Source: an uncultured Bacteroidales bacterium
Lineage (GTDB): Bacteria; Bacteroidota; Bacteroidia; Bacteroidales; UBA932
NCBI GenBank assembly: GCA_900318565.1
Contig: ONLD01000006.1
Location: forward strand, 20,950-84,949
Reading direction: 5' to 3'
Length of the DNA stretch: 64,000 bases
Shown: one piece after another, positions 1-64,000 of the stretch
Layout of the letters: each line of letters opens with the position of its first letter
Position numbering within the stretch: the stretch's first letter is position 1
Made by a program: the position numbers and the translations under genes
Notes under the pieces: model-generated
The model's database searches: none
What the model saw: the letters and a program-made list of their open reading frames with translations, nothing else
Told to the model about the DNA's origin: nothing

Positions 1-494
1 ACGCCGAAGAAGAGGCTCTGATAAGGATACAGATGAGAATAGGCGAGAATCTGCATCTCGACCAGTTGCGGGCTACAGAGACCATCGAAGAGCCCGAAAT
101 GGCGCAACAAATATTCTCCTCGGTAGCGGAATCCTGGGAGGAGGACGACCTGTTCAAGCGATTCCAGTGCCTGCTGCTGGACGAAAAAATATTTCTCCAG
201 CCGAGACTTTCTCTGGTGGATGTCGCCGACAGGCTCAACTCCAACACGAGTTATGTCTCCAAGATGATAAACAACGCGTACAATCTCTCGTTCCCGGAGC
301 TCATCAACACCCTGCGCATAGACTACGCCGAGCAATACATTCTGAGCAACAGGGACGCAAAGCAGACGGAAATAGCCGAGAAATGCGGATTTCTCAGCGC
401 TTCTTCATTCAATACAATTTTCAAGCGTGTCACTGGCGTCACTCCTAAAATATGGATGGCTTCCGCAGACCGCCAGGCAAAGCTGAAGAAATGA
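1..494 (+). CDS. AraC-family DNA-binding protein, C-terminal part (5' end outside window)
   Basis: The frame is open from base 3 with no stop before the first ATG at 33, so the gene most likely begins upstream of the window and only its C-terminal ~160 residues are seen. The last ~85 residues form an AraC/XylS double helix-turn-helix: a first helix pair around DVADRLNSNTSYVSKMI and a second ending in the typical FKRVTGVTPKIW signature. It should bind DNA as a transcription regulator. What lies N-terminal (ligand-binding, TPR or sensor region) is not visible. Its stop overlaps the start of the receiver-domain gene in an ATGA junction, so the two are probably co-translated and may act in one signalling route. 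Confidence 0.8.
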   Translation, partial: AEEEALIRIQMRIGENLHLDQLRATETIEEPEMAQQIFSSVAESWEEDDLFKRFQCLLLDEKIFLQPRLSLVDVADRLNSNTSYVSKMINNAYNLSFPELINTLRIDYAEQYILSNRDAKQTEIAEKCGFLSASSFNTIFKRVTGVTPKIWMASADRQAKLKK

Positions 495-871
495 CAGACT
501 ACTCCAAAATCAGTATTCTGGCCGTTGACGACGTCGCGCTTAACCTGCTGCTTGTAAAAAAAATCCTGCAGCGCTACAATTTCCGCATCCGCACCGCCGA
601 CAGCGGCGTCAAAGCCCTCGAAGAAGTGGCCGCGGAAAAGCCGGACCTGATTCTTCTCGACATTCTTATGCCCGGAATCGACGGCTTCGAAGTACTCAGC
701 AGACTCAAGGCTGACTGGAACACGAAAGACATCCCCGTCATCATACTTTCAGCCCTCAACTCCAACAAGGACATAGTCCGCGCCTACGAAATGGGCGCCA
801 AGGACTATATCACCAAGCCGATCATAATGGAGAAGCTGATAAACAGCGTGGCCCGCAACCTCGGACTCTAA
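491..871 (+). CDS. Stand-alone CheY-like response regulator receiver
   Basis: A 126-residue protein made of one receiver domain and no output domain. The acidic pair D13-D14, phosphoacceptor D57 in LLDILMPG, switch residue S87 and conserved K109 before proline are all in place, so it should be phosphorylated by a histidine kinase. I chose the ATG at 491, not the in-frame one at 452, because it starts directly before the receiver fold and overlaps the upstream stop (ATGA). No kinase is visible in the window, so the partner is unknown. The stop overlaps the 3' end of the convergent U32 gene by 4 bp. Confidence 0.88.
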   Translation: MTDYSKISILAVDDVALNLLLVKKILQRYNFRIRTADSGVKALEEVAAEKPDLILLDILMPGIDGFEVLSRLKADWNTKDIPVIILSALNSNKDIVRAYEMGAKDYITKPIIMEKLINSVARNLGL

Positions 872-2604
872 TCCTCCCTTCCCACAGTCATCTCGCACGA
901 GCGGCAGTCAAAGCCGAGCGGCAGTCTGCGGCCGTTGTTGACCAAGTACAGGCGCCCCGAGGGAGCCGCACCCTGATACCGCTGACACATTCCCAGTTCG
1001 AATTTCACGCAGTAGCGCGTGCGCATAAGCTCTTCGCGGGGCAGAGCCGGCCGCTCTGAAACTGCGGCAGGTACGCTGCGCTCCACCCTCCAGGGCTCAG
1101 GACGGCAGGAATCGATATCCTGAGCAAGAAGACGGCGCATAGAATTGATAGTGGACGCGCTTAGAAGCGGCATCGAAGAGCCGCAGCTGACGGAACGGAC
1201 AACAAAATGGTACACGCCGCTGCGTTTGGAAAGCTGCTCGCGCAGCATAGCCTCGCTGCGCTCAAGATTCTGCGCTTTCTCCACGTCGGCATTGAAACAG
1301 CTCTCGACCCGGCGGCCGTCCTCCGTGGCGGCGATAAGCTTGATGACGAAAGAGCCGCTGATTTCCACATCCACCGCCACATCCACTTCCCTCTTCGGCG
1401 ACCTTGCCTCCAGCTCACGCTCGAATGCGGCGTTGATATTGCGGTAAAGCCGCACGCCGGGGCGCAGGCCTTCTACCTTTTTACAAATAATGGAAAGGCC
1501 CTCGCAACGGTCGGCCCTGAAGCCGCGTATGGCGCTGCCGCTGACGAAAGCGAACCCGTCTCCGTTGGAGAGCGCAAGGCCGCGCACGGAAGGACGCAGC
1601 TGCACCTGGACGGCGCCGCCGGGCAGCGGGCGTACGCCCTGCACCTCGCCGACCAGCTCGCCCATCGCTTTCGGGGCGTCCATCGAGGACCACTTGTCCC
1701 GCTTCCCGTCCAGCCACCACTGCGTGTAGCCGCGATTGAAAGTCTTGTCGGAATCGGGCGTGAAGCCGCCGCGCACGGTGCCGAAAGAGGCCCTGCGGTA
1801 GCGCTCCGGATACTTTTGCACGAGAGCGTCCAGCGCAAGGCTGTACTCCCGCACCACATTTTTCACATAGGACGCATTTTTCAGGCGTCCCTCGATTTTG
1901 AACGAGCTCACGCCGGCCTCCGCCAACTCCTCTAGACGGTCCAGAAGCTTGAAATCGCGCATCGACAGCAGCGCCTTGTCCCGCACCAGCACCTTTCCGC
2001 TTTCGTCCACCAGGTCGTATAGAGAACGGCAGGCCTGGATACAGTCGCCGCGGTCGGCACTGCGGCCGTCCAGGTACTCGGACAGCCGGCAATCGCCGCT
2101 GTAACACACGCAAAGCGCTCCGTGCACAAAGAATTCCACCTCGCACCGCACTCCGGCGCAGATTTTCCGCACATCTTCGAGGCTGAGTCCCCTTTCGAGA
2201 ATCACCCTCTCGCATCCAAGGCTCTCAAAGTGCCTGGCCCGCTCAACATCACGGATGGCGCACTGAGTGGAGGCGTGCATAGGCATCTGGACGTCCCCGA
2301 ACCGCAGAAGGCCCTCCTCGCGGAAGATGATGGCGTCAACCCCGGCATCCTGAGCTTCCAGCATCAGGGAGTGCGCCTCCTCCCACTCGTCGTCGCGGAC
2401 AATAGTATTGACAGTCAAAAAGATACGCGCGCCGAAAAGGTGCGCGTAGTCACACAGTTCCCGGATGTCTTCAAGGCTGTTGCAGGCGGCCTTGCGGTTT
2501 CCGAGCACCGGGCCGGCGATGTAAACGGCATCGGCACCGCAGTCTATCGCCGCGATGCCGACCGTTTTATCTTTCGCAGGAGCGAGGAGCTCGAGCGTAC
2601 GCAT
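868..2604 (-). CDS. Peptidase U32 family protein (RlhA/TrhP-like)
   Basis: A 578-residue protein that starts with the family hallmark LELLAPA and contains the U32 signature region HGALCVCYSGDC with its clustered cysteines. Despite the peptidase name, characterised relatives (RlhA, TrhP) are needed for prephenate-dependent hydroxylation of 23S rRNA or of tRNA wobble uridine and carry an Fe-S cluster on conserved Cys. Role in RNA hydroxylation is inferred from family; which RNA cannot be decided here. The long C-terminal extension after ~residue 320 is usual for larger members. The start ATG overlaps the stop of the TPR gene upstream by one base (TAATG), suggesting translational coupling. Confidence 0.85.
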   Translation of the reverse strand: MRTLELLAPAKDKTVGIAAIDCGADAVYIAGPVLGNRKAACNSLEDIRELCDYAHLFGARIFLTVNTIVRDDEWEEAHSLMLEAQDAGVDAIIFREEGLLRFGDVQMPMHASTQCAIRDVERARHFESLGCERVILERGLSLEDVRKICAGVRCEVEFFVHGALCVCYSGDCRLSEYLDGRSADRGDCIQACRSLYDLVDESGKVLVRDKALLSMRDFKLLDRLEELAEAGVSSFKIEGRLKNASYVKNVVREYSLALDALVQKYPERYRRASFGTVRGGFTPDSDKTFNRGYTQWWLDGKRDKWSSMDAPKAMGELVGEVQGVRPLPGGAVQVQLRPSVRGLALSNGDGFAFVSGSAIRGFRADRCEGLSIICKKVEGLRPGVRLYRNINAAFERELEARSPKREVDVAVDVEISGSFVIKLIAATEDGRRVESCFNADVEKAQNLERSEAMLREQLSKRSGVYHFVVRSVSCGSSMPLLSASTINSMRRLLAQDIDSCRPEPWRVERSVPAAVSERPALPREELMRTRYCVKFELGMCQRYQGAAPSGRLYLVNNGRRLPLGFDCRSCEMTVGRED

Positions 2605-3536
2605 TACTTGAGGGAATTCAGAGCCTTCTGGGCGTCTGCACCGAACTTGGGATCGGAAGTAGCCTTGGAGAAGTATTCCTTTGCTTTCGCATTGTTCTTG
2701 GCCTGCTGGTAGAGAGCGCCGACAGTGTAGGCTATCTGGCCTGCGTTCTTGGCGTTAGGAGCGGCCTCGAGATACTGCTCGAAGTACTTGATGGCGTCGG
2801 CGTTCTTGCCGGAGAGCTGGGAAGCCTGGCCGGCCACCTGGAGAGCCTGGGGGTTGGCCACATACTCGTGGCTGGTCACGGCGTCCTTGACGGCGTCGGC
2901 ATATTTCTTGGCTTTGAGTCCAGCCACGGAACGCCTCAGGTACAACTTGCCGAGCTGGGCGTTGGCGTTCTTCTCCTGGCCTGCGGCGGCAGCTGCCTTA
3001 TAAGCCTCGACGGCCTCGTCGTCCCTGTCGGCTCCGTCGAGGGCCATACCGAGACGCAGGCGGGCGATTCCGTTATCAGGATCCAGCTCCACGGCCTTCT
3101 TGTAGGCCTCTGCTGCACCTGCGAAATCCTTGGCGTTCAGCATAGAACCGCCTTTCTGCATATAAACCTGAGGGATAAGCTCTTCAGCCTTGGCGGCAGT
3201 CTCATCATCGCCGTATTCACGGGCCACAGAGACGGTCTCGGCGAATTTCGCGAGAGCCTCGTCATAATTCTTGTCCTTCAGCAGATCCTTGGCGATGGCG
3301 TTGAGGGTCTTGGGAATAATATCCTTGCAAGTGGCTACGAGTTCAAGTCCGTCTTCTCCGCAAGCCTCAGCCATTTTCAGAGCTTCCTTGAAACCTTCCA
3401 GGGCGGTCTGGTATTCGCCTGCCGAAAGGGATTCATTTGCGAGCTTTGCGGTCTCCGTTGCATCGGCCATACTCTGGGCCGACATCATTGCGGCTGCAGC
3501 AAACAGCGCTGCGAGGGAAACAAAAATCTTTTTCAT
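2604..3536 (-). CDS. Exported TPR-repeat protein
   Basis: A 310-residue protein with a clear N-terminal signal peptide ([18 protein letters not shown], Ala-rich cleavage area before Gln). The rest is helical, with repeated TPR-like units (for example around [20 protein letters not shown] and [16 protein letters not shown]), so it is probably a periplasmic scaffold or binding protein. Exact function is unknown. It is the first gene of a two-gene unit with the U32 protein. A TAACTTTG element lies 36 nt upstream of its ATG. Confidence 0.85.
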
Positions 3537-3572
3537 CTTATCGTATTTTTAAACGTTATACGTCACGGATTA

Positions 3573-3580
3573 CAAAGTTA
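3573..3580 (-). promoter_or_regulatory. -7 promoter element (TAACTTTG) for the TPR/U32 unit
   Basis: On the minus strand this octamer fits the Bacteroidota -7 consensus TAnnTTTG and lies 36 nt before the TPR start codon. It is back to back with the aspA promoter. Confidence 0.65.
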
Positions 3581-3615
3581 ATATTTTTTATTTACATTTT
3601 GCGTGCCAAAATTGT

Positions 3616-3623
3616 TATCTTTG
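3616..3623 (+). promoter_or_regulatory. -7 promoter element (TATCTTTG) for aspA
   Basis: The octamer fits TAnnTTTG and lies 26 nt before the aspA ATG, which would give a leader of about 20 nt. Confidence 0.7.
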
Positions 3624-3649
3624 CGCCCAACACCACTGAAACACTTAAA

Positions 3650-5062
3650 ATGTCAGAAACAAAATTCAGGGTCGAAAGCGACCTGCTCGGCGAACTCAAA
3701 GTTCCTGCCGACGCCTATTACGGAGTCCAGACACAAAGGGCTCTCGAGAATTACAAGATTTCCACAACCAGGATGTACCACTACCCCGAGTACATCATCG
3801 CAATGGCCTACGTGAAGATGGCGGCCGCCAGCGCGAATGCCGAGCTGGGCGTGCTGGACCGCAAAATCGCCGATGCCATCATAGCCGCGTGCCGCGAAAT
3901 CGTGGACGGAAAGCTGCACGACCAGTTCCCCGTGGATATGATGCAGGGCGGAGCCGGCACTTCCGTCAATATGAACGCCAACGAAGTCATCGCCAACCGC
4001 GCCCTGGAGCTGATGGGACATAATAAAGGTGAATACAAGTACTGCTCTCCCAATGACCACGTAAACTGCGCCCAGTCGACCAACGATGCATATCCCACCG
4101 CGTTCCGCTACACTTTCGTGCGTATGAACAAGCACCTTGTGGCTAGCCTCAAGGACCTTATTGCAAGTTTCCGCGCCAAGGGTGAAGAATTCAAGGACAT
4201 AATCAAGATGGGCCGCACCCAGCTGCAGGACGCTGTGCCGATGACCTCCGGGCAGGAGTTCAACGCATTCGCCAACAACCTCGAGGAGGAGATTGCCAAC
4301 CTGGAGCGTAACGTAGTGCTGCTCAAGGAAATCAATATGGGAGGCACTGCCATCGGCACCGGCCTCAACGCCGTGCCCGGCTTTGCGGAGCTCTGCACCA
4401 AGAGGCTGTCGGAGTTCAGCGGAGACGAATTCATAAAGGCCCCCGACCTCGTGGAGGCGACTCCCGACACCGGCGCCTACGTGTCCTACTCGGCCGCCCT
4501 CAAGCGCCTCGCCATCAAGCTCTCGAAGATTTGCAACGACCTCCGCCTTATGGCTTCCGGCCCCCGCTGCGGCCTGCACGAAATCAACCTTCCTCCTATG
4601 GCTCCCGGTTCGTCGATTATGCCCGGAAAGGTCAATCCCGTCATTCCCGAAGTGACTAACCAGGTGTGCTTCAAGGTGATAGGCAACGACACCACCGTCG
4701 CCTTCGCCGCAGAGGCCGGCCAGCTCCAGCTCAATGTGATGGAGCCCGTAATCGCCCAGTCGATTCTCGAGAGCGTGACCTGGCTGCGCAACGCCATCGA
4801 AACCCTGCGCACCCGCTGCATCGACGGCATCACCGTCAATGCCGAGCACTGCTACGATATGGTCAAGCACTCCATCGGCATCGTGACCGCCCTCAACCCG
4901 TACATCGGCTACAAAGCCTCCACGAAAGTCGCCAAAGAAGCCCTCGAAACAGGCCGCAGCGTCTATGACCTCGTGCTCGAGCAGGGCCTTATGACCAAGG
5001 AAAAGCTCGACGAGGCCCTTGACCCCAAGGCTATGACCAGTTCGCACGAGCTGCTGAAATAA
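3650..5062 (+). CDS. aspA: Aspartate ammonia-lyase (aspartase)
   Basis: A 470-residue member of the fumarase/aspartase superfamily; length and sequence fit AspA rather than FumC. It converts L-aspartate to fumarate and ammonia in the cytoplasm. The superfamily signature [11 protein letters not shown], with its catalytic serine loop, is intact, as are the N-terminal substrate-binding [14 protein letters not shown] and the [10 protein letters not shown] segment. The frame stays open upstream to 3437, but the ATG at 3650 follows the promoter element and starts at the conserved N-terminus. In fermenting Bacteroidales the fumarate can feed fumarate reductase, whose A and B subunits are encoded at 40-43 kb. 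Confidence 0.95.
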
Positions 5063-5067
5063 TTTAC

Positions 5068-5075
5068 TATATTTG
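5068..5075 (+). promoter_or_regulatory. -7 promoter element (TATATTTG) 4 nt before the M16-like gene
   Basis: A consensus TAnnTTTG octamer ends only 4 nt before the GTG at 5080. Transcription would start at or next to the start codon, so the mRNA would be leaderless or nearly so. Confidence 0.6.
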
Positions 5076-5079
5076 CAAT

Positions 5080-7635
5080 GTGAAAGCATTGCGAAACATA
5101 GTTGCTGCGTTGACTCTGTCCGTCCTGCTGCCCGTCTGCGGCGCGTCCGGGCAGGGTCTTCCGTCTTTGGAGAAGGCTAAGGAAATCAACGTCGGGAAGC
5201 TGCCCGACGGCATTACCTATTATCTTATAAGCAACAAGACCGCCCCCGGGCTGGCAGACTTCGCAATCGTGCAGAACCACCGCCCCGACCGCGTGGGCCC
5301 CAGGCAAGACCTCGTCAGCCTGCCGCACTTCCAGGGACGCAAGCCTTACGAGTTCCTGTCCGATGCCGGCGTACGCTACCGCGAGAGGGGTTTCATCCAG
5401 CACTTTCGCGACGCCACGGTGTTCCAGTTCGCCGACGTGCCGGTAAGCGAGGCATCAGTGGCCGATTCGACTCTGCTTATGATGTTCGACATCGTGCGCT
5501 CGTCTGCCTACAGCCAGGCGCTCGTCGTCAGCGGTGACATCGACCTCGCAGCCATCAAGGAGCGCATACGCATCCTGTCTATGACCGTCTCGCAGCGCGA
5601 GGAGGCAGACGCCCGTCAGGACTACAGCTGGAAGCCGCAGGAAGACGCCGCAGTGACCACAGGCACCGCCCCCGTCGGCACGATAATCATCCACTACCGC
5701 TCGCCCCGCACCGACCGTGAGCTGATGAATACCATACAGCCCGTGATGAGCAAACTGCTCGCTTCCGAGCTCGGCATCATCCTGGAGCACCGCCTGCGCG
5801 CCGCATTCCAGGCCGCCGGCGTGCCTCTGGCCGACTTCCGCTACCGCTACACCGGCAGCGACGAGACCTCAGGCGACGAAATGTTCTCGATAGCCATCTA
5901 CACATCCCCGGCCCGGCTCGAAGATGCGCTGCGGCTGTCCGGCGGCGTGCTTTCGGACCTCGACAGGGACGGTTCCACGACGGAAGAGGTATCCTTCGCC
6001 CGCAGCATCATAGCGGAGACGGCCCAGCGTGACTCCAAGGGCACCAAACTGACGAACGCGCAGTACATAGACAAGTGCGTGGCGGCCTACCTGTACGGAG
6101 CCAACCTCGCGCCGGCAAGCGCAGTAAGCGCAGTCTATACCGGCCGCAAGCTGGACGTGGAGCGCGAGCGCGAGCTGCTGGGACGATACGTCTCCTCCAC
6201 GCTCTCGCCCAGCCGCAACCTGCACCTGCACGTACGCAGCACCGCCAAGATGGATGAGGCGCGCGCGCTGCAGATCTTCACGGATGGGTGGCAGAAAGGG
6301 GCCGCGGTCCCGAGCGACATCCCGTCCGAGGAAGACACCCTGAACCTCGTCACCACGCGCAAGAAAGTGAAACTCAAGACCACGACCGCGGACGCATACA
6401 GCGGCGGCAAGATACTGACGTTCTCCAACGGCATCAGCGTGATTTTCAAGAAAGCAGCCACGCAGGGCGCCTTCCACTACGGCCTGATGATGAAGGGCGG
6501 CTGGACCGAGATTCCCGGCATCAACGGCGCCGAGGCGGCGTTTGCAGGCGACGTGCTAGCTCTTGAGCGCACCGCCGGTATGTCCGGGACCAGCTTCCGC
6601 GAGCTGCTGCAGATGCACGGCATATCGATGGACACGGAAGTGACCCTGTCCGACGTGCGATACACCGGCAGCGCGCCCCGCAAGTCGCTGCCTCTGCTGC
6701 TCAAGGCTATGCTTTCGCTGACGTCCGCATCCGAGGCCGATACTGCGGCGTTCAGGCGCTACTGCAGCGAGAAGTCGGTACGGCTGGAGAGAGACAAGTT
6801 CTCGGCGGCCGGCACCCGCGCTGCGCTCGACAGCATAATGTGTCCCGGCTATGCATACGCATCCGGAAGCCTGCCGGGCCTCCCAGGCGAGGACTTTCCC
6901 GCCCGCGTGGATTCCTACCTGCGCCGCAAGGGCGAGACGATGCGCAACGCCATCATCGTGCTGGTCGGCGACCTTGACGAAGACGCCACGCTCAAGACGC
7001 TCACCCAATACATCGGCGGCTTCAGCACCTCTCAGCAGCGAGTGATCCGGCCGAGGCTGGAGTATCCGCTGCGTGACTGCTGGTCGACTTCCTACGCACT
7101 CGGCGGCTGGAGAGACAAGGGCGTCACGGTGTCGCTGAGCGCCTTCTGGCCTTTCAATTCCGAAGGCAACACGGGGCTCGATCTGGCCTGCACCGTGCTG
7201 GAAGCGGAGCTTGCCCGCAGCCTTGATTCAAAGGGCTACCACTTCAGCGTCACGCGGGGAGCCGAGCTCCTGCCCGCCGAAAAGCTCACGGTCTTCGTGA
7301 ACTGCAATCCCTGCCCGGTGTCGGGAGTGCCGGCCGACGTGGTGCCCGCAAGCCCTGTAGAAGTGCTGCAGGCCGTGCGTGAGGTCATCAACCGCCTTGC
7401 CGTCGAGGGAGTGCCCGACGGAGTGCTGGCGCGCTCTAAGACCTTGCTTACCGGCTCTATGGAGGCCCGCAGCGGGGATTACCGGCGCCTTCGTGACAAT
7501 ATTCTCTACCGCAACGCCCTGGGACGCGACCTCACGGGCGGATATAAAGAGCGCATCAAGGCTTTACGCAGTTCGGACATCCAGGCTATGTTCGGGGAGC
7601 TTTCCAAGAGCTGGTGCGAATACGTGGTGCAATGA
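5080..7635 (+). CDS. M16-like exported protein lacking the zinc-protease motif
   Basis: An 851-residue protein with a signal peptide (Leu/Val-rich stretch, residues ~5-22) and the M16 pitrilysin/insulinase layout of two similar halves; the opening KLPDGITYYLISNKTAPG matches the M16 N-terminus. The inverted zinc motif HxxEH, expected near residue 65, is absent and replaced by sequence around SLPHFQGRKPYEF. The downstream glutamate-bearing segment also appears deleted. It is therefore probably a non-catalytic M16 homologue acting as a periplasmic binding or partner subunit. Start is GTG, because the ATG two bases earlier runs straight into TGA. The last codons overlap the DUF3109 gene by 4 bp. 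Confidence 0.78.
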   Translation: MKALRNIVAALTLSVLLPVCGASGQGLPSLEKAKEINVGKLPDGITYYLISNKTAPGLADFAIVQNHRPDRVGPRQDLVSLPHFQGRKPYEFLSDAGVRYRERGFIQHFRDATVFQFADVPVSEASVADSTLLMMFDIVRSSAYSQALVVSGDIDLAAIKERIRILSMTVSQREEADARQDYSWKPQEDAAVTTGTAPVGTIIIHYRSPRTDRELMNTIQPVMSKLLASELGIILEHRLRAAFQAAGVPLADFRYRYTGSDETSGDEMFSIAIYTSPARLEDALRLSGGVLSDLDRDGSTTEEVSFARSIIAETAQRDSKGTKLTNAQYIDKCVAAYLYGANLAPASAVSAVYTGRKLDVERERELLGRYVSSTLSPSRNLHLHVRSTAKMDEARALQIFTDGWQKGAAVPSDIPSEEDTLNLVTTRKKVKLKTTTADAYSGGKILTFSNGISVIFKKAATQGAFHYGLMMKGGWTEIPGINGAEAAFAGDVLALERTAGMSGTSFRELLQMHGISMDTEVTLSDVRYTGSAPRKSLPLLLKAMLSLTSASEADTAAFRRYCSEKSVRLERDKFSAAGTRAALDSIMCPGYAYASGSLPGLPGEDFPARVDSYLRRKGETMRNAIIVLVGDLDEDATLKTLTQYIGGFSTSQQRVIRPRLEYPLRDCWSTSYALGGWRDKGVTVSLSAFWPFNSEGNTGLDLACTVLEAELARSLDSKGYHFSVTRGAELLPAEKLTVFVNCNPCPVSGVPADVVPASPVEVLQAVREVINRLAVEGVPDGVLARSKTLLTGSMEARSGDYRRLRDNILYRNALGRDLTGGYKERIKALRSSDIQAMFGELSKSWCEYVVQ

Positions 7636-8219
7636 GCCGGGAATTCGGGACAATAATCCAAATCGGAGACATTCTGGTGTCTGAGGACGTGGTACAGGAG
7701 TTCTTTTCCTGCGACTACGAGACTTGCAAAGGTATCTGCTGCATTGAGGGAGACGCCGGAGCGCCGCTGCTCGAGAGGGAGTTGCCAGGGCTGGAGAGGG
7801 ATTATCCGCGGTATTGCGACGAGATGCTTGAAGCGGGCCGGGAGGCGGTGTCTCTCAACGGATTCTTCGAAATCGATCCTGAAGGGGACCTCGTGACTCC
7901 CTTGGTGCCGGGCTCTTCGGCCTGCGCCTTCGCGCATTTCCGGGAAGACGGAGCCTGCCTCTGCGCCATAGAGAAATGCGGCTGTACCAAGCCGGAGTCC
8001 TGTTCGCTCTACCCTATACGGGTGACCCGCTTCAAAGGAGGCGGGCTAGCCCTCAACCTGCACCGCTGGGACATCTGCCGCTGCGCCTTCGAGAAAGGCC
8101 GCCGCGAAGGCGTCCGGGTGTATCAGTTCCTCCGGAGACCCCTCACAGAAGCCTTCGGCTCCGATTTCTACGACGCCCTCTGCGCCGCCGCGCAGCACGT
8201 GCTGGCGGGAGAAGAGTAG
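7632..8219 (+). CDS. DUF3109 family cysteine-rich protein
   Basis: A 195-residue protein with many Cys: CDYETCKGICC near residue 35, and a second cluster CGCTKPESCSLYP near 125. This pattern is typical of DUF3109, a widespread Bacteroidota family related to the YkgJ-type zinc or iron-sulfur cluster proteins. Metal binding is a reasonable inference; the reaction is unknown. The ATG at 7632 is preferred over 7614 because it makes an ATGA overlap with the upstream stop, implying translation coupled to the M16-like gene. Confidence 0.82.
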   Translation: MSREFGTIIQIGDILVSEDVVQEFFSCDYETCKGICCIEGDAGAPLLERELPGLERDYPRYCDEMLEAGREAVSLNGFFEIDPEGDLVTPLVPGSSACAFAHFREDGACLCAIEKCGCTKPESCSLYPIRVTRFKGGGLALNLHRWDICRCAFEKGRREGVRVYQFLRRPLTEAFGSDFYDALCAAAQHVLAGEE

Positions 8220-8250
8220 AGAAAGGGAGCGCAGAAAAAATTAATTTTTT

Positions 8251-8281
8251 TTTGCGAATTACAAAAATCATAGTATATTTG
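8251..8281 (+). promoter_or_regulatory. Complete Bacteroidota-type promoter of tRNA-Gly
   Basis: TTTG at 8251-8254, a 19-nt spacer and TATATTTG at 8274-8281 match the -33/-7 consensus exactly. The mature tRNA begins 10 nt after the -7 element. Confidence 0.85.
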
Positions 8282-8291
8282 CAGTCCCAAC

Positions 8292-8367
8292 GCGGAAATA
8301 GCTCAGTTGGTAGAGCGCAACCTTGCCAAGGTTGAGGTCGCGGGTCCGAGCCCCGTTTTCCGCTCCA
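8292..8367 (+). tRNA. tRNA-Gly (anticodon GCC)
   Basis: 76 nt with a full cloverleaf. The acceptor stem pairs GCGGAAA with TTTCCGC, the anticodon stem pairs CAACC (8318-8322) with GGTTG (8330-8334), and the loop TTGCCAA places GCC at 8325-8327. A T-arm GCGGG/CCCCG region is present, and the 3' CCA is encoded at 8365-8367. It decodes GGC and GGU glycine codons. It is the only tRNA seen in the window and has its own promoter and terminator. Confidence 0.97.
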
Positions 8368-8371
8368 AATG

Positions 8372-8400
8372 AACGGCAGCCCTTGAGGTTGCCGTTTTTG
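8372..8400 (+). terminator. Rho-independent terminator of tRNA-Gly
   Basis: A 10-bp stem (8372-8381 with 8387-8396, one G-U pair) with a 5-nt loop runs into a T-rich tail, five bases after the tRNA 3' end. Confidence 0.85.
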
Positions 8401-8420
8401 TTTGCCGGTAGCAGGTCCGC

Positions 8421-8436
8421 GACCCGCGACCTCAAC
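8421..8436 (-). repeat. Inverted 16-bp copy of the tRNA-Gly anticodon-stem/T-arm segment
   Basis: This 16-mer is the exact reverse complement of tRNA bases 8331-8346. It lies just beyond the terminator. It may be a remnant of an integration event at the tRNA or a partial inverted duplication; no integrase is nearby. Confidence 0.7.
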
Positions 8437-8730
8437 AGCCCCCCGAGGGGGAAAGCGTTCGCCCTCCACGTTCGTTCTTTCATTCTAACTGATGTGAAGG
8501 TCGCCTTCGGTGGCCGCTAACTTTCAAATAATCAATGTTTTGCGCAAATTGCTTGCATCTTATTCCGTGCAAGCAAAAGTAGTAAATGATTGATTCATAG
8601 CAGGATGTCGGCCACCGTGTAAAAGTCGAAGGGTCATTTGCATTTCACGGATGCGGTCCCGTCCGGGCAGGCTTGCAGCAGAGCCATCGCCGTCGGGGAG
8701 CATCGCGGCTGGGGTCAGAGAGCGTCGGGG
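8437..8730. other. Intergenic stretch with hairpins, no convincing gene
   Basis: No ORF here looks real. A CCCCC/GGGGG hairpin sits near 8440-8452. A perfect 9-bp inverted repeat, TTGCTTGCA (8549-8557) with its complement (8568-8576), has a 10-nt loop. The latter may end transcription coming from the L,D-transpeptidase gene, although no long U-run follows. Confidence 0.5.
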
Positions 8731-8742
8731 TCAGAGAGCGTC
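8711..8742. repeat. Tandem 16-bp duplication over a stop codon
   Basis: The same 16-mer (beginning GGGGTCAGAG) occurs at 8711-8726 and 8727-8742. The second copy contains the stop codon of the L,D-transpeptidase gene. The unit is not a multiple of three, and the extra copy lies after the stop on the coding strand, so the protein is unaffected. Confidence 0.85.
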
Positions 8743-9243
8743 GGAGGGGTCGGGAAGGATGGTGACGCTCATTCCGAGGCGGACGCGGGATTTGAGGTCG
8801 GCAATGTCTTCGTTGGTGAGGCGGATGCAGCCCTCGGTGGCGCGGGTGCCGATGGATTCTGGGAGGTGGGTGCCGTGGATGCCGATGTCGCGATAGCCGG
8901 GCACGTCAAGCCGCAGGAACCAGGGGCCGTAGGCATTGCGCACGGGGCCGCGGCCGTCACCGAAATCGTGGCTGAGGCCGCGCGCATTGAGGATTTGGTT
9001 GATGCGGAAGGTCCCTTCGGGGGTCTTGTGGTCTCCGCGGCGGGTCTTGTTGCCGAAGCCTGTGCCGCAGGCTATGCGGTACACTTTTACCGGCGTCCCG
9101 TCAGCGGTCTGCAGGGTCAGGGTAAAGTTCTGCTTGTCAATGACTATCGTCTCGCCCCCTTCCTGCGGCGTCGCAGCGCACGGTAAGGACGGCACGCCGG
9201 GGAGGAGCAGCGCCAGCAGTACGAATAAAGCTCTGATAATCAT
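8731..9243 (-). CDS. L,D-transpeptidase (YkuD domain), exported
   Basis: A 170-residue protein with a hydrophobic signal segment (residues 3-20) followed by a YkuD/ErfK catalytic domain. The family motif is present with H123 (IHGTH) and the catalytic Cys139 in TEGCIRL. Such enzymes act in the periplasm, making 3-3 peptidoglycan cross-links or attaching or trimming peptides at meso-DAP. It is short and has no peptidoglycan-binding domain. The start overlaps the stop of the upstream alcohol dehydrogenase by one base (TAATG). Confidence 0.88.
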   Translation of the reverse strand: MIIRALFVLLALLLPGVPSLPCAATPQEGGETIVIDKQNFTLTLQTADGTPVKVYRIACGTGFGNKTRRGDHKTPEGTFRINQILNARGLSHDFGDGRGPVRNAYGPWFLRLDVPGYRDIGIHGTHLPESIGTRATEGCIRLTNEDIADLKSRVRLGMSVTILPDPSDAL

Positions 9244-10265
9244 TAAGGAATGAACATCACTTTGCTGTAGAACTCCTTGCGGGCCAGAATCATATCGAAG
9301 GCCTGCTTGTAATCCTCGAGCGCGAAACGATGGGTAATCAGCGGACGCACATCGACGATACGCTTGGTTATGGCATCGAGAGCTGTGCGCCAGTCATTGT
9401 GGGCGTCGTTGTAAGAGCTGTTCCAGGTGCCGCGAATCGTCAGCTGCTTGCGCAGGAGCTGGCTGTAAGTGCCCTGGGTAAGGGTCATATCCCCGAAGGG
9501 ATTGCCCATACAGACCACGTGCCCGAAACTCCTGACCGACTTGATGCAGCTCTCCCAGGTCTGGGTCGCTCCGGCGCCCTCGATGCAGGCATCGGCCCCG
9601 CGACCGCCGGTCACAGACTTAATATACTCGGCGGCATCGGTCTCGGTCGTGTTGACGGCGTCGAAGCCCATCCCGGCTGCAAATTTAACCTTCAGCGGAT
9701 CGATATCGCAGAGGACCACCCTTGCCGCGCCGGAAGCCTTGCTCCACAGAGCCAGCATCATACCGATAGGGCCGGCGCCGAAGATGGCCACGGTATCCCC
9801 TACCTTTATATCTGCAAGCCCGACGGCGTGCAGGGCCACCGCGGCCGGCTCGCACATCGCCGCTTCCTCATAGCTTATGCCGTCGAAAGGCACCAGGTTC
9901 CACTCCTTGACAGCCAGATACTCGGCATAGGCCCCGTCGCGACGGGAGCCGTAGTAGTCGTAGTCGGAGCATTGGGCATACTCGCCCACCTGGCAGGAAG
10001 CACAGGTGCGGCACGGAATGAGCGGGAACACGGCCGCCTTCTTCCCCACGAGCGACGGATCGTCGGCCTCCAGAATCTCACCGGAGAACTCGTGGCCGGG
10101 AATGGTCGGGAAATGATATGTGCCTTTCTTGAAGATACGTGGTATATCGCTGCCGCAGATACCGCAGGCCTTTACCTTAAGCAACACTTCGCCTTTTTGG
10201 CGTACAGGATCGGGGACTTCTTCGTAACGCAGGTCCCCCACGGCGTGGAGATTCAGTGCTTTCAT
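9243..10265 (-). CDS. Zinc-dependent MDR alcohol/polyol dehydrogenase (GatD-like)
   Basis: A 340-residue medium-chain dehydrogenase. Catalytic-zinc residues appear in CGICGSD and GHEFSGE; the four structural-zinc cysteines are in the PCRTCASCQVGEYAQC block; and the Rossmann NAD(P) motif GAGPIGMM follows. Overall it resembles galactitol-1-phosphate 5-dehydrogenase and related sugar-alcohol dehydrogenases, but the substrate cannot be fixed from sequence. The ATG at 10265 is preferred; the frame could extend to a TTG at 10280. A weak -7-like element (TAAATTCG, minus strand 10290-10297) lies upstream. The L,D-transpeptidase follows in the same transcript. Confidence 0.85.
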   Translation of the reverse strand: MKALNLHAVGDLRYEEVPDPVRQKGEVLLKVKACGICGSDIPRIFKKGTYHFPTIPGHEFSGEILEADDPSLVGKKAAVFPLIPCRTCASCQVGEYAQCSDYDYYGSRRDGAYAEYLAVKEWNLVPFDGISYEEAAMCEPAAVALHAVGLADIKVGDTVAIFGAGPIGMMLALWSKASGAARVVLCDIDPLKVKFAAGMGFDAVNTTETDAAEYIKSVTGGRGADACIEGAGATQTWESCIKSVRSFGHVVCMGNPFGDMTLTQGTYSQLLRKQLTIRGTWNSSYNDAHNDWRTALDAITKRIVDVRPLITHRFALEDYKQAFDMILARKEFYSKVMFIP

Positions 10266-10309
10266 AGCAATACTTGACAATAGTTCCTGCGAATTTAGGA
10301 AACATTTTT

Positions 10310-10317
10310 TAATTTTG
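10310..10317 (+). promoter_or_regulatory. -7 promoter element (TAATTTTG) 7 nt before the MATE gene
   Basis: It fits TAnnTTTG and leaves only 7 nt to the GTG start at 10325, so the leader would be a few nucleotides at most. Confidence 0.6.
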
Positions 10318-10324
10318 CGCCGCA

Positions 10325-11710
10325 GTGAAGCATATTCTTACAGACCGCGCCCTCAACCGGGAAATCCTACGCCTGTCGGTGCCCAGCATCCTGGCCAACC
10401 TCACCGTGCCCCTCGTGGGGATGGTGGACACGGCGCTGGCCGGGCACCTGCAAGATGACGGCGGCGGCTCTGCCGTCTTCATCGGCGGCATCAGCGTGGG
10501 CGCTATGCTCCTCAACCTGCTCTACTGGAACTTCTTCTTCCTGCGCACCGGCACCGGCGGCCTCACCGCCCAGGCATACGGCAGGGAGAGCCCTAAGGAG
10601 TGCGCCGAAATCTTCATCCGCGGCATCGCGCTCGCGGCCGCGCTGTCGGCCTTCGTGCTCATCTTCCAGCGCCCACTCTCGAAGCTCGGGATGCTGCTTG
10701 TCTCGTCCACCCCGAAGGTCAGCGAACTGGCCCTGCGCTACTTCTGCGTGCGAATCTGGGCCGTCCCCGCGACCGTGGGACTGATGGTCTTCAGGGGCTG
10801 GTTCGTCGGTATGCAGGACTCGATGAGCTCAATGTGGACCGACCTAATCGTCAACGTGACCAACATAGCCGCCTCGGTGCTGCTGACCTTCGGGGTCGCC
10901 GGCTGGGAGGGGCTGGGCTTCGACGGCATCGCGGCCGGCACGCTCGTGGCACAATACACCGGACTGCTATGGGCCATACTCGTGTGCACGATAAAATACC
11001 GCAGCACTTTTGAAAGCGTCACCAGGGACGACGCGCGCGAGCTCCTGAAGCCCGGAAGCCTGCTGCCGTTCCTGAAGATGAACGGTCACCTGCTCGGACG
11101 CTCTCTGTGCTTCACCGCCATCTATATGGGCTACACCATCATAGCCTCCGGCTTCGGCGACGTGCTGCTGGCGTGCTCCTCGATAATGATGCAGCTGCTG
11201 ATGATATTCTCCTACTTCACCGACGGCTTCGCATACGCCGGCGAGGCGCTTGCGGGACGCTTCATCGGGGCGCGCGACCCCTTGATGCTGAAGCGCACGG
11301 TGCGCTACGTATTCATCTGGAGTATGAGCATCGCGGTGCTGTTCATAGGCATCTACGCGCTCACCGGAAGGCCGATGATACAGCTGTTCACGAGCGACGG
11401 GAATGTAGTGGAGGCGGGGACGCGGTTCCTGCCGTGGCTGATGATAATGCCGCCGCTGGGATGCGCCGCATTCACCTGGGACGGCATCTACCTCGGCGCG
11501 ACGGCGGCCTCGAGCCTCTTCCAGTCGATGGCCCTCGCGATGCTGGGATTCTTCGGAGTGTGGTTTGCCTGGAGCTGGGCCGGCGGAGCGTCGCAGACGG
11601 GCGATATCTGCCTCCACGTGCTGCTGGCTGCATATTTCGCGCACCTTGTCGCCCGCACAATATGGCTCTCGCTCCGCTACAGGCGCGCTATCCTTTCTTG
11701 TGTGTCATAA
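10325..11710 (+). CDS. MATE family efflux transporter
   Basis: A 461-residue integral inner-membrane protein with about 12 hydrophobic segments. The MATE opening is clear (SVPSILANLTVPLVGMVDTA and the AYGRE segment after the second helix). MATE pumps export cationic drugs or metabolites using Na+ or H+ gradients; the substrate here is unknown. Start is GTG at 10325, next to the promoter element. The 3' end overlaps the convergent desulfidase gene by 23 bp. Confidence 0.92.
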   Translation: MKHILTDRALNREILRLSVPSILANLTVPLVGMVDTALAGHLQDDGGGSAVFIGGISVGAMLLNLLYWNFFFLRTGTGGLTAQAYGRESPKECAEIFIRGIALAAALSAFVLIFQRPLSKLGMLLVSSTPKVSELALRYFCVRIWAVPATVGLMVFRGWFVGMQDSMSSMWTDLIVNVTNIAASVLLTFGVAGWEGLGFDGIAAGTLVAQYTGLLWAILVCTIKYRSTFESVTRDDARELLKPGSLLPFLKMNGHLLGRSLCFTAIYMGYTIIASGFGDVLLACSSIMMQLLMIFSYFTDGFAYAGEALAGRFIGARDPLMLKRTVRYVFIWSMSIAVLFIGIYALTGRPMIQLFTSDGNVVEAGTRFLPWLMIMPPLGCAAFTWDGIYLGATAASSLFQSMALAMLGFFGVWFAWSWAGGASQTGDICLHVLLAAYFAHLVARTIWLSLRYRRAILSCVS

Positions 11711-12968
11711 TATCGAGGACCATCTTGTCCGTCTGCTGCATACCCACGGAGCCGAGGCGCGTGAGGTTGTGGATGCAGCGGTCCACGTCGTCTTCGATAA
11801 GGCCCTCGACGCTGCTCACGGAGTGGTTCTGCACGGCAAGCATAGCGCTCAGCACTGCCGTTGACACGCCGCTGCTGACTTTCAGCGCGCAGCTTGGCTT
11901 GGCCCCGTCGCACACCATTCCCGTCAAGTTGGCAATCATATTCTTCACGCTCGCGGTCACCTGCTCGTAACCGCCGCCCATCAGGTAGGTCAGGGCGCAG
12001 CTGCTGCCGGTCGAGGCCACCACGCAGCCGCACAGGGCGCTCAGGCGTCCGAGGCTCTGCTTGATGTAGATGGCAGTCAGGTGGCTGAGCACGAGGGCGC
12101 GCGTCAGCTCTTCTTCGGTGTTGTGGTTCTCGCGGGCGAACACCACCACCGGGAGCGTGGCTGCAATGCCCTGGTTGCCGCTGCCCGAATTGCTCATCAC
12201 AGGGATCATCGCCCCGGCCATACGGGCGTCGCAGGCGCTGGAGGTGGCGCTGATGATGTGGCTGAAGATCGTGTCTCCGAAAATACCGCGCCCAAGGGGC
12301 CTGGAGAGGGTTTTTCCGAGCTCGTGGCCATAGTTGCCGCGGAGGGCCTGCTCGGCTGCGGCCTCATTGAGACGGCGCGATTCGTTGATGAATTCTATTT
12401 CTTCAAGGGGCACGGTGGTGGCGAAATCCCAGACACGGCGCAGCGTAAGCTCCTCGCCTGCAGCCCGTTCGGAGACCGGCCCGAGCTCCTGCAGCCTGTC
12501 GACGGGCTCGGCGGCGGGGCCCTCCAGGAACACGAGGCGGGTGTGCTCGCGGGCGATAATCGCCCTGGACGAGGCGTCGCCGCAACGGGCGCGCACGTCG
12601 ATATACAGCACTTCGTCGCTCTCATCCGTCAGCCCTATGCTCAAGGAGCCCCTCTTCAGCCAGTCCTTGGCCTGCTGCACGGCTGCCGGAGTGCAGTCTT
12701 TCAAGACTTCCAGCTGATAGGAACTCTTGCCTATCAAGGCTCCGAGCGCCACGGCGATGGGCAGTCCGGTCATCCCCGTGCCGGGAATTCCCACGCCCAT
12801 AGCGTTCTTCAGCATATTGGCACTGAGTTTCAGGTCTATCTTGTCGGGGCTGCCGCCAAGAGCCTCCACGGCATAGGCCGTACAGAGGGCCACCGCAGCG
12901 GGTTCGGTGCAGCCGATGGCCGGCACCACTTCCCTCTTTATCAGGTTAATAATCTGGGCATCGTTCAT
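11688..12968 (-). CDS. L-cysteine desulfidase / UPF0597 family (CyuA-like)
   Basis: A 426-residue protein of the serine dehydratase alpha-like UPF0597 family. The N-terminal GCTEPAAVAL motif, the SGSGNQGIAATLP motif and conserved Cys in the C-terminal half fit an enzyme with a 4Fe-4S cluster. Characterised members (CyuA/YhaM) degrade L-cysteine to pyruvate, H2S and ammonia. Substrate is assigned by family. It is transcribed alone from a promoter whose -7 element ends 5 nt before the ATG, and it overlaps the MATE gene tail to tail. Confidence 0.85.
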   Translation of the reverse strand: MNDAQIINLIKREVVPAIGCTEPAAVALCTAYAVEALGGSPDKIDLKLSANMLKNAMGVGIPGTGMTGLPIAVALGALIGKSSYQLEVLKDCTPAAVQQAKDWLKRGSLSIGLTDESDEVLYIDVRARCGDASSRAIIAREHTRLVFLEGPAAEPVDRLQELGPVSERAAGEELTLRRVWDFATTVPLEEIEFINESRRLNEAAAEQALRGNYGHELGKTLSRPLGRGIFGDTIFSHIISATSSACDARMAGAMIPVMSNSGSGNQGIAATLPVVVFARENHNTEEELTRALVLSHLTAIYIKQSLGRLSALCGCVVASTGSSCALTYLMGGGYEQVTASVKNMIANLTGMVCDGAKPSCALKVSSGVSTAVLSAMLAVQNHSVSSVEGLIEDDVDRCIHNLTRLGSVGMQQTDKMVLDIMTHKKG

Positions 12969-12973
12969 ATTGT

Positions 12974-12981
12974 CAAAGATA
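12974..12981 (-). promoter_or_regulatory. -7 promoter element (TATCTTTG) 5 nt before the desulfidase gene
   Basis: On the minus strand the octamer is followed by ACAAT and then the ATG at 12968, which implies a leaderless or near-leaderless transcript. Confidence 0.65.
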
Positions 12982-13044
12982 GCGCTTTTTGCCGAAAAAA
13001 GCAGACAAACGAAGGGGATTTCACATATTTTATAAGAAAATATC

Positions 13045-13052
13045 TATATTTG
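13045..13052 (+). promoter_or_regulatory. -7 promoter element (TATATTTG) of the spt operon
   Basis: Consensus octamer 24 nt before the spt start codon. It probably drives spt through at least the short-chain reductase gene. Confidence 0.7.
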
Positions 13053-13076
13053 TGGGTTAAAGTATTATTACCTAAA

Positions 13077-14267
13077 ATGGACAGACTACTAAACAAAGCT
13101 TGCGCGAAATACACTTTGGCAGACGAAGTCAAAGCTAAGGGAGTATATCCTTACTACCGCCCGATTTCCTCCGGCCAGGACCCTCTGGTGACTATGGCCG
13201 ACGGCTCCAAAGTGCTGATGTTCGGCTCGAATTCCTACCTCGGACTTTCGGACGACCCGCGCCTCAAAGAAGCTGCTATCGCCGCAATTAAAAAGTATGG
13301 TACCAGCTGCTCCGGCAGCCGTTTCCTCAACGGTACCCTCGATATCCACGAAGAACTCGAAGAAAAGCTCGCCCGCTTTGTGGGCAAGGAAGAAGCCGTG
13401 ACCTACAGTACCGGATTCCAGGTCAACCTCGGAGTCGTGGGCTGCCTGGGATTCAGGGGAGGATTCATCTTCCTGGACGCCCTGGACCACGCCTGCATCA
13501 TCGACGGCAGCCGCCTGAGTTTCAGCGAAGTACGCAAGTTCCGCCACAACGATATGGCAGACCTCGAGAAGAAGCTCTGGCTGACCCCCCGCCACGCCAA
13601 CAAGCTCATAGTCGTGGACGGCGTGTACTCGATGGAAGGCGACATCGCCCCCGTGCCCGAGTTGGTGGCGCTCTGCGAAAAATACAATGCATCCCTGATG
13701 ATTGACGACGCCCACGGCCTCGGCGTAATCGGCGAAAACGGCTCCGGCACCGCCAGCCACTTCGGCCTGACCGACAGCGTGGACCTTATAATGGGCACGT
13801 TCTCAAAGAGTTTCGGCTCCCTTGGCGGCTTCATAGCAGGCGACCGCGTCGTCATCGAATACCTGAAGCACAACTCCCGTTCGCTGATTTTCAGCGCCTC
13901 GATGACGCCCGCCGCCGTGGCTGCGGCAAGCAAAGCCCTGGACATTATGATCGAGGAGCCGGAGCGCCGCGAGCACCTCTGGGAAGTCACCCGCCACGCC
14001 CAGGAAGCATTCAAGGCTAACGGCTTCGACATCGGGCACACCCAGTCCCCTATCATCCCGCTCTTCGTGCGCGACACCATCAAGGCTATGACCATAGTCA
14101 AGCTTGCCTACGAGCAGGGCGTGTTCATCACTCCCGTCATCGCCCCTGCGGTGCCCGAGAAGGACGTGCTCATCCGCTTCGCGCTTATGGCCACGCACAG
14201 CATCGAACAGGTCGATGAGGCCGTGGAGAAACTGACCAAAATCTTCAAACAGCTCGAAATCATATGA
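13077..14267 (+). CDS. spt: Serine palmitoyltransferase (alpha-oxoamine synthase family)
   Basis: A 396-residue PLP enzyme of fold type I. The PLP lysine is K244 in GTFSKSFGS and the cofactor-stacking region DDAHGLGVIG is intact. The N-terminus (KAKGVYPYYRPI, KVLMFGSNSYLGL) and C-terminus resemble Bacteroides serine palmitoyltransferase more than Kbl, BioF or HemA. It condenses serine with a fatty acyl-CoA to 3-ketosphinganine, the first step of sphingolipid synthesis. The frame is open far upstream (to 12081) but the ATG at 13077 is the natural start after the promoter. It overlaps the next gene, a reductase, by 4 bp. Kbl remains a minor alternative. Confidence 0.85.
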   Translation: MDRLLNKACAKYTLADEVKAKGVYPYYRPISSGQDPLVTMADGSKVLMFGSNSYLGLSDDPRLKEAAIAAIKKYGTSCSGSRFLNGTLDIHEELEEKLARFVGKEEAVTYSTGFQVNLGVVGCLGFRGGFIFLDALDHACIIDGSRLSFSEVRKFRHNDMADLEKKLWLTPRHANKLIVVDGVYSMEGDIAPVPELVALCEKYNASLMIDDAHGLGVIGENGSGTASHFGLTDSVDLIMGTFSKSFGSLGGFIAGDRVVIEYLKHNSRSLIFSASMTPAAVAAASKALDIMIEEPERREHLWEVTRHAQEAFKANGFDIGHTQSPIIPLFVRDTIKAMTIVKLAYEQGVFITPVIAPAVPEKDVLIRFALMATHSIEQVDEAVEKLTKIFKQLEII

Positions 14268-15058
14268 TTATCCTGATCACCGGCATCACTTCCGGCTTCG
14301 GAAAAGCAATGGCCGAAAGGCTCTGCGCCGACGGCCACACCGTTTACGGCACACACCGCCACGCTACCGACTTACTGCCCGGCGTCCATTACATCAAGGC
14401 CGACGCCCAGAATGAAGAAGAATGCCGGGATGCGGTACAGCAGGTGCTTGACGCAGAGGGCCGCATCGACGTGTTCATCAACAACGCCGGGATGGGCATA
14501 GGCGGGCCGCTGGAATTCTCTTCCCTTGAAGATGCCGAGCGCCAGATGGACGTCAACTGGATGGGTATGGTGCGCTTCCTGCACTATGTACTGCCCGCGA
14601 TGCGCAGGCAGGGCGGCGGCCGCATCATCTGCTTCTCCTCCATCGGAGGCCTGATGGGACTGCCTTTCCAGGGCCTGTACTCAGCCAGCAAATTCGCCAT
14701 CGAGGGCTATTGCGAGGCCCTGCGTATGGAGGTACGCGCCCATAATATCCAGGTCGTGGTCATCGAGCCCGGCGACTTCGCGACAGCCTTCACGGCCCAG
14801 CGCAAGAGCGTCTCCGACCCTGAAGCATACGAAGTATATAAGACTTACGCCAAATCCCTGGCGAGCATAGAGCACGACGAGACCACCGGCCTCAAGCCCG
14901 AGTACCTGGCAAATAAGATCAGCAAGATAGTGACGGCCCGCAAACCCCGCTACAATTACATAATTTCCACGCTCGAGCAGCGCCTGTCGGTGCTGTTGAA
15001 GGCCATCCTGCCCCCGAGCTGGTTTGCAGCCATTCTGAGAAGCTACTACAAACTATAG
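14264..15058 (+). CDS. Short-chain dehydrogenase/reductase, candidate 3-ketosphinganine reductase
   Basis: A 264-residue classical SDR. The nucleotide-binding motif ITGITSGFG lies at the N-terminus, NNAG is present, and catalytic Y139 and K143 sit in YSASK. The C-terminal tail is basic and partly hydrophobic (LKAILPPSWFAAILRSYYKL), as in membrane-associated SDRs acting on lipids. Overlap with spt (ATGA) suggests that it reduces the spt product 3-ketosphinganine to sphinganine; this is inferred from context. The downstream GTG start overlaps its TAG stop, so the glucanotransferase is probably in the same transcript. Confidence 0.78.
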   Translation: MIILITGITSGFGKAMAERLCADGHTVYGTHRHATDLLPGVHYIKADAQNEEECRDAVQQVLDAEGRIDVFINNAGMGIGGPLEFSSLEDAERQMDVNWMGMVRFLHYVLPAMRRQGGGRIICFSSIGGLMGLPFQGLYSASKFAIEGYCEALRMEVRAHNIQVVVIEPGDFATAFTAQRKSVSDPEAYEVYKTYAKSLASIEHDETTGLKPEYLANKISKIVTARKPRYNYIISTLEQRLSVLLKAILPPSWFAAILRSYYKL

Positions 15059-16932
15059 TGAAGACCACATTTTCAATACACTACCTGACGCAGTGGGGCG
15101 AGAGCCTCTGCGTGGTGCTGCAGGACAAGAAGCACCCTATGGAATGGCAGGACGGCGGCCTCTGGACCGTCAGCGTCAATGCTTCCGCAGCAGCCCTGAA
15201 AGATTACTACTATGTCGTTATGCGCGACGGACTTATCGTGCGCAGCGAGTGGAGCCACCACAGCGCCGCACCCGCCCCCGAAATAGCGGACAGCTGGATT
15301 GACTGCCCGGTCGAAGGGTGTCCCTTCGTGCGCAAACACAGCGCGGAGATTTTCGACCGTCCGGGATTCCGCGGAGCCGGCACCGCAGTGCCCGTGTTCG
15401 CCCTCAGGGGCGAGGGTGATTTCGGCATCGGCGACTTTAGGGACCTGCGTCCGCTGGTGGACTGGGCCGCAGCTACAGGTCAGTGTATCATACAGTTGCT
15501 TCCCGTCGGAGACACTACCCGGCGCGGAGAGTGGAAAGACTCCTACCCCTACAGCCCCATATCCTCCTTCGCCCTGCACCCGCTCTACATCCGCCTGCAG
15601 GAGATAGGAGTGAAGGAAGACGCCGCCTTCCGCCGTGTGCAGAAGGAGCTTAACGAGCTGCCGGAGCTGGACTACCCGAGGGTGTTCAAGGAGAAAATGT
15701 CCCGTGTGCGCAAGGCCTGGGAGGCTGTAGGAGAAAAGGACTGCAAGAGCGCCGCGTTCCGCCGCTTCTGCAAGGCCAACGCCTATTGGCTGGACGAGTA
15801 CGCAGAATTCTGCGCAGGGCGCGACTCCAACGAGCCCGATTACTGGCGCTGGATTCAGTGGCACCTGGACCGCCAGTTCTCCGAAGAAGCCGCCTACGCG
15901 CGCAGCAAGGGCGTACACTTCAAGGGAGACCTGCCCATCGGAGTGAGCGCCGACAGTGCCGACGCGTACTTCCATCCCGAGCTTTTCAACCTGGATTCCT
16001 CCGCCGGCGCTCCGCCGGATTTCTTCAGCGCAGAAGGCCAGAACTGGGGCTTCCCCACTTACAACTGGGACGCTATGGCCCGGGACGGCTACGCCTGGTG
16101 GAAGTCGCGCCTGCGCAAGATGAGCGAGTATTTTGACGCATTCCGCATCGACCATATACTGGGCTTCTTCCGCATCTGGGAGATTCCCCTGGAATACAGC
16201 AGCGGCTCTATGGGCCATTTCAACCCCGCCCTTCCCTACCGCAAGGAGGAAATCGAGGCGATGGGACTTCCCTTCGAGGGGCTGTTCCTGCCCGATCCGC
16301 GCAATGAAGGCTGCTGGCAGCCTCGCATCCTGCCCGAATCGCAGAACCTGCCGCAATGGCAGCAGGAGCAGTTCGGAGCCCTCTACAACGACTTCTTCTA
16401 CCACCGCAACGACGACCTGTGGCGCCGCAACGCCGAACGCAAGCTCCCCGAGCTGCTTAATGCCACCGGTATGCTCGCCTGCGGAGAAGACCTCGGAATG
16501 GTGCCGGACTGCGTGGAGGGAGTGATGGCCCACGAGACCATACTCTCGCTCGAGATGGCGAATATGGACAAGGGCCGTCCCTGGCCCGAGCTTGCCGTGT
16601 GCGCCACTTCATCCCACGATATGGCCACGCTGCGTATGCAGTTCAGCGAAGAGAACGGCCGCGATATGGAGCCCTGGGAAGTGCGCCGCACCATCTGGGG
16701 GCATCTGGACTCGGCCCCTATGCTGGCCATCTTCCCGCTGCAGGACTGGATTGCCCTGGACGGAGGACTGCGCCGCAAGGACTTTATGAATGAGCGCATA
16801 AACCAGCCCGCCGATCCCGCACACCACTGGCGCTACCGTATGCACATCAGCCTCGAGACCCTTCGCGACGCCACGGGACTGTGCACCGCAATAACCGGAC
16901 TTATCAAAGATTCAAGAAGATACAATAGATAA
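15058..16932 (+). CDS. malQ: 4-alpha-glucanotransferase (GH77) with N-terminal starch-binding domain
   Basis: A 624-residue protein. Residues ~1-95 resemble a CBM20-type starch-binding domain; residues ~105-624 are the GH77 catalytic domain. Catalytic positions expected for GH77 are present: D365 in FRIDH (nucleophile), E477 in GEDLG (acid/base) and D521 in SSHD. It disproportionates maltodextrins and glycogen-derived glucans in the cytoplasm. It starts with GTG overlapping the preceding TAG by one base and is followed 2 nt later by glyS. Only one CBM20-like unit is seen. Confidence 0.92.
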   Translation: MKTTFSIHYLTQWGESLCVVLQDKKHPMEWQDGGLWTVSVNASAAALKDYYYVVMRDGLIVRSEWSHHSAAPAPEIADSWIDCPVEGCPFVRKHSAEIFDRPGFRGAGTAVPVFALRGEGDFGIGDFRDLRPLVDWAAATGQCIIQLLPVGDTTRRGEWKDSYPYSPISSFALHPLYIRLQEIGVKEDAAFRRVQKELNELPELDYPRVFKEKMSRVRKAWEAVGEKDCKSAAFRRFCKANAYWLDEYAEFCAGRDSNEPDYWRWIQWHLDRQFSEEAAYARSKGVHFKGDLPIGVSADSADAYFHPELFNLDSSAGAPPDFFSAEGQNWGFPTYNWDAMARDGYAWWKSRLRKMSEYFDAFRIDHILGFFRIWEIPLEYSSGSMGHFNPALPYRKEEIEAMGLPFEGLFLPDPRNEGCWQPRILPESQNLPQWQQEQFGALYNDFFYHRNDDLWRRNAERKLPELLNATGMLACGEDLGMVPDCVEGVMAHETILSLEMANMDKGRPWPELAVCATSSHDMATLRMQFSEENGRDMEPWEVRRTIWGHLDSAPMLAIFPLQDWIALDGGLRRKDFMNERINQPADPAHHWRYRMHISLETLRDATGLCTAITGLIKDSRRYNR

Positions 16933-16934
16933 TT

Positions 16935-18473
16935 ATGACACAGGAAGAACTTTTCAAAGTGCTTGTAGCACACTGCAAAGAGTATGGTTTCATTTTCCCG
17001 TCCAGCGAAATCTACGACGGGCTTGCCGCTGTCTATGACTACGGCCAGATGGGCGTGGAGCTCAAGAACAACATAAAGCAGTACTGGTGGAACGCAATGA
17101 CCCGCCTGAACGAGAATATCGTGGGCATAGACTCCTGCATATTTATGCACCCCCGCATCTGGGAGGCTTCCGGCCACGTGAGCGCGTTCAACGATCCGCT
17201 TATCGACAATAAGGATTCCAAGAAGCGCTACCGCGCCGACGTGCTCATCGAGGACTACCTCGCCAAGATCGAGGAGAAGATGAACAAGGAGGTCGAGAAG
17301 GGCCGCAAGAAGTTCGGCGAGGCCTTCAACGAAGAGCAGTTCCGTGCCACCAACCCCAACGTGCTCCGCGAGAAAGCCCGTTACGACGAGGTCCACAACC
17401 GCTACAAGAAAGCGGAAGACGCGAACGACCTGGCCGAGTACAAGCAGATTATCGTCGACTGCGGCATCGTGTGCCCCATCAGCGGCACCTGCAACTGGAC
17501 CGACGTTAGGCAGTTCAACCTGATGTTCCAGACCTCTATGGGCAGCACAGCCGAGGGCGCCAGCACCATCTACCTGCGTCCCGAGACAGCCCAGGGCATC
17601 TTCGTGAACTATCTCAACGTACAGAAGACCGGCCGTATGAAGATTCCTTTCGGCATCGCCCAGATAGGCAAAGCCTTCCGCAACGAAATCGTGGCCCGTC
17701 AGTTCATCTTCCGTATGAGGGAGTTCGAGCAGATGGAGATGCAGTTCTTCATCAAGCCCGGCACCGAACTGGAGTGGTTCAAGAAATGGAAGGAGCAGCG
17801 TATGAAATGGCACGTGAATATAGGTATGGGCGCTGAGAACTACCGCTTCCACGACCACGAGAAACTTGCCCACTACGCCAACGCCGCGACCGACATCGAG
17901 TTCCAGTTCCCCTTCGGTTTCAAGGAGCTGGAAGGCATCCACAGCCGCACCAACTGGGACCTCGGAAGGCACCAGCAGTACTCCGGCCGCAAAATCGAGT
18001 ACTTCGACCCCGAAGAAGGAGCCGCCTACACTCCTTACGTCGTGGAGACCTCCATCGGCGTGGACCGTATGGTGCTTGCAGTGCTCAGCCACTCCCTCAA
18101 GGAGGAGAAACTCGAGAACGGCGAGACGAGGGTGGTTATGAGCATCCCCGCTCCGCTGGCCCCCGTCAAGGCCGCAGTGCTGCCTCTGGTCAAGAAGGAC
18201 GGCCTGCCCGAGCTCGCCCAGAAAGTTATGGACGCCCTCAAGTACGACTTCAACTGCCAGTATGAGGAAAAAGATTCCATCGGCAAGCGCTACCGCAGGC
18301 AGGACGCTATCGGCACCCCGTTCTGCATCACTGTGGACCACCAGAGCCTCGAAGACGGTTGCGTGACCGTGCGCGAGAGGGACACTATGAGCCAGGAGCG
18401 CGTGCCCATCACTGAGCTCCGCGACCTCATTGACAAGAGGGTCAACCTCAACAACCTTCTCCGCAACTTATAA
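16935..18473 (+). CDS. glyS: Glycyl-tRNA synthetase, class II homodimeric type
   Basis: A 512-residue alpha2-type GlyRS, as in Bacteroidota, eukaryotes and archaea, not the alpha2beta2 form. Class II motif 2 (FRNEIVARQFIFRMREFEQME) and motif 3 region (ETSIGVDRMVLAVL) are intact, with a C-terminal anticodon-binding domain from ~residue 400. It charges tRNA-Gly; the window also holds tRNA-Gly(GCC). It lies 2 nt after malQ, and its stop overlaps the next start (TAATG). Confidence 0.96.
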   Translation: MTQEELFKVLVAHCKEYGFIFPSSEIYDGLAAVYDYGQMGVELKNNIKQYWWNAMTRLNENIVGIDSCIFMHPRIWEASGHVSAFNDPLIDNKDSKKRYRADVLIEDYLAKIEEKMNKEVEKGRKKFGEAFNEEQFRATNPNVLREKARYDEVHNRYKKAEDANDLAEYKQIIVDCGIVCPISGTCNWTDVRQFNLMFQTSMGSTAEGASTIYLRPETAQGIFVNYLNVQKTGRMKIPFGIAQIGKAFRNEIVARQFIFRMREFEQMEMQFFIKPGTELEWFKKWKEQRMKWHVNIGMGAENYRFHDHEKLAHYANAATDIEFQFPFGFKELEGIHSRTNWDLGRHQQYSGRKIEYFDPEEGAAYTPYVVETSIGVDRMVLAVLSHSLKEEKLENGETRVVMSIPAPLAPVKAAVLPLVKKDGLPELAQKVMDALKYDFNCQYEEKDSIGKRYRRQDAIGTPFCITVDHQSLEDGCVTVRERDTMSQERVPITELRDLIDKRVNLNNLLRNL

Positions 18474-19585
18474 TGGAACCGAACCGGCGCCTGGCGAGCC
18501 TCGATGCACTGAGGGGCTTCGATATGCTGTTCATTATGGGCTTCGCCTCGCTGGTGATGGCGGTGTGCCGCCTGTTCCCGGAAGGCGAGACCAGCTGGAT
18601 ATTCCAGCAGATGAACCACGTGGAGTGGGACGGCCTGAGGCACCACGACACGGTTTTCCCTCTGTTCATCTTCATCGCGGGCATCTCCTTTCCCTTCTCG
18701 TATGCAAAAATGCAGGAGAAGGGAAAGGGGCGCGGGAAAATCTACTGGAAGATTTTCCGCAGGGCGCTTGTCCTGATCCTCTTCGGCCTGATCTGCAACG
18801 GATTGCTCAAGTTCCAGTTCGCTGACCTGCGCTTCTGGAGCGTGCTCGCCAGAATCGGCCTCAGCTGGATGTTCGCCGCGCTGCTGTTTATCAACTTCAA
18901 GCCGTCGGTGCGCGCCGTCACGGCCGTGGCGCTGCTGGTGGGTTACTGGCTGCTGCTGCGCTTCGTGCCGGCCCCCGACGCTCCCGCAGGCGCAGGACCC
19001 TTCTCCTTCGAAGGCAACCTTGTGGGATACGTGGACCGTTGCCTCTTCCCAGGGCACCTGTACAAAGGCGCCGGCGGCGTATTCGACCCCGAGGGCCTGC
19101 TGAGCACCATCCCCGCCGTGGTCACGGCTATGCTGGGTATGTTCACCGGAGAGTGGGTGCGGAAAACGGACGTCAGCGAGAAGCGCAAGGTGCTGTGGAT
19201 GGTGGCGGCGGCGGCCGTAATGCTCGGCCTCGGACTGCTGTGGTCCCTATGGTTCCCTATCAACAAGAAGCTCTGGAGCAGCAGCTTCGTGCTGGTGGTG
19301 GGAGCATATTCGCTCGCGCTTTTCGCTTTGTTCTACTGGATTATAGATGTCAAGGGATGGAAGAAATGGGCCTTCCCGTTCATAGTCATAGGTATGAATT
19401 CCATCGTCATATTTATGGCGCCGCGGATGATAGACTTCAAGTTCACCACCGACTTTTTCCTCTCCGGCCTTTGCTCGCTGATGGGCCCTCTCTGGGCCAA
19501 AGCCGTCTGGAGACTGGGCTACCTTGTGGTCGTCTGGCTCTTCCTTTATTTTTTATATAAGAAGAAAATCTTCCTCAAAGTTTAG
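18473..19585 (+). CDS. DUF5009/NagX-like acyltransferase-fold membrane protein
   Basis: A 370-residue polytopic protein starting RRLASLDALRGFDMLFI, the hallmark N-terminus of the heparan-alpha-glucosaminide N-acetyltransferase (HGSNAT/NagX, DUF5009) family. It has about 10 membrane helices and a conserved His-bearing HVEWDGLRHHDTVFPLF segment near residue 48. Relatives transfer acetyl groups to sugars across the inner membrane, and some act in amino-sugar uptake in Bacteroidota. The substrate is not evident here. The start overlaps the glyS stop. Confidence 0.82.
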   Translation: MEPNRRLASLDALRGFDMLFIMGFASLVMAVCRLFPEGETSWIFQQMNHVEWDGLRHHDTVFPLFIFIAGISFPFSYAKMQEKGKGRGKIYWKIFRRALVLILFGLICNGLLKFQFADLRFWSVLARIGLSWMFAALLFINFKPSVRAVTAVALLVGYWLLLRFVPAPDAPAGAGPFSFEGNLVGYVDRCLFPGHLYKGAGGVFDPEGLLSTIPAVVTAMLGMFTGEWVRKTDVSEKRKVLWMVAAAAVMLGLGLLWSLWFPINKKLWSSSFVLVVGAYSLALFALFYWIIDVKGWKKWAFPFIVIGMNSIVIFMAPRMIDFKFTTDFFLSGLCSLMGPLWAKAVWRLGYLVVVWLFLYFLYKKKIFLKV

Positions 19586-19604
19586 TTAGTTCCAATAAAA
19601 ATAC

Positions 19605-19612
19605 TAACTTTG
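19605..19612 (+). promoter_or_regulatory. -7 promoter element (TAACTTTG) of secDF
   Basis: The octamer fits TAnnTTTG and lies 38 nt before the secDF ATG, giving a leader of about 30-35 nt. Confidence 0.65.
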
Positions 19613-19650
19613 CGAACTATTTTGGAAAATTATTAATATTAACCATAGTT

Positions 19651-22600
19651 ATGCAAAGTAAAGGAGCAATCAGACTTGTAGCAATCCTGCTTGCACTCGC
19701 CTGCATCTGGCAGCTCTCCTTCACCGCTGTGACCAGCATCCAGGAGAAGAAGGCCGCCAAGGCCGCCGCCGCAAAGGTGGACGCATTCAGCCAGAGCGCC
19801 GAGTTCGCAAAGGTAGCTGCAGAGGATCAAGCTTATTTCCTTGATTCACTCAAGAAAAACGAAGAAAAGAGGTTTACAGACTCGATTTCTTCCCAGAAAG
19901 TTTATTTCGGCAACACATTCAAAGAAGTAAAGGCCAAGGAGATCAACCTCGGTCTGGACCTCAAGGGCGGTATGAACGTTATGCTGCAGGTCCAGCTCGA
20001 AGACCTTGTGCGCGCCCTGTCCGGCAACAACACGACCCCCGAGTTCCAGAAGGCCATCAGCCTCGCTAAGGAGCGTATGGTGGGTTCGCAGTCCGACTTC
20101 ATCACCCTCTTCGCAGAGGCTTGGAAGGAGACTACCGGCGGCCAGAGGCTGTCCCAGGTGTTCGGTACCTACGAAATGCGCGACCGCATCAAGCCCGAGT
20201 CCACTGACGACCAGGTTGTGACCGTGATCAAGGAAGAGGCCGAGAGCGCAATTGCGAACTCCTTCAACGTGCTTCGCAACCGTATCGACCGCTTCGGCGT
20301 GACCCAGCCCTCCATCCAGAAGATCGGCAACACCGGCCGTATCCTCGTGGAGCTCCCCGGTGTCAAAGAGCCTGAGCGTGTGCGTAAGCTGCTCCAGGGC
20401 ACCGCTTCCCTGGAATTCTGGACCACGTTCGACGCCGCCGAGATCACTCCTTTCCTCCAGGAGGCCAACTCGCTGCTCGCCCAGTATGCCGAGAGCGAAC
20501 CCGCTACCGAGGCTGAGGCCGCTCCCGCCGCCGACGACCTGGTGGCCGAGGAAATCAAGGCCCAGGGTGAGTCCGACGCTGAAATGGACGCCCTCAAGAA
20601 GGCCAATCCCCTGTTCTCCGTGCTGCAGCCCAGCAACTTCCGCGGCAACGCCTGTATCGGTTTCGCAGCAGCTGCCGATACCGCAGCCGTCGGCAAGTAT
20701 CTCCGTCAGCCCGAGGTTGCAAACCTCTTCCCTGCCGAGTTCCGCCCTATGTGGAGCGTGAAGCCCTCAAGCTATCTGCAGTCCGACAATATCTATGAGC
20801 TCATCGCCATCAAGGCCTCCAGCCGTGACGGCAAGGCTCCTCTGGACGGCGGCGTGGTGACCGACGCCCGCGTGACGACCAACGACCGCCGCGGCGGCAG
20901 CCCGACCGTGTCTATGACTATGAACGCTGAAGGCGCCAATATCTGGGCCCGCCTGACCAAGGACAACATCGGCAAGCAGATCGCCATCGTGCTCGACGGC
21001 ACCGTGTATTCCTACCCTACCGTCAACAGCGAAATCACCGGCGGTTCTTCCGAAATCAGCGGCAACTTCACTATGGACGAGGCCACCGACCTTACCAACG
21101 TGCTGAAGTCCGGTAAGCTCCCCGCCCCCGCCACCATCGTGCAGGAGCAGGTCGTGGGTCCTTCCCTGGGTGCCGAGTCCATCAGGGCCGGTCTCATCTC
21201 CTTCATCATCGCGTTCGTGCTCGTGCTCCTCTATATGTTCATCTTCTACAAGGGAGCCGGCCTCGTGGCTGACGCAGCTCTGCTGACCAACGTCATCCTG
21301 CTCTTCGGCGCACTCGCATCCTTCGGAGCGGTTTTGACCCTGCCCGGTATCGCCGGTCTCGTGTTGACATTGGGTATGGCAGTGGACGCCAACGTTATTA
21401 TATATGAGCGTATCAAGGAAGAAATCAAGGCTGGCAAGGGCCTCGGAAAGGCCGTCCACGACGGTTATGCCAACGCCTACTCCGCCATTATCGACGGTCA
21501 GGTGACCACCCTCCTCACCGGTCTGGTACTGTTCTTCTTCGGTTCCGGTCCTATCAAGGGCTTCGCCACCACGCTCATCGTCGGTATCATCACCTCCGTG
21601 CTGACCAGCATCTTCATCACCCGCCTCATCATCGACGACCGCGTGAACAAGGGCAAGAACGTCAGCTTCGAGTGGGATTGGTCCAAGAACTTCCTCAAGA
21701 ATACCAACGTCGATTTCATCGGCGCCCGCAAGTACTCCTACATCATCTCCGGCGCCATGATTCTCATCGCCATCGGTTCCATCGCATTCAAGGGCTTCAC
21801 CTACGGTGTGGACTTCACCGGAGGCCGTACCTACGTGGTGCGCTTCGACCAGCCCGTGACCGCCGAGGCAGTGCGCTCCGCAGTTAACAACACCTTCAAC
21901 GCAGCGGATCCCGAATCCAGCGTTGAAGTGAAGCAGTTCGGCAGCGACGCCCAGATGAAGATTACGACTTCCTACAAGGTCAAGGACGAATCCTCCGCAG
22001 TTGACACCGAAATCGAAGGTATGCTCTTCCAGGCCCTCAAGGGATTCTACAAGGAAGACCTGACCCAGGCCGACTTCGTGTCCACCCTGGACAACCCCAA
22101 CGGTATCATCTCCTCCGACAAGGTGGGCGCATCGATTGCAAGCGACATCAAGCGTTCCGCAATCATCAGCGTGCTGCTCGCCCTGCTCATCATCTTCGCC
22201 TACATCGCCTGGCGTTTCAAGGGCTGGAGCTGGGGTCTCGGCGGCGTGGTCTCACTTGCCCACACCGCTATCATCCTCATCGGCTTCTTCTCGCTGTTCA
22301 GCGGAATCCTGCCCTTCAACCTGGATGTGGACCAGACATTTATCGCAGCTATCCTGACTATCATCGGTTACGCCATCAACGATAACGTGGTTATCTTCGA
22401 CCGTATCCGTGAGAATCTCGGCCTGCACCCCAACGACGACTTCAAGGAAATGGTGAACAAGTCCCTCAACCAGACCCTCACCCGTACGGTCAACACCTCC
22501 GTATCGACCCTCCTTCCTATGCTTGCCATCGCATTCTTCGGCGGTGAGAGCATCAGGGGTCTGTCCGTCGCGCTCTGCCTCGGTATCCTCATCGGTACCT

Positions 22601-22674
22601 ACGCTTCCATTATGATCGGTACCCCGATTATGTATGACAGCACCCGCAGAGCCATCAAGAAGGCTTCCAAGTAA
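19651..22674 (+). CDS. secDF: SecDF fusion protein-export subunit
   Basis: A 1007-residue fusion of SecD and SecF, the usual Bacteroidota form. The SecD part has an N-terminal helix, the periplasmic P1 domain with LGLDLKGGM, and six transmembrane segments including GMAVDANVIIYERIKEE. The SecF part starts near residue 700 and contains YGVDFTGGR and the paired AINDNVVIFDRIREN motif. It uses the proton gradient to pull preproteins through SecYEG on the periplasmic side. It ends at a strong bidirectional terminator. It contains one of only two CATG sites I found in the window (21756-21759). Confidence 0.96.
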   Translation: MQSKGAIRLVAILLALACIWQLSFTAVTSIQEKKAAKAAAAKVDAFSQSAEFAKVAAEDQAYFLDSLKKNEEKRFTDSISSQKVYFGNTFKEVKAKEINLGLDLKGGMNVMLQVQLEDLVRALSGNNTTPEFQKAISLAKERMVGSQSDFITLFAEAWKETTGGQRLSQVFGTYEMRDRIKPESTDDQVVTVIKEEAESAIANSFNVLRNRIDRFGVTQPSIQKIGNTGRILVELPGVKEPERVRKLLQGTASLEFWTTFDAAEITPFLQEANSLLAQYAESEPATEAEAAPAADDLVAEEIKAQGESDAEMDALKKANPLFSVLQPSNFRGNACIGFAAAADTAAVGKYLRQPEVANLFPAEFRPMWSVKPSSYLQSDNIYELIAIKASSRDGKAPLDGGVVTDARVTTNDRRGGSPTVSMTMNAEGANIWARLTKDNIGKQIAIVLDGTVYSYPTVNSEITGGSSEISGNFTMDEATDLTNVLKSGKLPAPATIVQEQVVGPSLGAESIRAGLISFIIAFVLVLLYMFIFYKGAGLVADAALLTNVILLFGALASFGAVLTLPGIAGLVLTLGMAVDANVIIYERIKEEIKAGKGLGKAVHDGYANAYSAIIDGQVTTLLTGLVLFFFGSGPIKGFATTLIVGIITSVLTSIFITRLIIDDRVNKGKNVSFEWDWSKNFLKNTNVDFIGARKYSYIISGAMILIAIGSIAFKGFTYGVDFTGGRTYVVRFDQPVTAEAVRSAVNNTFNAADPESSVEVKQFGSDAQMKITTSYKVKDESSAVDTEIEGMLFQALKGFYKEDLTQADFVSTLDNPNGIISSDKVGASIASDIKRSAIISVLLALLIIFAYIAWRFKGWSWGLGGVVSLAHTAIILIGFFSLFSGILPFNLDVDQTFIAAILTIIGYAINDNVVIFDRIRENLGLHPNDDFKEMVNKSLNQTLTRTVNTSVSTLLPMLAIAFFGGESIRGLSVALCLGILIGTYASIMIGTPIMYDSTRRAIKKASK

Positions 22675-22691
22675 GTCACCGACTTACTACC

Positions 22692-22727
22692 AAAAAGCCC
22701 TGCCGCTCATCACGGCAGGGCTTTTTT
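22692..22727. terminator. Bidirectional rho-independent terminator between secDF and the DUF4923 gene
   Basis: A perfect 14-bp stem (22692-22705 with 22713-22726) with a 7-nt loop. Flanking A and T runs make it work in both directions between the two convergent genes. Confidence 0.92.
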
Positions 22728-22744
22728 ATTATCTGAAAGGCCGC

Positions 22745-23353
22745 TTATTTAGCAAGCTTGAAACCGAGCTGAACGCCCTTTGCATTGGCGAGCATCTGCT
22801 GCACGGAAGCGAGGGTGGAGTTGTTGGCCACCTTGTTGACGACCTCGAGCACCTTGGAAATGAAGCCCACGAACTTGTCGGCGTCGAAGAGAAGCTGGCA
22901 GCCTGTGGAAGTGGTCTTGATGGTACCTACGAGCTTGAAGGTGAAGAGCTTGGCGAAGTTGATGGTAAGCTTGGAGCCTTCCTTGGTCCAGGTACCGGGC
23001 AGGTTGATCTTGCCTGCGTTGAGGGTGAAGGAACCGTCCTCCTTGAAGTTGAGGGTTGCGGCACCTGCCTTGATGCCGGCCTTTGCGAGGAGATCGTCGC
23101 ACTTCTTCTCAATGGTGCCGGCGCCTGCGGATGTGGCGAGGCTTGTAAGCACGTTTTCAGAGGATGCGCTGATGGCGACGCCCTGATACTTCCAGGAACC
23201 CTTGATGTCGAAAGATGCGGCGGAAGAGGTGCCGGTGATCACGTCACCGACCTTCTCGGTAGCAACCTTAAGGAAGGAATCGAGCCAGCTCTGGGCTGAT
23301 GCGGCCGTGGCAGTGAGCACGAGCGCGCTGAGGATAACAAATACTTTTTTCAT
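22745..23353 (-). CDS. DUF4923-type exported lipocalin-like protein
   Basis: A 202-residue protein with a signal peptide (MKKVFVILSALVLTATAASAQ). The mature part has the GSWKYQGVAISASSENVL opening and a series of beta strands (FKEDGSFTLNAGKINLPGTW), resembling the DUF4923 family of Bacteroidota exported proteins with a lipocalin-like barrel. Function is unknown; a periplasmic or outer-membrane-associated role is likely. It lies 15 nt downstream of the ThiL-like gene and is probably co-transcribed with it. Confidence 0.75.
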   Translation of the reverse strand: MKKVFVILSALVLTATAASAQSWLDSFLKVATEKVGDVITGTSSAASFDIKGSWKYQGVAISASSENVLTSLATSAGAGTIEKKCDDLLAKAGIKAGAATLNFKEDGSFTLNAGKINLPGTWTKEGSKLTINFAKLFTFKLVGTIKTTSTGCQLLFDADKFVGFISKVLEVVNKVANNSTLASVQQMLANAKGVQLGFKLAK

Positions 23354-23368
23354 TTTTTTATAAATTGA

Positions 23369-24370
23369 TTAATGGTTGTCTTTTGCGTTCCATCCCGGGG
23401 CGGACACGGGATGCTCCAGGCCGTCAGGACTTACAAGTACCGCGCCAACTTCGCTTTGTGCGAGGTGCCCGATGATGTCAAACGTCTGAAAATCACGGCG
23501 GAAAGCCTCAAATTGGGCTATGGGCACGACCAGCAGCACCCGGCAGTCGTCGCCGCCGTTCATAGCGGCCGACACCGGATCCACGTCCAGCGCCTTCCCT
23601 AGCTCGAAGCTGCCGCCTTCGAACGGCACGCGGTCGGCATAGACCTTCACGCCCAGGCCAGTGTCAGAAACCAGCCGCAGCAGCGCGTCGGCAAGCCCGC
23701 GGTCCACGAAATACGACGCAGACGGGGTGATTCCGGCATCCCGCAGCAGAGAGGGGAGTCCTGCCGGCAGCTCGGGACGCAGGTAGGAGGCCACAAGCAT
23801 ACGGTAGCGCTCCATTTCCTCGTCGGAGCCCTTTGTGCCGGCCTCGAAGCGGCTCTTTCCGCGCTCAAGCACACGCAGGCCGAAGTAGGCGGCACCGAGC
23901 GCTCCGGACACGCACAGCAGGTCCTTGGATGCAGGCGCCGGGGACTGGGCGACAGGGGCCTCTCCGGTAGCCGACACACTGATAGTCAGCCCGTTGCGCG
24001 AAGGCTGCAAATCCAGACCCACGGAGCTGTAGCCAAACTCGGAAGCGGCCGCAAGCACGCCTCCCCACAGCTCCTTGATGCGCTCGAAACCCAGCTTAGC
24101 CGACACCCCAAGCACCGCTTTCAGCGAACGGGCCTGCGCAAGGCCGGCATACAGTTCGCCGGTCACGAGAGCGACGCTCTTGTAGCCGAGGTGCTTGAGA
24201 GGGAAATATACCAGGTCGAAATCAATGCCTTCCAGAAGTACGCGGGAGGCCGTTACAACGCGGGAACCGGCTTCGGGGACGAACGTCCCGGCATCGAAAG
24301 GCTTGAAAGCAGAGCCCTCGAAAAGAAGCCTTATCGCCTCACGGCGGCCAATTTGTTCAAAATCTTGCAT
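23369..24370 (-). CDS. Degenerate ThiL-like (AIR synthase superfamily) protein
   Basis: A 333-residue protein that follows the thiamine-monophosphate kinase layout: the stretch RVLLEGIDFDLVYFPLKHLG corresponds to the ThiL MLVEGVHFDL region, and spacing to the C-terminal AIRS_C domain is normal. The acidic metal and ATP ligands of ThiL are missing: no GDDAA motif precedes the N-terminal strand; the LSDIYAM-type Asp is replaced by TGELYAG; and the GGDT motif by GLDLQPS. It probably does not phosphorylate TMP as ThiL does. It may be a non-catalytic paralogue or have changed function. Its -7 element lies 4 nt before the ATG. Confidence 0.65.
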   Translation of the reverse strand: MQDFEQIGRREAIRLLFEGSAFKPFDAGTFVPEAGSRVVTASRVLLEGIDFDLVYFPLKHLGYKSVALVTGELYAGLAQARSLKAVLGVSAKLGFERIKELWGGVLAAASEFGYSSVGLDLQPSRNGLTISVSATGEAPVAQSPAPASKDLLCVSGALGAAYFGLRVLERGKSRFEAGTKGSDEEMERYRMLVASYLRPELPAGLPSLLRDAGITPSASYFVDRGLADALLRLVSDTGLGVKVYADRVPFEGGSFELGKALDVDPVSAAMNGGDDCRVLLVVPIAQFEAFRRDFQTFDIIGHLAQSEVGAVLVSPDGLEHPVSAPGWNAKDNH

Positions 24371-24374
24371 TATG

Positions 24375-24382
24375 CAAATATA
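24375..24382 (-). promoter_or_regulatory. -7 promoter element (TATATTTG) 4 nt before the ThiL-like gene
   Basis: On the minus strand the octamer is followed by CATA and then the ATG at 24370. It is divergent from the equally close dnaE promoter. Confidence 0.65.
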
Positions 24383-24427
24383 ATATTTTTTTTGACTCCT
24401 GCGCTTGACAATCCGGCCCGCGTTGGC

Positions 24428-24435
24428 TATATTTG
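24428..24435 (+). promoter_or_regulatory. -7 promoter element (TATATTTG) 4 nt before dnaE
   Basis: A consensus octamer with a TTG about 20 nt upstream as -33 box. CACT separates it from the ATG at 24440, so dnaE mRNA is probably leaderless. Confidence 0.7.
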
Positions 24436-24439
24436 CACT

Positions 24440-27400
24440 ATGTCATTTGTCCATCTGCACGTCCATACGCAATACTCTATTCTTGACGGTCTGACCGACA
24501 TCAAGAAGCTTTTCGCCCGCGCCCGCGAGCTAAATATGCCTGCCATAGCCATTACCGACCACGGCAATATGTACGGGGTCAAGGAGTTCCTGAAGTGGGC
24601 CTGGGACAAGTCCAACCTCGGGCCGGACAAGCAGCCCATCGTAAAGCCCCTGATAGGCTGCGAGGTCTATGTGACGCGCCACTATGACCACCACCTCAAA
24701 GACAACGAGCACAAGCACTACTACCACCTCATCCTCCTCGCGAAAAACTACAACGGCTACAAGAACCTGATGAAGATCTGCTCTGCGGGCTTCATCGACG
24801 GCTTCTACTACAAGCCCCGCGTGACGCACGAAATCATCGAGCAGTACCACGAAGACCTTATCTGCAGTTCCGCCTGCCTGGCCGGGGAAATCTCCCGCAA
24901 CATCGTGGCAGGGGACTACGAGGGCGCACGCAAGGCCGCCGAGTGGCACAAGAAAGTCTTCGGCGAGGACTACTACCTCGAAGTGATGCTGCACAAGACC
25001 GAGGTGGAAGGGCTCGCTCCCGAGGCGCTGGACCGCATACTGGAGGTGTACCGGCAGCAGAGCATAGCCAACGAAGGCATCTTCCGCCTCGCCTCCGAGC
25101 TCGGAATCAAGGTCGTGGCGACCAACGACGCCCACTTCCTGCGCCGCGAAGACGGCCCCGTGCACGACAGGCTCATCTGCCTGACGACCAACGCCAACAT
25201 CAGCGACCCCGGACGCCTGCGCTACACCCAGCAGGAATACATAAAGAGCGAAGAGGAAATGGCTGCCCTCTTCCCGGATCACCCGGAAGCCCTTGCCAAC
25301 ACGCTCGAAGTCGCAGGCAAGATAGAGGCCTACAAAATCGACCGCCCGCACGTGCTGCCGAAATACGAAATCGACCCTGCGTTCCTCTCCGACATCGACG
25401 CCAAGCTCGATCAGTACAAGGACATCATCGATGAGGGCCGCTACAGCATCACCAAAGACAAGGAAGGCAACGTCACGAGCAAGGAATACCGCGGCGACGA
25501 GTTCTGCCGCTCGGTGGCCTACCTCTGCGAGCTGACCTACAGGGGAGCCCGCAAGCGCTACGGCGATACCCTGAACGAGGAGCAGTCGGAGCGCATCGAG
25601 TTCGAACTCAAGACTATCTGCAAGATGGGTTTCCCGGACTACTTCCTCATCGTGCAGGACTACATCGCCGCTTCCCGGGCCCACGGCTATATGGTCGGCC
25701 CCGGACGAGGGTCGGCTGCCGGCTCTGTCGTGGCTTACTGCCTGGGTATCACCAACTTGGACCCCATCAAGTACAAGCTCCTGTTCGAGCGTTTCCTCAA
25801 CCCGGACCGTATCTCGATGCCGGATATCGACGTGGACTTCGAAAACCTGCTGGACGCCCACGACTACGTGGAGCGCACCTACGGCGAGGACCACGTCTCC
25901 CGCGTCATCACCTTCGGCACGATGGCCGCAAAGAGCGCCATCAAGGATGTCGCGCGCATCAGCGAGGTCAGCATAGACGAATCCAACCGCCTCACGAAGA
26001 TGGTGCCGGACCGCCTGAGCGAAAAGGTGGAAAAGAAATACCCCTTCAACCCCAAGCTGGACGAGCTAAAGCCCGGATTCAAGGTGGTCGAAGAAGAGGT
26101 GGAAATCGACGGTCAGAAGCAGACCAGGACCTTCCAGAAAGGTATGGAAGAGGTGGACGTCAAGATTACCCTCGCCAACTGCTACCGCCTTGTGCCGGAG
26201 TTCATCAACGAGCTGCAGAACGGCCCCGAAATCAACAAGGAAGTGCTCTTCTACGCCCAGAAGATGGAAGGCTGCATACGCCAGGTGGGCGTGCACGCCT
26301 GCGCCACCATCATCGGCCGAGGCAACCTGACGGACTACATACCTATCTGTCTGTCAAAGGATAAGGAAACCGGCAAGGACGTCTGGACCTCCCAGTACGA
26401 CGGCCACTACATCGAAGACGTGGGTATGCTCAAGATGGACTTCCTGGGCCTCATCACCCTCAGCATCATCCACGAGACCCTGCGCAACATCAAGCAGCGC
26501 CACGGCATCGACATCGACATCGAAGCCATCGACATAGCGGACAAGGAGACGCTTGCGCTCTACGGCCGCGGAGACACCACGGTCGTCTTCCAGTTTGAAT
26601 CCGAAGGTATGAAAAACTGGCTGCAGCGCCTCAAGCCGGAGAGATTCGAGGACCTTATCGCTATGAACGCCCTCTACCGTCCGGGGCCTATGGACTACAT
26701 TCCCGACTTCGTGGCCCGCAAGCAGGGCCAGCAGAAGATAGAATACGACCTCCCGGAGATGGAGGAATTCCTGGACGAGACCTACGGCATCACGGTCTAT
26801 CAGGAGCAGGTGATGCTCCTTTCCCGCAAGCTTGCCGGCTTCACCAAGGGCGAGGCCGACCGCCTGCGCAAGGCGATGGGAAAGAAGAAGATAGACGAGA
26901 TGATGGTCCTGAAAGACAAGTTTATGAGCCAGGGGCAGGCCAACGGGCACCCGGAAAAGACCCTGGACAAGATCTGGAAGGACTGGGAGAAATTCGCCCA
27001 GTACGCATTCAACAAGTCGCACGCCACCTGCTACGCCTGGGTCAGCTACCAGACCGGCTGGCTGAAGTGCCACTACACCGCCGAATTCCTTGCGGCCAAC
27101 CTCTCCTGCAACCTCTCCAATATGGAGGAAATCAAGAAGATAATGGCCGACTGCAAGCTGCACGACATCAAGGTCCTGAGCCCCGACGTCAACGAATCCG
27201 AAGCCCGCTTTACCGTCAACAAGGCTGGCAACATCCGCTTCGGCCTCGGCGGCCTCAAGAGTTTCGGCTCCAACGTGGTGGACGCCATCATCGCGGAAAG
27301 GGCGGAAAACGGCCTTTTTGCGGACGTTTACGACTTCGTGGAGAGGATGGCCGAGAGGGGAGCCAAAGACTCTAAAAACGTGGTTATAACGGCCAAATCC

Positions 27401-28318
27401 ATAGAAATCCTGGCCCTCGCCGGCGCTTTCGATTCATTCGGCTGCCGCCGCAGCCAGTTCTTCGCCCCCGGAGAGAGCGGAATGCGCTTCATCGACGAGC
27501 TGACCCGCTATATGGACCTCTTCAAGACCGACAAGATGGACAATTCCCTGTCCCTGTTCGGCGAAGTGGAGGAGCTCAAGCCCCAGCGTCCCGTGATGCC
27601 GCCCGCCCCCGAAGAAGAAAACACCCTGGAGCTCCTCCAGGAAGAAAAGAACTATGTGGGGATGTATCTGAGCGCCCACCCGCTCGACCGCTATTCCTTT
27701 GAAATAGACAACTTTACTACGATTTCAGTGGGTCGTCTGCAGGAAAAGATACAGGAAGCCGAGAAGGAAAACAAGAAATACAGCGCCTCGCTGGCTGGCA
27801 TCGTGACGGACGTCAAGACCATAACCACAAAGACCGGCAAGCCCGGAGCCAGGGTCGTGCTGGAAGACTACAACGGCCACTACGAATTCGCCCTCTTCGG
27901 CAAGGACTACGAGGCGTATATGGCCTATATGAAGCCGCACGAGTACCTCTACCTGCAGGGCGAAATCGACGAGCGCTTCTTCCTCAAGCCGGAAGAAAAG
28001 GCGCAGGGGAAAACCGCCCCCTACACCTTTAAAATCAAGAAAGTGCTGCTCCTCGGCAACGTCGCCGAGACCTTCATCTCAGGCTTCACCGTGGATATCG
28101 ACACGGATATGCTCTCGCCCGCCTTCCGCAAGGACCTCGCGAAGCTCCTCAAAGACAACCCCGGCAAGATACCCCTGTCCATTATGCTGCACGACAAGGC
28201 CACCGGCTACAACCTGGAGTTCCACTCCAAGAAGTATATGGTCGGCGTGACCAACGACTTCGCCCAGCGCGTCCGGCACCTCGGAATGCACTACAGCGTG
28301 CAGAAAAAAGCCGCCTAG
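24440..28318 (+). CDS. dnaE: DNA polymerase III alpha subunit
   Basis: A 1292-residue DnaE-type C-family replicative polymerase. It has an N-terminal PHP domain starting FVHLHVHTQYSILDG with metal-binding His/Asp residues. The polymerase catalytic aspartates lie in SMPDIDVDFE (D462, D464), followed by fingers, a helix-hairpin-helix and a C-terminal OB fold (~residues 1100-1200). No exonuclease domain is inserted, so it is DnaE and not PolC. The frame is open back to 24191, but MSFVHLHVHTQYS at 24440 is the conserved N-terminus and directly follows the promoter element. Confidence 0.96.
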   Translation: MSFVHLHVHTQYSILDGLTDIKKLFARARELNMPAIAITDHGNMYGVKEFLKWAWDKSNLGPDKQPIVKPLIGCEVYVTRHYDHHLKDNEHKHYYHLILLAKNYNGYKNLMKICSAGFIDGFYYKPRVTHEIIEQYHEDLICSSACLAGEISRNIVAGDYEGARKAAEWHKKVFGEDYYLEVMLHKTEVEGLAPEALDRILEVYRQQSIANEGIFRLASELGIKVVATNDAHFLRREDGPVHDRLICLTTNANISDPGRLRYTQQEYIKSEEEMAALFPDHPEALANTLEVAGKIEAYKIDRPHVLPKYEIDPAFLSDIDAKLDQYKDIIDEGRYSITKDKEGNVTSKEYRGDEFCRSVAYLCELTYRGARKRYGDTLNEEQSERIEFELKTICKMGFPDYFLIVQDYIAASRAHGYMVGPGRGSAAGSVVAYCLGITNLDPIKYKLLFERFLNPDRISMPDIDVDFENLLDAHDYVERTYGEDHVSRVITFGTMAAKSAIKDVARISEVSIDESNRLTKMVPDRLSEKVEKKYPFNPKLDELKPGFKVVEEEVEIDGQKQTRTFQKGMEEVDVKITLANCYRLVPEFINELQNGPEINKEVLFYAQKMEGCIRQVGVHACATIIGRGNLTDYIPICLSKDKETGKDVWTSQYDGHYIEDVGMLKMDFLGLITLSIIHETLRNIKQRHGIDIDIEAIDIADKETLALYGRGDTTVVFQFESEGMKNWLQRLKPERFEDLIAMNALYRPGPMDYIPDFVARKQGQQKIEYDLPEMEEFLDETYGITVYQEQVMLLSRKLAGFTKGEADRLRKAMGKKKIDEMMVLKDKFMSQGQANGHPEKTLDKIWKDWEKFAQYAFNKSHATCYAWVSYQTGWLKCHYTAEFLAANLSCNLSNMEEIKKIMADCKLHDIKVLSPDVNESEARFTVNKAGNIRFGLGGLKSFGSNVVDAIIAERAENGLFADVYDFVERMAERGAKDSKNVVITAKSIEILALAGAFDSFGCRRSQFFAPGESGMRFIDELTRYMDLFKTDKMDNSLSLFGEVEELKPQRPVMPPAPEEENTLELLQEEKNYVGMYLSAHPLDRYSFEIDNFTTISVGRLQEKIQEAEKENKKYSASLAGIVTDVKTITTKTGKPGARVVLEDYNGHYEFALFGKDYEAYMAYMKPHEYLYLQGEIDERFFLKPEEKAQGKTAPYTFKIKKVLLLGNVAETFISGFTVDIDTDMLSPAFRKDLAKLLKDNPGKIPLSIMLHDKATGYNLEFHSKKYMVGVTNDFAQRVRHLGMHYSVQKKAA

Positions 28319-28332
28319 AGCAGTTCCCGGGG

Positions 28333-29796
28333 CTATTTTAACGCCTCGAACTGTTTCTTGAGCCAAACCGGCAATGTGGTGCCATCCACGCAGCCGGCAA
28401 GTTTTTCGCGTATATCTGTATTACGCTGATAAATACTGCGCCTGCCTAAAATGTCAGGCAGTTCCTTGGGGCGATAGTCTGAAACATACAGGGAGCAAAG
28501 TCCGATTTCTTCCGGCGTAAGGCCATAACCTGAAAGCATTGCCACGAATTTGGGATAAGTCAACGTGCATAGCAAGCCTATCGATTCCAGCATCTTATTG
28601 CGTTCTTCCGCAAGCTTGGCTATCTCTTTGCCATTCGGAGCCCGTTTCGTTCTGCCTTTTGGAGTTAAATAAGGCCGCAGGGCATTGAGGCGAGTCAGCA
28701 GCTGGTCTTCCACCTCAGGAGAGACGTCCTGCGCTGAATACAACATATCTTTGACAAAATCGAACTCCGCCTTTGCTGCAAGAATCTCTTGTTCATACTC
28801 TTTTGTTCTCCTCAAGTGCGCGAGGTAAGAAACAGCCGCACCGACTAACAATAAGCAGACTAAAGAGATCAAAACAATCCGTATCGCGAGGGACTTCCTT
28901 TCCGAACGCTCCGCATCCATTCTTTCCTCCAGGAACTGTATGTCATTATTGACCGACAGATAATTGATTCTTTCTACAATTCTTTCGTATTCTTCCTCTT
29001 CTCGCATCGCTGCTTTATAGTCACCAAGACCTTGAAGGGCTTCGGATTTCGTCTTATGGTAATCAGCCCGCTCAAAAGACATTCTGTAATCGTCTTTTAT
29101 GGCTTCCAGGCACTCCAGTGCCTCTTTATTCTGCCCAAGAAGATTATGGACTTTTGCCGAGAGCAGCATATTCGGACACTTGCTTTCCCTGTCGCAACGT
29201 TCAAGATAGCGATTGAACACTGCGCTTATTGAATCGGTCTCATTTGGCGAGACGGCAATGATCGTCTTCAGTCTGGATGAATAGAAGTCCAATGAAGGGT
29301 CTATATTATTGGCAGACATCCACGACGACAGTTTTTCCAGTTCAACATTAGCCCTGTCTTTTCTTCCGGACATAGAATACAGCATCGCCAGGTCGTAACT
29401 GCACTTCAGCCAATAGCTACGGTCCTGCATATCTTCCGCCATAGTGACAGCCTTCTGCATTTCCCGGATTGCTTTTTCTATTGCAAACTGACGGGTGTAC
29501 ACGTGCGCTTTTCTTGCGTATAATCGCGCTCTATCCTCTTTTGTTGTCGAGGAGTTTATACAGCGTTCTGCTCGTTGATAAGAGGATAAGGCTCCGATAT
29601 TGTCGTCCTGGTTTTCCTGGAAATATCCGTTGTAATAATAAGTAAGGAACTTATTATTGCGGGACTTAGCTTTGTCCTTCAACTGAGATTCTTCAATTGC
29701 GGACAAGGCATCATCAGTGACGGCAGGCTCCGGAGCACCGCACCCAAGTGGCAGCAGCGCCAATGCTGATAGAAATGCGTTTTTAAAACTCATCAT
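28333..29796 (-). CDS. Membrane-anchored TPR protein with C-terminal LuxR-like HTH
   Basis: About 488 residues. It has a lipoprotein-like signal (LALLPLGC), then TPR-like helical repeats (~60-290), one transmembrane helix (RIVLISLVCLLLVGAAVSYLA, ~310-330), a coiled coil, and a C-terminal domain with GLTPEEIGLCSLYVSDYRP and ELPDILGRRSIYQRN, which reads as a LuxR/GerE-type helix-turn-helix. This layout is typical of Bacteroidota envelope-tethered regulators. What it senses and which genes it controls are unknown. It overlaps the small lipoprotein gene upstream (ATGA), so the two probably work together. A remnant of a second such gene lies at 42.9-43.1 kb. Confidence 0.75.
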   Translation of the reverse strand: MMSFKNAFLSALALLPLGCGAPEPAVTDDALSAIEESQLKDKAKSRNNKFLTYYYNGYFQENQDDNIGALSSYQRAERCINSSTTKEDRARLYARKAHVYTRQFAIEKAIREMQKAVTMAEDMQDRSYWLKCSYDLAMLYSMSGRKDRANVELEKLSSWMSANNIDPSLDFYSSRLKTIIAVSPNETDSISAVFNRYLERCDRESKCPNMLLSAKVHNLLGQNKEALECLEAIKDDYRMSFERADYHKTKSEALQGLGDYKAAMREEEEYERIVERINYLSVNNDIQFLEERMDAERSERKSLAIRIVLISLVCLLLVGAAVSYLAHLRRTKEYEQEILAAKAEFDFVKDMLYSAQDVSPEVEDQLLTRLNALRPYLTPKGRTKRAPNGKEIAKLAEERNKMLESIGLLCTLTYPKFVAMLSGYGLTPEEIGLCSLYVSDYRPKELPDILGRRSIYQRNTDIREKLAGCVDGTTLPVWLKKQFEALK

Positions 29797-30257
29797 TTGG
29801 GCTGGCAATCTTCCCGGTTGATCCTCCTTAAGTATTCATCATACTCCTGCTCCGTCATAAACGTCTCAAGATATTTAAAGAGTTTCAATTCGTCCCAAGC
29901 ATACTCTTTAGTCAGCCTTCCGGCCGCCTCTTCTGCTGCTTCCCTCAGGGCAAGCCCATCTGAAGTATCTTCATCAAAATAAGCTTTGGGCGTCAGCAGT
30001 GCGGCCAGAGGCTTGATGACAGCCTTTTCTTCTTTCGTAAGATTCTTCGAGGCCAAGGTGTTGGCCATTTTTACCCGCCATAAATCACATCGCAGTTCAG
30101 GGGTCAAGGCCTGAAACATCTCTACTTGTTCCGGAATCGTTTTGGTCAGTATTTCCTCCCTGATAGGAACAATTCCATTCTTTTCGGAGCTTTCAGCACA
30201 ACTGCCCACGCAAATGACGGCTACGGTCAAAATGTGAATAAAAGATTTGTAATTCAT
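29793..30257 (-). CDS. Small predicted lipoprotein, unknown function
   Basis: A 154-residue protein with a signal peptide and lipobox (AVICVGSC), then a charged, mostly helical mature part (FQALTPELRCDLWRVKMANTL, LTKEEKAVIKPLAALL). I do not recognise the family. It is translationally coupled to the TPR/HTH membrane regulator and could be its sensor partner or inhibitor; this is inferred from position only. A -7 element lies 7 nt before its ATG and another about 55 nt upstream. Confidence 0.7.
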   Translation of the reverse strand: MNYKSFIHILTVAVICVGSCAESSEKNGIVPIREEILTKTIPEQVEMFQALTPELRCDLWRVKMANTLASKNLTKEEKAVIKPLAALLTPKAYFDEDTSDGLALREAAEEAAGRLTKEYAWDELKLFKYLETFMTEQEYDEYLRRINREDCQPK

Positions 30258-30264
30258 ACCTTCG

Positions 30265-30272
30265 CAAATTTA
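30265..30272 (-). promoter_or_regulatory. -7-like element (TAAATTTG) 7 nt before the small lipoprotein gene
   Basis: On the minus strand the octamer is followed by CGAAGGT and the ATG at 30257. It competes with the upstream element at 30312-30319. Confidence 0.5.
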
Positions 30273-30311
30273 ATAAAGTTTATACAACGGCTCGAGCATC
30301 TGTTGTTTCTG

Positions 30312-30319
30312 CAAAGGTA
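30312..30319 (-). promoter_or_regulatory. Second -7-like element (TACCTTTG) for the small lipoprotein gene
   Basis: It fits TAnnTTTG on the minus strand and would give a leader of ~50 nt. The AT-rich stretch 30340-30410 lies just upstream of it. Confidence 0.5.
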
Positions 30320-30398
30320 TGAATTTCACCTGGATTTATGATGAAAAAATATTTAAATCTATATTATATAAACTGTTGATTATTAATATATTAATAAT

Positions 30399-30851
30399 TC
30401 AACATTTACATCGTCGGTTAGCGTCCGCAAGACTATTTGTCTGCTCCAGGAGAATACCCACGAAGGGCCGGCTCTCGACCTGGGGGTGGGGGATGGTTAG
30501 CAGGGGAGTGTTGAGGCGGAGATTGCCGTAGAAAAGAATGTCTATGTCGATGATGCGGTCGTGGTAGATGCGGCTGCCGTCGGCCGCGTACTCCGGGGCG
30601 TCTTTCCGGCCCATTGCACGCTCAATCCGCTTGCAGAGTTTCAGCACGGACTCGGGGCTGCGGCGGCTGGAATACACCACCGTCATATTCAGGAAATTCG
30701 GGCCGCTGAAGCCGATGGCCTCGGTCTCCAGGACCTTGGAAGCGCGCAGGCGGCGGCCGCCGAAGGCCTTATCCAGCCTTTCCAGGGCCTCATCAAGATT
30801 CGCCTGCCGGTCTCCCAGATTGGTGCCGAGAAGAAGGGTCAGTTCCCTCAT
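30399..30851 (-). CDS. folK: 6-hydroxymethyl-7,8-dihydropterin pyrophosphokinase
   Basis: A 150-residue HPPK. Family features: the start LTLLLGTNLGDRQANL, ETEAIGF, the FLNMTVVY substrate loop, and the metal/ATP motif RIIDIDILFYG, then IPHPQVESRPFV. It transfers pyrophosphate from ATP to the pterin in folate synthesis. It is the last gene of the epimerase-suf unit and overlaps the DUF59 gene by 4 bp. No folP or folB is next to it; thyA and folA lie at the far end of the window. Confidence 0.93.
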   Translation of the reverse strand: MRELTLLLGTNLGDRQANLDEALERLDKAFGGRRLRASKVLETEAIGFSGPNFLNMTVVYSSRRSPESVLKLCKRIERAMGRKDAPEYAADGSRIYHDRIIDIDILFYGNLRLNTPLLTIPHPQVESRPFVGILLEQTNSLADANRRCKC

Positions 30852-31204
30852 AGCTCAGGGTCCATACCAAGGGCCACGCGGGCCTCGTCGGAAAGCATAC
30901 TCTGGTCCCAGACAGGATCGAAAGTCAGTTCGATGTGGCAGTCAGTCACGCCGGGTGTATTCTCCACATTGTGCTGCACCTCGCCTATCACTTCGTCCGC
31001 CATAGGACAGTTGGGAGCCGTGAATGTCATTTTTATGAACACCTGGCGCTCCTTGTTGATATTCAGCTCGTAAATGAGTCCGAGGTCGTAGATGTTGACA
31101 GGAATTTCGGGGTCGTACACCTGCTTGAGAGCAAGTATCACATCGTCGTAAAGCGGCGCAAGAGCCTTGACGTCTTCGGGCGTCAGCACAGTATCCTCAT
31201 TCAT
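30848..31204 (-). CDS. sufT: DUF59/MIP18 iron-sulfur assembly protein (SufT-like)
   Basis: A 118-residue DUF59 protein. The signature YDPEIPVNIYDLGLIYEL is intact, as is the later TFTAPNCPMADEV with a conserved Cys, and WDQSMLSDEARVALGM at the end. Such proteins help load Fe-S clusters onto target proteins. I chose the ATG at 31204, which overlaps the sufE stop by 8 bp; longer in-frame starts would run into sufE. The position directly after sufS-sufE supports the Fe-S role. Confidence 0.85.
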   Translation of the reverse strand: MNEDTVLTPEDVKALAPLYDDVILALKQVYDPEIPVNIYDLGLIYELNINKERQVFIKMTFTAPNCPMADEVIGEVQHNVENTPGVTDCHIELTFDPVWDQSMLSDEARVALGMDPEL

Positions 31205-31607
31205 TTTCAGCAGCTTTGGCGCGGATGGTTGCAATCATAGACACAAGGCCGTTCGCCCTTGTGGGGGAGAGGTTTTCCTTCAGCCCGAGGGTGTCGAGGA
31301 AGGAGAAATCGTCGTCGAGTATCTCTTTCGGGCTGCGGCCGGAATACACGCTGATGAGCAGCGAAATGATGCCTTTCGTGATGATGGCGTCGCTGTCGGC
31401 GGTGAAAATGAGCTTATCCCCGCTCTTCTCGCAGTCGAGCCATACCCTTGACTGACAGCCCTTTATCAAGCGGTCGTCGGTCTTCTTCCCCTCGGGAAAG
31501 CCTTCCAGAGACTTGCCCAGTTCTATCAGGTATTCGTATTTATCGAGCCACTCCTCATAAAGGGAGAAGTCGTCGATTATCTCTTGTTGTTTCTCTTTAA
31601 GTGTCAT
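31197..31607 (-). CDS. sufE: SufE cysteine-desulfurase partner
   Basis: A 136-residue SufE. The sulfur-accepting Cys is in LIKGCQSRVWL, matching the family motif GCQSQVW. It takes persulfide from SufS and passes it on to Fe-S cluster assembly. The ATG at 31607 overlaps the sufS stop (ATGA). The longer frame extending upstream inside sufS is discarded. No sufBCD genes are present in the window. Confidence 0.93.
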   Translation of the reverse strand: MTLKEKQQEIIDDFSLYEEWLDKYEYLIELGKSLEGFPEGKKTDDRLIKGCQSRVWLDCEKSGDKLIFTADSDAIITKGIISLLISVYSGRSPKEILDDDFSFLDTLGLKENLSPTRANGLVSMIATIRAKAAENE

Positions 31608-32803
31608 TTCAGCATTGTTATCGCTTTGCGCAGCGAAGATAAGAAATATTCCGCTTCCTGCATCGTGTTGTAGGGGGCAAAAGAGGCCCGCAGCATACCG
31701 GTGACGCCGAATCGGTCCATCAGGGGCTCGGCGCACATCTGTCCGGAGCGCAGCGCGACGCCCATCTTGTCCATAATGAGCGCGAGGTCTTCGTGGTGCG
31801 CGCCTTCCACGGCGAACGAAAACACGGGCAGTTTCTGCCCAAGGTCGTCAGCCGTGCCGAAGAGACGCAGCCCTGGAATCCGCTGCAACTCCGTGTATAT
31901 AAATTCCTTAATCTCTTCATCCTGCTGCATCTTGCGCGTCTGTCCGATTGCGGGCACGAAGCAGGGTGTGCCGGAGATGTTTTGCGTGCCGGCTTCGAAT
32001 TTCTGCGGCAGTGGGGCATAAGTTGTGCCGCTCCATCGCACGGTCCCTATCATTTCGCCGCCGCCGAACATCGGGGGCATATGCTCGAGAAGTTCGCGCC
32101 GTCCCCACAGCACGCCGGTGCCGGGAGCGCCGTACATCTTGTGCCCGGAGAACGCATAGAAGTCGCAGCCAAGTGCTTGCACGTCAACATTTTGATGCAC
32201 TATACCCTGTGCCCCGTCAACTACCAGCAGCGCGCCGGCTGCGTGTACCATCGCAGCGATTTCCTGCACGGGGTTGACAAGTCCGAGCACGTTGGATGCG
32301 TGGCAGACGCTGACGATTCTCGTACGCTCGCTAAGCAGCCCGGGCAGCAGGTCAAGGCGCAGGGAGCCGCTGTCGCTGACCGGCAGCACGCGGAGTTTAG
32401 CCCCTTTGCGGGAACAGAGCATCTGCCAGGGCACGATGTTGGAGTGGTGTTCGGCCTCGGAGACGATGATCTCGTCGCCTTCCTTTATAAATGCTTCTCC
32501 AAGGCTCCAGGCGGCAAGGTTCAGCGAATGGGTAGCGCCGGAGGTGAAGATGATTTCCTCACGGGCCGGGGCGCCGATAAAGTCCTTTACGGCATCACGG
32601 GCGGCCTCGTAGGCGTCGGTCGCCTCGACCGCCACTCTGTGGACGGCCCGGTGGAGGTTGGCCGTGCTTTCGGAAGATATTCTGTCCCAGCAGCTTATGA
32701 CACTCAGCGGACGCAGGGAAGTAGCTGCATTGTCCAGATACACAAGCGGCTTTCCATAGACCGTGCGGGCGAGCTGCGGGAAATCGTTTCTATAGTCGTT
32801 CAT
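31604..32803 (-). CDS. sufS: Cysteine desulfurase SufS
   Basis: A 399-residue group II cysteine desulfurase. The PLP-lysine motif FSGHKMYGAPGTGVLWG and the catalytic-Cys loop RSGQMCAEPLM are present. It removes sulfur from L-cysteine as an enzyme-bound persulfide and hands it to SufE, encoded directly downstream. Its start overlaps the epimerase stop by one base (TAATG). The suf genes come after a dipeptide epimerase in one reverse-strand operon, and not with sufBCD. Confidence 0.95.
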   Translation of the reverse strand: MNDYRNDFPQLARTVYGKPLVYLDNAATSLRPLSVISCWDRISSESTANLHRAVHRVAVEATDAYEAARDAVKDFIGAPAREEIIFTSGATHSLNLAAWSLGEAFIKEGDEIIVSEAEHHSNIVPWQMLCSRKGAKLRVLPVSDSGSLRLDLLPGLLSERTRIVSVCHASNVLGLVNPVQEIAAMVHAAGALLVVDGAQGIVHQNVDVQALGCDFYAFSGHKMYGAPGTGVLWGRRELLEHMPPMFGGGEMIGTVRWSGTTYAPLPQKFEAGTQNISGTPCFVPAIGQTRKMQQDEEIKEFIYTELQRIPGLRLFGTADDLGQKLPVFSFAVEGAHHEDLALIMDKMGVALRSGQMCAEPLMDRFGVTGMLRASFAPYNTMQEAEYFLSSLRKAITMLK

Positions 32804-33921
32804 TAAAGTTTCGTCAATCCAAGGCCGGGGCCGTCGGGAAGGGTAAGTAGGCCGTCCCGGACGGTTACGCCTTTATATAAATCATTAGTTATCAATAAAT
32901 TACCGTCTATATCGCAAAAATCTGCGGCCGGAGCCAGGTGCGCTGCCGCAGTACAGGCTACGGAGGTCTCGGTCATACAGCCCAGCATAACTTTCATCCC
33001 TTCCGCCCTGGCGTAGGCAATCATCTTGCGGGCCTCCAGCAGGCCGGTGCTCTTCATCAGCTTGATATTGATGCCGGAATAAGCACCCTTGAGGCGGGGA
33101 ATGTCTTTAAGCCGCTGCACGGCTTCGTCGGCGATTATCGGCAGCGGGCTGCGCTCGGTAAGCCAGGCTGTGTCGTCCAGGCGCTCCTTGGCAAGCGGCT
33201 GCTCCACCAGAATGACACCCTGCTCCTTGAGCCAGAAGATTTCGTCGAGCGCCTTGCTGCGGTCTTTCCATCCCTGGTTGGCATCGACGGCTATCGGCAG
33301 GTCCGTGATTTCGCGTATGGTGCGAATCATCTGCTCGTCGGTGTCCAGGCCCACTTTTACCTTCAGGACCTTATAGAGTCCGGCGCATTCCTGTGTCTTT
33401 TGCCTGACGACTTCCGGCGTATCGATTCCTATGGTGAAACTCGTCGGGCCGGCCTTGGCAGGGTTGTAGCCCCATATTTTATATAGCGGCGCGCCAAGCA
33501 TCTGGCCGGTGAGGTCGTGCAGGGCGATGTCGATCGCTGCCTTGGCAGGGGAGTCGCCGTCGGAGAGAGTGTCAAGGTAAGCCATTATGTCCTCGATGAG
33601 GAACGGACTTTCAAACTGTCCGAGATCCACTTTTTCGAGGAAGGAGCATACGCTCTCGACGGTATGGCCAAGGTACGGGGGCATCGAAGCCTCGCCGTGG
33701 CCGGTGTAGCCGTCACAGGTGATTTCAAGCTGGACGCCGGGCGTCGTGGTACGGGAATAACTCGACACGGTGAAGGTGTGCGCGAGTTGCAGTTCGTACG
33801 GGCGCCAGGACAACTGCATTTTTCCTCCGGTGCTCTGCTTTGCCGGAGCGATGCCGCAGGAACTCAGGCCGGCCGCCACAGCCGCGCCTATTGACGTACC
33901 TATAAACTCTCTTCTGTCCAT
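32803..33921 (-). CDS. Dipeptide epimerase (L-Ala-D/L-Glu type), exported
   Basis: A ~372-residue enolase-superfamily enzyme of the muconate-lactonizing subgroup. KVKVG contains the first catalytic Lys, DANQGW a metal Asp, then VEQP, ADEAV and a second Lys in NIKLMKS. These fit L-Ala-D/L-Glu epimerases, which act in recycling of murein peptides. The N-terminus (DRREFIGTSIGAAVAAGLSSC) has a twin-arginine-like motif and a lipobox, so it may be exported folded via Tat and lipidated. The ATG at 33921 lies 6 nt after a -7 element; a TTG at 33930 is in frame but unlikely. Confidence 0.85.
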   Translation of the reverse strand: MDRREFIGTSIGAAVAAGLSSCGIAPAKQSTGGKMQLSWRPYELQLAHTFTVSSYSRTTTPGVQLEITCDGYTGHGEASMPPYLGHTVESVCSFLEKVDLGQFESPFLIEDIMAYLDTLSDGDSPAKAAIDIALHDLTGQMLGAPLYKIWGYNPAKAGPTSFTIGIDTPEVVRQKTQECAGLYKVLKVKVGLDTDEQMIRTIREITDLPIAVDANQGWKDRSKALDEIFWLKEQGVILVEQPLAKERLDDTAWLTERSPLPIIADEAVQRLKDIPRLKGAYSGINIKLMKSTGLLEARKMIAYARAEGMKVMLGCMTETSVACTAAAHLAPAADFCDIDGNLLITNDLYKGVTVRDGLLTLPDGPGLGLTKL

Positions 33922-33927
33922 AGAATA

Positions 33928-33935
33928 CAAAATTA
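33928..33935 (-). promoter_or_regulatory. -7 promoter element (TAATTTTG) 6 nt before the epimerase-suf operon
   Basis: On the minus strand the octamer is followed by TATTCT and the ATG at 33921. It is divergent from the ruvA promoter 12 nt away. Confidence 0.65.
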
Positions 33936-33947
33936 CTGAATTATTCT

Positions 33948-33955
33948 TAATTTTG
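33948..33955 (+). promoter_or_regulatory. -7 promoter element (TAATTTTG) of ruvA
   Basis: Fits TAnnTTTG and lies 19 nt before the ruvA ATG. Confidence 0.65.
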
Positions 33956-33974
33956 TGGAGAAAATCGTTGGATT

Positions 33975-34565
33975 ATGCTTGATTATATTTCAGGGCGCAT
34001 TGCCGAACTTACTCCTACGCGGGTTGTCGTGGATAACCAAGGTCTTGGTTACAGTCTTGAGATTTCACTCCAGACCTATGAGAAGTTGGAGGGAAAGAAA
34101 GAGGGGACTGTCTATGTACAGACCCAGGTCAACCAGCGCGACGGGACTTCCGTGGATTACGGATTTGCGGGCAAGGACGAGAGGGATTTGTTCAGGCTGA
34201 TCACAGGTGTATCAGGAATGGGGGCGGCATCCGCAAGGATGATTCTTTCGTCGCTGACTTCGGACGAGCTTCGCGAGGCAATTCTCTCGGAGAATGTAAG
34301 TGCGCTGAAATCCGTGAAGGGCATAGGACTCAAGAGCGCACAGAGAATGATCCTGGAGCTGAAAGATAAAATCGTCAAGGGAGAGGGGAGCGGCGAGGTC
34401 CTGTTTGCGGCGGAGGGCAATTCCGCTGCGGACGAGGCGAGCAGCGCCCTCCAGATGCTCGGATTCTCGAAGCCCAACATCAACAAGGCCGTACAGGCTA
34501 TTCTCAAGGCCAATCCTCGCGCAAGCGTCGAGCAAATCATCAAATCCGCCCTTCAGATGCTATAG
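33975..34565 (+). CDS. ruvA: Holliday junction DNA helicase subunit RuvA
   Basis: A 196-residue RuvA with the three usual parts: the N-terminal OB fold (MLDYISGRIAELTPTRVVVD), the tandem helix-hairpin-helix core (ITGVSGMGAASARMIL and VKGIGLKSAQRMILELK), and a C-terminal domain binding RuvB. It holds four-way junctions for RuvB, which is encoded at 44.4-45.5 kb. A perfect parS-type palindrome begins at the base after its stop codon. Confidence 0.95.
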   Translation: MLDYISGRIAELTPTRVVVDNQGLGYSLEISLQTYEKLEGKKEGTVYVQTQVNQRDGTSVDYGFAGKDERDLFRLITGVSGMGAASARMILSSLTSDELREAILSENVSALKSVKGIGLKSAQRMILELKDKIVKGEGSGEVLFAAEGNSAADEASSALQMLGFSKPNINKAVQAILKANPRASVEQIIKSALQML

Positions 34566-34581
34566 TGTTCCACGTGGAACA
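34566..34581. other. parS-type centromere site 1
   Basis: TGTTCCACGTGGAACA, a perfect 16-bp palindrome that matches the ParB-binding parS consensus of bacterial chromosomes. It lies directly after ruvA. An identical copy sits 1.36 kb away in mnmG. Confidence 0.82.
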
Positions 34582-34668
34582 CAACGCCTGGACGTTTCCA
34601 GAATCGGCGCAAGCACGCGCATTATCAGCGACCTCGCTCATCAGCGACCAATCTCCACTTTCCTTTTA

Positions 34669-34796
34669 GGTAGGAGGCGGGTCTCTCCGGGGAGAGTATT
34701 GCCGCCCGCGGCTTGGAGCGGGAGGGGCCCACAAGCGTAGCGCAGTGGGAGGGGGAGCGTAGCGACTACTCTCCTGGGAGAGACCCACCTCCGACC
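34669..34796. repeat. 128-bp element with 30-bp inverted terminal arms
   Basis: The arms 34669-34698 and 34767-34796 are reverse complements at 26 of 30 positions. Each arm contains a CTCTCC-NN-GGAGAG hairpin. The 68 bp between are GC-rich with further short stems (CCCAC/GTGGG). It could be a MITE-like element, a structured RNA or a transcription barrier after ruvA. It has no credible ORF. Confidence 0.6.
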
Positions 34797-34815
34797 GTAC
34801 AGAGGAAGATAATGT

Positions 34816-35004
34816 CGTATGCAGAAAGGGCCATTTCGCACCCGGGAGACCGAGAAACGCATCCGCCGTATGCAGAAAGAGCCATTTCGCACCCAGGAAG
34901 CAGAGAAACGCATCCGCCGTATGCAAAAAGGGCCATTTCGCACCCGAGAAGCAGAGAAACGAGGCCGCGGTGTGCAGAAAGGGCGGTTCGCACACGAAAA
35001 GCGG
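34816..35004. repeat. 51-bp tandem repeat, about 3.7 copies
   Basis: Units start at 34816, 34867, 34918 and 34969, with high identity in the first three and a degenerate partial fourth. Each unit contains the core GGGCCATTTCGCACCC or a close variant. As 51 is a multiple of three, both strands stay open across it (17-residue periodic ORFs such as YAERAISHPGDRETHPP), but no start context, partner or compositional sign supports a real protein. It lies between the two parS sites. Confidence 0.8.
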
Positions 35005-35082
35005 TAAGGTTTGATACGGGATACGTCGTTAATCGACACAGCCCCTCCGGCAGCCACTAAACTGGAGAGAGTTCAGCGTTTT

Positions 35083-35200
35083 TTCTCCCAAAAGACACAA
35101 TAATCATCAAAATGGGAGATAATCTCGCAAGAATTCTCCCAAACGACACCAAACGGGACAATTCGGGACAGTTCGGGACAATTCGGGACAATTCGGGAGA
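35083..35200. repeat. Iteron-like array: 10-bp direct repeats and TTCTCCCAAA copies
   Basis: Five contiguous decamers at 35151-35200 share the CGGGACA core (the last reads CGGGAGA), spaced one helical turn apart. Just upstream, TTCTCCC-AAA-(A/C)GACAC occurs at about 35084 and again 50 bp later, and complements of TCTCCC (GGGAGA) occur between and after. Helically phased repeats suggest cooperative protein binding; the protein is unknown. Confidence 0.7.
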
Positions 35201-35530
35201 ATAAACAGAGAATCGCCTCCAATTAACCAGCAACTAGTCAACTAACTGAAGGATAATAACGACGATATCGTCCCAAAAGAACAACTCGAAATCCCAAAAG
35301 ATTGGTAATATACTACTTCAGAGTACACCCTTAGTGAAGACGAGGTAGAGGTACTGACGATGTCTTCGCGGCACGCTGAAGAACGAAACTCCACGGGAAC
35401 CGTTCGCGAAGACGACGAGAAGGCACGGAAATAGTCTACGCGGTGAGGAAATGGGAACAACGGCAGCAAAATAGCCCCCAAGGATGCCCCCGAGGCTAAA
35501 GCCAAGTCGTCCGCGCAACTTTCCGCCTCT
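35201..35530. other. Intergenic stretch without recognisable features
   Basis: No convincing ORF, RNA or promoter on either strand. The sequence holds several similar short motifs built on GAAGACGA and CCCAAAAG. It forms the left part of the long non-coding space downstream of mnmG. Confidence 0.45.
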
Positions 35531-35622
35531 CTATCGTCCGAAACAGACCAGGAGGACGTAGACATCGGCGGGGAAAAGCCGGATATGCGGGAGGCCTGGC
35601 CGATGGTGGGTGGGCGACACTC
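35531..35622 (-). pseudogene. Diverged duplicate of the mnmG 3' end
   Basis: Bases 35531-35622 align with 35631-35722, the last codons of mnmG, at an offset of 100 bp with roughly three quarters identity and a 1-nt indel in the middle. Past the indel the duplicate still reads DVYVLLVCFGR and stop, against [11 protein letters not shown] and stop in MnmG. It is a tandem partial duplication placed after the real gene end. Confidence 0.75.
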
Positions 35623-35630
35623 GCGCTGTT

Positions 35631-37517
35631 CTACCGGCCGAAATAGACCAGAAGGACGGAGATGTCGGAGGGGGAGACGCCGGAGATACGGGAGGCCTGA
35701 CCGATGGTGCGGGGGACGTAACGCTTGAATTTCTGGCGACATTCGATGGTAAGCCCTGAGATTTTGTCGAAATCGAAACCATCAGGTATGCTCAAATCCT
35801 CGAGACGACGCATCTTCTCCACGAGTTGCTTTTCCCGCTGAATGTATCCTTTGTACTTAAGATTGATTTCAACTGATTCGACAACCTTACTGTCAGGAAT
35901 GCCATCTAAGCCAAAACGCTCAAATGTTCCACGTGGAACAAACTTAAGAATATCCAAAAGCGCGAGTTCAGGACGAGTTGCAATATCAGCGATACGTTTC
36001 GATTCGGAAAGTTGGGCAGAGCCCGACTGAGAAAGAAAATCATTGACCGTAGCAGCCGTAAGATTAGTAGCCTCGCAAAGGCTGGTCAAATGCTCAGCAG
36101 CCTCATATTTCTTCATCGTAGCCGAGTATCGCTCCTCTCCTGTAAGCCCTATTTCATAGGCACGAGGAGTCAACCTCTGATCGGCATTATCCTGACGAAG
36201 CAATATCCTGTATTCAGCACGCGAGGTAAACATACGATAGGGCTCATCGACGCCTTTGGTAACCAAATCATCAATCAATACTCCTATATAAGCTTCGTCG
36301 CGCCGCAGCACAAAAGGCTCCTTACCAAGAACAGAAAGCGCAGCATTTATACCCGCCATCAGACCTTGCGCAGCCGCTTCCTCATAGCCCGTTGTACCGT
36401 TGACCTGCCCTGCCAAAAACAAACCATCGACGACTCGCGACTCAAGCGTAGGCTTCAAAAGAGTAGGATCAAAGAAATCATATTCTACCGCATATGCCGG
36501 CCGGAAGACACGCACGTTTTCAAGTCCTCTAATCGCCCGCAGCGCACTCATCTGCACCTCGAAAGGAAGAGACGACGAGAATCCCTGAAGATAATACTCG
36601 TTACTTCCGGCACCCTCAGGCTCAAGGAAAAGCTGATGGGCATCGTTATCCGGAAACACCCTGAGCTTATCCTCTATACTCGGACAATAGCGTGGTCCGC
36701 GGCCGTGAATGACACCGGTAAAAAGCGGCGACTCAGAAAAGCCCTCGCGAAGTCTTTCGTGGACTTCCTGGTTGGTATGCAGGATGAAGCAGTCCATTTG
36801 TGCCGCACCGGCCTGGACGCGTGACGGACAGTCAAGATAGGAGAAGCGCTCGGGAACAGCGTCTCCCATTTGACGGGAGAGCAGCGAAGTGTCAACAGAA
36901 GTAATGTCGATACGAGGGGGAGTACCGGTCTTCATTCGGTCGGTGACGAGACCTCGCTCCACAAGCTGGGAAGTAAGGCCGTCTGAAGAACGCTCACCGA
37001 TTCGGCCGCCGAAAAGTTGCTTCCTACCCACGAAAAGTTTTCCCGAAAGGAAGGTCCCGGCAGTCAGAATAAGCCTTTTACACTTAAAAATTTGACCTCC
37101 ATACGTACAGATACCGCAAATTTTTGAATTCTCAAAGAGGAAAGATTTCGCTAAATCTTCGTAAATGGTTAATTTACAAGTATTTAATAAAACAGAACGC
37201 CAGTTCAGCGAAAACCTGATTTTGTCGCACTGAGCCCTGGGGCTCCACATTGCCGGGCCCTTTGACTTGTTCAGCATACGGAATTGGAGAGTCGAAGCAT
37301 CTGTCACGACTCCGGTCATTCCACCAAGAGCGTCAATCTCGCGGACGATCTGACCTTTAGCAATTCCTCCGATTGCAGGATTGCAGGACATCTTAGCCAC
37401 GCTGACCGAATCCATTGTCAGCAAAAGCACCGAACAGCCGAGACGGGCAGCGGAAACTGCCGCCTCGCATCCGGCGTGGCCGGCACCGACAACTATGACG
37501 TCAAAACTATTTTCCAC
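35631..37517 (-). CDS. mnmG: tRNA U34 carboxymethylaminomethyl-modifying enzyme MnmG (GidA)
   Basis: A 628-residue FAD protein. The N-terminal dinucleotide motif [11 protein letters not shown], the [22 protein letters not shown] signature and the C-terminal helical domain binding MnmE are all present, at normal length. With MnmE it makes the (carboxymethyl)aminomethyl modification of wobble uridine. Codons at residues ~528-532 (VPRGT) are formed by a perfect parS site (35925-35940). It overlaps ybeY by 11 bp. mnmG lies near oriC in many bacteria. Confidence 0.96.
35925..35940. other. parS-type centromere site 2 (inside mnmG)
   Basis: The same perfect 16-bp palindrome as at 34566, here embedded in the mnmG coding sequence. 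Two exact copies 1.36 kb apart make a chance origin very unlikely. Confidence 0.82.
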
Positions 37518-37938
37518 CCCTCAGAGATTTCCTGATATCAAGATAGTAATTCTCTTTCGACCTCATCTCGGCGATATCTTCCTCGGTATGGTCGTCGTAA
37601 CCTATTAAATGAAGAAGCCCGTGCACAATCACCCTGTGCAGTTCTTCATCAAACTCGGTTCCATAATATACGGCATTTTCGCGGACGGAATCGACGCTGA
37701 TGAAAAGATCTCCGGAGACAACGGGCTTTTCGGAATAATCAAAGGTGATTATATCGGTAAAATAGTCGTGGCCTAAATATTGCAAGTTTATGTTGAGTAT
37801 ATAGGGGTCAGAGCAAAAAATCACATTGATAGCGCCCAGACGGCAAATCTCGCTTTCAGCGACGAGTTTAAGCCAACGGTTATTGAAAAGCCTGTCTTTG
37901 TATTCGAAGCGGATGTCCTCAAAAAAATACCTTACCAT
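37507..37938 (-). CDS. ybeY: Endoribonuclease YbeY (rRNA maturation)
   Basis: A 143-residue UPF0054 protein with the zinc-binding motif [12 protein letters not shown] near the C-terminus. YbeY is a single-strand RNase needed for 16S rRNA 3' maturation and ribosome quality control. I chose the ATG at 37938; the frame continues to 38025 but the conserved fold starts here, and a -7 element lies 24 nt upstream. The 3' end overlaps mnmG by 11 bp, so both are probably in one transcript. Confidence 0.9.
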
Positions 37939-37961
37939 TTGCGAAAGTTTGTTAATCGACG

Positions 37962-37969
37962 CAAATCTA
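37962..37969 (-). promoter_or_regulatory. -7 promoter element (TAGATTTG) of ybeY-mnmG
   Basis: Fits TAnnTTTG on the minus strand, 24 nt before the chosen ybeY start, and supports that start over the longer frame. Confidence 0.6.
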
Positions 37970-38043
37970 CAACAAAAATTGGAATTGAAATTAATAATTT
38001 CTATCTTTACGACTTGAATGGACAATAAATAAAGTAAAACGAT

Positions 38044-38733
38044 ATGGAAGTCAAGAAATCACAAAAAGCCAGTCTCGAGAACAAGAGATTCTTGTTCGTC
38101 GAGATTGGATTTGTGCTTGCACTGCTCGCGGTGCTGGGCGCCTTCGAGTGGAGCAGCAAGGAAAAGGCCGACACTTCGCTTCTGGCAGAAAACAGCGAAA
38201 TCATTGAGGAAGAGATGATTCCCATCACCCAGGAGACCCCTCCCCCGCCGCCCGAAATGGCCAAGATTCCTATTCTTTCCGAGACCATCGACATCGTGGA
38301 CGACGACATCAAGGTCAATGACAACATCGTCAACCTCGAAGACGACGCCAGCCTCGGTGTGGAAATCCAGGACTATGTCGAAGAAGTGAAAGAAGAGGTC
38401 GTCGAAGAAGAGACCATTCCTTTCCAGCTCGTTGAGGAGAAGCCCAAGTTCCAGGGCGGCGACGCCAACGATTTCTCCAAGTGGGTGAATCAGAGGCTCA
38501 ACTATCCCGATGTAGCTAAGGAAAACGGTGTGCAGGGTCGCGTTATGCTCCAGTTTACCGTAGGTACCGACGGCTCCGTGTCCGGCGTCAAGGTGCTCCG
38601 TGGAGTTGACCCTTCCCTGGACAAGGAAGCAGTGCGAGTCGTGTCTATGTCCCCTAAGTGGACTCCCGGCAAGCAGCGTGACCGCAAGGTGAAAGTTACC
38701 TACACCTTCCCTGTGATTTTCCAGCTCCGTTAA
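38044..38733 (+). CDS. TonB-family energy-transducing protein
   Basis: A 229-residue protein with one N-terminal membrane helix (FLFVEIGFVLALLAVLGAFEW), a proline run (TPPPPPEM), an unusually acidic linker (~residues 95-125) and a C-terminal TonB domain (GGDANDFSKWVNQRLNYPDVAKENG with VQGRVMLQFTV and SPKWTPGKQ). Such proteins connect the ExbBD proton motor to outer-membrane receptors. No exbBD is nearby. It is monocistronic, ending at a terminator 20 bp downstream. Confidence 0.9.
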   Translation: MEVKKSQKASLENKRFLFVEIGFVLALLAVLGAFEWSSKEKADTSLLAENSEIIEEEMIPITQETPPPPPEMAKIPILSETIDIVDDDIKVNDNIVNLEDDASLGVEIQDYVEEVKEEVVEEETIPFQLVEEKPKFQGGDANDFSKWVNQRLNYPDVAKENGVQGRVMLQFTVGTDGSVSGVKVLRGVDPSLDKEAVRVVSMSPKWTPGKQRDRKVKVTYTFPVIFQLR

Positions 38734-38752
38734 GACATTACAGACCAAAACG

Positions 38753-38782
38753 AAAGGTTGTCCCCAAAGGATGGCCTTTTTT
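38753..38782 (+). terminator. Rho-independent terminator after the TonB-like gene
   Basis: An 11-bp stem (38753-38763 with 38769-38779, three G-U pairs) with a 5-nt loop runs into six T. It ends only 18 bp before the hflX start codon. Confidence 0.82.
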
Positions 38783-38800
38783 AGATTGAAAACAGCCTAA

Positions 38801-39973
38801 ATGGAAGAAAGAGCAGTATTCGTGGGCATCATCCGGCAGGGTGAAGATGAAAGGAAAATAAAGGAATATCTGGACGAACTGGAGTTTCTGGCCGACACCG
38901 CAGGCGTGGCAGGAGACAAGAAATTCGTGCAGAAACTGGACAAGCCTGAGAAGGCTACATACATCCGCAGCGGCAAGCTGGCGGAAATAGCGGAGTATTG
39001 CGAAGAACACGAAATCAACTATGTGATTTTCGACGACGAACTGACGGCAATGCAGCAAAGAAACGTCGAAAAAGTCATCAAGACCGCAGCCGTAATCGAC
39101 CGCACAAGCCTCATACTGGAGATATTCTCGCAAAGGGCCAAGACCTCCTATGCAAAGATGCAGGTGGAACTAGCCCGCTACAACTATATGCTCCCGCGCC
39201 TTGCCGGTATGTGGACCCACCTCGAGCGGCAGAGGGGCGGCATCGGCACGCGAGGCGGTATGGGCGAAAGCCAGATCGAGGTGGACCGCCGCATCGTACG
39301 CGAACGCATAGCACGGCTGAAAGAGCAACTGCGCAAGGTGGACAAGCAAATGGCCACGCAGCGCAGCAACCGCGGCAGCCTGGTGCGTCTCTCGCTCGTC
39401 GGCTACACCAACGTCGGCAAAAGTACCCTTATGAACCTGCTGTCTAAATCGTCCGTTTTCGCTGAAAACAAACTATTTGCGACGCTTGACACTACTGTGC
39501 GCAAAGTGATCATAGAGAACTGCCCGTTCCTCCTGAGCGACACGGTAGGATTCATCCGCAAACTGCCTACCCAGCTCATAGAGGCTTTCAAGAGCACGCT
39601 GGACGAGGTGCGGGAAGCCGACGTGCTGGTGCACGTTGTGGATGTATCGGCGCCGGATTTCGAAGAGCAGATGGAGGTGGTGCAGCGCACATTGAAAGAC
39701 ATAGGCGCCGGAGACAAGCCGCAATACGTAATCTTCAACAAGATAGATAATTACACCTTCGAGCCGTACGACGAATTCTCCCTGAAGCCCCGCGGCAAGG
39801 AAAACCGCACCCTCGACGAACTCAAGCAGGAGTGGATACAGGAAAAGAAAATCCCCTGCATCTTTATGTCGGCACTCAGCAGGGAAGGACTCCCTAAGCT
39901 CCGGAGCGACATATATAAAATGGTAGCGGAAATCCACGCCGGCCGCTGGCCCTTCAACAACTTCCTCTGGTAA
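38801..39973 (+). CDS. hflX: Ribosome-associated GTPase HflX
   Basis: A 390-residue HflX. The N-terminal glycine-rich HflX domain (GGIGTRGGMGESQIEVDRR) is followed by a coiled segment and the G domain: P-loop GYTNVGKST, DTVGFIRKLP (G3) and NKID (G4). HflX splits or rescues stalled ribosomes. Its start lies 18 bp after the terminator of the TonB-like gene, and I see no clear -7 element in between, so how it is transcribed is not evident. Confidence 0.94.
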   Translation: MEERAVFVGIIRQGEDERKIKEYLDELEFLADTAGVAGDKKFVQKLDKPEKATYIRSGKLAEIAEYCEEHEINYVIFDDELTAMQQRNVEKVIKTAAVIDRTSLILEIFSQRAKTSYAKMQVELARYNYMLPRLAGMWTHLERQRGGIGTRGGMGESQIEVDRRIVRERIARLKEQLRKVDKQMATQRSNRGSLVRLSLVGYTNVGKSTLMNLLSKSSVFAENKLFATLDTTVRKVIIENCPFLLSDTVGFIRKLPTQLIEAFKSTLDEVREADVLVHVVDVSAPDFEEQMEVVQRTLKDIGAGDKPQYVIFNKIDNYTFEPYDEFSLKPRGKENRTLDELKQEWIQEKKIPCIFMSALSREGLPKLRSDIYKMVAEIHAGRWPFNNFLW

Positions 39974-40010
39974 GGTGGCGCGCAACCTGCGGCGTATCAG
40001 CTAGTTAACG

Positions 40011-40044
40011 AATTTGCCTGCATAGAATTCTATGCAGGCAAATT
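40011..40044. terminator. Perfect 34-bp palindrome between convergent hflX and frdB
   Basis: Every base of 40011-40044 pairs in an inverted repeat centred on GAATTC, giving a ~15-bp stem with a minimal loop and A/T-rich ends. The position between two convergent genes fits a bidirectional terminator. Confidence 0.75.
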
Positions 40045-40080
40045 GTATAAATAGGTAATAACCAAATACTTACCGGGCAC

Positions 40081-40860
40081 CTAGTCAGAGAACTTGGCCT
40101 TGAGGAACTCGCGGTTGAGGCGGGCGATGTGGGCCACGGTGATACCCTTGGGGCACTCCAGCTCGCAGGCGCGGGTGTTGGTGCAGTTGCCGAATCCAAG
40201 TTCGTCCATCTTGGCGACCATAGCCTTGGCTCTGCGCTTTGCCTCGGGACGGCCCTGAGGAAGCAGGGCGAGGGAACTGACGCGCGCTGCCACGAAGAGC
40301 ATCGCGGAACCGTTCTTACAGGTAGCAACGCAGGCGCCGCAGCCCACGCAAGCCGCTGCATCCATACTCTCCTCTGCCTTGTCGTGCGGGATAAGGATGT
40401 TGTTGGCGTCCTGGGCGGAGCCGGTGCGGACGGAGATGAAACCGCCGGCCTGCAGAATCTTGTCGAAGGCAGTACGGTCCACGACAAGGTCCTTGATCAC
40501 GGGGAAGGCGGCGCTTCTCCAAGGCTCTACAGTGATGGTAGCGCCGTCCTTGAAGTGGCGCATAAAGAGCTGGCAGGTGGTCACGTGATCGTCCGGACCG
40601 TGGGCACGGCCGTCGATGTAGAGCGAACAAGCGCCGCAGATACCCTCACGGCAGTCGTGGTCGAAAGACACGGGGCCGCTGCTCTGGCAGCCGCGCTCCA
40701 CGGCCACGGGGTCACAACCCTCGCGGATAAGCTGCTCGTTGAGGATATCGAGCATTTCAAGGAATGAAGCATCCTCTTCGATACCAGAAATATGATAGGT
40801 CTCGAAATGTCCTTTTGCCTTGGCGTTCTTCTGACGCCATATCTTTAAATTGAATTCCAT
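40081..40860 (-). CDS. frdB: Fumarate reductase / succinate dehydrogenase iron-sulfur subunit
   Basis: A 259-residue subunit with the [2Fe-2S] ferredoxin cysteines ([19 protein letters not shown] ... TTCQ) and two C-terminal ferredoxin clusters ([13 protein letters not shown], then [15 protein letters not shown]). It carries electrons between quinol and the FrdA flavin at the inner membrane. The ATG at 40860 follows the frdA stop by 1 nt. In anaerobic Bacteroidales this complex mainly reduces fumarate, which aspA at 3.6 kb can supply. Confidence 0.95.
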
Positions 40861-40861
40861 A

Positions 40862-42808
40862 TTAGTCTTTGTAATTTCTGGTAATAACCTTGATGTTCTC
40901 ATAGACAAGCGGCTCCTTGTGGAGTTCGGGCTCTACACCCTCTCCCTTGTATTCCCAGGCCGCTACATACATATAGTTCTCATCGTCACGCTTGGCCTCG
41001 CCTTCCTCGGTCTGGCTCTCCACGCGGAAGTGGCCGCCGCAGGACTCGTTGCGGTTGAGGGCGTCACGGGCCATCAGCTCGCCGATTTCGAAGAAATCCT
41101 CGAGGCGGAGGGCCTTCTCAAGCTCCTGGTTGAACTCGTACTGGGTGCCGGGCACCTTCACGTTCTCATAGAACTCCTTGCGCAGGTCCTTGATAAGACC
41201 GATAGCCTTCTCGAGGCCGGCCTTCTCGCGGGCCATACCCACATACTCCCACATAATGTGGCCGAGCTTCTTGTGGATGGAATCCACGGTCTCCTTTCCG
41301 TTGATGGAGAAGAGCCTGTCGATACGCGCCTGCACGGCCTTTTCTGCCTGTGCGAACTCTGGACTGTTGATGTCGGTCTTGGGCTCCGAGAACTTCTTGG
41401 AGAGGTAGTCGCCGATGGTGATGGGCACGATGAAGTAACCGTCGGCCAGACCCTGCATAAGGGCTGAAGCGCCGAGGCGGTTGCCGCCGTGGTCGGAGAA
41501 ATTGGCCTCACCGATAGCGTAGAGGCCGGGGATGGTGGTCTGCAGGTCGTAGTCAACCCAGATACCGCCCATAGTGTAGTGGATGGCGGGATAAATCATC
41601 ATAGGCTCCTCCCAGGGGGAAGAAGCGGTGATTTTCTCGTACATTTCAAAGAGGTTGCCGTAACGCTCGGCCACTTTCTGGCGGCCAAGGCGGCCGATAG
41701 CCTCGGAGAAGTCAAGGAACACAGCCTTGCCGGTCTCGTTGACGCCGAAGCCTGCGTCGCACCTTTCCTTGGCGGCGCGGGATGCCACGTCACGGGGCAC
41801 CAGGTTGCCGAAGGCCGGATAACGGCGCTCCAGATAGTAGTCGCGGTCTTCCTCGGGAATCTGGGAAGCCTTTATCTGGTGCTTGCGGAGTTTCTCGACG
41901 TCCTCCTTCTTCTTGGGCACCCAGATGCGGCCGTCGTTACGCAGGGACTCGCTCATAAGGGTGAGTTTGCACTGCTGGTCGCCGTGGACGGGGATGCAGG
42001 TAGGGTGAATCTGCGCAAAGCACGGGTTGCCGAAGTAGGCGCCTCTCTTATAGCACTGCAGGGCGGCTGAGCCGTTGGAATTCATAGCGTTGGTCGAAAG
42101 GAAGTAGGTGTTGCCGTAGCCGCCTGTGGCAATGATGACGGCGTGCGCACCGAACCTTTCGAGCTCGCCGGTCACGAGGTTGCGGGTGATGATACCCTTA
42201 GCCTCACCGTTGATAACCACCAGGTCAAGCATTTCGTGACGGGGATATGCCTTGACGGTGCCGGCTGCAATTTCCTTGTTAAGTGATGCGTATGCACCGA
42301 GAAGCAGCTGCTGTCCGGTTTGACCGCGGGCATAGAATGTACGGCTTACCTGCACGCCGCCGAAAGAACGGTTGGCAAGATATCCGCCGTACTCGCGTGC
42401 GAAGGGGATTCCCTGGGCTACGCACTGGTCGATAATGGCAGCGCTGACCTCGGCAAGACGGTACACGTTGGCTTCGCGGGAACGGTAGTCACCGCCCTTG
42501 ATCGTGTCGTAGAACAGACGGTACACGGAGTCGTTGTCGTTCTGGTAGTTTTTCGCTGCATTGATACCGCCCTGCGCAGCGATGGAGTGCGCACGGCGGG
42601 GGGAGTCGCTGATACAGAAGATCTTGACATTGTAGCCGAGCTCGCCGAGGGAAGCAGCTGCGGAAGCGCCGCCCAGACCGGTACCGACCACGATGATTTC
42701 AAGTTTACGCTTGTTGTTGGGACTCACAAGGTGAATTTCTGATTTACGCTTCGTCCATTTCTGGGCTAAAGGTCCCTCAGGAATCTTTGAAGTAAATTTA
42801 TCGGCCAT
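40862..42808 (-). CDS. frdA: Fumarate reductase / succinate dehydrogenase flavoprotein subunit
   Basis: A 648-residue flavoprotein. FAD motif [15 protein letters not shown], the FAD-linking His in [15 protein letters not shown], and the active-site region [20 protein letters not shown] are present. Type B-like FrdA as in Bacteroides. The ATG at 42808 is chosen; the longer frame to 42853 would run over the promoter. The membrane cytochrome b subunit (frdC), normally the gene directly upstream, is missing: a -7 element and then a gene remnant lie there instead. Confidence 0.95.
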
Positions 42809-42842
42809 TTGTATATAAATTAATTGGTATTCTATAATAGGG

Positions 42843-42850
42843 CAAAGATA
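42843..42850 (-). promoter_or_regulatory. -7 promoter element (TATCTTTG) of frdAB
   Basis: Fits TAnnTTTG on the minus strand, 34 nt before the frdA start, so the operon begins with frdA. Confidence 0.65.
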
Positions 42851-42902
42851 CAACTAAAAAATGACATCTAAAAACAAGATATCACCTGGATTCCATTTGT
42901 CG

Positions 42903-43130
42903 TTATATGTTCCTGAGCCATACGGGAAGGGTTGTGTCCTTGACCAGGTCCGCCAGTTTTTCGCGGATTTCCGTATTTCTTTGGTAGATACTGCGCTGCC
43001 CGAGTATGTCCGGGAGCTCTTTCGGGCGATAGTCTGTAATGTACAGAGCACAAACACCGATTTCTTGCGCCGTCAGTCCTTGCCGGGCCAGAACTGAAGC
43101 AAAACGGGGGTGTGTCACTATCCTCAACCA
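42903..43130 (-). pseudogene. Remnant of a TPR/LuxR-HTH membrane regulator (C-terminal end only)
   Basis: About 72 residues match the end of the regulator at 28.3-29.8 kb almost position by position: GLTAQEIGVCALYITDYRP and ELPDILGQRSIYQRN here against GLTPEEIGLCSLYVSDYRP and ELPDILGRRSIYQRN there. No ATG precedes it in frame (only TTG), and nothing upstream resembles the TPR or membrane parts. The frame continues without a stop into the stop codon of the FGE-like gene. It is a truncated paralogue, not a working gene. Confidence 0.8.
43083..43096. repeat. 14-bp direct repeat, copy 1 (flanks the FGE-like gene)
   Basis: CCGGGCCAGAACTG lies inside the regulator remnant and occurs again, in the same orientation, at 44412-44425 near the end of ruvB. 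The two copies bracket the AT-richer FGE-like gene. Confidence 0.7.
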
Positions 43131-43211
43131 ATTTAGCCAGGTTCTTTCTTTCTCCCGACCCCGGAAAGGGAGGTGTGATATATTAACTAAAAATAGTGTA
43201 TGGGTAAATAC

Positions 43212-44249
43212 TTATTTTCGTTCAGCGACAATGCGTATGCCAACGGTGTTATATGCGCCCGATGGGCGTCTGCCCTCGCCACGGAACGACACTTTGCAAC
43301 TCGATGATGTGGCATACCACGAGCCTCCACGAATGATATTTACCTCATCGCCCTTCTCGGCTCCGTTTTGTGCAACTTCAACTGTCGATGTCCACTCCCA
43401 GCAGTTTCCCGACATATTGTAACAACCACACCAACTGATGCCATCGGCATAGGCATCTACGGCACAGGTGTTTCCGCCTGCACTGTTTATCTCAGAGAAG
43501 ATGTCGGTATAGATAAAACCTGTGTAGTTGCTATGCTTTACCCAGCCGCTAACACCTCCGTTGCTATTAATGCTTATTATATCCCCTATGCGCTCCTGTT
43601 CGCCGTAACGCTCCGACCTTTCGTTGTTGTAGGTCGCCACTTGGTCGGGGTTATTCAAGACCTTGGCAGCAATTACACCGTTGTAGTTGAAGCGACTTGT
43701 CAATATACCATCTTCGTATGAAACATCTGCGCTGTCGCCCCAAGGATATATACTGCCATTGTTGCTGGCTGCATACTCCCATTCGGCTTGTGTAGGTAGG
43801 CGAAATAACCACTCTTTGTTTGAGGAGGAGAGCCATCTGCAATAATCCTCTGCTGCATTGTACGATACCCACAATACGGGGTGTTTTTCTCGACCGGCAG
43901 GTATTTCGCCATTGTTCCAATATATTGGTGCAGACTCTCCACAAGCATCTATATATGCCCTCCATTCGGCATTGGTGACAGCAAATTTGCAAATCCAATA
44001 CTCTTTGCTTATCTCTACTGTTTCGCCATCTCCGATACTGTTGTATGAGTCGGCAATATAGGTGTATTTGCCGTTGGTTGTAATATGCACAAACGAATTG
44101 TTGGGTAGAGTGGTTGGTGTGTCGTTATTGTCGTTGTTTTGCGGAGGTTGTTGTTGCTCGGTGCTGTTTGTATTGTCTGAATCTGTTGAGTTTGAACATG
44201 CAATGCCGATACAAAAAAGTGTAACGATAAGAAGTGTAAATTGTTTCAT
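43212..44249 (-). CDS. FGE-sulfatase-fold lipoprotein (SUMF1 family)
   Basis: 345 residues: lipoprotein signal (LFCIGIAC), a Ser/Thr/Asn/Gln-rich linker (residues 20-50), then an FGE-sulfatase domain with FAVTNAEWRAYIDAC, RLPTQAEWEYAA, MSGNCWEWTS and RGGSWYATSSSC. The first of the two copper-binding cysteines of true formylglycine-generating enzymes is replaced by Ala and only the second is kept, so it is probably not an FGE; a binding or surface role is more likely. Codon use is clearly more AT-rich than that of neighbours. It also contains one of the window's two CATG sites, which suggests recent transfer. Confidence 0.82.
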   Translation of the reverse strand: MKQFTLLIVTLFCIGIACSNSTDSDNTNSTEQQQPPQNNDNNDTPTTLPNNSFVHITTNGKYTYIADSYNSIGDGETVEISKEYWICKFAVTNAEWRAYIDACGESAPIYWNNGEIPAGREKHPVLWVSYNAAEDYCRWLSSSNKEWLFRLPTQAEWEYAASNNGSIYPWGDSADVSYEDGILTSRFNYNGVIAAKVLNNPDQVATYNNERSERYGEQERIGDIISINSNGGVSGWVKHSNYTGFIYTDIFSEINSAGGNTCAVDAYADGISWCGCYNMSGNCWEWTSTVEVAQNGAEKGDEVNIIRGGSWYATSSSCKVSFRGEGRRPSGAYNTVGIRIVAERK

Positions 44250-44433
44250 TGAGGTTTTTATTTTCGTAAGACACCATTAGATGCCAGAGGTTAAATTAAA
44301 CAGTTGAAATTGTAGTAAATTACTTTAAGTCACCGTCATTCCGGCCCGGATTAGGCGTTCCGGGGCCCGGACGGCGGTTTGCGAGTGCTTGCGGGCCCAA
44401 AATCAGATTTTCCGGGCCAGAACTGGAGGCTGT
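44250..44433. other. Intergenic stretch with GC-rich hairpins
   Basis: An AT-rich part (44250-44330) is followed by GC-rich inverted repeats built on CCGGGCC: an imperfect hairpin at about 44339-44372, and GGCCC-AAAATC/GATTTT-GGGCC at about 44393-44418. These could stop transcription from ruvB. Confidence 0.5.
44412..44425. repeat. 14-bp direct repeat, copy 2
   Basis: Second copy of CCGGGCCAGAACTG, 9 bp beyond the ruvB stop; partner of 43083-43096. Confidence 0.7.
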
Positions 44434-45474
44434 CTAACTGTCGGACGGGATGCCGCTTCCCCATAAAGTGCCTTCTTCAGGTTCTTTGATGAGGCCGAGG
44501 TGCTTGTAAGAAAGTTCTGTGGCGATGCGGCCGCGCTGGGTGCGGACTATGAATCCTTCTTTTATGAGGAAAGGCTCGTACACTTCCTCGAAGGTGCCTT
44601 GGTCCTCGCCTATTGCGGTGGCTATGGTGTTGGCTCCCACGGGACCGCCCTTGAAGGTCTGGATGATGGTGCGGAGTATCTTGTTGTCGATGGCATCAAG
44701 GCCGCGGGTGTCAATGTTCAGTTTGTCAAGGGCATAGCGGGCTATCTCGAGATTGATATGCCCGTCGCCGACCACCTGCGCGAAATCACGCACCCGCCTC
44801 AGCAGGCCGTTGGCGATACGGGGAGTACCGCGGCTGCGAAGGGCAACTTCGCTCGCTGCGTCATCGTCTATACCTATATTGAGAATGTCGGCGCTGCGTT
44901 TCACTATCTTTACAAGCTGGGGCGTGTCGTAGTATTCAAGGCCGGCGTTGATGCCGAAACGGGCACGCAGCGGAGCTGTCAGAAGGCCGGAGCGAGTCGT
45001 AGCTCCCACGAGCGTAAAAGGATTGAGGGAAATACGCACCGAACGGGCTCCAGGGCCCTTGTCTATCATAATGTCGATGACATAATCCTCCATTGCGGAG
45101 TAAAGATACTCTTCCACTTCCGGGGAGAGACGGTGGATTTCATCAATGAAAAGCACATCCCCGCTCTCAAGAGAAGTCAGGAGACCTGCAAGATCGCCGG
45201 GGCGGTCAAGCACCGGGCCGGAAGTAATCTTCATATTCACTCCCATCTCGTTGGCTATGATATGGGCAAGGGTAGTCTTTCCCAGACCGGGAGGACCGTG
45301 GAAAAGGGTGTGGTCGAGAGGCTCGCCACGCATTTTTGCCGCCTTTATGAAAACCTTGAGATTCGAGACAATTTCAGATTGTCCGGTAAAATCTTCCAGT
45401 TCCTGGGGCCGGATTATTCCGTCTAAATCCTTATCTTTGCCCTCGTTTGTGTTGTGGGGGTTGAAATCCGACAT
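44434..45474 (-). CDS. ruvB: Holliday junction branch-migration ATPase RuvB
   Basis: A 346-residue AAA+ ATPase with Walker [10 protein letters not shown], Walker B FIDEIHRL, sensor 1 GATTRSG and the C-terminal winged-helix DNA-binding domain ([18 protein letters not shown]). It forms hexameric rings that pump DNA through RuvA-bound junctions. It is separate from ruvA here (10 kb apart), as is common in Bacteroidota. A -7 element lies ~20 nt upstream. Confidence 0.96.
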
Positions 45475-45496
45475 TTCGTTTCGTCCTTTATAATTA

Positions 45497-45504
45497 CAAA
45501 TATA
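45497..45504 (-). promoter_or_regulatory. -7 promoter element (TATATTTG) of ruvB
   Basis: Consensus octamer on the minus strand, 22 nt before the ruvB start. Confidence 0.68.
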
Positions 45505-45535
45505 GTTCTTTTAATTTATTATTTGATGATTATTA

Positions 45536-45726
45536 TACTTTTGTGAATTTGTTTAAAAATTTCTAAGAGGTTTAATATCAAATATTTATAATTAAAAGAA
45601 ATGTTGAAAACTTTGTTATGAGCCCTTACCTGAATATGTGGAAAACTTCCCCACCCCGGATTTCAACATTATAATCCGGATTTTTTAACAGGGTTTTCAA
45701 CCGCGTTTTTAACAAAATAGAAATTG
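45536..45726 (+). promoter_or_regulatory. AT-rich mfd upstream region with terminator-like hairpin
   Basis: A possible -7 element TACTTTTG lies at 45536-45543, giving a leader of ~180 nt, long for this genome. It contains CCGGATT (45656-45662) and AATCCGG (45673-45679) around a 10-nt loop followed by six T, and a 9-bp inverted repeat GTTGAAAAC (45603-45611) with GTTTTCAAC (45693-45701) enclosing it. This looks like a terminator inside a leader, which would fit attenuation. TGTGGAAAA at 45638 loosely resembles a DnaA box. Confidence 0.45.
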
Positions 45727-48700
45727 ATGTTAATAAACAAAAAGTCAACTTCGCTCCTTAAAGACAGATTACATTCCGGAAAGGATGTTTTCTGTCGGGG
45801 ATTATATTTGTCCGCAAGGTGGTTTGTGCTTGGCGAAACAGCCCTGGAAGGGCTTCATTTCATTATTCTTCCATCCCTTGAAGCGGCTGAGTATTGTTCT
45901 TCCGACCTTTATAGCCTCGTGGAAGGAGACTGTGTATTCTTCCTTCCCTCTTCAGGAAAGAATATAGAAAGGAGCAATTATAAATCTTCCCTCGGGGTAC
46001 AGCGCACCTCGGCCGTCGAGAAGATAATAAACTATGACGGCTCCCGCCTGCTTGTGGTTACTTATCCTGAGGCAATAGAAGAACTCATCCCCTCGAAGAA
46101 CAAGATAGAAGAAGCTTTCTTCGAACTGAAGATTTCTGACTCTATATCTCAGGATGAAATAGTAGCTAAACTCGCGGGGGGAGGTTTCGAGAGGGTGGAT
46201 TTCGTCTCAGCCCCCGGGCAGTTTGCCATCCGCGGCTCTATAGTAGATATATTCTCATATTCCCGCAACCACCCCTACAGAATATCATTCTGGGGAGATG
46301 AAGTGGAAAAGATAAACCTTTTTGACTGTAATACCCAACTCTCCGTCGAAGCCCTGGAAAGCGCTGAAATCATTTCCGATCTTATATCGGAAGGAGCCGA
46401 AAGCGGACAAAATATACTTGAAATCCTGCCGGATTCCACTACCATCTGGCTGGATTCGTCTGATATGTATAAGGAAAAGGAATTCTTTTTCCTGACTGAG
46501 CGCTACAGGAGGGTGTTTATCGATACTCCGCTTTCGAAACAGCAAGAGGATGCCGTCGAATTCGACATAGCTCCCCAGCCTGTGTTCAACAAGAATTTCG
46601 AACTGCTTTCGGCCGACATACGTGAGAAAATGGAGAGCGGCTACGAAGTCTGCATATTCGGCGAGAAACAGACCCAGCTGGACCGTATCCTTTCGATTCT
46701 TTCGCAGAACGGAGGCCTGATACCCAAGTTCCTGGCGGGTAAAAACATCCACAACGGCTTCATAGACAAGCAGGACCGCATCTGCTGCTACACCGACCAC
46801 GAAATATTCGACCGTTTCCACAGGGTGCGCCTGCGCAGGACGGTGGAGAAGTCTGAGCAGCTGACCATCAACGACCTCAACTCTTTCAACATAGGCGACT
46901 ACGTGGTGCATATAGACCACGGCGTGGGAGTGTTCGGAGGACTGGTCCGCCTGCGGGACGATTTCGGACGGATGAAGGAGGTGGTGAAACTGACCTACCG
47001 CGACGGGGACGTGGTGTTCGTGTCTGTGCACGCGCTGCATAAAATATCCCGTTTCCGCTCCAAGGACGGCGAGGTGCCTAAAATCAACAAGCTCGGCTCC
47101 AAGACCTGGATAACGCTGAAGAATAACGCAAAATCCAAGGTCAAGGACATTGCAAAAGACCTTATCCAGCTGTATGCCAAGCGCAAGGCTTCTAAGGCTT
47201 ATGCGTTCTCTCCCGATACCTATCTGCAGGAAGAACTCGAATCTTCGTTTATGTACGAAGACACTCCGGATCAGGAACTTGCATCCCGCGCCGTCAAGCG
47301 GGATATGGAAGGTGACTGCCCTATGGACCGCCTGGTGTGCGGCGACGTGGGATTCGGAAAGACGGAAATAGCTATCCGTGCTGCATTCAAGGCAGCGGTG
47401 GACGGCAAGCAGACCGCAGTGCTGGTGCCTACAACCATCCTTGCCCTCCAGCATTTCAACACCTTCTCCGAACGCCTGAAGGACCTTCCTTGCAGCATAG
47501 ACTATGTCAGCCGCCTGCGCACCGCCAAGGAAATAGGCGACATCAAGAAGCGTCTCAAGGACGGAAAGATAGATATTATAATAGGCACCCACAAGATACT
47601 GGGTGAAGGCTTCGAATTCAAGGATCTCGGGCTGCTGGTGATAGACGAGGAGCAGAAATTCGGAGTGGCGGCAAAGGAAAAACTGCGCAAGCTGCGCTCT
47701 TCCGTGGATACCCTTACCCTCACGGCCACTCCTATTCCCCGTACTCTGCAGTTCTCACTGCTCGGAGCGCGCGACCTCAGCATCATCAACACTCCGCCGC
47801 CCAACCGCATCCCAGTGCAGACCGAAATCATCCTCTTCGACAAGGATGAAATCAAGAGCATCATAGAGTACGAACTCAACCGCGGCGGGCAGCTGTTCTT
47901 CCTCCATAATAAAGTAGAGGAACTGCCGGCAATCTATGAAATCCTGCACCGGCTCGTGCCTGATATGAAGATTTGCGTGGCCCACGGGCAGATGGAGTCC
48001 AAGGTCCTTGAAAACAGGATGCTGGAGTTTATACGCGGCGACTACGATATGCTCCTGTGCACTACAATCATTGAGAACGGCCTCGACATTCCCAATGCCA
48101 ATACAATAATAATCAACCAGGCCCAGAATATAGGCCTGAGCGACCTGCACCAGCTCCGCGGCCGCGTGGGACGCTCCAACCGCAAGGCTTTCTGCTACCT
48201 GATTGTGCCGCCTCTGACCACCCTGACCGACGACGCCCGCCGCCGTCTCAAGGCGATAGAAGAATTCAGCGACCTGGGCAGCGGATTCAACATAGCTATG
48301 CAGGACCTCGACATCCGCGGAGCAGGTAACTTGCTGGGCGCCGAGCAGAGCGGATTCATAATGGATATGGGCTTCGAGACCTATCAGAAGATTCTCTCCG
48401 AAGCTATGGAGGAACTTGGCGTGGAGACAGGTATGGTACAGAAAAACTCCCGCAGTTCCTTCACGACGGACTGCACTATAGAGACCGACCAGCCGGCAAT
48501 GATTCCGGATGATTATATCGACATAACCGCCGAGAAAATACGTATCTACAAGCAGTTGGACTCTATGTCCTCGGACAAGGAGATAGAGATACTTAAAACC
48601 CAGCTTCGGGACCGTTTCGGCAAGATGCCGGAGGAGGTCGAGAATCTGTTCGAAGTGGTGAAAATCCGCAACTCCGGAGCCGCTCTCGGATTCGAGAAAA

Positions 48701-48912
48701 TTATAATAAAGAACGGTATGTTCATAGCCTTCTTCATCTCCAATCAGATGTCTCCTTACTTCCGAAGCGATACCTTCTCGAGGATTATAGAAAAAATCAA
48801 TTCCGGAGAAGTCTCCCTTGATATGAAACAGAGCGAGGGAAAACTCAAGCTGATAACCAGAAAGGTGGATACATTGGAAAAAGCGAGGACAATTTTAAGG
48901 AAGTTGGAATAA
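45727..48912 (+). CDS. mfd: Transcription-repair coupling factor Mfd
   Basis: A 1061-residue protein with the Mfd domain order: UvrB-like N-terminal region, RNA-polymerase-interacting CarD-like domain (NIGDYVVHIDHGVGVFGGL, ~residue 395), superfamily 2 translocase with Walker A GDVGFGKTEIA and DEEQ box, HQLRGRVGRSN motif VI, and the TRCF C-terminal domain. It removes RNA polymerase stalled at lesions and recruits UvrA. The ATG at 45727 is used; a TTG one codon earlier is in frame. Confidence 0.96.
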   Translation: MLINKKSTSLLKDRLHSGKDVFCRGLYLSARWFVLGETALEGLHFIILPSLEAAEYCSSDLYSLVEGDCVFFLPSSGKNIERSNYKSSLGVQRTSAVEKIINYDGSRLLVVTYPEAIEELIPSKNKIEEAFFELKISDSISQDEIVAKLAGGGFERVDFVSAPGQFAIRGSIVDIFSYSRNHPYRISFWGDEVEKINLFDCNTQLSVEALESAEIISDLISEGAESGQNILEILPDSTTIWLDSSDMYKEKEFFFLTERYRRVFIDTPLSKQQEDAVEFDIAPQPVFNKNFELLSADIREKMESGYEVCIFGEKQTQLDRILSILSQNGGLIPKFLAGKNIHNGFIDKQDRICCYTDHEIFDRFHRVRLRRTVEKSEQLTINDLNSFNIGDYVVHIDHGVGVFGGLVRLRDDFGRMKEVVKLTYRDGDVVFVSVHALHKISRFRSKDGEVPKINKLGSKTWITLKNNAKSKVKDIAKDLIQLYAKRKASKAYAFSPDTYLQEELESSFMYEDTPDQELASRAVKRDMEGDCPMDRLVCGDVGFGKTEIAIRAAFKAAVDGKQTAVLVPTTILALQHFNTFSERLKDLPCSIDYVSRLRTAKEIGDIKKRLKDGKIDIIIGTHKILGEGFEFKDLGLLVIDEEQKFGVAAKEKLRKLRSSVDTLTLTATPIPRTLQFSLLGARDLSIINTPPPNRIPVQTEIILFDKDEIKSIIEYELNRGGQLFFLHNKVEELPAIYEILHRLVPDMKICVAHGQMESKVLENRMLEFIRGDYDMLLCTTIIENGLDIPNANTIIINQAQNIGLSDLHQLRGRVGRSNRKAFCYLIVPPLTTLTDDARRRLKAIEEFSDLGSGFNIAMQDLDIRGAGNLLGAEQSGFIMDMGFETYQKILSEAMEELGVETGMVQKNSRSSFTTDCTIETDQPAMIPDDYIDITAEKIRIYKQLDSMSSDKEIEILKTQLRDRFGKMPEEVENLFEVVKIRNSGAALGFEKIIIKNGMFIAFFISNQMSPYFRSDTFSRIIEKINSGEVSLDMKQSEGKLKLITRKVDTLEKARTILRKLE

Positions 48913-48918
48913 AATTCC

Positions 48919-48926
48919 TAACTTTG
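48919..48926 (+). promoter_or_regulatory. -7 promoter element (TAACTTTG) of the coaX-ppiD operon
   Basis: Fits TAnnTTTG, 22 nt before the coaX GTG and 7 nt after the mfd stop. Confidence 0.65.
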
Positions 48927-48948
48927 CAGGCTATAGCGTCAAAACGAA

Positions 48949-49677
48949 GTGGCTAATTTGTTGATAGAAATAGGCAATACCGCCGTGAAGGCAGCCTGGT
49001 CGGAGGGTTCCGTGCTGGGCAAGACTTTCAGGTATCAGGGGGAGAAGGTTATGGGTTTCATTATGTCCCTGACTGAGAAGCAGATGCCCCTTGTGATGAC
49101 GGTGGTTTCCGTACGTGCCGTGCCTGAAGAAGACGAAGCTGCTCTCAGGGAAGCGTGCCAGTACCTGGTGCTGCTCGACCCTGCGCATCAGGACTTGCTG
49201 TCTTCGTACGGTATTCCGGACTATCTGACATACGACCGCGCCTCTTCCCTTGTAGCCGCAAAATACCTCTTCAAAGGTAAGGCCTGCACGGTTTTCGACT
49301 TCGGTACTACCCTCACAGTTGATTTTCTGGATGCCCAGGGCAGGTATCAGGGAGGAAATATTTCGCTCGGCTGCCGCACCCGTTTCAAGGCGCTGAACCG
49401 CTATTCCAAAGCCCTTCCGCTTGTGGATATGCCTTCCGAAGACAAGTTCAGGGGAGATTCCGAGAAGTCTTCAATAGAGTCCGGAGTGATTTCAGGTATA
49501 ATCTTTGAAATAGACGGATATATACGGTCCAATCCCGAAAATATCGTGATTTTCACTGGCGGCGACGCAATTTATTTTGCCAAGAGGATGAAAAATTCCA
49601 TATTTGTCGTCTGTAATCTCGGTTTGATGGGTTTGGCTATCATTACTGATGAATATGTCAAGAAAAATATTCAGTAG
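48949..49677 (+). CDS. coaX: Type III pantothenate kinase
   Basis: A 242-residue CoaX of the ASKHA fold: first phosphate motif IEIGNTAVKAA, DFGTTLTVDFL and GGNISLGCRTRFKAL. It phosphorylates pantothenate, the first step to coenzyme A. Start is GTG. The first-motif Asp found in many family members reads Glu here. It opens a five-gene run with envelope genes, and its 3' end overlaps the next gene by 29 bp. Confidence 0.9.
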   Translation: MANLLIEIGNTAVKAAWSEGSVLGKTFRYQGEKVMGFIMSLTEKQMPLVMTVVSVRAVPEEDEAALREACQYLVLLDPAHQDLLSSYGIPDYLTYDRASSLVAAKYLFKGKACTVFDFGTTLTVDFLDAQGRYQGGNISLGCRTRFKALNRYSKALPLVDMPSEDKFRGDSEKSSIESGVISGIIFEIDGYIRSNPENIVIFTGGDAIYFAKRMKNSIFVVCNLGLMGLAIITDEYVKKNIQ

Positions 49678-50974
49678 CCTGTTGCTGTCCGCCCTTCTGG
49701 CGCTGCCTGGCCTGGGTCTTTCCGCCCAGACCTACGGCAGTTATACTCCTTATTCAATATTCGGGGTCGGAGATCTCGCCACCCAGGGTACCGCCTACAA
49801 CAAATCAATGGGCGGCGTGGGCATCGCAGGAAGGAGCCACAAGTTCCTTAATCCCGTCAACCCCGCTTCCGTGACGGCTCGCGACTCCCTGGCCTTTATG
49901 GCCGATTTTTCCCTGCTTCAGGACAATAAGATTTTCCGCCAGGGGGATATGAGATCGGCTTCCAACACCTTCAATATCAACGACCTGATTATTTCCTTCC
50001 CTATCTGGCGCTCGTCCGCTATGATGATAGGAATTATGCCTTACGGCGACACGGGCTATGGCTATGGATACTATTTCTCCGACCCTTCCGTGATAGGCCA
50101 TACGGGCAATATCACCTACTCCGCCTCCGGCCGCGGCAGCATCTATCAGGCGTTCATCGGCGGCGGCGTGACTTTCTGGCGCAGGCTCTCGATCGGCGCG
50201 GAGTTCATCTACCACTTCGGCAAGATAGAGAAGTCGTTTACCGAGACCTTCGACAACACATCCTACAACGGAGCGTCCAACGGCCACAATATCGAAATCA
50301 CGGCTCCAGCCGGCAAGTTCGGCCTGCAGTACGAGCAGCCGCTCGGGACCCGCAGTTCCATCATACTCGGCGCCACCTACAAGACTTCCGCGCGCCTGAG
50401 CGGCAACGTCGAGAGTTACCGTTATTCTACCGGCACCGCTGCGACCGATACGCTCTACCACAGAGTCGGCTCGCCCTCCGAAGTGAAGTTAGCCAGCGAA
50501 ATAGGAGCCGGCATTTCCTACAACTACGGCAACCGTTTCAAGGTGGAATTTGACTATACCCGTTCCGACTGGAGAAATACCGACCTGGACAAGCGCGAAG
50601 GGTTTACAGGCAATCCGATGACCGTCGGAGGACTGTCTTCCTTCGGCACGTCCGTCGCCGATGCCTGGAGGGCCGGTGTCGAATACATACCCAACCCCAA
50701 TGATATCCGTTACTATCACCGCAGGATATCCTACAGGGCCGGATTGTACTACAGGACAGATTATTTTACCGTGGACGCAAATCGCGTAAATGCTTATGGC
50801 ATAACGCTTGGTGCCACTCTGCCCGTGGCTCCGGGATACAACGGAATCACGATTGGTATGGATTTTGGACAAAGGGGATCATTAAAGGACAATATGATCC
50901 GCGAAACGTACTTTAACCTTTCGATAGGATTCAACTTGTTCGATATTTGGTTCCAAAAGCACCAGTATCAGTAA
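49649..50974 (+). CDS. Predicted outer-membrane beta-barrel protein (FadL-like fold)
   Basis: A 441-residue protein with a signal peptide (residues ~5-26). The mature part starts QTYGSYTPYSIFGVGDL, followed by MGGVGIAGR and NPVNPASV, as in FadL/OmpP1-related barrels, then alternating amphipathic strands. The role is unknown, perhaps transport of hydrophobic molecules or envelope assembly. It is overlapped by coaX and followed by a TPR gene, lptC and a chaperone, so an envelope-biogenesis role is plausible. ATG at 49655 is an alternative start. Confidence 0.78.
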   Translation: MNMSRKIFSSLLLSALLALPGLGLSAQTYGSYTPYSIFGVGDLATQGTAYNKSMGGVGIAGRSHKFLNPVNPASVTARDSLAFMADFSLLQDNKIFRQGDMRSASNTFNINDLIISFPIWRSSAMMIGIMPYGDTGYGYGYYFSDPSVIGHTGNITYSASGRGSIYQAFIGGGVTFWRRLSIGAEFIYHFGKIEKSFTETFDNTSYNGASNGHNIEITAPAGKFGLQYEQPLGTRSSIILGATYKTSARLSGNVESYRYSTGTAATDTLYHRVGSPSEVKLASEIGAGISYNYGNRFKVEFDYTRSDWRNTDLDKREGFTGNPMTVGGLSSFGTSVADAWRAGVEYIPNPNDIRYYHRRISYRAGLYYRTDYFTVDANRVNAYGITLGATLPVAPGYNGITIGMDFGQRGSLKDNMIRETYFNLSIGFNLFDIWFQKHQYQ

Positions 50975-50984
50975 ACATCTAACA

Positions 50985-52325
50985 ATGAGAGATATGAAAA
51001 AAGTATTTTTAGCGGCTTTCAGCCTGATGACAGTGCTCTCCGGGGCGAATCTTTTCGCTCAGGATATGAGCAAGTACGGTGAAAACGCCGAAGAGTGCGT
51101 AAAGTACCTTTCTTATTACACGGAGTACTACAAGCAGAAGAATTACGATGACGCCACTCCCAACTGGCGCCAGGCATATAAGGTGTGTCCTCCTACCTGC
51201 AGCCAGAATCTGCTGATACAGGGTTCGGACCTGGTGTCCAGGCTCATTGCCAAGAACGCCAAGAATCCCGTGGTCGTGGAAGGACTGCTGGATACCCTCC
51301 TGACCCTGCAGGACCAGAGGGCCAAGTACTTCCCCAAGTATGCCGCCACGGCACTCAACAACAAGGCTACCTATGCGGCCAAATATATCAAGTCCGATCC
51401 TAAGAGGGTCTATGATATCTACGAGTCCGTCATAGCTGCCCTGGGAGACAAGACCAAGGCTTCCGTGGTGTTCAACGACTTCAAGTCCGCCGTTGACCTG
51501 TACGGTCTCGGAGAGCTCGGTACCGAAGACGTGCTCAACCTCTATCAGCGCAATCTCGGTATGCTCAATGCCATCAATCCTTCTTCCGAGCTTGAGAAGA
51601 AGCAGATTGACGACTTCCGCACCAACATCGAGAACCTCTTCATCTCCAGCAAGGTGGCTACCTGCGACGACCTCCTCAAGCTCTTCGGTCCCCGCTACGA
51701 GGCCAATCCCAACGACCTCCAGCTTGCGACCAACATCGTCAAGATGCTGAGCCTTGCCGAGGACTGCAACGACAACGACCTGTTCCTCAATGCCGTGACC
51801 ACTATGCACACCATCGAGCCTTCGGCAGATGCAGCCTACTACCTGTATAAACTGCAGTCCGCAAGAGGCAATGTTGCAACCGCCATCAAGTATCTGGAGG
51901 AAGCCATCGACCGTGAGGATTCCGATACCAAGGCTGACGCCGGCTATCTGTACGAGCTCGCAGTCTATTCCTTCAAGAACGGCCGTTCCGCTGCCGCCTA
52001 CGAGGCTGCAAGCAAAGTGCCCGCAATGGATGAGACCCTCGCCGGCAAGGCCTATCTGCTCATCGGCACCATCTGGGGTTCCACCAGCTGCGGCGGCGAC
52101 GAAATCGCCCGCAGGGCTCCTTACTGGGTGGCCTGCGACTACCTCAACAAAGCCAAGGCGGCCGATCCGAGCCTCGCCGAAGACGCCAACCGCTACATCG
52201 GCCAGTACAGCAGGTACTTCCCGCCGGCAGCCGACGCCTTTATGTACAACATCACCAATGGTGAGTCTTACACCGTCGTGTGCGGTGGTATGAGGGCCAC
52301 TACGACCGTCCGTACGGTCAAGTAG
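50985..52325 (+). CDS. Exported TPR-repeat protein
   Basis: A 446-residue protein with a signal peptide (KKVFLAAFSLMTVLSGANLFAQ) and a long helical solenoid of TPR-like units (for example LQSARGNVATAIKYLEEAI and YLYELAVYSFKNGRSAAAYEAASK). Probably a periplasmic scaffold. It sits between an outer-membrane barrel gene and lptC. The ATG at 50994 (MKKVF) could be the true start. Confidence 0.85.
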   Translation: MRDMKKVFLAAFSLMTVLSGANLFAQDMSKYGENAEECVKYLSYYTEYYKQKNYDDATPNWRQAYKVCPPTCSQNLLIQGSDLVSRLIAKNAKNPVVVEGLLDTLLTLQDQRAKYFPKYAATALNNKATYAAKYIKSDPKRVYDIYESVIAALGDKTKASVVFNDFKSAVDLYGLGELGTEDVLNLYQRNLGMLNAINPSSELEKKQIDDFRTNIENLFISSKVATCDDLLKLFGPRYEANPNDLQLATNIVKMLSLAEDCNDNDLFLNAVTTMHTIEPSADAAYYLYKLQSARGNVATAIKYLEEAIDREDSDTKADAGYLYELAVYSFKNGRSAAAYEAASKVPAMDETLAGKAYLLIGTIWGSTSCGGDEIARRAPYWVACDYLNKAKAADPSLAEDANRYIGQYSRYFPPAADAFMYNITNGESYTVVCGGMRATTTVRTVK

Positions 52326-52327
52326 TT

Positions 52328-52963
52328 TTGAGACTGAAAATCGATTTGATACCGATGCTGGCAAGCGTTTTTGCGCTTGCCAGTATTGTCGTTTCCTGCC
52401 GCGGCAAACTGGCTGAGGCCGACACGCTCGACCTCTCTCAGACTCCCGTCCAGTCGCTGACGGATATGTTTACCGTCCAAACCAAGAACGGCAAAGTGGA
52501 AATGCGTATCGAGGCTCCTCTGATGGAGACTTACGACAGCGACACCGTCAAGCTTGACCTGTTCCCCAAGGGCCTTTCGGTCTATACCTACAACGAAGAA
52601 GGCCTGCTGGAAAGCCTCGTGTTCTCCGACCAGGCCAGCCACAAGGTGGACAAGACCCGCAAGAGGGAAGACATCTGGTCCGCCTTCGGCAACGTGATGA
52701 TTCATAATGTCATCAAGCGGGAGACTATGGAGACGGATACGATTTACTGGGACCAGATGAAGAAGGAAATCTGGACGGACTGCTACGTCAAGCTTTATTC
52801 TCCGGACGGTTTCCTGCAGGGCTACGGTATGCGGTCAGACGACCACGCGCGTAATGCAATCCTCCACAAAACCTTCAACGGATATGGAGTTACGCAGCGT
52901 GATTCCACCCTTGTTGTGATTGATTCTGTGAATTTTATTGGTGCTTTCCCAAAAAATTTGTAA
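52328..52963 (+). CDS. lptC: LPS export protein LptC-like lipoprotein
   Basis: About 211 residues with a lipoprotein signal (FALASIVVSC) and the LptC/OstA-like fold: alternating strands with LDLFPKGLSVYTYN, DQASHKVDKTRKREDIWSAFGNV and MIHNVIKRETMETDTIYW, matching the YrbK/LptC family of Bacteroidota. It bridges lipopolysaccharide from LptBFG to LptA in the periplasm. I start it at TTG 52328, which lies 2 nt after the upstream stop and gives a basic N-terminus; ATG at 52355 is the other choice. Confidence 0.82.
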   Translation: MRLKIDLIPMLASVFALASIVVSCRGKLAEADTLDLSQTPVQSLTDMFTVQTKNGKVEMRIEAPLMETYDSDTVKLDLFPKGLSVYTYNEEGLLESLVFSDQASHKVDKTRKREDIWSAFGNVMIHNVIKRETMETDTIYWDQMKKEIWTDCYVKLYSPDGFLQGYGMRSDDHARNAILHKTFNGYGVTQRDSTLVVIDSVNFIGAFPKNL

Positions 52964-53012
52964 TTTCGCGGCTCATTAGATTGGAATAAAAGACTAAAAA
53001 ACAAATAACACA

Positions 53013-55100
53013 ATGGCGGTTCTTCAAAAAATTCGCGTAAAATTCGGCCTGGCGATATCCATTATCATCGCTCTGGCCCTCCTCTCATTTATTATCGATC
53101 CCAGCACCCTGGAATCGGCTCTCAATTCTATGTCAGCAAAATATGACGTTGGCAAGATAGCCGGCAAGCGCGTGTCCTACACCGACTTCCAGGAAAATGT
53201 GGATAAATTCACAACCATTCACCAGGTTGCTTCCGGCTCCTCCGTACAGAACGAGCAGACTCAGCAGCAGATCCGCAATGCGGCCTGGCAGGACTATGTG
53301 GACAGGTATATGTTTATCAAAAACGCCAAGGACGCAGGAATCCGCGTGGGTGAAGACGAAATGGTCGACCTGACCACCGGCAACAACATTTCCCCCGTCC
53401 TCTCGCAGAACCGTGCCTTCTTCGACGAGTCCGGCGCATATTCCCCCGACGCTCTCCGCGAGTTCGTGCAGACCTCGGCGGAGGAGCCCAGCCTCAAGAC
53501 CTTCTGGAACTACCTCCAGAACTCCGTGATGGTGCAGAGGTTCTACGACAAGTACGACGCCCTGTTCTCCAACTCCAGCGCGCAGCCCAAGGTCTTCACC
53601 GACAGGGCCGTCGCCGAGGCCAACACCACCGCTGACATTGAGTATGTGATGATTCCCTTCAACTACACCGACAGCACCGTGACCGTGAGCAACGCCGAAA
53701 TCAAGAAGTACTACGACGCCCACAAGAAAGATTACAAGCAGGCCGCCGGCCGCGACATCGAGTACGTCGTGTATGAGGTGGTTCCTTCCGAGGCCGACAT
53801 TGCCCGCACCAGCGAGGAGATGGACGCCCTCGTCGGCGAGTTCGCTACGACTTCCAACGTGAAGGCCTTCCTGCTCAAGAACTCCGAGCGCAGCTATTCC
53901 GAATACTGGTACAAGAAGGATGAACTGGCCAACAACCTTTCTTCCGACATCGCCGACTTCGTGTTCGGCGGCGCCCAGGGCGCATCCCCCGTCTATAAGA
54001 CCGGCGACCTGTTCCGTTCCGTCAGGGCCCTTGGCAGCGCTATGGTGCCTGATTCCGTGTACGTGAAGCACATCCTCCTCCAGGGAGCCGATGCGAAGCA
54101 CCTGGCCGACAGCCTCTGCGGCGTCGTGGCCAAGGGCGGCAACTTCGCCAGCCTCGCAGCCCTGTACTCGGCTGACAAGAATTCCGCCGACGGCGGCGAG
54201 ATGGGCAACCTCGGCTGGTTCACCCAGACCTACACCATCCCCGGTTTCGAGGGTGTCGTCACCTCCGAACTTAACAAGCCCTTCGTGCTCAATACCCAGT
54301 ACGGCAGCCACGTAGTCGTCGTGACCAAGCGCACCAAGCCCATCGCAAAGAAGCAGGTGGCCGTGCTCGAGAAGACCGCCCTTGCCAGCAAGGAGACCTT
54401 CAACGACTTCTATTCCAAGGCCAACCGTTTCGCTTCCATAGCCGGCGGCACCCTCGAGGGCTACCGCAGGGCAGTGGATTCCACCGGCGTGTATTCGCAC
54501 CCGATGAACAACGTGACCGAGGCTACCGCCAACTACGGCTCGATCAGCCAGGCCAAGGAAATCACCCGCTGGGTCTATGACAACAAGCCCGGCAAGGCTT
54601 CCAACATCATCACCGTCAACAACAACTACTTCTTCGTCGTGGCCGTGAAGGCCGCCCGTGAGGAAGGCTACACTCCGATGAGCGAAGTTGCCTCCAACAT
54701 CAATGACGTCCTCAAGCTCGAGAAGCTCCAGGAGAAGTCCAAGCAGGATGCCGCCGCCAAGGTGGCCGGCCTGACCGACCTCCAGCAGATTGCCGACGCC
54801 TGCAAGAGCACCGTCAACACCCGTGAGGACGTGGCTTTCGGCGGCACCGGTTCGCCTGCAGTCGAACCTGCTCTCCTCGGCGCCGTTGCAGTGGCCCCCG
54901 AGGGGCAGATTTGCGGCCCCGTGGCCGGACGCGCCTGCACCTATTACTTCAAGGTGAACAAGCGTGAGACCGGTTCTTTCTTCACCGAAGAGGACGCCAA
55001 GAACCTCGAGGAGCAGAAGGCCCGCTACAGCGCCCAGATGATCGTGCCCACGATGATGGAGTACGACAACGTCAAGGACAACAGGGCCCGCTTCTTCTAG
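53013..55100 (+). CDS. ppiD: Membrane-anchored peptidyl-prolyl isomerase, SurA/PpiD type
   Basis: A 695-residue protein with one N-terminal helix (FGLAISIIIALALLSFII), a SurA-N-like chaperone region (~35-330), and a parvulin domain (YVKHILLQGADAKHLADSL ... GEMGNLGWFTQ ... VLNTQYGSHVVVV, ~345-450), then a helical C-terminus. It is likely to act as a periplasmic foldase or chaperone for secreted proteins. It closes the coaX-to-ppiD run and ends at a terminator. Confidence 0.88.
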   Translation: MAVLQKIRVKFGLAISIIIALALLSFIIDPSTLESALNSMSAKYDVGKIAGKRVSYTDFQENVDKFTTIHQVASGSSVQNEQTQQQIRNAAWQDYVDRYMFIKNAKDAGIRVGEDEMVDLTTGNNISPVLSQNRAFFDESGAYSPDALREFVQTSAEEPSLKTFWNYLQNSVMVQRFYDKYDALFSNSSAQPKVFTDRAVAEANTTADIEYVMIPFNYTDSTVTVSNAEIKKYYDAHKKDYKQAAGRDIEYVVYEVVPSEADIARTSEEMDALVGEFATTSNVKAFLLKNSERSYSEYWYKKDELANNLSSDIADFVFGGAQGASPVYKTGDLFRSVRALGSAMVPDSVYVKHILLQGADAKHLADSLCGVVAKGGNFASLAALYSADKNSADGGEMGNLGWFTQTYTIPGFEGVVTSELNKPFVLNTQYGSHVVVVTKRTKPIAKKQVAVLEKTALASKETFNDFYSKANRFASIAGGTLEGYRRAVDSTGVYSHPMNNVTEATANYGSISQAKEITRWVYDNKPGKASNIITVNNNYFFVVAVKAAREEGYTPMSEVASNINDVLKLEKLQEKSKQDAAAKVAGLTDLQQIADACKSTVNTREDVAFGGTGSPAVEPALLGAVAVAPEGQICGPVAGRACTYYFKVNKRETGSFFTEEDAKNLEEQKARYSAQMIVPTMMEYDNVKDNRARFF

Positions 55101-55120
55101 CAGATTCCCTTTAGACAGAC

Positions 55121-55154
55121 AAACGCCCGCCGGCCATCGCCGCGCGGGCGTTTT
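55121..55154. terminator. Terminator between ppiD and the convergent exonuclease-family gene
   Basis: A perfect 10-bp stem (55121-55130 with 55144-55153) with an inner 3-bp stem, flanked by A and T runs. It can serve both convergent genes. Confidence 0.88.
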
Positions 55155-55157
55155 CGC

Positions 55158-55976
55158 TTATTTTACCCGCAGGATGACGGGATAATGGTCCGAGATGCCG
55201 CCGAGCCAGCGGGGGCCGGAGAAGCTGCGGCGGGGTTTGGTGCCGCCGAAGCTGCGGTCGGGCTCTGAGAGGAGCGGGTGGTCGAAGACGGCCTCTTCGA
55301 CGCTCAGGGCGCCGCGGGCGAAGTGGCCGTCTATTTTCTCCCAGGCTCCGTTGTACTTGATAGTGCCGGGCGCGTCGGCATCGGGCCAGACGTTGTCGTT
55401 GAAATCTCCGACGGAGAGGATGCGGGGGTGGCCGGCGGCGGAAAGCGAGTCTATGAGCCCCCACATACGCTGCATAGCGACGGCGCGCCGGCTCTCCGAG
55501 GAAGCGCCGACCTTGGACGGGTGGTGATTCACCAAAATGTCGATTCCATCAAACTCGGAAAGCAATATGTCGCGCGTCCGGAGCACGGCGCCGGAGCTGT
55601 CGCGGAGGTGCCGCGGAGAGGAGCGCAGCAGTCTGAGCCGGCTCTTGCGGTAGAGCAGCGCGCAGTCTATGCCGCGCCGGTCGGGGGAGTCGTAGTGGAC
55701 GATGGCGTAGTCCAGTTTGCGCAGGGGAGTCGTGGCAAGCAACAGATTGAGTACCCGTCGGTTTCCTACCTCCATCAGGGCCACTGCGTCCGGCAGCCGC
55801 CCCTCTTTTTCTGCAATAAGGAACAAGGTTTTAGAGATGCCGCTGCATTTTGCCTGCAGCCGCTTGGACGTGTAGCGCCCGGTGGTGTCCTCCTTGGGAT
55901 CCAGAAAGTTCTCCACATTCCAGCTCACCACCAAAAGGCTGTCAGTCAGCGTCAATAACAGAATTAACAATTTCAT
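55158..55976 (-). CDS. Exported endonuclease/exonuclease/phosphatase-family protein
   Basis: A 272-residue EEP-fold protein. Motifs: NVENFLD (Asn), ALMEVGN (metal Glu), NHHPSK, GDFNDN and SDHYPV (Asp-His pair), so the catalytic set of a DNase I-like phosphoesterase is complete. A short hydrophobic N-terminus (LLILLLTLTDSLLVV) suggests export. The substrate (nucleic acid, phospholipid or sugar phosphate) cannot be told. It is transcribed alone. Confidence 0.85.
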   Translation of the reverse strand: MKLLILLLTLTDSLLVVSWNVENFLDPKEDTTGRYTSKRLQAKCSGISKTLFLIAEKEGRLPDAVALMEVGNRRVLNLLLATTPLRKLDYAIVHYDSPDRRGIDCALLYRKSRLRLLRSSPRHLRDSSGAVLRTRDILLSEFDGIDILVNHHPSKVGASSESRRAVAMQRMWGLIDSLSAAGHPRILSVGDFNDNVWPDADAPGTIKYNGAWEKIDGHFARGALSVEEAVFDHPLLSEPDRSFGGTKPRRSFSGPRWLGGISDHYPVILRVK

Positions 55977-56018
55977 AGTTCATCAATGTCAGGCTCCCCA
56001 AAAATAATAAAAAAATAG

Positions 56019-56026
56019 TAAATTTG
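56019..56026 (+). promoter_or_regulatory. -7 promoter element (TAAATTTG) of ychF
   Basis: Fits TAnnTTTG, 24 nt before the ychF ATG. Confidence 0.65.
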
Positions 56027-56050
56027 TAGAATTATAAACAATATTGAGAT

Positions 56051-57151
56051 ATGAGTCTTAAATGCGGAATAGTGGGCCTGCCGAACGTTGGTAAATCTAC
56101 GCTTTTCAACTGCGTCAGCAGCGGCAAGGCCCAGAGCGCCAACTTCCCTTTCTGTACAATCGAGCCTAATCTCGGCTCCACGAACGTTCCCGACCGCCGC
56201 CTGGAGGTCCTGACCGAAATATGCCATCCCCAGCGCACCATCCCCGCCACAGTCGATATAGTCGATATAGCCGGCCTCGTCAAGGGCGCCAGCCGCGGCG
56301 AAGGCCTCGGCAACCAGTTCCTCGCCAACATCCGCGAGTGCGACGCCATCCTCCACGTGCTCCGCTGTTTCGACGACGGCAACGTGGTCCACGTGGACGG
56401 TTCCGTCGACCCCGTGCGCGACAAGGAAGTCGTCGATACCGAGCTCCAGATCAAGGACCTCGAGACCGTCGAGGCGCGCCTCTCGAAATGCGTCAAGGCG
56501 GCGCAGGCAGGCGACAAGGAGTCCAAGAAGCTTGCCGATCTGCTGACCCGCTACAAGGCCGCCCTTGAGCAGGGCCGTTCCTGCAGGAGCGTGGCCCTGG
56601 TCAACGAAGAAGAAGCGCAGCTCGCCCACGACCTCTTTCTCCTGACCAACAAACCGGTGCTCTATGTGTGCAACGTGGACGATGCCTCCGCCGCGGCCGG
56701 CAATGCCTACGTGGATGCCGTGCGCAAGGCCGTGAAAGACGAAAATGCCGGTATCCTGGTGATTTCCGCGCGCACCGAATCCGACATCGCCGAGATGGAG
56801 GATTACGAAGACAGGAAGATGTTCCTCGAGGAAATGGGCCTGGAGGAGTCAGGCGTGGTGCGCCTCGTACAGGAAGCCTACAAGTTGCTCGGGCTCCGCA
56901 CTTTCTTCACGGCCGGCGCCGACGAGTGCCGCGCCTGGACCATCCACGCCGGCGACAAGGCCCCCAAGGCCGCAGGCGTCATCCACACCGACTTCGAGAA
57001 GGGCTTCATCCGTGCGGAGGTAATCAAGTATGACGACTTCGTCCAGTACAAGACCGAAGCCGCCGTACGCGCCGCCGGCAAGATGGGCATCGAAGGAAAG
57101 GATTACGTCGTGCAGGACGGCGATATAATGCATTTTTTGTTTAACGTATAA
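56051..57151 (+). CDS. ychF: Obg-like ATPase/GTPase YchF
   Basis: A 366-residue YchF. P-loop GLPNVGKST, G2/G3 region ending DIAGLVKGASRGEGLGNQFL, the YchF-type NVDD in place of NKxD (which favours ATP over GTP), a coiled-coil insert and a C-terminal TGS domain (FFTAGADECRAWTI onward). It is ribosome-associated and involved in stress responses. The galactokinase gene follows after 12 nt. Confidence 0.95.
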   Translation: MSLKCGIVGLPNVGKSTLFNCVSSGKAQSANFPFCTIEPNLGSTNVPDRRLEVLTEICHPQRTIPATVDIVDIAGLVKGASRGEGLGNQFLANIRECDAILHVLRCFDDGNVVHVDGSVDPVRDKEVVDTELQIKDLETVEARLSKCVKAAQAGDKESKKLADLLTRYKAALEQGRSCRSVALVNEEEAQLAHDLFLLTNKPVLYVCNVDDASAAAGNAYVDAVRKAVKDENAGILVISARTESDIAEMEDYEDRKMFLEEMGLEESGVVRLVQEAYKLLGLRTFFTAGADECRAWTIHAGDKAPKAAGVIHTDFEKGFIRAEVIKYDDFVQYKTEAAVRAAGKMGIEGKDYVVQDGDIMHFLFNV

Positions 57152-57163
57152 TACTGATAACCA

Positions 57164-58306
57164 ATGAAGAACAAGATTCTTGCTAAATTTGCCGAACTTT
57201 TCGGAGAGGTCCCCGCGCTGTATGCGGCTCCCGGCCGTATCAACCTCATAGGCGAGCACACCGACTACAACGGCGGCTATGTGTTCCCCGGCGCCATCAA
57301 TTTCGGCATTATTGCCGCAATCAAGCCCAACGGCAGCTCCGTTTCCCGTGTGTTTTCCATAGACCTGAACGACTATGTGGAATTCAACGTGGATGAGGAA
57401 ATTGTTCCTTCTCAGCAATGGTCCCGCTACATTTACGGCGTGTGCCGCGAGATGATAAAGAGGGGCGGAAAGGTAGGAGGTTTCGACGCCGTGTTTGCAG
57501 GCGACGTGCCCCTGGGCGCCGGCCTCAGCTCGTCGGCGGCCCTCGAGAGCTGCTTCGCGTTCGCTCTCAACGACCTGTTCGGCAACAAAATAGACACTTT
57601 CGAGCTCGCCCGCATCGGCCAGAGCACCGAACACAACTACTGCGGCGTCAAGTGCGGCATTATGGACCAGTTCGCGTCCTGCTTCGGCAAGGCCGGTTCG
57701 CTTATCCGCCTCAACTGCAAGACCGGCGAGTACAAGTACTTCCCCTTCAACCCCGAGGGCTACCGCCTCGTGCTGCTTGACACCTGCGTCAAGCACGTGC
57801 TGGCCGACAGCGCCTACAACAAGCGCCGCGAGTCCTGCGAGAGGGCCGCAGCCGCCATCCGTGAGAACCATCCCGAGGTGGAGTTCCTTTCCGACAGCAA
57901 GCGCCTCTGGCTGGACGAGGTCCGCGACAAGATTTCCGAGGAGGATTTCATCCGCGCCGAGTATGTGATCGGCGAAGTGCAGAGGGTGCTGGACGTGTGT
58001 GACGCCCTTGAGAGGGGAGACTACGAGACCGTGGGCGAGATGATGTACCAGACCCACTTCGGCCTCAGCCGCCTCTACGAAGTCAGCTGCCCCGAGCTGG
58101 ATTTCCTTGCCCGCCTTGCCCGCAAGATGGATGTCACCGGTTCCCGCGTGATGGGCGGAGGCTTCGGCGGATGCACCATCAACCTTGTCAGGAACGAGCT
58201 CTACGACGCGTTCGTGACGGCCGCAGCCGCCAAATACCGCGAGCAGTTCGGCCACGACCTCAAGATCTATGACGTGGTGATCGGAGACGGCGCCCGTAAA
58301 CTCTAA
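57164..58306 (+). CDS. galK: Galactokinase
   Basis: A 380-residue GHMP kinase. The galactokinase signature GRINLIGEHTDYNGGYVFP, the ATP loop GAGLSSSAALE and the third motif GGGFGGCTINLV are intact; CGIMDQF contains the catalytic Asp. It phosphorylates galactose at C1 for the Leloir pathway. No galT, galE or galactose transporter is nearby; the next gene starts 3 nt later and is not related to sugar use. Confidence 0.94.
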   Translation: MKNKILAKFAELFGEVPALYAAPGRINLIGEHTDYNGGYVFPGAINFGIIAAIKPNGSSVSRVFSIDLNDYVEFNVDEEIVPSQQWSRYIYGVCREMIKRGGKVGGFDAVFAGDVPLGAGLSSSAALESCFAFALNDLFGNKIDTFELARIGQSTEHNYCGVKCGIMDQFASCFGKAGSLIRLNCKTGEYKYFPFNPEGYRLVLLDTCVKHVLADSAYNKRRESCERAAAAIRENHPEVEFLSDSKRLWLDEVRDKISEEDFIRAEYVIGEVQRVLDVCDALERGDYETVGEMMYQTHFGLSRLYEVSCPELDFLARLARKMDVTGSRVMGGGFGGCTINLVRNELYDAFVTAAAAKYREQFGHDLKIYDVVIGDGARKL

Positions 58307-58309
58307 GCA

Positions 58310-61252
58310 ATGAAGCGGCGTGGTCTCACTGTTGCGCTGAGTCTTGCGCTGTCGGTCCTGCCGGCCTCCGCACAGTTCTACAACTGGGGCAGCGAGCCGG
58401 CGGGTATCCGATGGTACCAGTTGACCACGCCTGACTATAATGTCCTGTACCCCGAGGGCCTGGATTCACTGGCCCGGGTGTACGCACGCCTGCTGGAGCA
58501 GGTCAAGGAGCCCGTGGGAGCGACTGCGGGCTTCACCCCCAACCAGATGTACCGCAAGCCGCTGCCGGTGGTGCTGCACCCGTGGGAGGTCAGTTCCAAC
58601 GGTATGGTGGCCTGGACCCCCAAGCGGATGGAGCTGCTGACCACGCCCCTGGCCCGGCATCCCCTCCCGCACAGCTGGGAGGAGCACTTGGTGGTCCACG
58701 AGTCGCGCCACGTGGCTCAGATGCAGTATGTCGCTGCGCCGCCCTACAAGTTCTGGAACGTGCTTATCGGGCAGCTCAGCGCCGGTGCGCTTTCAGCCCT
58801 GTATTGCGGCCCGGCTTTCGACGAAGGAGACGCCGTGGTGGCCGAGACCGAGCTGTCGCGCTCCGGCCGCGGGCGCAGCGCATCCTTCCTGGAGTACTAC
58901 AGGGTGGCTTTCGGAGAGGGGGATTATCGCGACTGGGGGCGCTGGCGCTACGGTTCGGTAAGGCATTACACCCCGAATTACTACGCGGCCGGATATATCA
59001 GGGCCGCCGGAATGCGCAGCCTGTACGACGCCCCTGACTTCACCGCCCGCTATTTCGAGCGTCTGTTTCGCAGCAAGGCCTGGCCTTTCCCGTTCTTCAA
59101 CTACCCCGCTACCGTGCGGGAGGTCTCCGGCAAGAAATTCAAGGAGGCGTTCCGGGAAATCAGCGACACGCTGCGGGTGCGCTGGAGACGGGACGAAGTC
59201 GCCCGCGGGCCGTTTATGACGCTGCGGCGCATAAGCGAGGAGCCGTCCCGCTTCACCGAGTACGAGTCTTCATTCTACCTCGGCGGCCTGCTGTACAGCA
59301 TACGCAAGGGTATGTCCGAGATGCCGCACCTGGTGCGCAGGGAAGCGGGAGGAAACATCCGCACCGTGGCCCTGTGGTCGTCTTCGGTGAGCCGTCTCAA
59401 GCCTTGCGAGGCTACAGGCCGCTTCTACTGGAGCGAGACGGTGCGGGACCTGCGCTGGGACTTCAAGTCCTGGTCTGAAATCCGGTACTCGGGTCCCGAC
59501 GGCAGGAAGCATCGCCTGAGCTCGCGTACGCGCTGGTTCAATCCTTCGCCGTCGCCTGACGGAAGCCGGCTCAGCGTCAGCGAGTATCCCGTGGAGGGAG
59601 GCTCCGCGCTGCTGGAAATCGATGCCGTCAGCGGAGAGGTGCTGTCGCGCTACGAGGCTCCTGCCGGGATGCAGGTGCTGGAGTCGGAATGGACGGACGG
59701 AGGCCTCGTCGTCTCGGCGCTGACAAGTGCCGGGATGGGTGTTTACAAGGTGGGGCCCGGCGGGTTCGAGCTGCTGCTTGACTGCGGCCACGCAGCCGTG
59801 GAAGACCTTTTCTGCCGCGAGGGGAAGCTGTATTTCAGTTCCGACCTCGGCGGCGTGTGCGAGTTGTACCGTTTCGATGAGTCAGGCCGCTGCGCCTGGA
59901 GGATTACCAACAGCATCCAGGGCGCCTCTTCCTATTGCTTCGCTCCCGACGGGCTGTCGCTGGTCTGCTCGGTGCTGCGCCCCGGCGGCAGGGTGCTTTG
60001 CGAGATGCCCGTAAGCGGGCTTCCTGAGCCCGCCAGGGCCGATTTCAGCACCCCGCACCGCTATGAGTTTGCAGATGACTTGACCGCCGGCGGTCCCGGT
60101 GTGCTCGACCCTGGCGTGGAAGTGCAGATTCCGGAGCCGCAGCGCTACAGCCGCCTTGGGCACCTCATCCGCTTCCATTCCTGGGCGCCGCTGTACGTGG
60201 ATTATGACGCCATCGAGACGATGAGCTTCGAGTCCATCACCAGCGCCGCCGGACTTGGCGCCACCGCCTTTTTCCAGAACGACCTCGGCACTATGACCGG
60301 CACGGTGGCCTACAATGCCGGATATGCCGACAAGAAATGGACCCACAAAGCGGAGACGAAATTCACCTATTCCGGCTTCTATCCGGTCATTGAAGCCGAT
60401 TTTGAGATAGACAGCGACAATCCTTCCCTGTATTATCTCAAGAGTTACTACAGCCGTTTTGCGCACCGCATCTCTTTCACCCGGGACCCGATTGACAATT
60501 ACCCCAGTTTCAGCGGCTCGCTGCTTGCATACGTGCCGTTTAAATTCTCGTCCGGCGGTTGGTCCAGGGGCTTCATTCCGCAGCTTCGCTGGACTTTTAC
60601 CAACAGCCTTGTGACCCGGGGCAATCTCGCCCTTATGAACCGTCTGAGCGCGAGCGTGCGGGGTTACTGCGTGCAGGGTGTGCCGCAGTCGAGAATCTAT
60701 CCCAAGTGGGGATTCGGCCTTGAGGCCGGCTGGAGCGGCAGGCCCGGCGGAATGAGTATCTTCAATCCCAACGCCTATGTATATGGCTATGGTTACCTTC
60801 CCGGGTTTATGGACACCCACGGCTGGAGGGTTTCCGCTACCTTGCAAAAACCTCTTGGAGAGGCGCTTTTCAACGAGCGCTTCATAGCAGTGATGCCACG
60901 GGGTATGGGAGCGTATTCGGAGCTTGCCTCCACGCTTGCAAATTACCCGTTCCAGGGGCGTCTGTGCCTGGATTACGCCTTCCCGTTCGCACCGCTGGAC
61001 TGGTCCGGCCTCGGCCCCGTGGCGTATGTGCGCAATTTCGAATGTACGCTGCACGGCGACCTGTCACGCTTCTGGGGCACCGGTTCGGCACAGAATCTGT
61101 CAAGCATCGGGGCGGACCTTTGCGTAGTGCTCGGCAACCTGCTCTGGGTGCCGCTCGACACGCGCATCGGCATCAGTTATTACTACAATTTAGGCATTCC
61201 GTCGAATCTGAATCCACATTCCGTCGGAATGGTGTTTAACGTGAGTTTTTAG
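58310..61252 (+). CDS. HExxH peptidase-like / TolB-propeller / beta-barrel surface protein
   Basis: A 980-residue exported protein with a signal peptide (residues ~5-22). Part 1 (~25-330) looks like a gluzincin (peptidase MA-like) domain: HESRH at 130-134 fits HExxH, and FDEGDAVVAETE with E172 could supply the third zinc ligand. Part 2 (~330-600) has repeated WD40/TolB-like strands (SPSPDGSRLSVSEY, APDGLSLVCSVL). Part 3 (~610-980) has alternating amphipathic strands and ends in Phe (VGMVFNVSF), as outer-membrane barrels do. It may be a surface protease or an assembly factor; activity is inferred. It lies 3 nt after galK and 3 nt before a thioredoxin-fold lipoprotein gene. Confidence 0.68.
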   Translation: MKRRGLTVALSLALSVLPASAQFYNWGSEPAGIRWYQLTTPDYNVLYPEGLDSLARVYARLLEQVKEPVGATAGFTPNQMYRKPLPVVLHPWEVSSNGMVAWTPKRMELLTTPLARHPLPHSWEEHLVVHESRHVAQMQYVAAPPYKFWNVLIGQLSAGALSALYCGPAFDEGDAVVAETELSRSGRGRSASFLEYYRVAFGEGDYRDWGRWRYGSVRHYTPNYYAAGYIRAAGMRSLYDAPDFTARYFERLFRSKAWPFPFFNYPATVREVSGKKFKEAFREISDTLRVRWRRDEVARGPFMTLRRISEEPSRFTEYESSFYLGGLLYSIRKGMSEMPHLVRREAGGNIRTVALWSSSVSRLKPCEATGRFYWSETVRDLRWDFKSWSEIRYSGPDGRKHRLSSRTRWFNPSPSPDGSRLSVSEYPVEGGSALLEIDAVSGEVLSRYEAPAGMQVLESEWTDGGLVVSALTSAGMGVYKVGPGGFELLLDCGHAAVEDLFCREGKLYFSSDLGGVCELYRFDESGRCAWRITNSIQGASSYCFAPDGLSLVCSVLRPGGRVLCEMPVSGLPEPARADFSTPHRYEFADDLTAGGPGVLDPGVEVQIPEPQRYSRLGHLIRFHSWAPLYVDYDAIETMSFESITSAAGLGATAFFQNDLGTMTGTVAYNAGYADKKWTHKAETKFTYSGFYPVIEADFEIDSDNPSLYYLKSYYSRFAHRISFTRDPIDNYPSFSGSLLAYVPFKFSSGGWSRGFIPQLRWTFTNSLVTRGNLALMNRLSASVRGYCVQGVPQSRIYPKWGFGLEAGWSGRPGGMSIFNPNAYVYGYGYLPGFMDTHGWRVSATLQKPLGEALFNERFIAVMPRGMGAYSELASTLANYPFQGRLCLDYAFPFAPLDWSGLGPVAYVRNFECTLHGDLSRFWGTGSAQNLSSIGADLCVVLGNLLWVPLDTRIGISYYYNLGIPSNLNPHSVGMVFNVSF

Positions 61253-61255
61253 GCT

Positions 61256-62296
61256 ATGAAAAAGACAGTTATCATTTGTGTTTGCGCCGCTCTGGCCCTG
61301 GTCTCCTGCAAGGGTGGCGGCAGTTCGTCCGGTTCTTCATCCTCGGGCTCCGGGCAGTCGCAGGCAGCGGCGGAGCAGGCAGCCCCCAAGGAGGCTGCAC
61401 CCCGGCCTTTCCCTACCGTGAGCGTGCCGAGCGTGTATGGGAGCGATACGGAGCAGGCCAGGAACTATGTGCTTGAGCACTACTGGGACGCATTTTTCAA
61501 GAGCGAAGGAGCTACCGGCGCTACGACCGTGCTGGGTGTGGAAGACGGAGAGGTGGAACAGGCTCTGTCGAACTATATACAGATTCTGTCCACGATGAAA
61601 CTGATTTCGACTCCGGACAGCCTTGCTCCCCTGCAGCAGGCACGGCGCAGCGTGGGGCACCTGTTTGCCCAGCTCGAAGATAAGCAGAAGGCGGATACCT
61701 CCGCACTTACCTATCTTCGCTTCACGGAAATGGTCTCCAAGTACCTCTACGACCCCAATTCCCCTATGCGGGACGAGGACCTGTACCTGCCTTTCGTGGA
61801 GCGTATGGCCCGCAGCCCCTATACGAAAGACGATATGCGCAAGGCCTACGAGTACGAGGCCCGTATGTGCCGCACCAATCCCTACGGAAGCGTGGCTCCA
61901 GACTTCCGCTACAACAAGATTGACGGCAAGAAAGGCACGCTGCACACCGTCAAGGCCGACTACACGATGCTGTTTTTCAGCAACCCCGGCTGCAATTCCT
62001 GCAAGCAGATCATCCAGGACGTGATGGCGCGCGGCTACGTGGAATCCTATATTTCGGAGGGCAAGTTGGCAATCCTGAACATCTATATCGACGAAGAGGT
62101 CAAGGCCTGGAGGGACTACCACCACAATTACCCCGCCTGCTGGATCAACGGTTACGACTACACCTTCTCGCTTCGGGACAGCGGCCTCTACGACATCAGG
62201 GCCATCCCGTCCCTGTATCTGCTGGATTCGCAGAAGCGGGTGCTGATGAAAGACGCCCCCACGGAGAGGGTGCTGCAATTTTTGGACAATATTTAG
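61256..62296 (+). CDS. DUF5106-type lipoprotein with C-terminal thioredoxin fold
   Basis: A 346-residue lipoprotein (lipobox LALVSC) with a Ser/Gly linker (residues 20-38), a helical DUF5106-like middle (~55-215) and a thioredoxin-like end. The redox pair is C246-x-x-C249 in NPGCNSCKQI, with the cis-Pro in AIPSLYLLDS. It should act as a periplasmic thiol-disulfide protein, like TlpA/ResA relatives in Bacteroidota. Its close linkage to the HExxH/barrel gene suggests a possible redox client or partner; that is inference. Confidence 0.8.
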   Translation: MKKTVIICVCAALALVSCKGGGSSSGSSSSGSGQSQAAAEQAAPKEAAPRPFPTVSVPSVYGSDTEQARNYVLEHYWDAFFKSEGATGATTVLGVEDGEVEQALSNYIQILSTMKLISTPDSLAPLQQARRSVGHLFAQLEDKQKADTSALTYLRFTEMVSKYLYDPNSPMRDEDLYLPFVERMARSPYTKDDMRKAYEYEARMCRTNPYGSVAPDFRYNKIDGKKGTLHTVKADYTMLFFSNPGCNSCKQIIQDVMARGYVESYISEGKLAILNIYIDEEVKAWRDYHHNYPACWINGYDYTFSLRDSGLYDIRAIPSLYLLDSQKRVLMKDAPTERVLQFLDNI

Positions 62297-62299
62297 AGT

Positions 62300-63094
<795 letters not shown>

Positions 63095-63108
63095 CTGGAA
63101 ATAACAAT

Positions 63109-63606
63109 ATGGAAAAGTGTCTTATCGTTGCAATTGCGGACAATAACGGAATAGGCGTCAAGGGCGATCTCCCCTGGCACATCTCCGAAGACCTCAAGTA
63201 CTTCAAGTCCGTCACCCACGGCTACCCCGTGATAATGGGCCGTACCACCTATTTCTCCCTGCCTTTCAGGCCGTTGAAGGGGCGCAAGAACATAGTGCTC
63301 AACCTCGGCGGCGAACCCATTCCCGAAGTCACCTGCGTCTATTCCTTCGACGAGGCCTTTGCCGAGGCCGAAGCTACGGGACAGGACAAATGCTTCGTGA
63401 TGGGAGGCGCATCCGTGTACCGCGCGGCTATGCCCCTGATGGACAAGCTCTACATTACCCACGTCCACACCGTCGTTGAGGATGCCGACGTGTTCTTCCC
63501 GGAAATCGACCCCGCAATCTGGCGCTGCGAGAGCGCTTCCGAAACCCACACCGACCCCGAGACCGGCCTCACCTTCGAGTTCCGGGTGTATGTAAGGGCC
63601 CTCTGA
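63109..63606 (+). CDS. folA: Dihydrofolate reductase
   Basis: A 165-residue DHFR. IADNNGIGVKGDLPWHISEDLKYFK holds the Met20-type loop and the substrate-binding Asp; GRTTYFSLPFRPLKGRKNIVL and MGGASVYRAAMPLMD contain the NADPH-binding motifs. It reduces dihydrofolate with NADPH. It is directly downstream of thyA, the normal functional pair. Confidence 0.95.
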   Translation: MEKCLIVAIADNNGIGVKGDLPWHISEDLKYFKSVTHGYPVIMGRTTYFSLPFRPLKGRKNIVLNLGGEPIPEVTCVYSFDEAFAEAEATGQDKCFVMGGASVYRAAMPLMDKLYITHVHTVVEDADVFFPEIDPAIWRCESASETHTDPETGLTFEFRVYVRAL

Positions 63607-63666
63607 TTCGGACTTCCGGCCCGACGCCAAGGGAAAGCCTACAATTTGTGGTGTCCCGGGAATAGT

Positions 63667-63750
63667 TTGTCCTTGAAAACGGCGGTTTTTAAGGACAACC
63701 ACCTCTTGAAACTGTACCTTGTCCTTGAAAATGGCTGTTTTCAAGGACAA
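63667..63750. repeat. Two near-identical 32-nt hairpins in tandem
   Basis: 63667-63698 and 63719-63750 each form a 14-bp stem with a 4-nt GGCG or GGCT loop. Both stems begin TTGTCCTTGAAAA, and only a few bases differ. The pair looks like a REP/BIME-type intergenic repeat and may also end the thyA-folA transcript, although no U-run follows. Confidence 0.75.
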
Positions 63751-63762
63751 AGTACTAAAGAA

Positions 63763-64000
63763 TCAGTTGATTTCCTCGATTTCAAAAGGATCCGGATGTA
63801 TTATATACCATTTCTTCAGACCCTTTTGTCTAATATCGGAAAGCGTCCAGGGAGACATTATGAGTTGAATATCTTCGCATTTCTTAGACACTATGTGGTC
63901 ACCCGGAGAAGAACAAAACAGATAGTTCGGGTATTGAGGGCTATAATAGAAGTCCGGGTATCTGCCCCCTTCGATTCTTCTACATACAATCAAGTTATCG
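63763..64000 (-). CDS. Unidentified ORF, truncated by the right window edge
   Basis: At least 79 C-terminal residues, open to the window edge, so the start lies outside. The sequence is rich in Tyr, Ile and Pro (GGRYPDFYYSPQYPNYLF, then WTLSDIRQKGLKKWYII) and clearly more AT-rich than the neighbouring folate genes. I do not recognise a family. It could be part of an accessory module beginning beyond the window. Confidence 0.5.
   Translation of the reverse strand, partial: DNLIVCRRIEGGRYPDFYYSPQYPNYLFCSSPGDHIVSKKCEDIQLIMSPWTLSDIRQKGLKKWYIIHPDPFEIEEIN

What the first reader, a model, noticed from the sequence alone, without database searches (positions are those of the whole stretch)
1..64000. 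Near-total absence of the palindrome CATG
Reading the + strand (CATG is its own complement), I find only two CATG sites, at 21756-21759 (secDF) and 44197-44200 (the AT-rich FGE-like gene). A random 64-kb sequence would have about 250. Hundreds of ATG triplets occur, but they are preceded by A, G or T. Codons before Met end in T (GCT-ATG, GGT-ATG, CCT-ATG), although C-ending codons are otherwise preferred. Other tetramers such as GATC, CTAG and GTAC are present. Two explanations fit: avoidance of an NlaIII-type CATG restriction system, or cytosine methylation in CATG followed by deamination, which would turn CATG into TATG and could explain the many TATG. No R-M gene is in the window.
Basis: partly seen in the sequence, partly recalled or inferred. 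Interest (0 to 1): 0.85.

Follow-up and report, generated by a model that had tools for sequence, protein, structure and literature searches.

The report
Genome that erased its CATG sites
This uncultured bacterium has removed nearly every copy of the four-letter DNA word CATG from its own genome, apparently by selection against the target of a CATG-cutting restriction enzyme; a few sister species carry such an enzyme, but it was not found in this genome assembly.

Summary
It is genome-wide: 142 against 3559 expected in the 1.08 Mb read of 2.31 Mb, most survivors in a few clusters. All codon phases and intergenic spacers (0 against 84 expected) are affected, and sites vanish mostly by synonymous changes, so this looks like DNA-level selection, not cytosine deamination. 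It is recurrent: four close relatives have normal CATG, a SecDF tree forces at least five changes, and 34 of 300 genomes of the genus, this one included, are depleted. Three of these 34, and none of the other 266 as far as searched, carry a cassette M2-REase-M1; in two the REase is of the IceA/NlaIII family, reported to cut CATG. This genome (96% complete) shows no IceA and no M1, and no methyltransferase family is shared by the eight depleted genomes tested. Best reading: avoidance driven by a long-resident CATG restriction-modification system, probably of this kind, unassembled or lost within about 0.3% divergence. An unrecognised CATG system remains open.

The parts
1..64000 (.). CATG-depleted chromosomal segment (window = G000:C60:20950-84949); 2 CATG observed, 189 expected
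21756..21759 (.). one of the two remaining CATG sites, inside secDF
44197..44200 (.). second remaining CATG site, inside the FGE-sulfatase-domain gene
19651..22674 (+). secDF (SecD/SecF domains), used as marker gene for the tree and to anchor orthologous loci; 59 of 61 genomes searched have a match
43212..44249 (-). FGE-sulfatase-domain gene that holds one remaining CATG
10325..39973 (.). span of the window within which parts align to four CATG-normal close relatives (4.2-18.8 kb aligned each): none of their CATG sites is kept here (pairwise 0/55, 0/18, 0/48, 0/66)

Best explanation
The genome has been purged of CATG by selection at the DNA level because the species carries, or carried until very recently, a long-resident orthodox type II restriction-modification system that recognises CATG; each unmethylated CATG in its own DNA risks being cut, so changes that destroy the site, mostly synonymous ones, are favoured until almost none is left. 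The likeliest kind is the cassette seen in sister species: a methyltransferase M2 (N6_N4 type), an endonuclease of the IceA/NlaIII family, sometimes an EVE-like/PD-(D/E)xK nuclease, and a D12 adenine methyltransferase M1. Shown: genome-wide, all-context depletion; recurrence within the genus; CATG surviving in clusters; the cassette only in depleted members of the genus; no IceA or M1 in this assembly. Inferred: the cassette's CATG specificity (from its family and from depletion around its homologues), the selective mechanism, that the clusters are recent arrivals, and that the system is unassembled, strain-variable or recently lost here.
For: CATG 142 observed against 3559 expected in 1,076,268 readable bases of the own genome. 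In the set of 56 readable loci, 44 hold 20 against 2537 expected, while the other 12 hold 109, including islands with a DpnII-type and an EcoRII-type R-M system. Intergenic 0 against 84 expected (divergent 0/29.6, convergent 0/15.1, tandem 0/39.6), coding 14/2460 (the 12 clustered loci left out). Against four congeners of 17-21% DNA divergence in the aligned parts, 0 of 55, 18, 48 and 66 CATG sites kept, while 41-51% of control palindromes are kept. Depletion is scattered on a SecDF tree, at least 5 changes forced, one clade rejected p_AU 1.6e-84; 34 of 300 genomes of the genus depleted by whole-genome counts, G000 included. Cassette M2-R-M1 in 3 of 34 depleted and, as far as searched, 0 of 266 other genomes, Fisher p 0.0013, group named after seeing the D12 table. 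REase PF05315 (ICEA) at 380-389 bits, in 2 of 300 genomes, both depleted. Literature: iceA1 is described as NlaIII-like next to the methylase gene hpyIM, and a cited title calls iceA1 a CATG-recognising endonuclease gene (PMC13340068, passages). Flanks of 31 homologous loci with a nuclease: CATG O/E median 0.10, 22 of 31 under 0.2, against 3 of 37 with M1 only, p 1e-7.
Against: The own genome (96.5% complete) has no PF05315 hit; its only D12 and only N6_N4 methyltransferase hits belong to a DpnII-type island. Of the 34 depleted genomes 31 lack the cassette's M1, among them 9 of the 10 that are at least 90% complete, and several without it are more depleted (G153 0.035, G323 0.045, G000 0.051) than the three with it (0.13, 0.30, 0.32). 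No methyltransferase family of five searched is shared by the eight depleted genomes tested. Own loci at lptG, nhaA and dnk, where sister species hold the cassette or a lone M1, are without it. In the flank test GATC is low too (median 0.26 against 0.65), and CATG is the lowest palindrome other than CTAG in 11 of 31 nuclease-bearing but also 15 of 42 other loci, so that test alone does not prove CATG specificity. One paper's passages print CTAG, not CATG, as the nlaIIIR target while citing the CATG title (PMC3261200).
Confidence: 0.6

Rival explanations
1. An unrecognised CATG-targeting DNA system, not of the five methyltransferase families searched and not IceA/NlaIII, is common in this genus and erased CATG here and in most depleted species; the IceA cassette explains only a few.
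For: 31 of 34 depleted genomes show no M1, among them 9 of 10 with at least 90% completeness; the strongest depletion occurs without it. No methyltransferase family is shared by the eight depleted genomes tested. A motif scan of the own DNA read finds, besides two unlikely hits, only the two methyltransferases of the DpnII-type island and one RsmD-like protein (named by eye).
Against: More than half of the own genome was not read base by base; metagenome bins often miss islands and plasmids (recalled). 142 CATG survive in 1.08 Mb, so any nuclease must be held off by some modification (inference).
Confidence: 0.25
2. Orphan cytosine methylation in CATG followed by deamination turned CATG into TATG/CATA (mutation pressure, not selection).
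For: TATG 1.35 and CATA 1.34 O/E in 296 kb of other own contigs; 22 TATG and 4 CATA of 30 sites that are CATG in every covering relative; C-to-T share of changes 0.77 against 0.56 (p 0.01).
Against: CAT|G sites became CACG (7 of 16) or CGTG (5 of 16), none TATG (sites CATG in any of four relatives); phases 0 and 1 are down to 2.2% and 3.2% of expectation; G018 replaces C mainly by G; the only own C5 methyltransferase, beside an EcoRII-type REase, lies in an island that still has 9 CATG in about 4.5 kb.
Confidence: 0.04
3. Avoidance acts on RNA or codons (a CAUG-cutting toxin, or disfavoured NNC-AUG codon pairs).
For: Most CATG in CATG-normal relatives are NNC|ATG (183 of 249 coding sites in four relatives).
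Against: All three codon phases and intergenic DNA are depleted, including divergent intergenic spacers 0 against 29.6.
Confidence: 0.02
4. Old trace: the CATG system was lost long ago and the depletion merely persists.
For: Avoidance without the matching R-M in the genome is known; sites of R-M systems found in other species of the genus are under-represented in 18.4% of 5162 cases (PMC4687349, section 19 read).
Against: Regain of only 0.8% of equilibrium allows about 0.0027-0.0030 divergence since loss, calibrated on turnover of control palindromes, so loss would be at strain level, not old.
Confidence: 0.07

Closest known systems
Recognition-site avoidance by orthodox type II R-M systems (Rusinov et al. 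2015, PMC4687349; abstract, passages, sections 15 and 19)
   Same: A short palindrome is depleted in the host genome; traces can outlive the system in relatives.
   Different: Far below that paper's threshold for under-representation (ratio 0.78): 0.8% in the 44 low loci here; recurs at least five times in one genus; the matching genes were not found in the assembly.
NlaIII / IceA1-HpyIM CATG restriction-modification
   Same: Endonuclease of Pfam PF05315 in one cassette with a D12 adenine methyltransferase in depleted sister species; CATG is the avoided word.
   Different: The cassette has a second methyltransferase M2 first, and in 15 of 31 nuclease-bearing homologous loci an EVE-like/PD-(D/E)xK nuclease (with IceA in 10); IceA and M1 were not found in the window's genome.
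UpaP162 CATG R-M of Ureaplasma parvum (PMC6191088, passages)
   Same: Type II, recognises CATG.
   Different: Methyltransferase annotated as cytosine-5 type, endonuclease without homologues in their search; its homologues were not searched for here.
DpnII-type GATC R-M (present in this genome, contig C32)
   Same: Type II system (REase PF04556 at 352 bits, Dam-family D12 and N6_N4 methyltransferases) in a genome with low GATC (0.33).
   Different: Would explain GATC, not CATG; lies on a contig that still has 20 CATG against 57 expected.

Membership tests
Type II R-M site avoidance | one palindrome depleted far below a Markov model while control palindromes are normal | tested here: met
   CATG 0.011; GTAC 0.93, TGCA 0.94; CTAG 0.14 and GATC 0.33 are also low
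Type II R-M site avoidance | depletion in coding and non-coding DNA, all phases (DNA level) | tested here: met
Type II R-M site avoidance | cognate R-M genes present in the genome | tested here: not met
   assembly 96.5% complete, families outside those searched not excluded
NlaIII/IceA R-M (own genome) | PF05315 endonuclease | tested here: not met
   0 of 61; 2 of 300, not G000
NlaIII/IceA R-M (own genome) | D12 methyltransferase of the M1 type | tested here: not met
   only D12 hit is the Dam-family one of the DpnII-type island
NlaIII/IceA R-M (cassette of G130, G193) | PF05315 endonuclease with HNH-like conserved residues (HNH label recalled) | tested here: met
   380-389 bits against cut-off 24; D115-H116, N145, C152/C155 and C187/C190 invariant in 11 of 11 aligned
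NlaIII/IceA R-M (cassette of G130, G193) | D12 adenine methyltransferase in the same cassette | tested here: met
   M1 of G130 is cut by the contig end
NlaIII/IceA R-M (cassette of G130, G193) | cuts and methylates CATG | tested here: inconclusive
   hosts and flanks CATG-depleted, but GATC is low too and one search shows no rank difference; no biochemistry
m5C deamination of CATG | loss by C-to-T only, regardless of codon phase | tested here: not met

The most novel reading that the evidence does not exclude
About one in nine species of this Bacteroidales genus has erased much or nearly all of its CATG, several times independently, under a DNA-targeting system that belongs to none of the five methyltransferase families searched and is not IceA/NlaIII: an unrecognised kind of sequence-specific genome policing, with the IceA cassette only a local substitute.
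Probability: 0.22. Interest if true: 0.8.

Novelty: new variant of a known kind. Interest (0 to 1): 0.52.

Why it matters
Restriction-site avoidance is usually mild (recalled, and the 0.78 threshold of PMC4687349); here selection leaves under 1% of sites over most of the genome read, and related depletions recur within one genus with close sister species as untouched controls. That makes the strength, speed and reversibility of self-restriction measurable from genomes and offers a sensitive sign of restriction systems that assemblies miss. It also brings to light a candidate four-gene CATG cassette with two methyltransferases and two unrelated nucleases.

Tried and rejected
Own-genome R-M systems as the cause: the DpnII-type cassette (C32) has a PF04556 DpnII REase (GATC by recall) and sits on a contig with 20 CATG of 57 expected; the C5 methyltransferase / EcoRII-type REase / Vsr cassette (C66) sits in a CATG-bearing island. 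Three AT-rich, nearly CATG-free islands of the own genome hold an AbiEi-type gene (PF09952) and mostly secreted or surface-like genes by eye, no recognised R-M. CRISPR arrays to link phages: only 51-52-bp tandem repeats in the loci held at that point. IceA-type endonuclease: the A1 scan of viral contigs found no relative, although one contig brought in by the M1 scan has one (L373); none in phages, one distant hit (32%) in plasmids. M1 in plasmids: 54 records, all under 60% identity. Papers: seven searches listed no report of this depletion that I could see; seen as passages: PMC12898733, PMC6191088, PMC13340068, PMC3261200; PMC4687349 as abstract, passages and sections 15 and 19; the rest as listings only.
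Full report
Observation. CATG occurs twice in the 64-kb window, at 21756 and 44197, against 189 expected from a second-order Markov model and 242 from composition; it has the lowest ratio of all 256 tetramers (0.011), followed by CTAG 0.143 and GATC 0.330 (P).

Extent in the own genome. The window is G000:C60:20950-84949 of a 2.31-Mb, 104-contig, 96.5%-complete assembly. I read 1,076,268 readable bases of it (46.6%; five short contigs that read as N were dropped): 142 CATG against 3559 expected. In the set of 56 readable loci (983 kb, 129 against 3235), 44 loci hold 20 against 2537, and the remaining 109 are in 12 loci, several at contig ends or in islands such as a DpnII-type R-M island (L010) and a C5-methyltransferase/EcoRII-type/Vsr island (L252). 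With those 12 loci left out, coding DNA has 14 against 2460 and intergenic spacers 0 against 84 (divergent 0/29.6, convergent 0/15.1, tandem 0/39.6; genes called by a simple ORF rule). Calling the clustered DNA recently acquired is an inference from this pattern.

Recurrent within the genus. In loci of 3.8-20 kb, most around secDF, of 36 same-genus genomes plus the window, eight have CATG O/E of 0.01-0.18 (G000, G001, G018, G020, G022, G030, G031, G035) and 29 have 0.65-1.15; of four other families of the order, one (G044) is at 0.20 and three at 0.62-0.84. The four nearest by SecDF (G023, G027, G011, G004; 89-90% amino-acid identity) are normal. A SecDF tree of 37 rows (35 of the genus, 7 of them depleted, plus 2 outgroups) needs 7 changes, at least 5 forced by starred branches, shows no clustering of the label (500 of 500 shuffles as low) and rejects one depleted clade (p_AU 1.6e-84; quick tree, one long branch, G035, two rows with 12% of columns). 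Whole-genome counts of GCCATG against its reversed control in 300 genomes of the genus, G000 included, give a long low tail without a sharp gap: 34 under a ratio of 0.45, 48 under 0.7; G000 is third lowest at 0.051 (53 against 1032). The control differs in composition, so the ratio is a rough gauge.

How sites were lost. Where four close relatives have CATG in the aligned parts, G000 keeps 0 of 55, 18, 48 and 66 sites at 17-21% divergence, while it keeps 41-51% of twelve control palindromes. At 30 sites that are CATG in every covering relative (two or more), G000 has TATG 22, CATA 4, and one each of CACG, CCTG, GATG, AATG. Of 112 sites that are CATG in any of the four, those with C in codon position 3 go mostly to NNT|ATG; CAT|G sites go to CACG (7 of 16) or CGTG (5 of 16). 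All codon phases are depleted: 0.6%, 2.2% and 3.2% of the expectation from relatives (phases 2, 0, 1). All 78 four-fold and 44 two-fold NNC|ATG sites (pairs pooled over four relatives, so sites recur) changed, against 59 of 201 and 26 of 151 before ATC/ATT; T makes up 77% of the four-fold changes against 56% in the control (p 0.01). I read this as selection against the DNA word with a mild transition bias, not deamination. Regaining 0.8% of the equilibrium number would take only about 0.003 divergence, so the pressure is present or ended within strain-level time. That calibration is mine and rough.

Looking for the system. In the 61-genome set no family is shared by the eight depleted genomes: D12 methyltransferases only in G000 and G031, C5 in G000 and G018, N6_N4 in G000, G031, G035 and weakly G020, N6_Mtase in G022 and G035; Eco57I hits exist in six of the eight, clear only in G030 and G022, and equally in normal genomes. 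G000 itself shows a DpnII-type cassette (Dam-family D12, PF04556 REase, N6_N4 methyltransferase) and a C5/EcoRII-type/Vsr cassette. ICEA (PF05315) was absent in 61 of 61, with no control ringing in that call; later showed that the model works.

The cassette in sister species. D12 over 300 genomes (63 with a hit, 7 of them among the 34 depleted) revealed in G193, G161 and G130 a distinct D12 enzyme (M1, its conserved part begins MNYIGSK) with a second methyltransferase (M2) nearby; a lone M1 stands in G127 (ratio 0.86). In the 53 D12-search loci then held, only these score above 680 bits with an M1 profile, the next 154 and 133 (G130's was read; weaker hits without a locus were not read). Reading the loci gives M2 (262-264 aa), an endonuclease, then M1. 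In G130 and G193 the endonuclease matches PF05315 ICEA at 380-389 bits; over 300 genomes ICEA occurs only in these two. M2 and the second nuclease were not searched over the 300. H. pylori iceA1 is described as NlaIII-like beside hpyIM, and cited titles call them CATG-recognising and CATG-specific (PMC13340068, passages; the cited papers were not read; PMC3261200 prints CTAG for nlaIIIR). All three cassette genomes are depleted; none was found in the 266 others (p 0.0013; group defined after seeing the D12 table). In G161 the nuclease between M2 and M1 is another protein; in G193 a 94-aa piece of that protein remains beside the ICEA gene.

Homologues elsewhere. 80 named GTDB loci with M1 relatives (best 80 of 285 confirmed) were fetched. 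Where all are seen, gene order is M2, ICEA, sometimes the second nuclease, M1 (L358 differs; some loci are cut by contig ends). After leaving out the two records that are G161 and G193 themselves and five loci with too little flank, 31 loci with a nuclease have flank CATG O/E median 0.10 (22 of 31 under 0.2), 5 with M1+M2 only 0.15, and 37 with M1 only 0.56 (3 of 37 under 0.2). Against: GATC is low as well (median 0.26 against 0.65), three nuclease-bearing loci have CATG at 0.5 or more, and CATG is the lowest palindrome other than CTAG in 11 of 31 and 15 of 42, no difference. Four nuclease-bearing loci have CATG under 0.2 with GATC at 0.5 or more (L302, L331, L339, L353).

The second nuclease. 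A 14-sequence alignment shows an invariant D277...E295-x-K297 set; Pfam EVE and RE_Alw26IDE match only below cut-off. An AlphaFold model (pLDDT 82.7) matches PH1033, THYN1 and other EVE-type structures and the EndoMS/NucS nuclease in the PDB (best E 1.6e-7 for PH1033; EndoMS 1.2e-3; VcaM4I 1.5e-3) (the EVE label is partly recalled). It is thus a likely EVE-like plus PD-(D/E)xK nuclease; its target is unknown.

Verdict. The finding is real, stronger and wider than stated. The best reading is self-restriction pressure from a CATG type II system, most likely IceA/NlaIII-like, absent from the assembly; that nine of the ten depleted genomes of 90% completeness or more (G000 included) also lack it is the main open problem, and keeps an unrecognised CATG system possible.

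Noticed in passing
L010 (G000:C32) about 6173-8843; L001: Own DpnII-type cassette (Dam-family D12 methyltransferase, PF04556 REase, N6_N4 methyltransferase) on a contig with 20 CATG of 57 expected; GATC is 0.33 in the window.
   Followed up: partly
L126 / L252 (G000:C66): C5 methyltransferase next to an EcoRII-type REase (PF09019, PF09217) and, divergently, a Vsr endonuclease, in a CATG-bearing island; GTCGAC is low in this genome (0.22), cause unknown.
   Followed up: partly
L277:2887-4155 and homologues (14 aligned in A3): EVE-like plus PD-(D/E)xK (EndoMS/NucS-like) nuclease built into CATG-type R-M cassettes, with or instead of the IceA endonuclease; a 94-aa remnant in L276.
   Followed up: yes
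L373 (IMG/VR contig IMGVR_UViG_2823233258_000005): A viral-collection contig encodes M2- and IceA-like proteins and the start of M1.
   Followed up: no
L067 (G044:C224): In another family of the order with CATG 0.20 and GATC 0.27, a D12 methyltransferase lies beside a REase fragment (PADLOC REase_II) and DHFR- and nucleoside-kinase-like genes (by eye).
   Followed up: no
L271 (G323:C2): The second most CATG-depleted genome of the 300 has a D12 methyltransferase with a PD-(D/E)XK nuclease (PF20796) in DNA that holds 6 CATG of 15 expected, so possibly a recent arrival.
   Followed up: partly
L233:11728-13684: AT-rich, CATG-free island with an AbiEi-type antitoxin gene (PF09952) and a nucleotidyltransferase-like gene (by eye, no Pfam match).
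   Followed up: partly
L270 (G127:C159): A lone M1 methyltransferase without a nuclease in the 3.9 kb held, between a deoxynucleoside kinase (PF01712) and an acyl-CoA-ligase-like gene (by eye); that junction has no insert in G000 (about 40 bp gap).
   Followed up: partly
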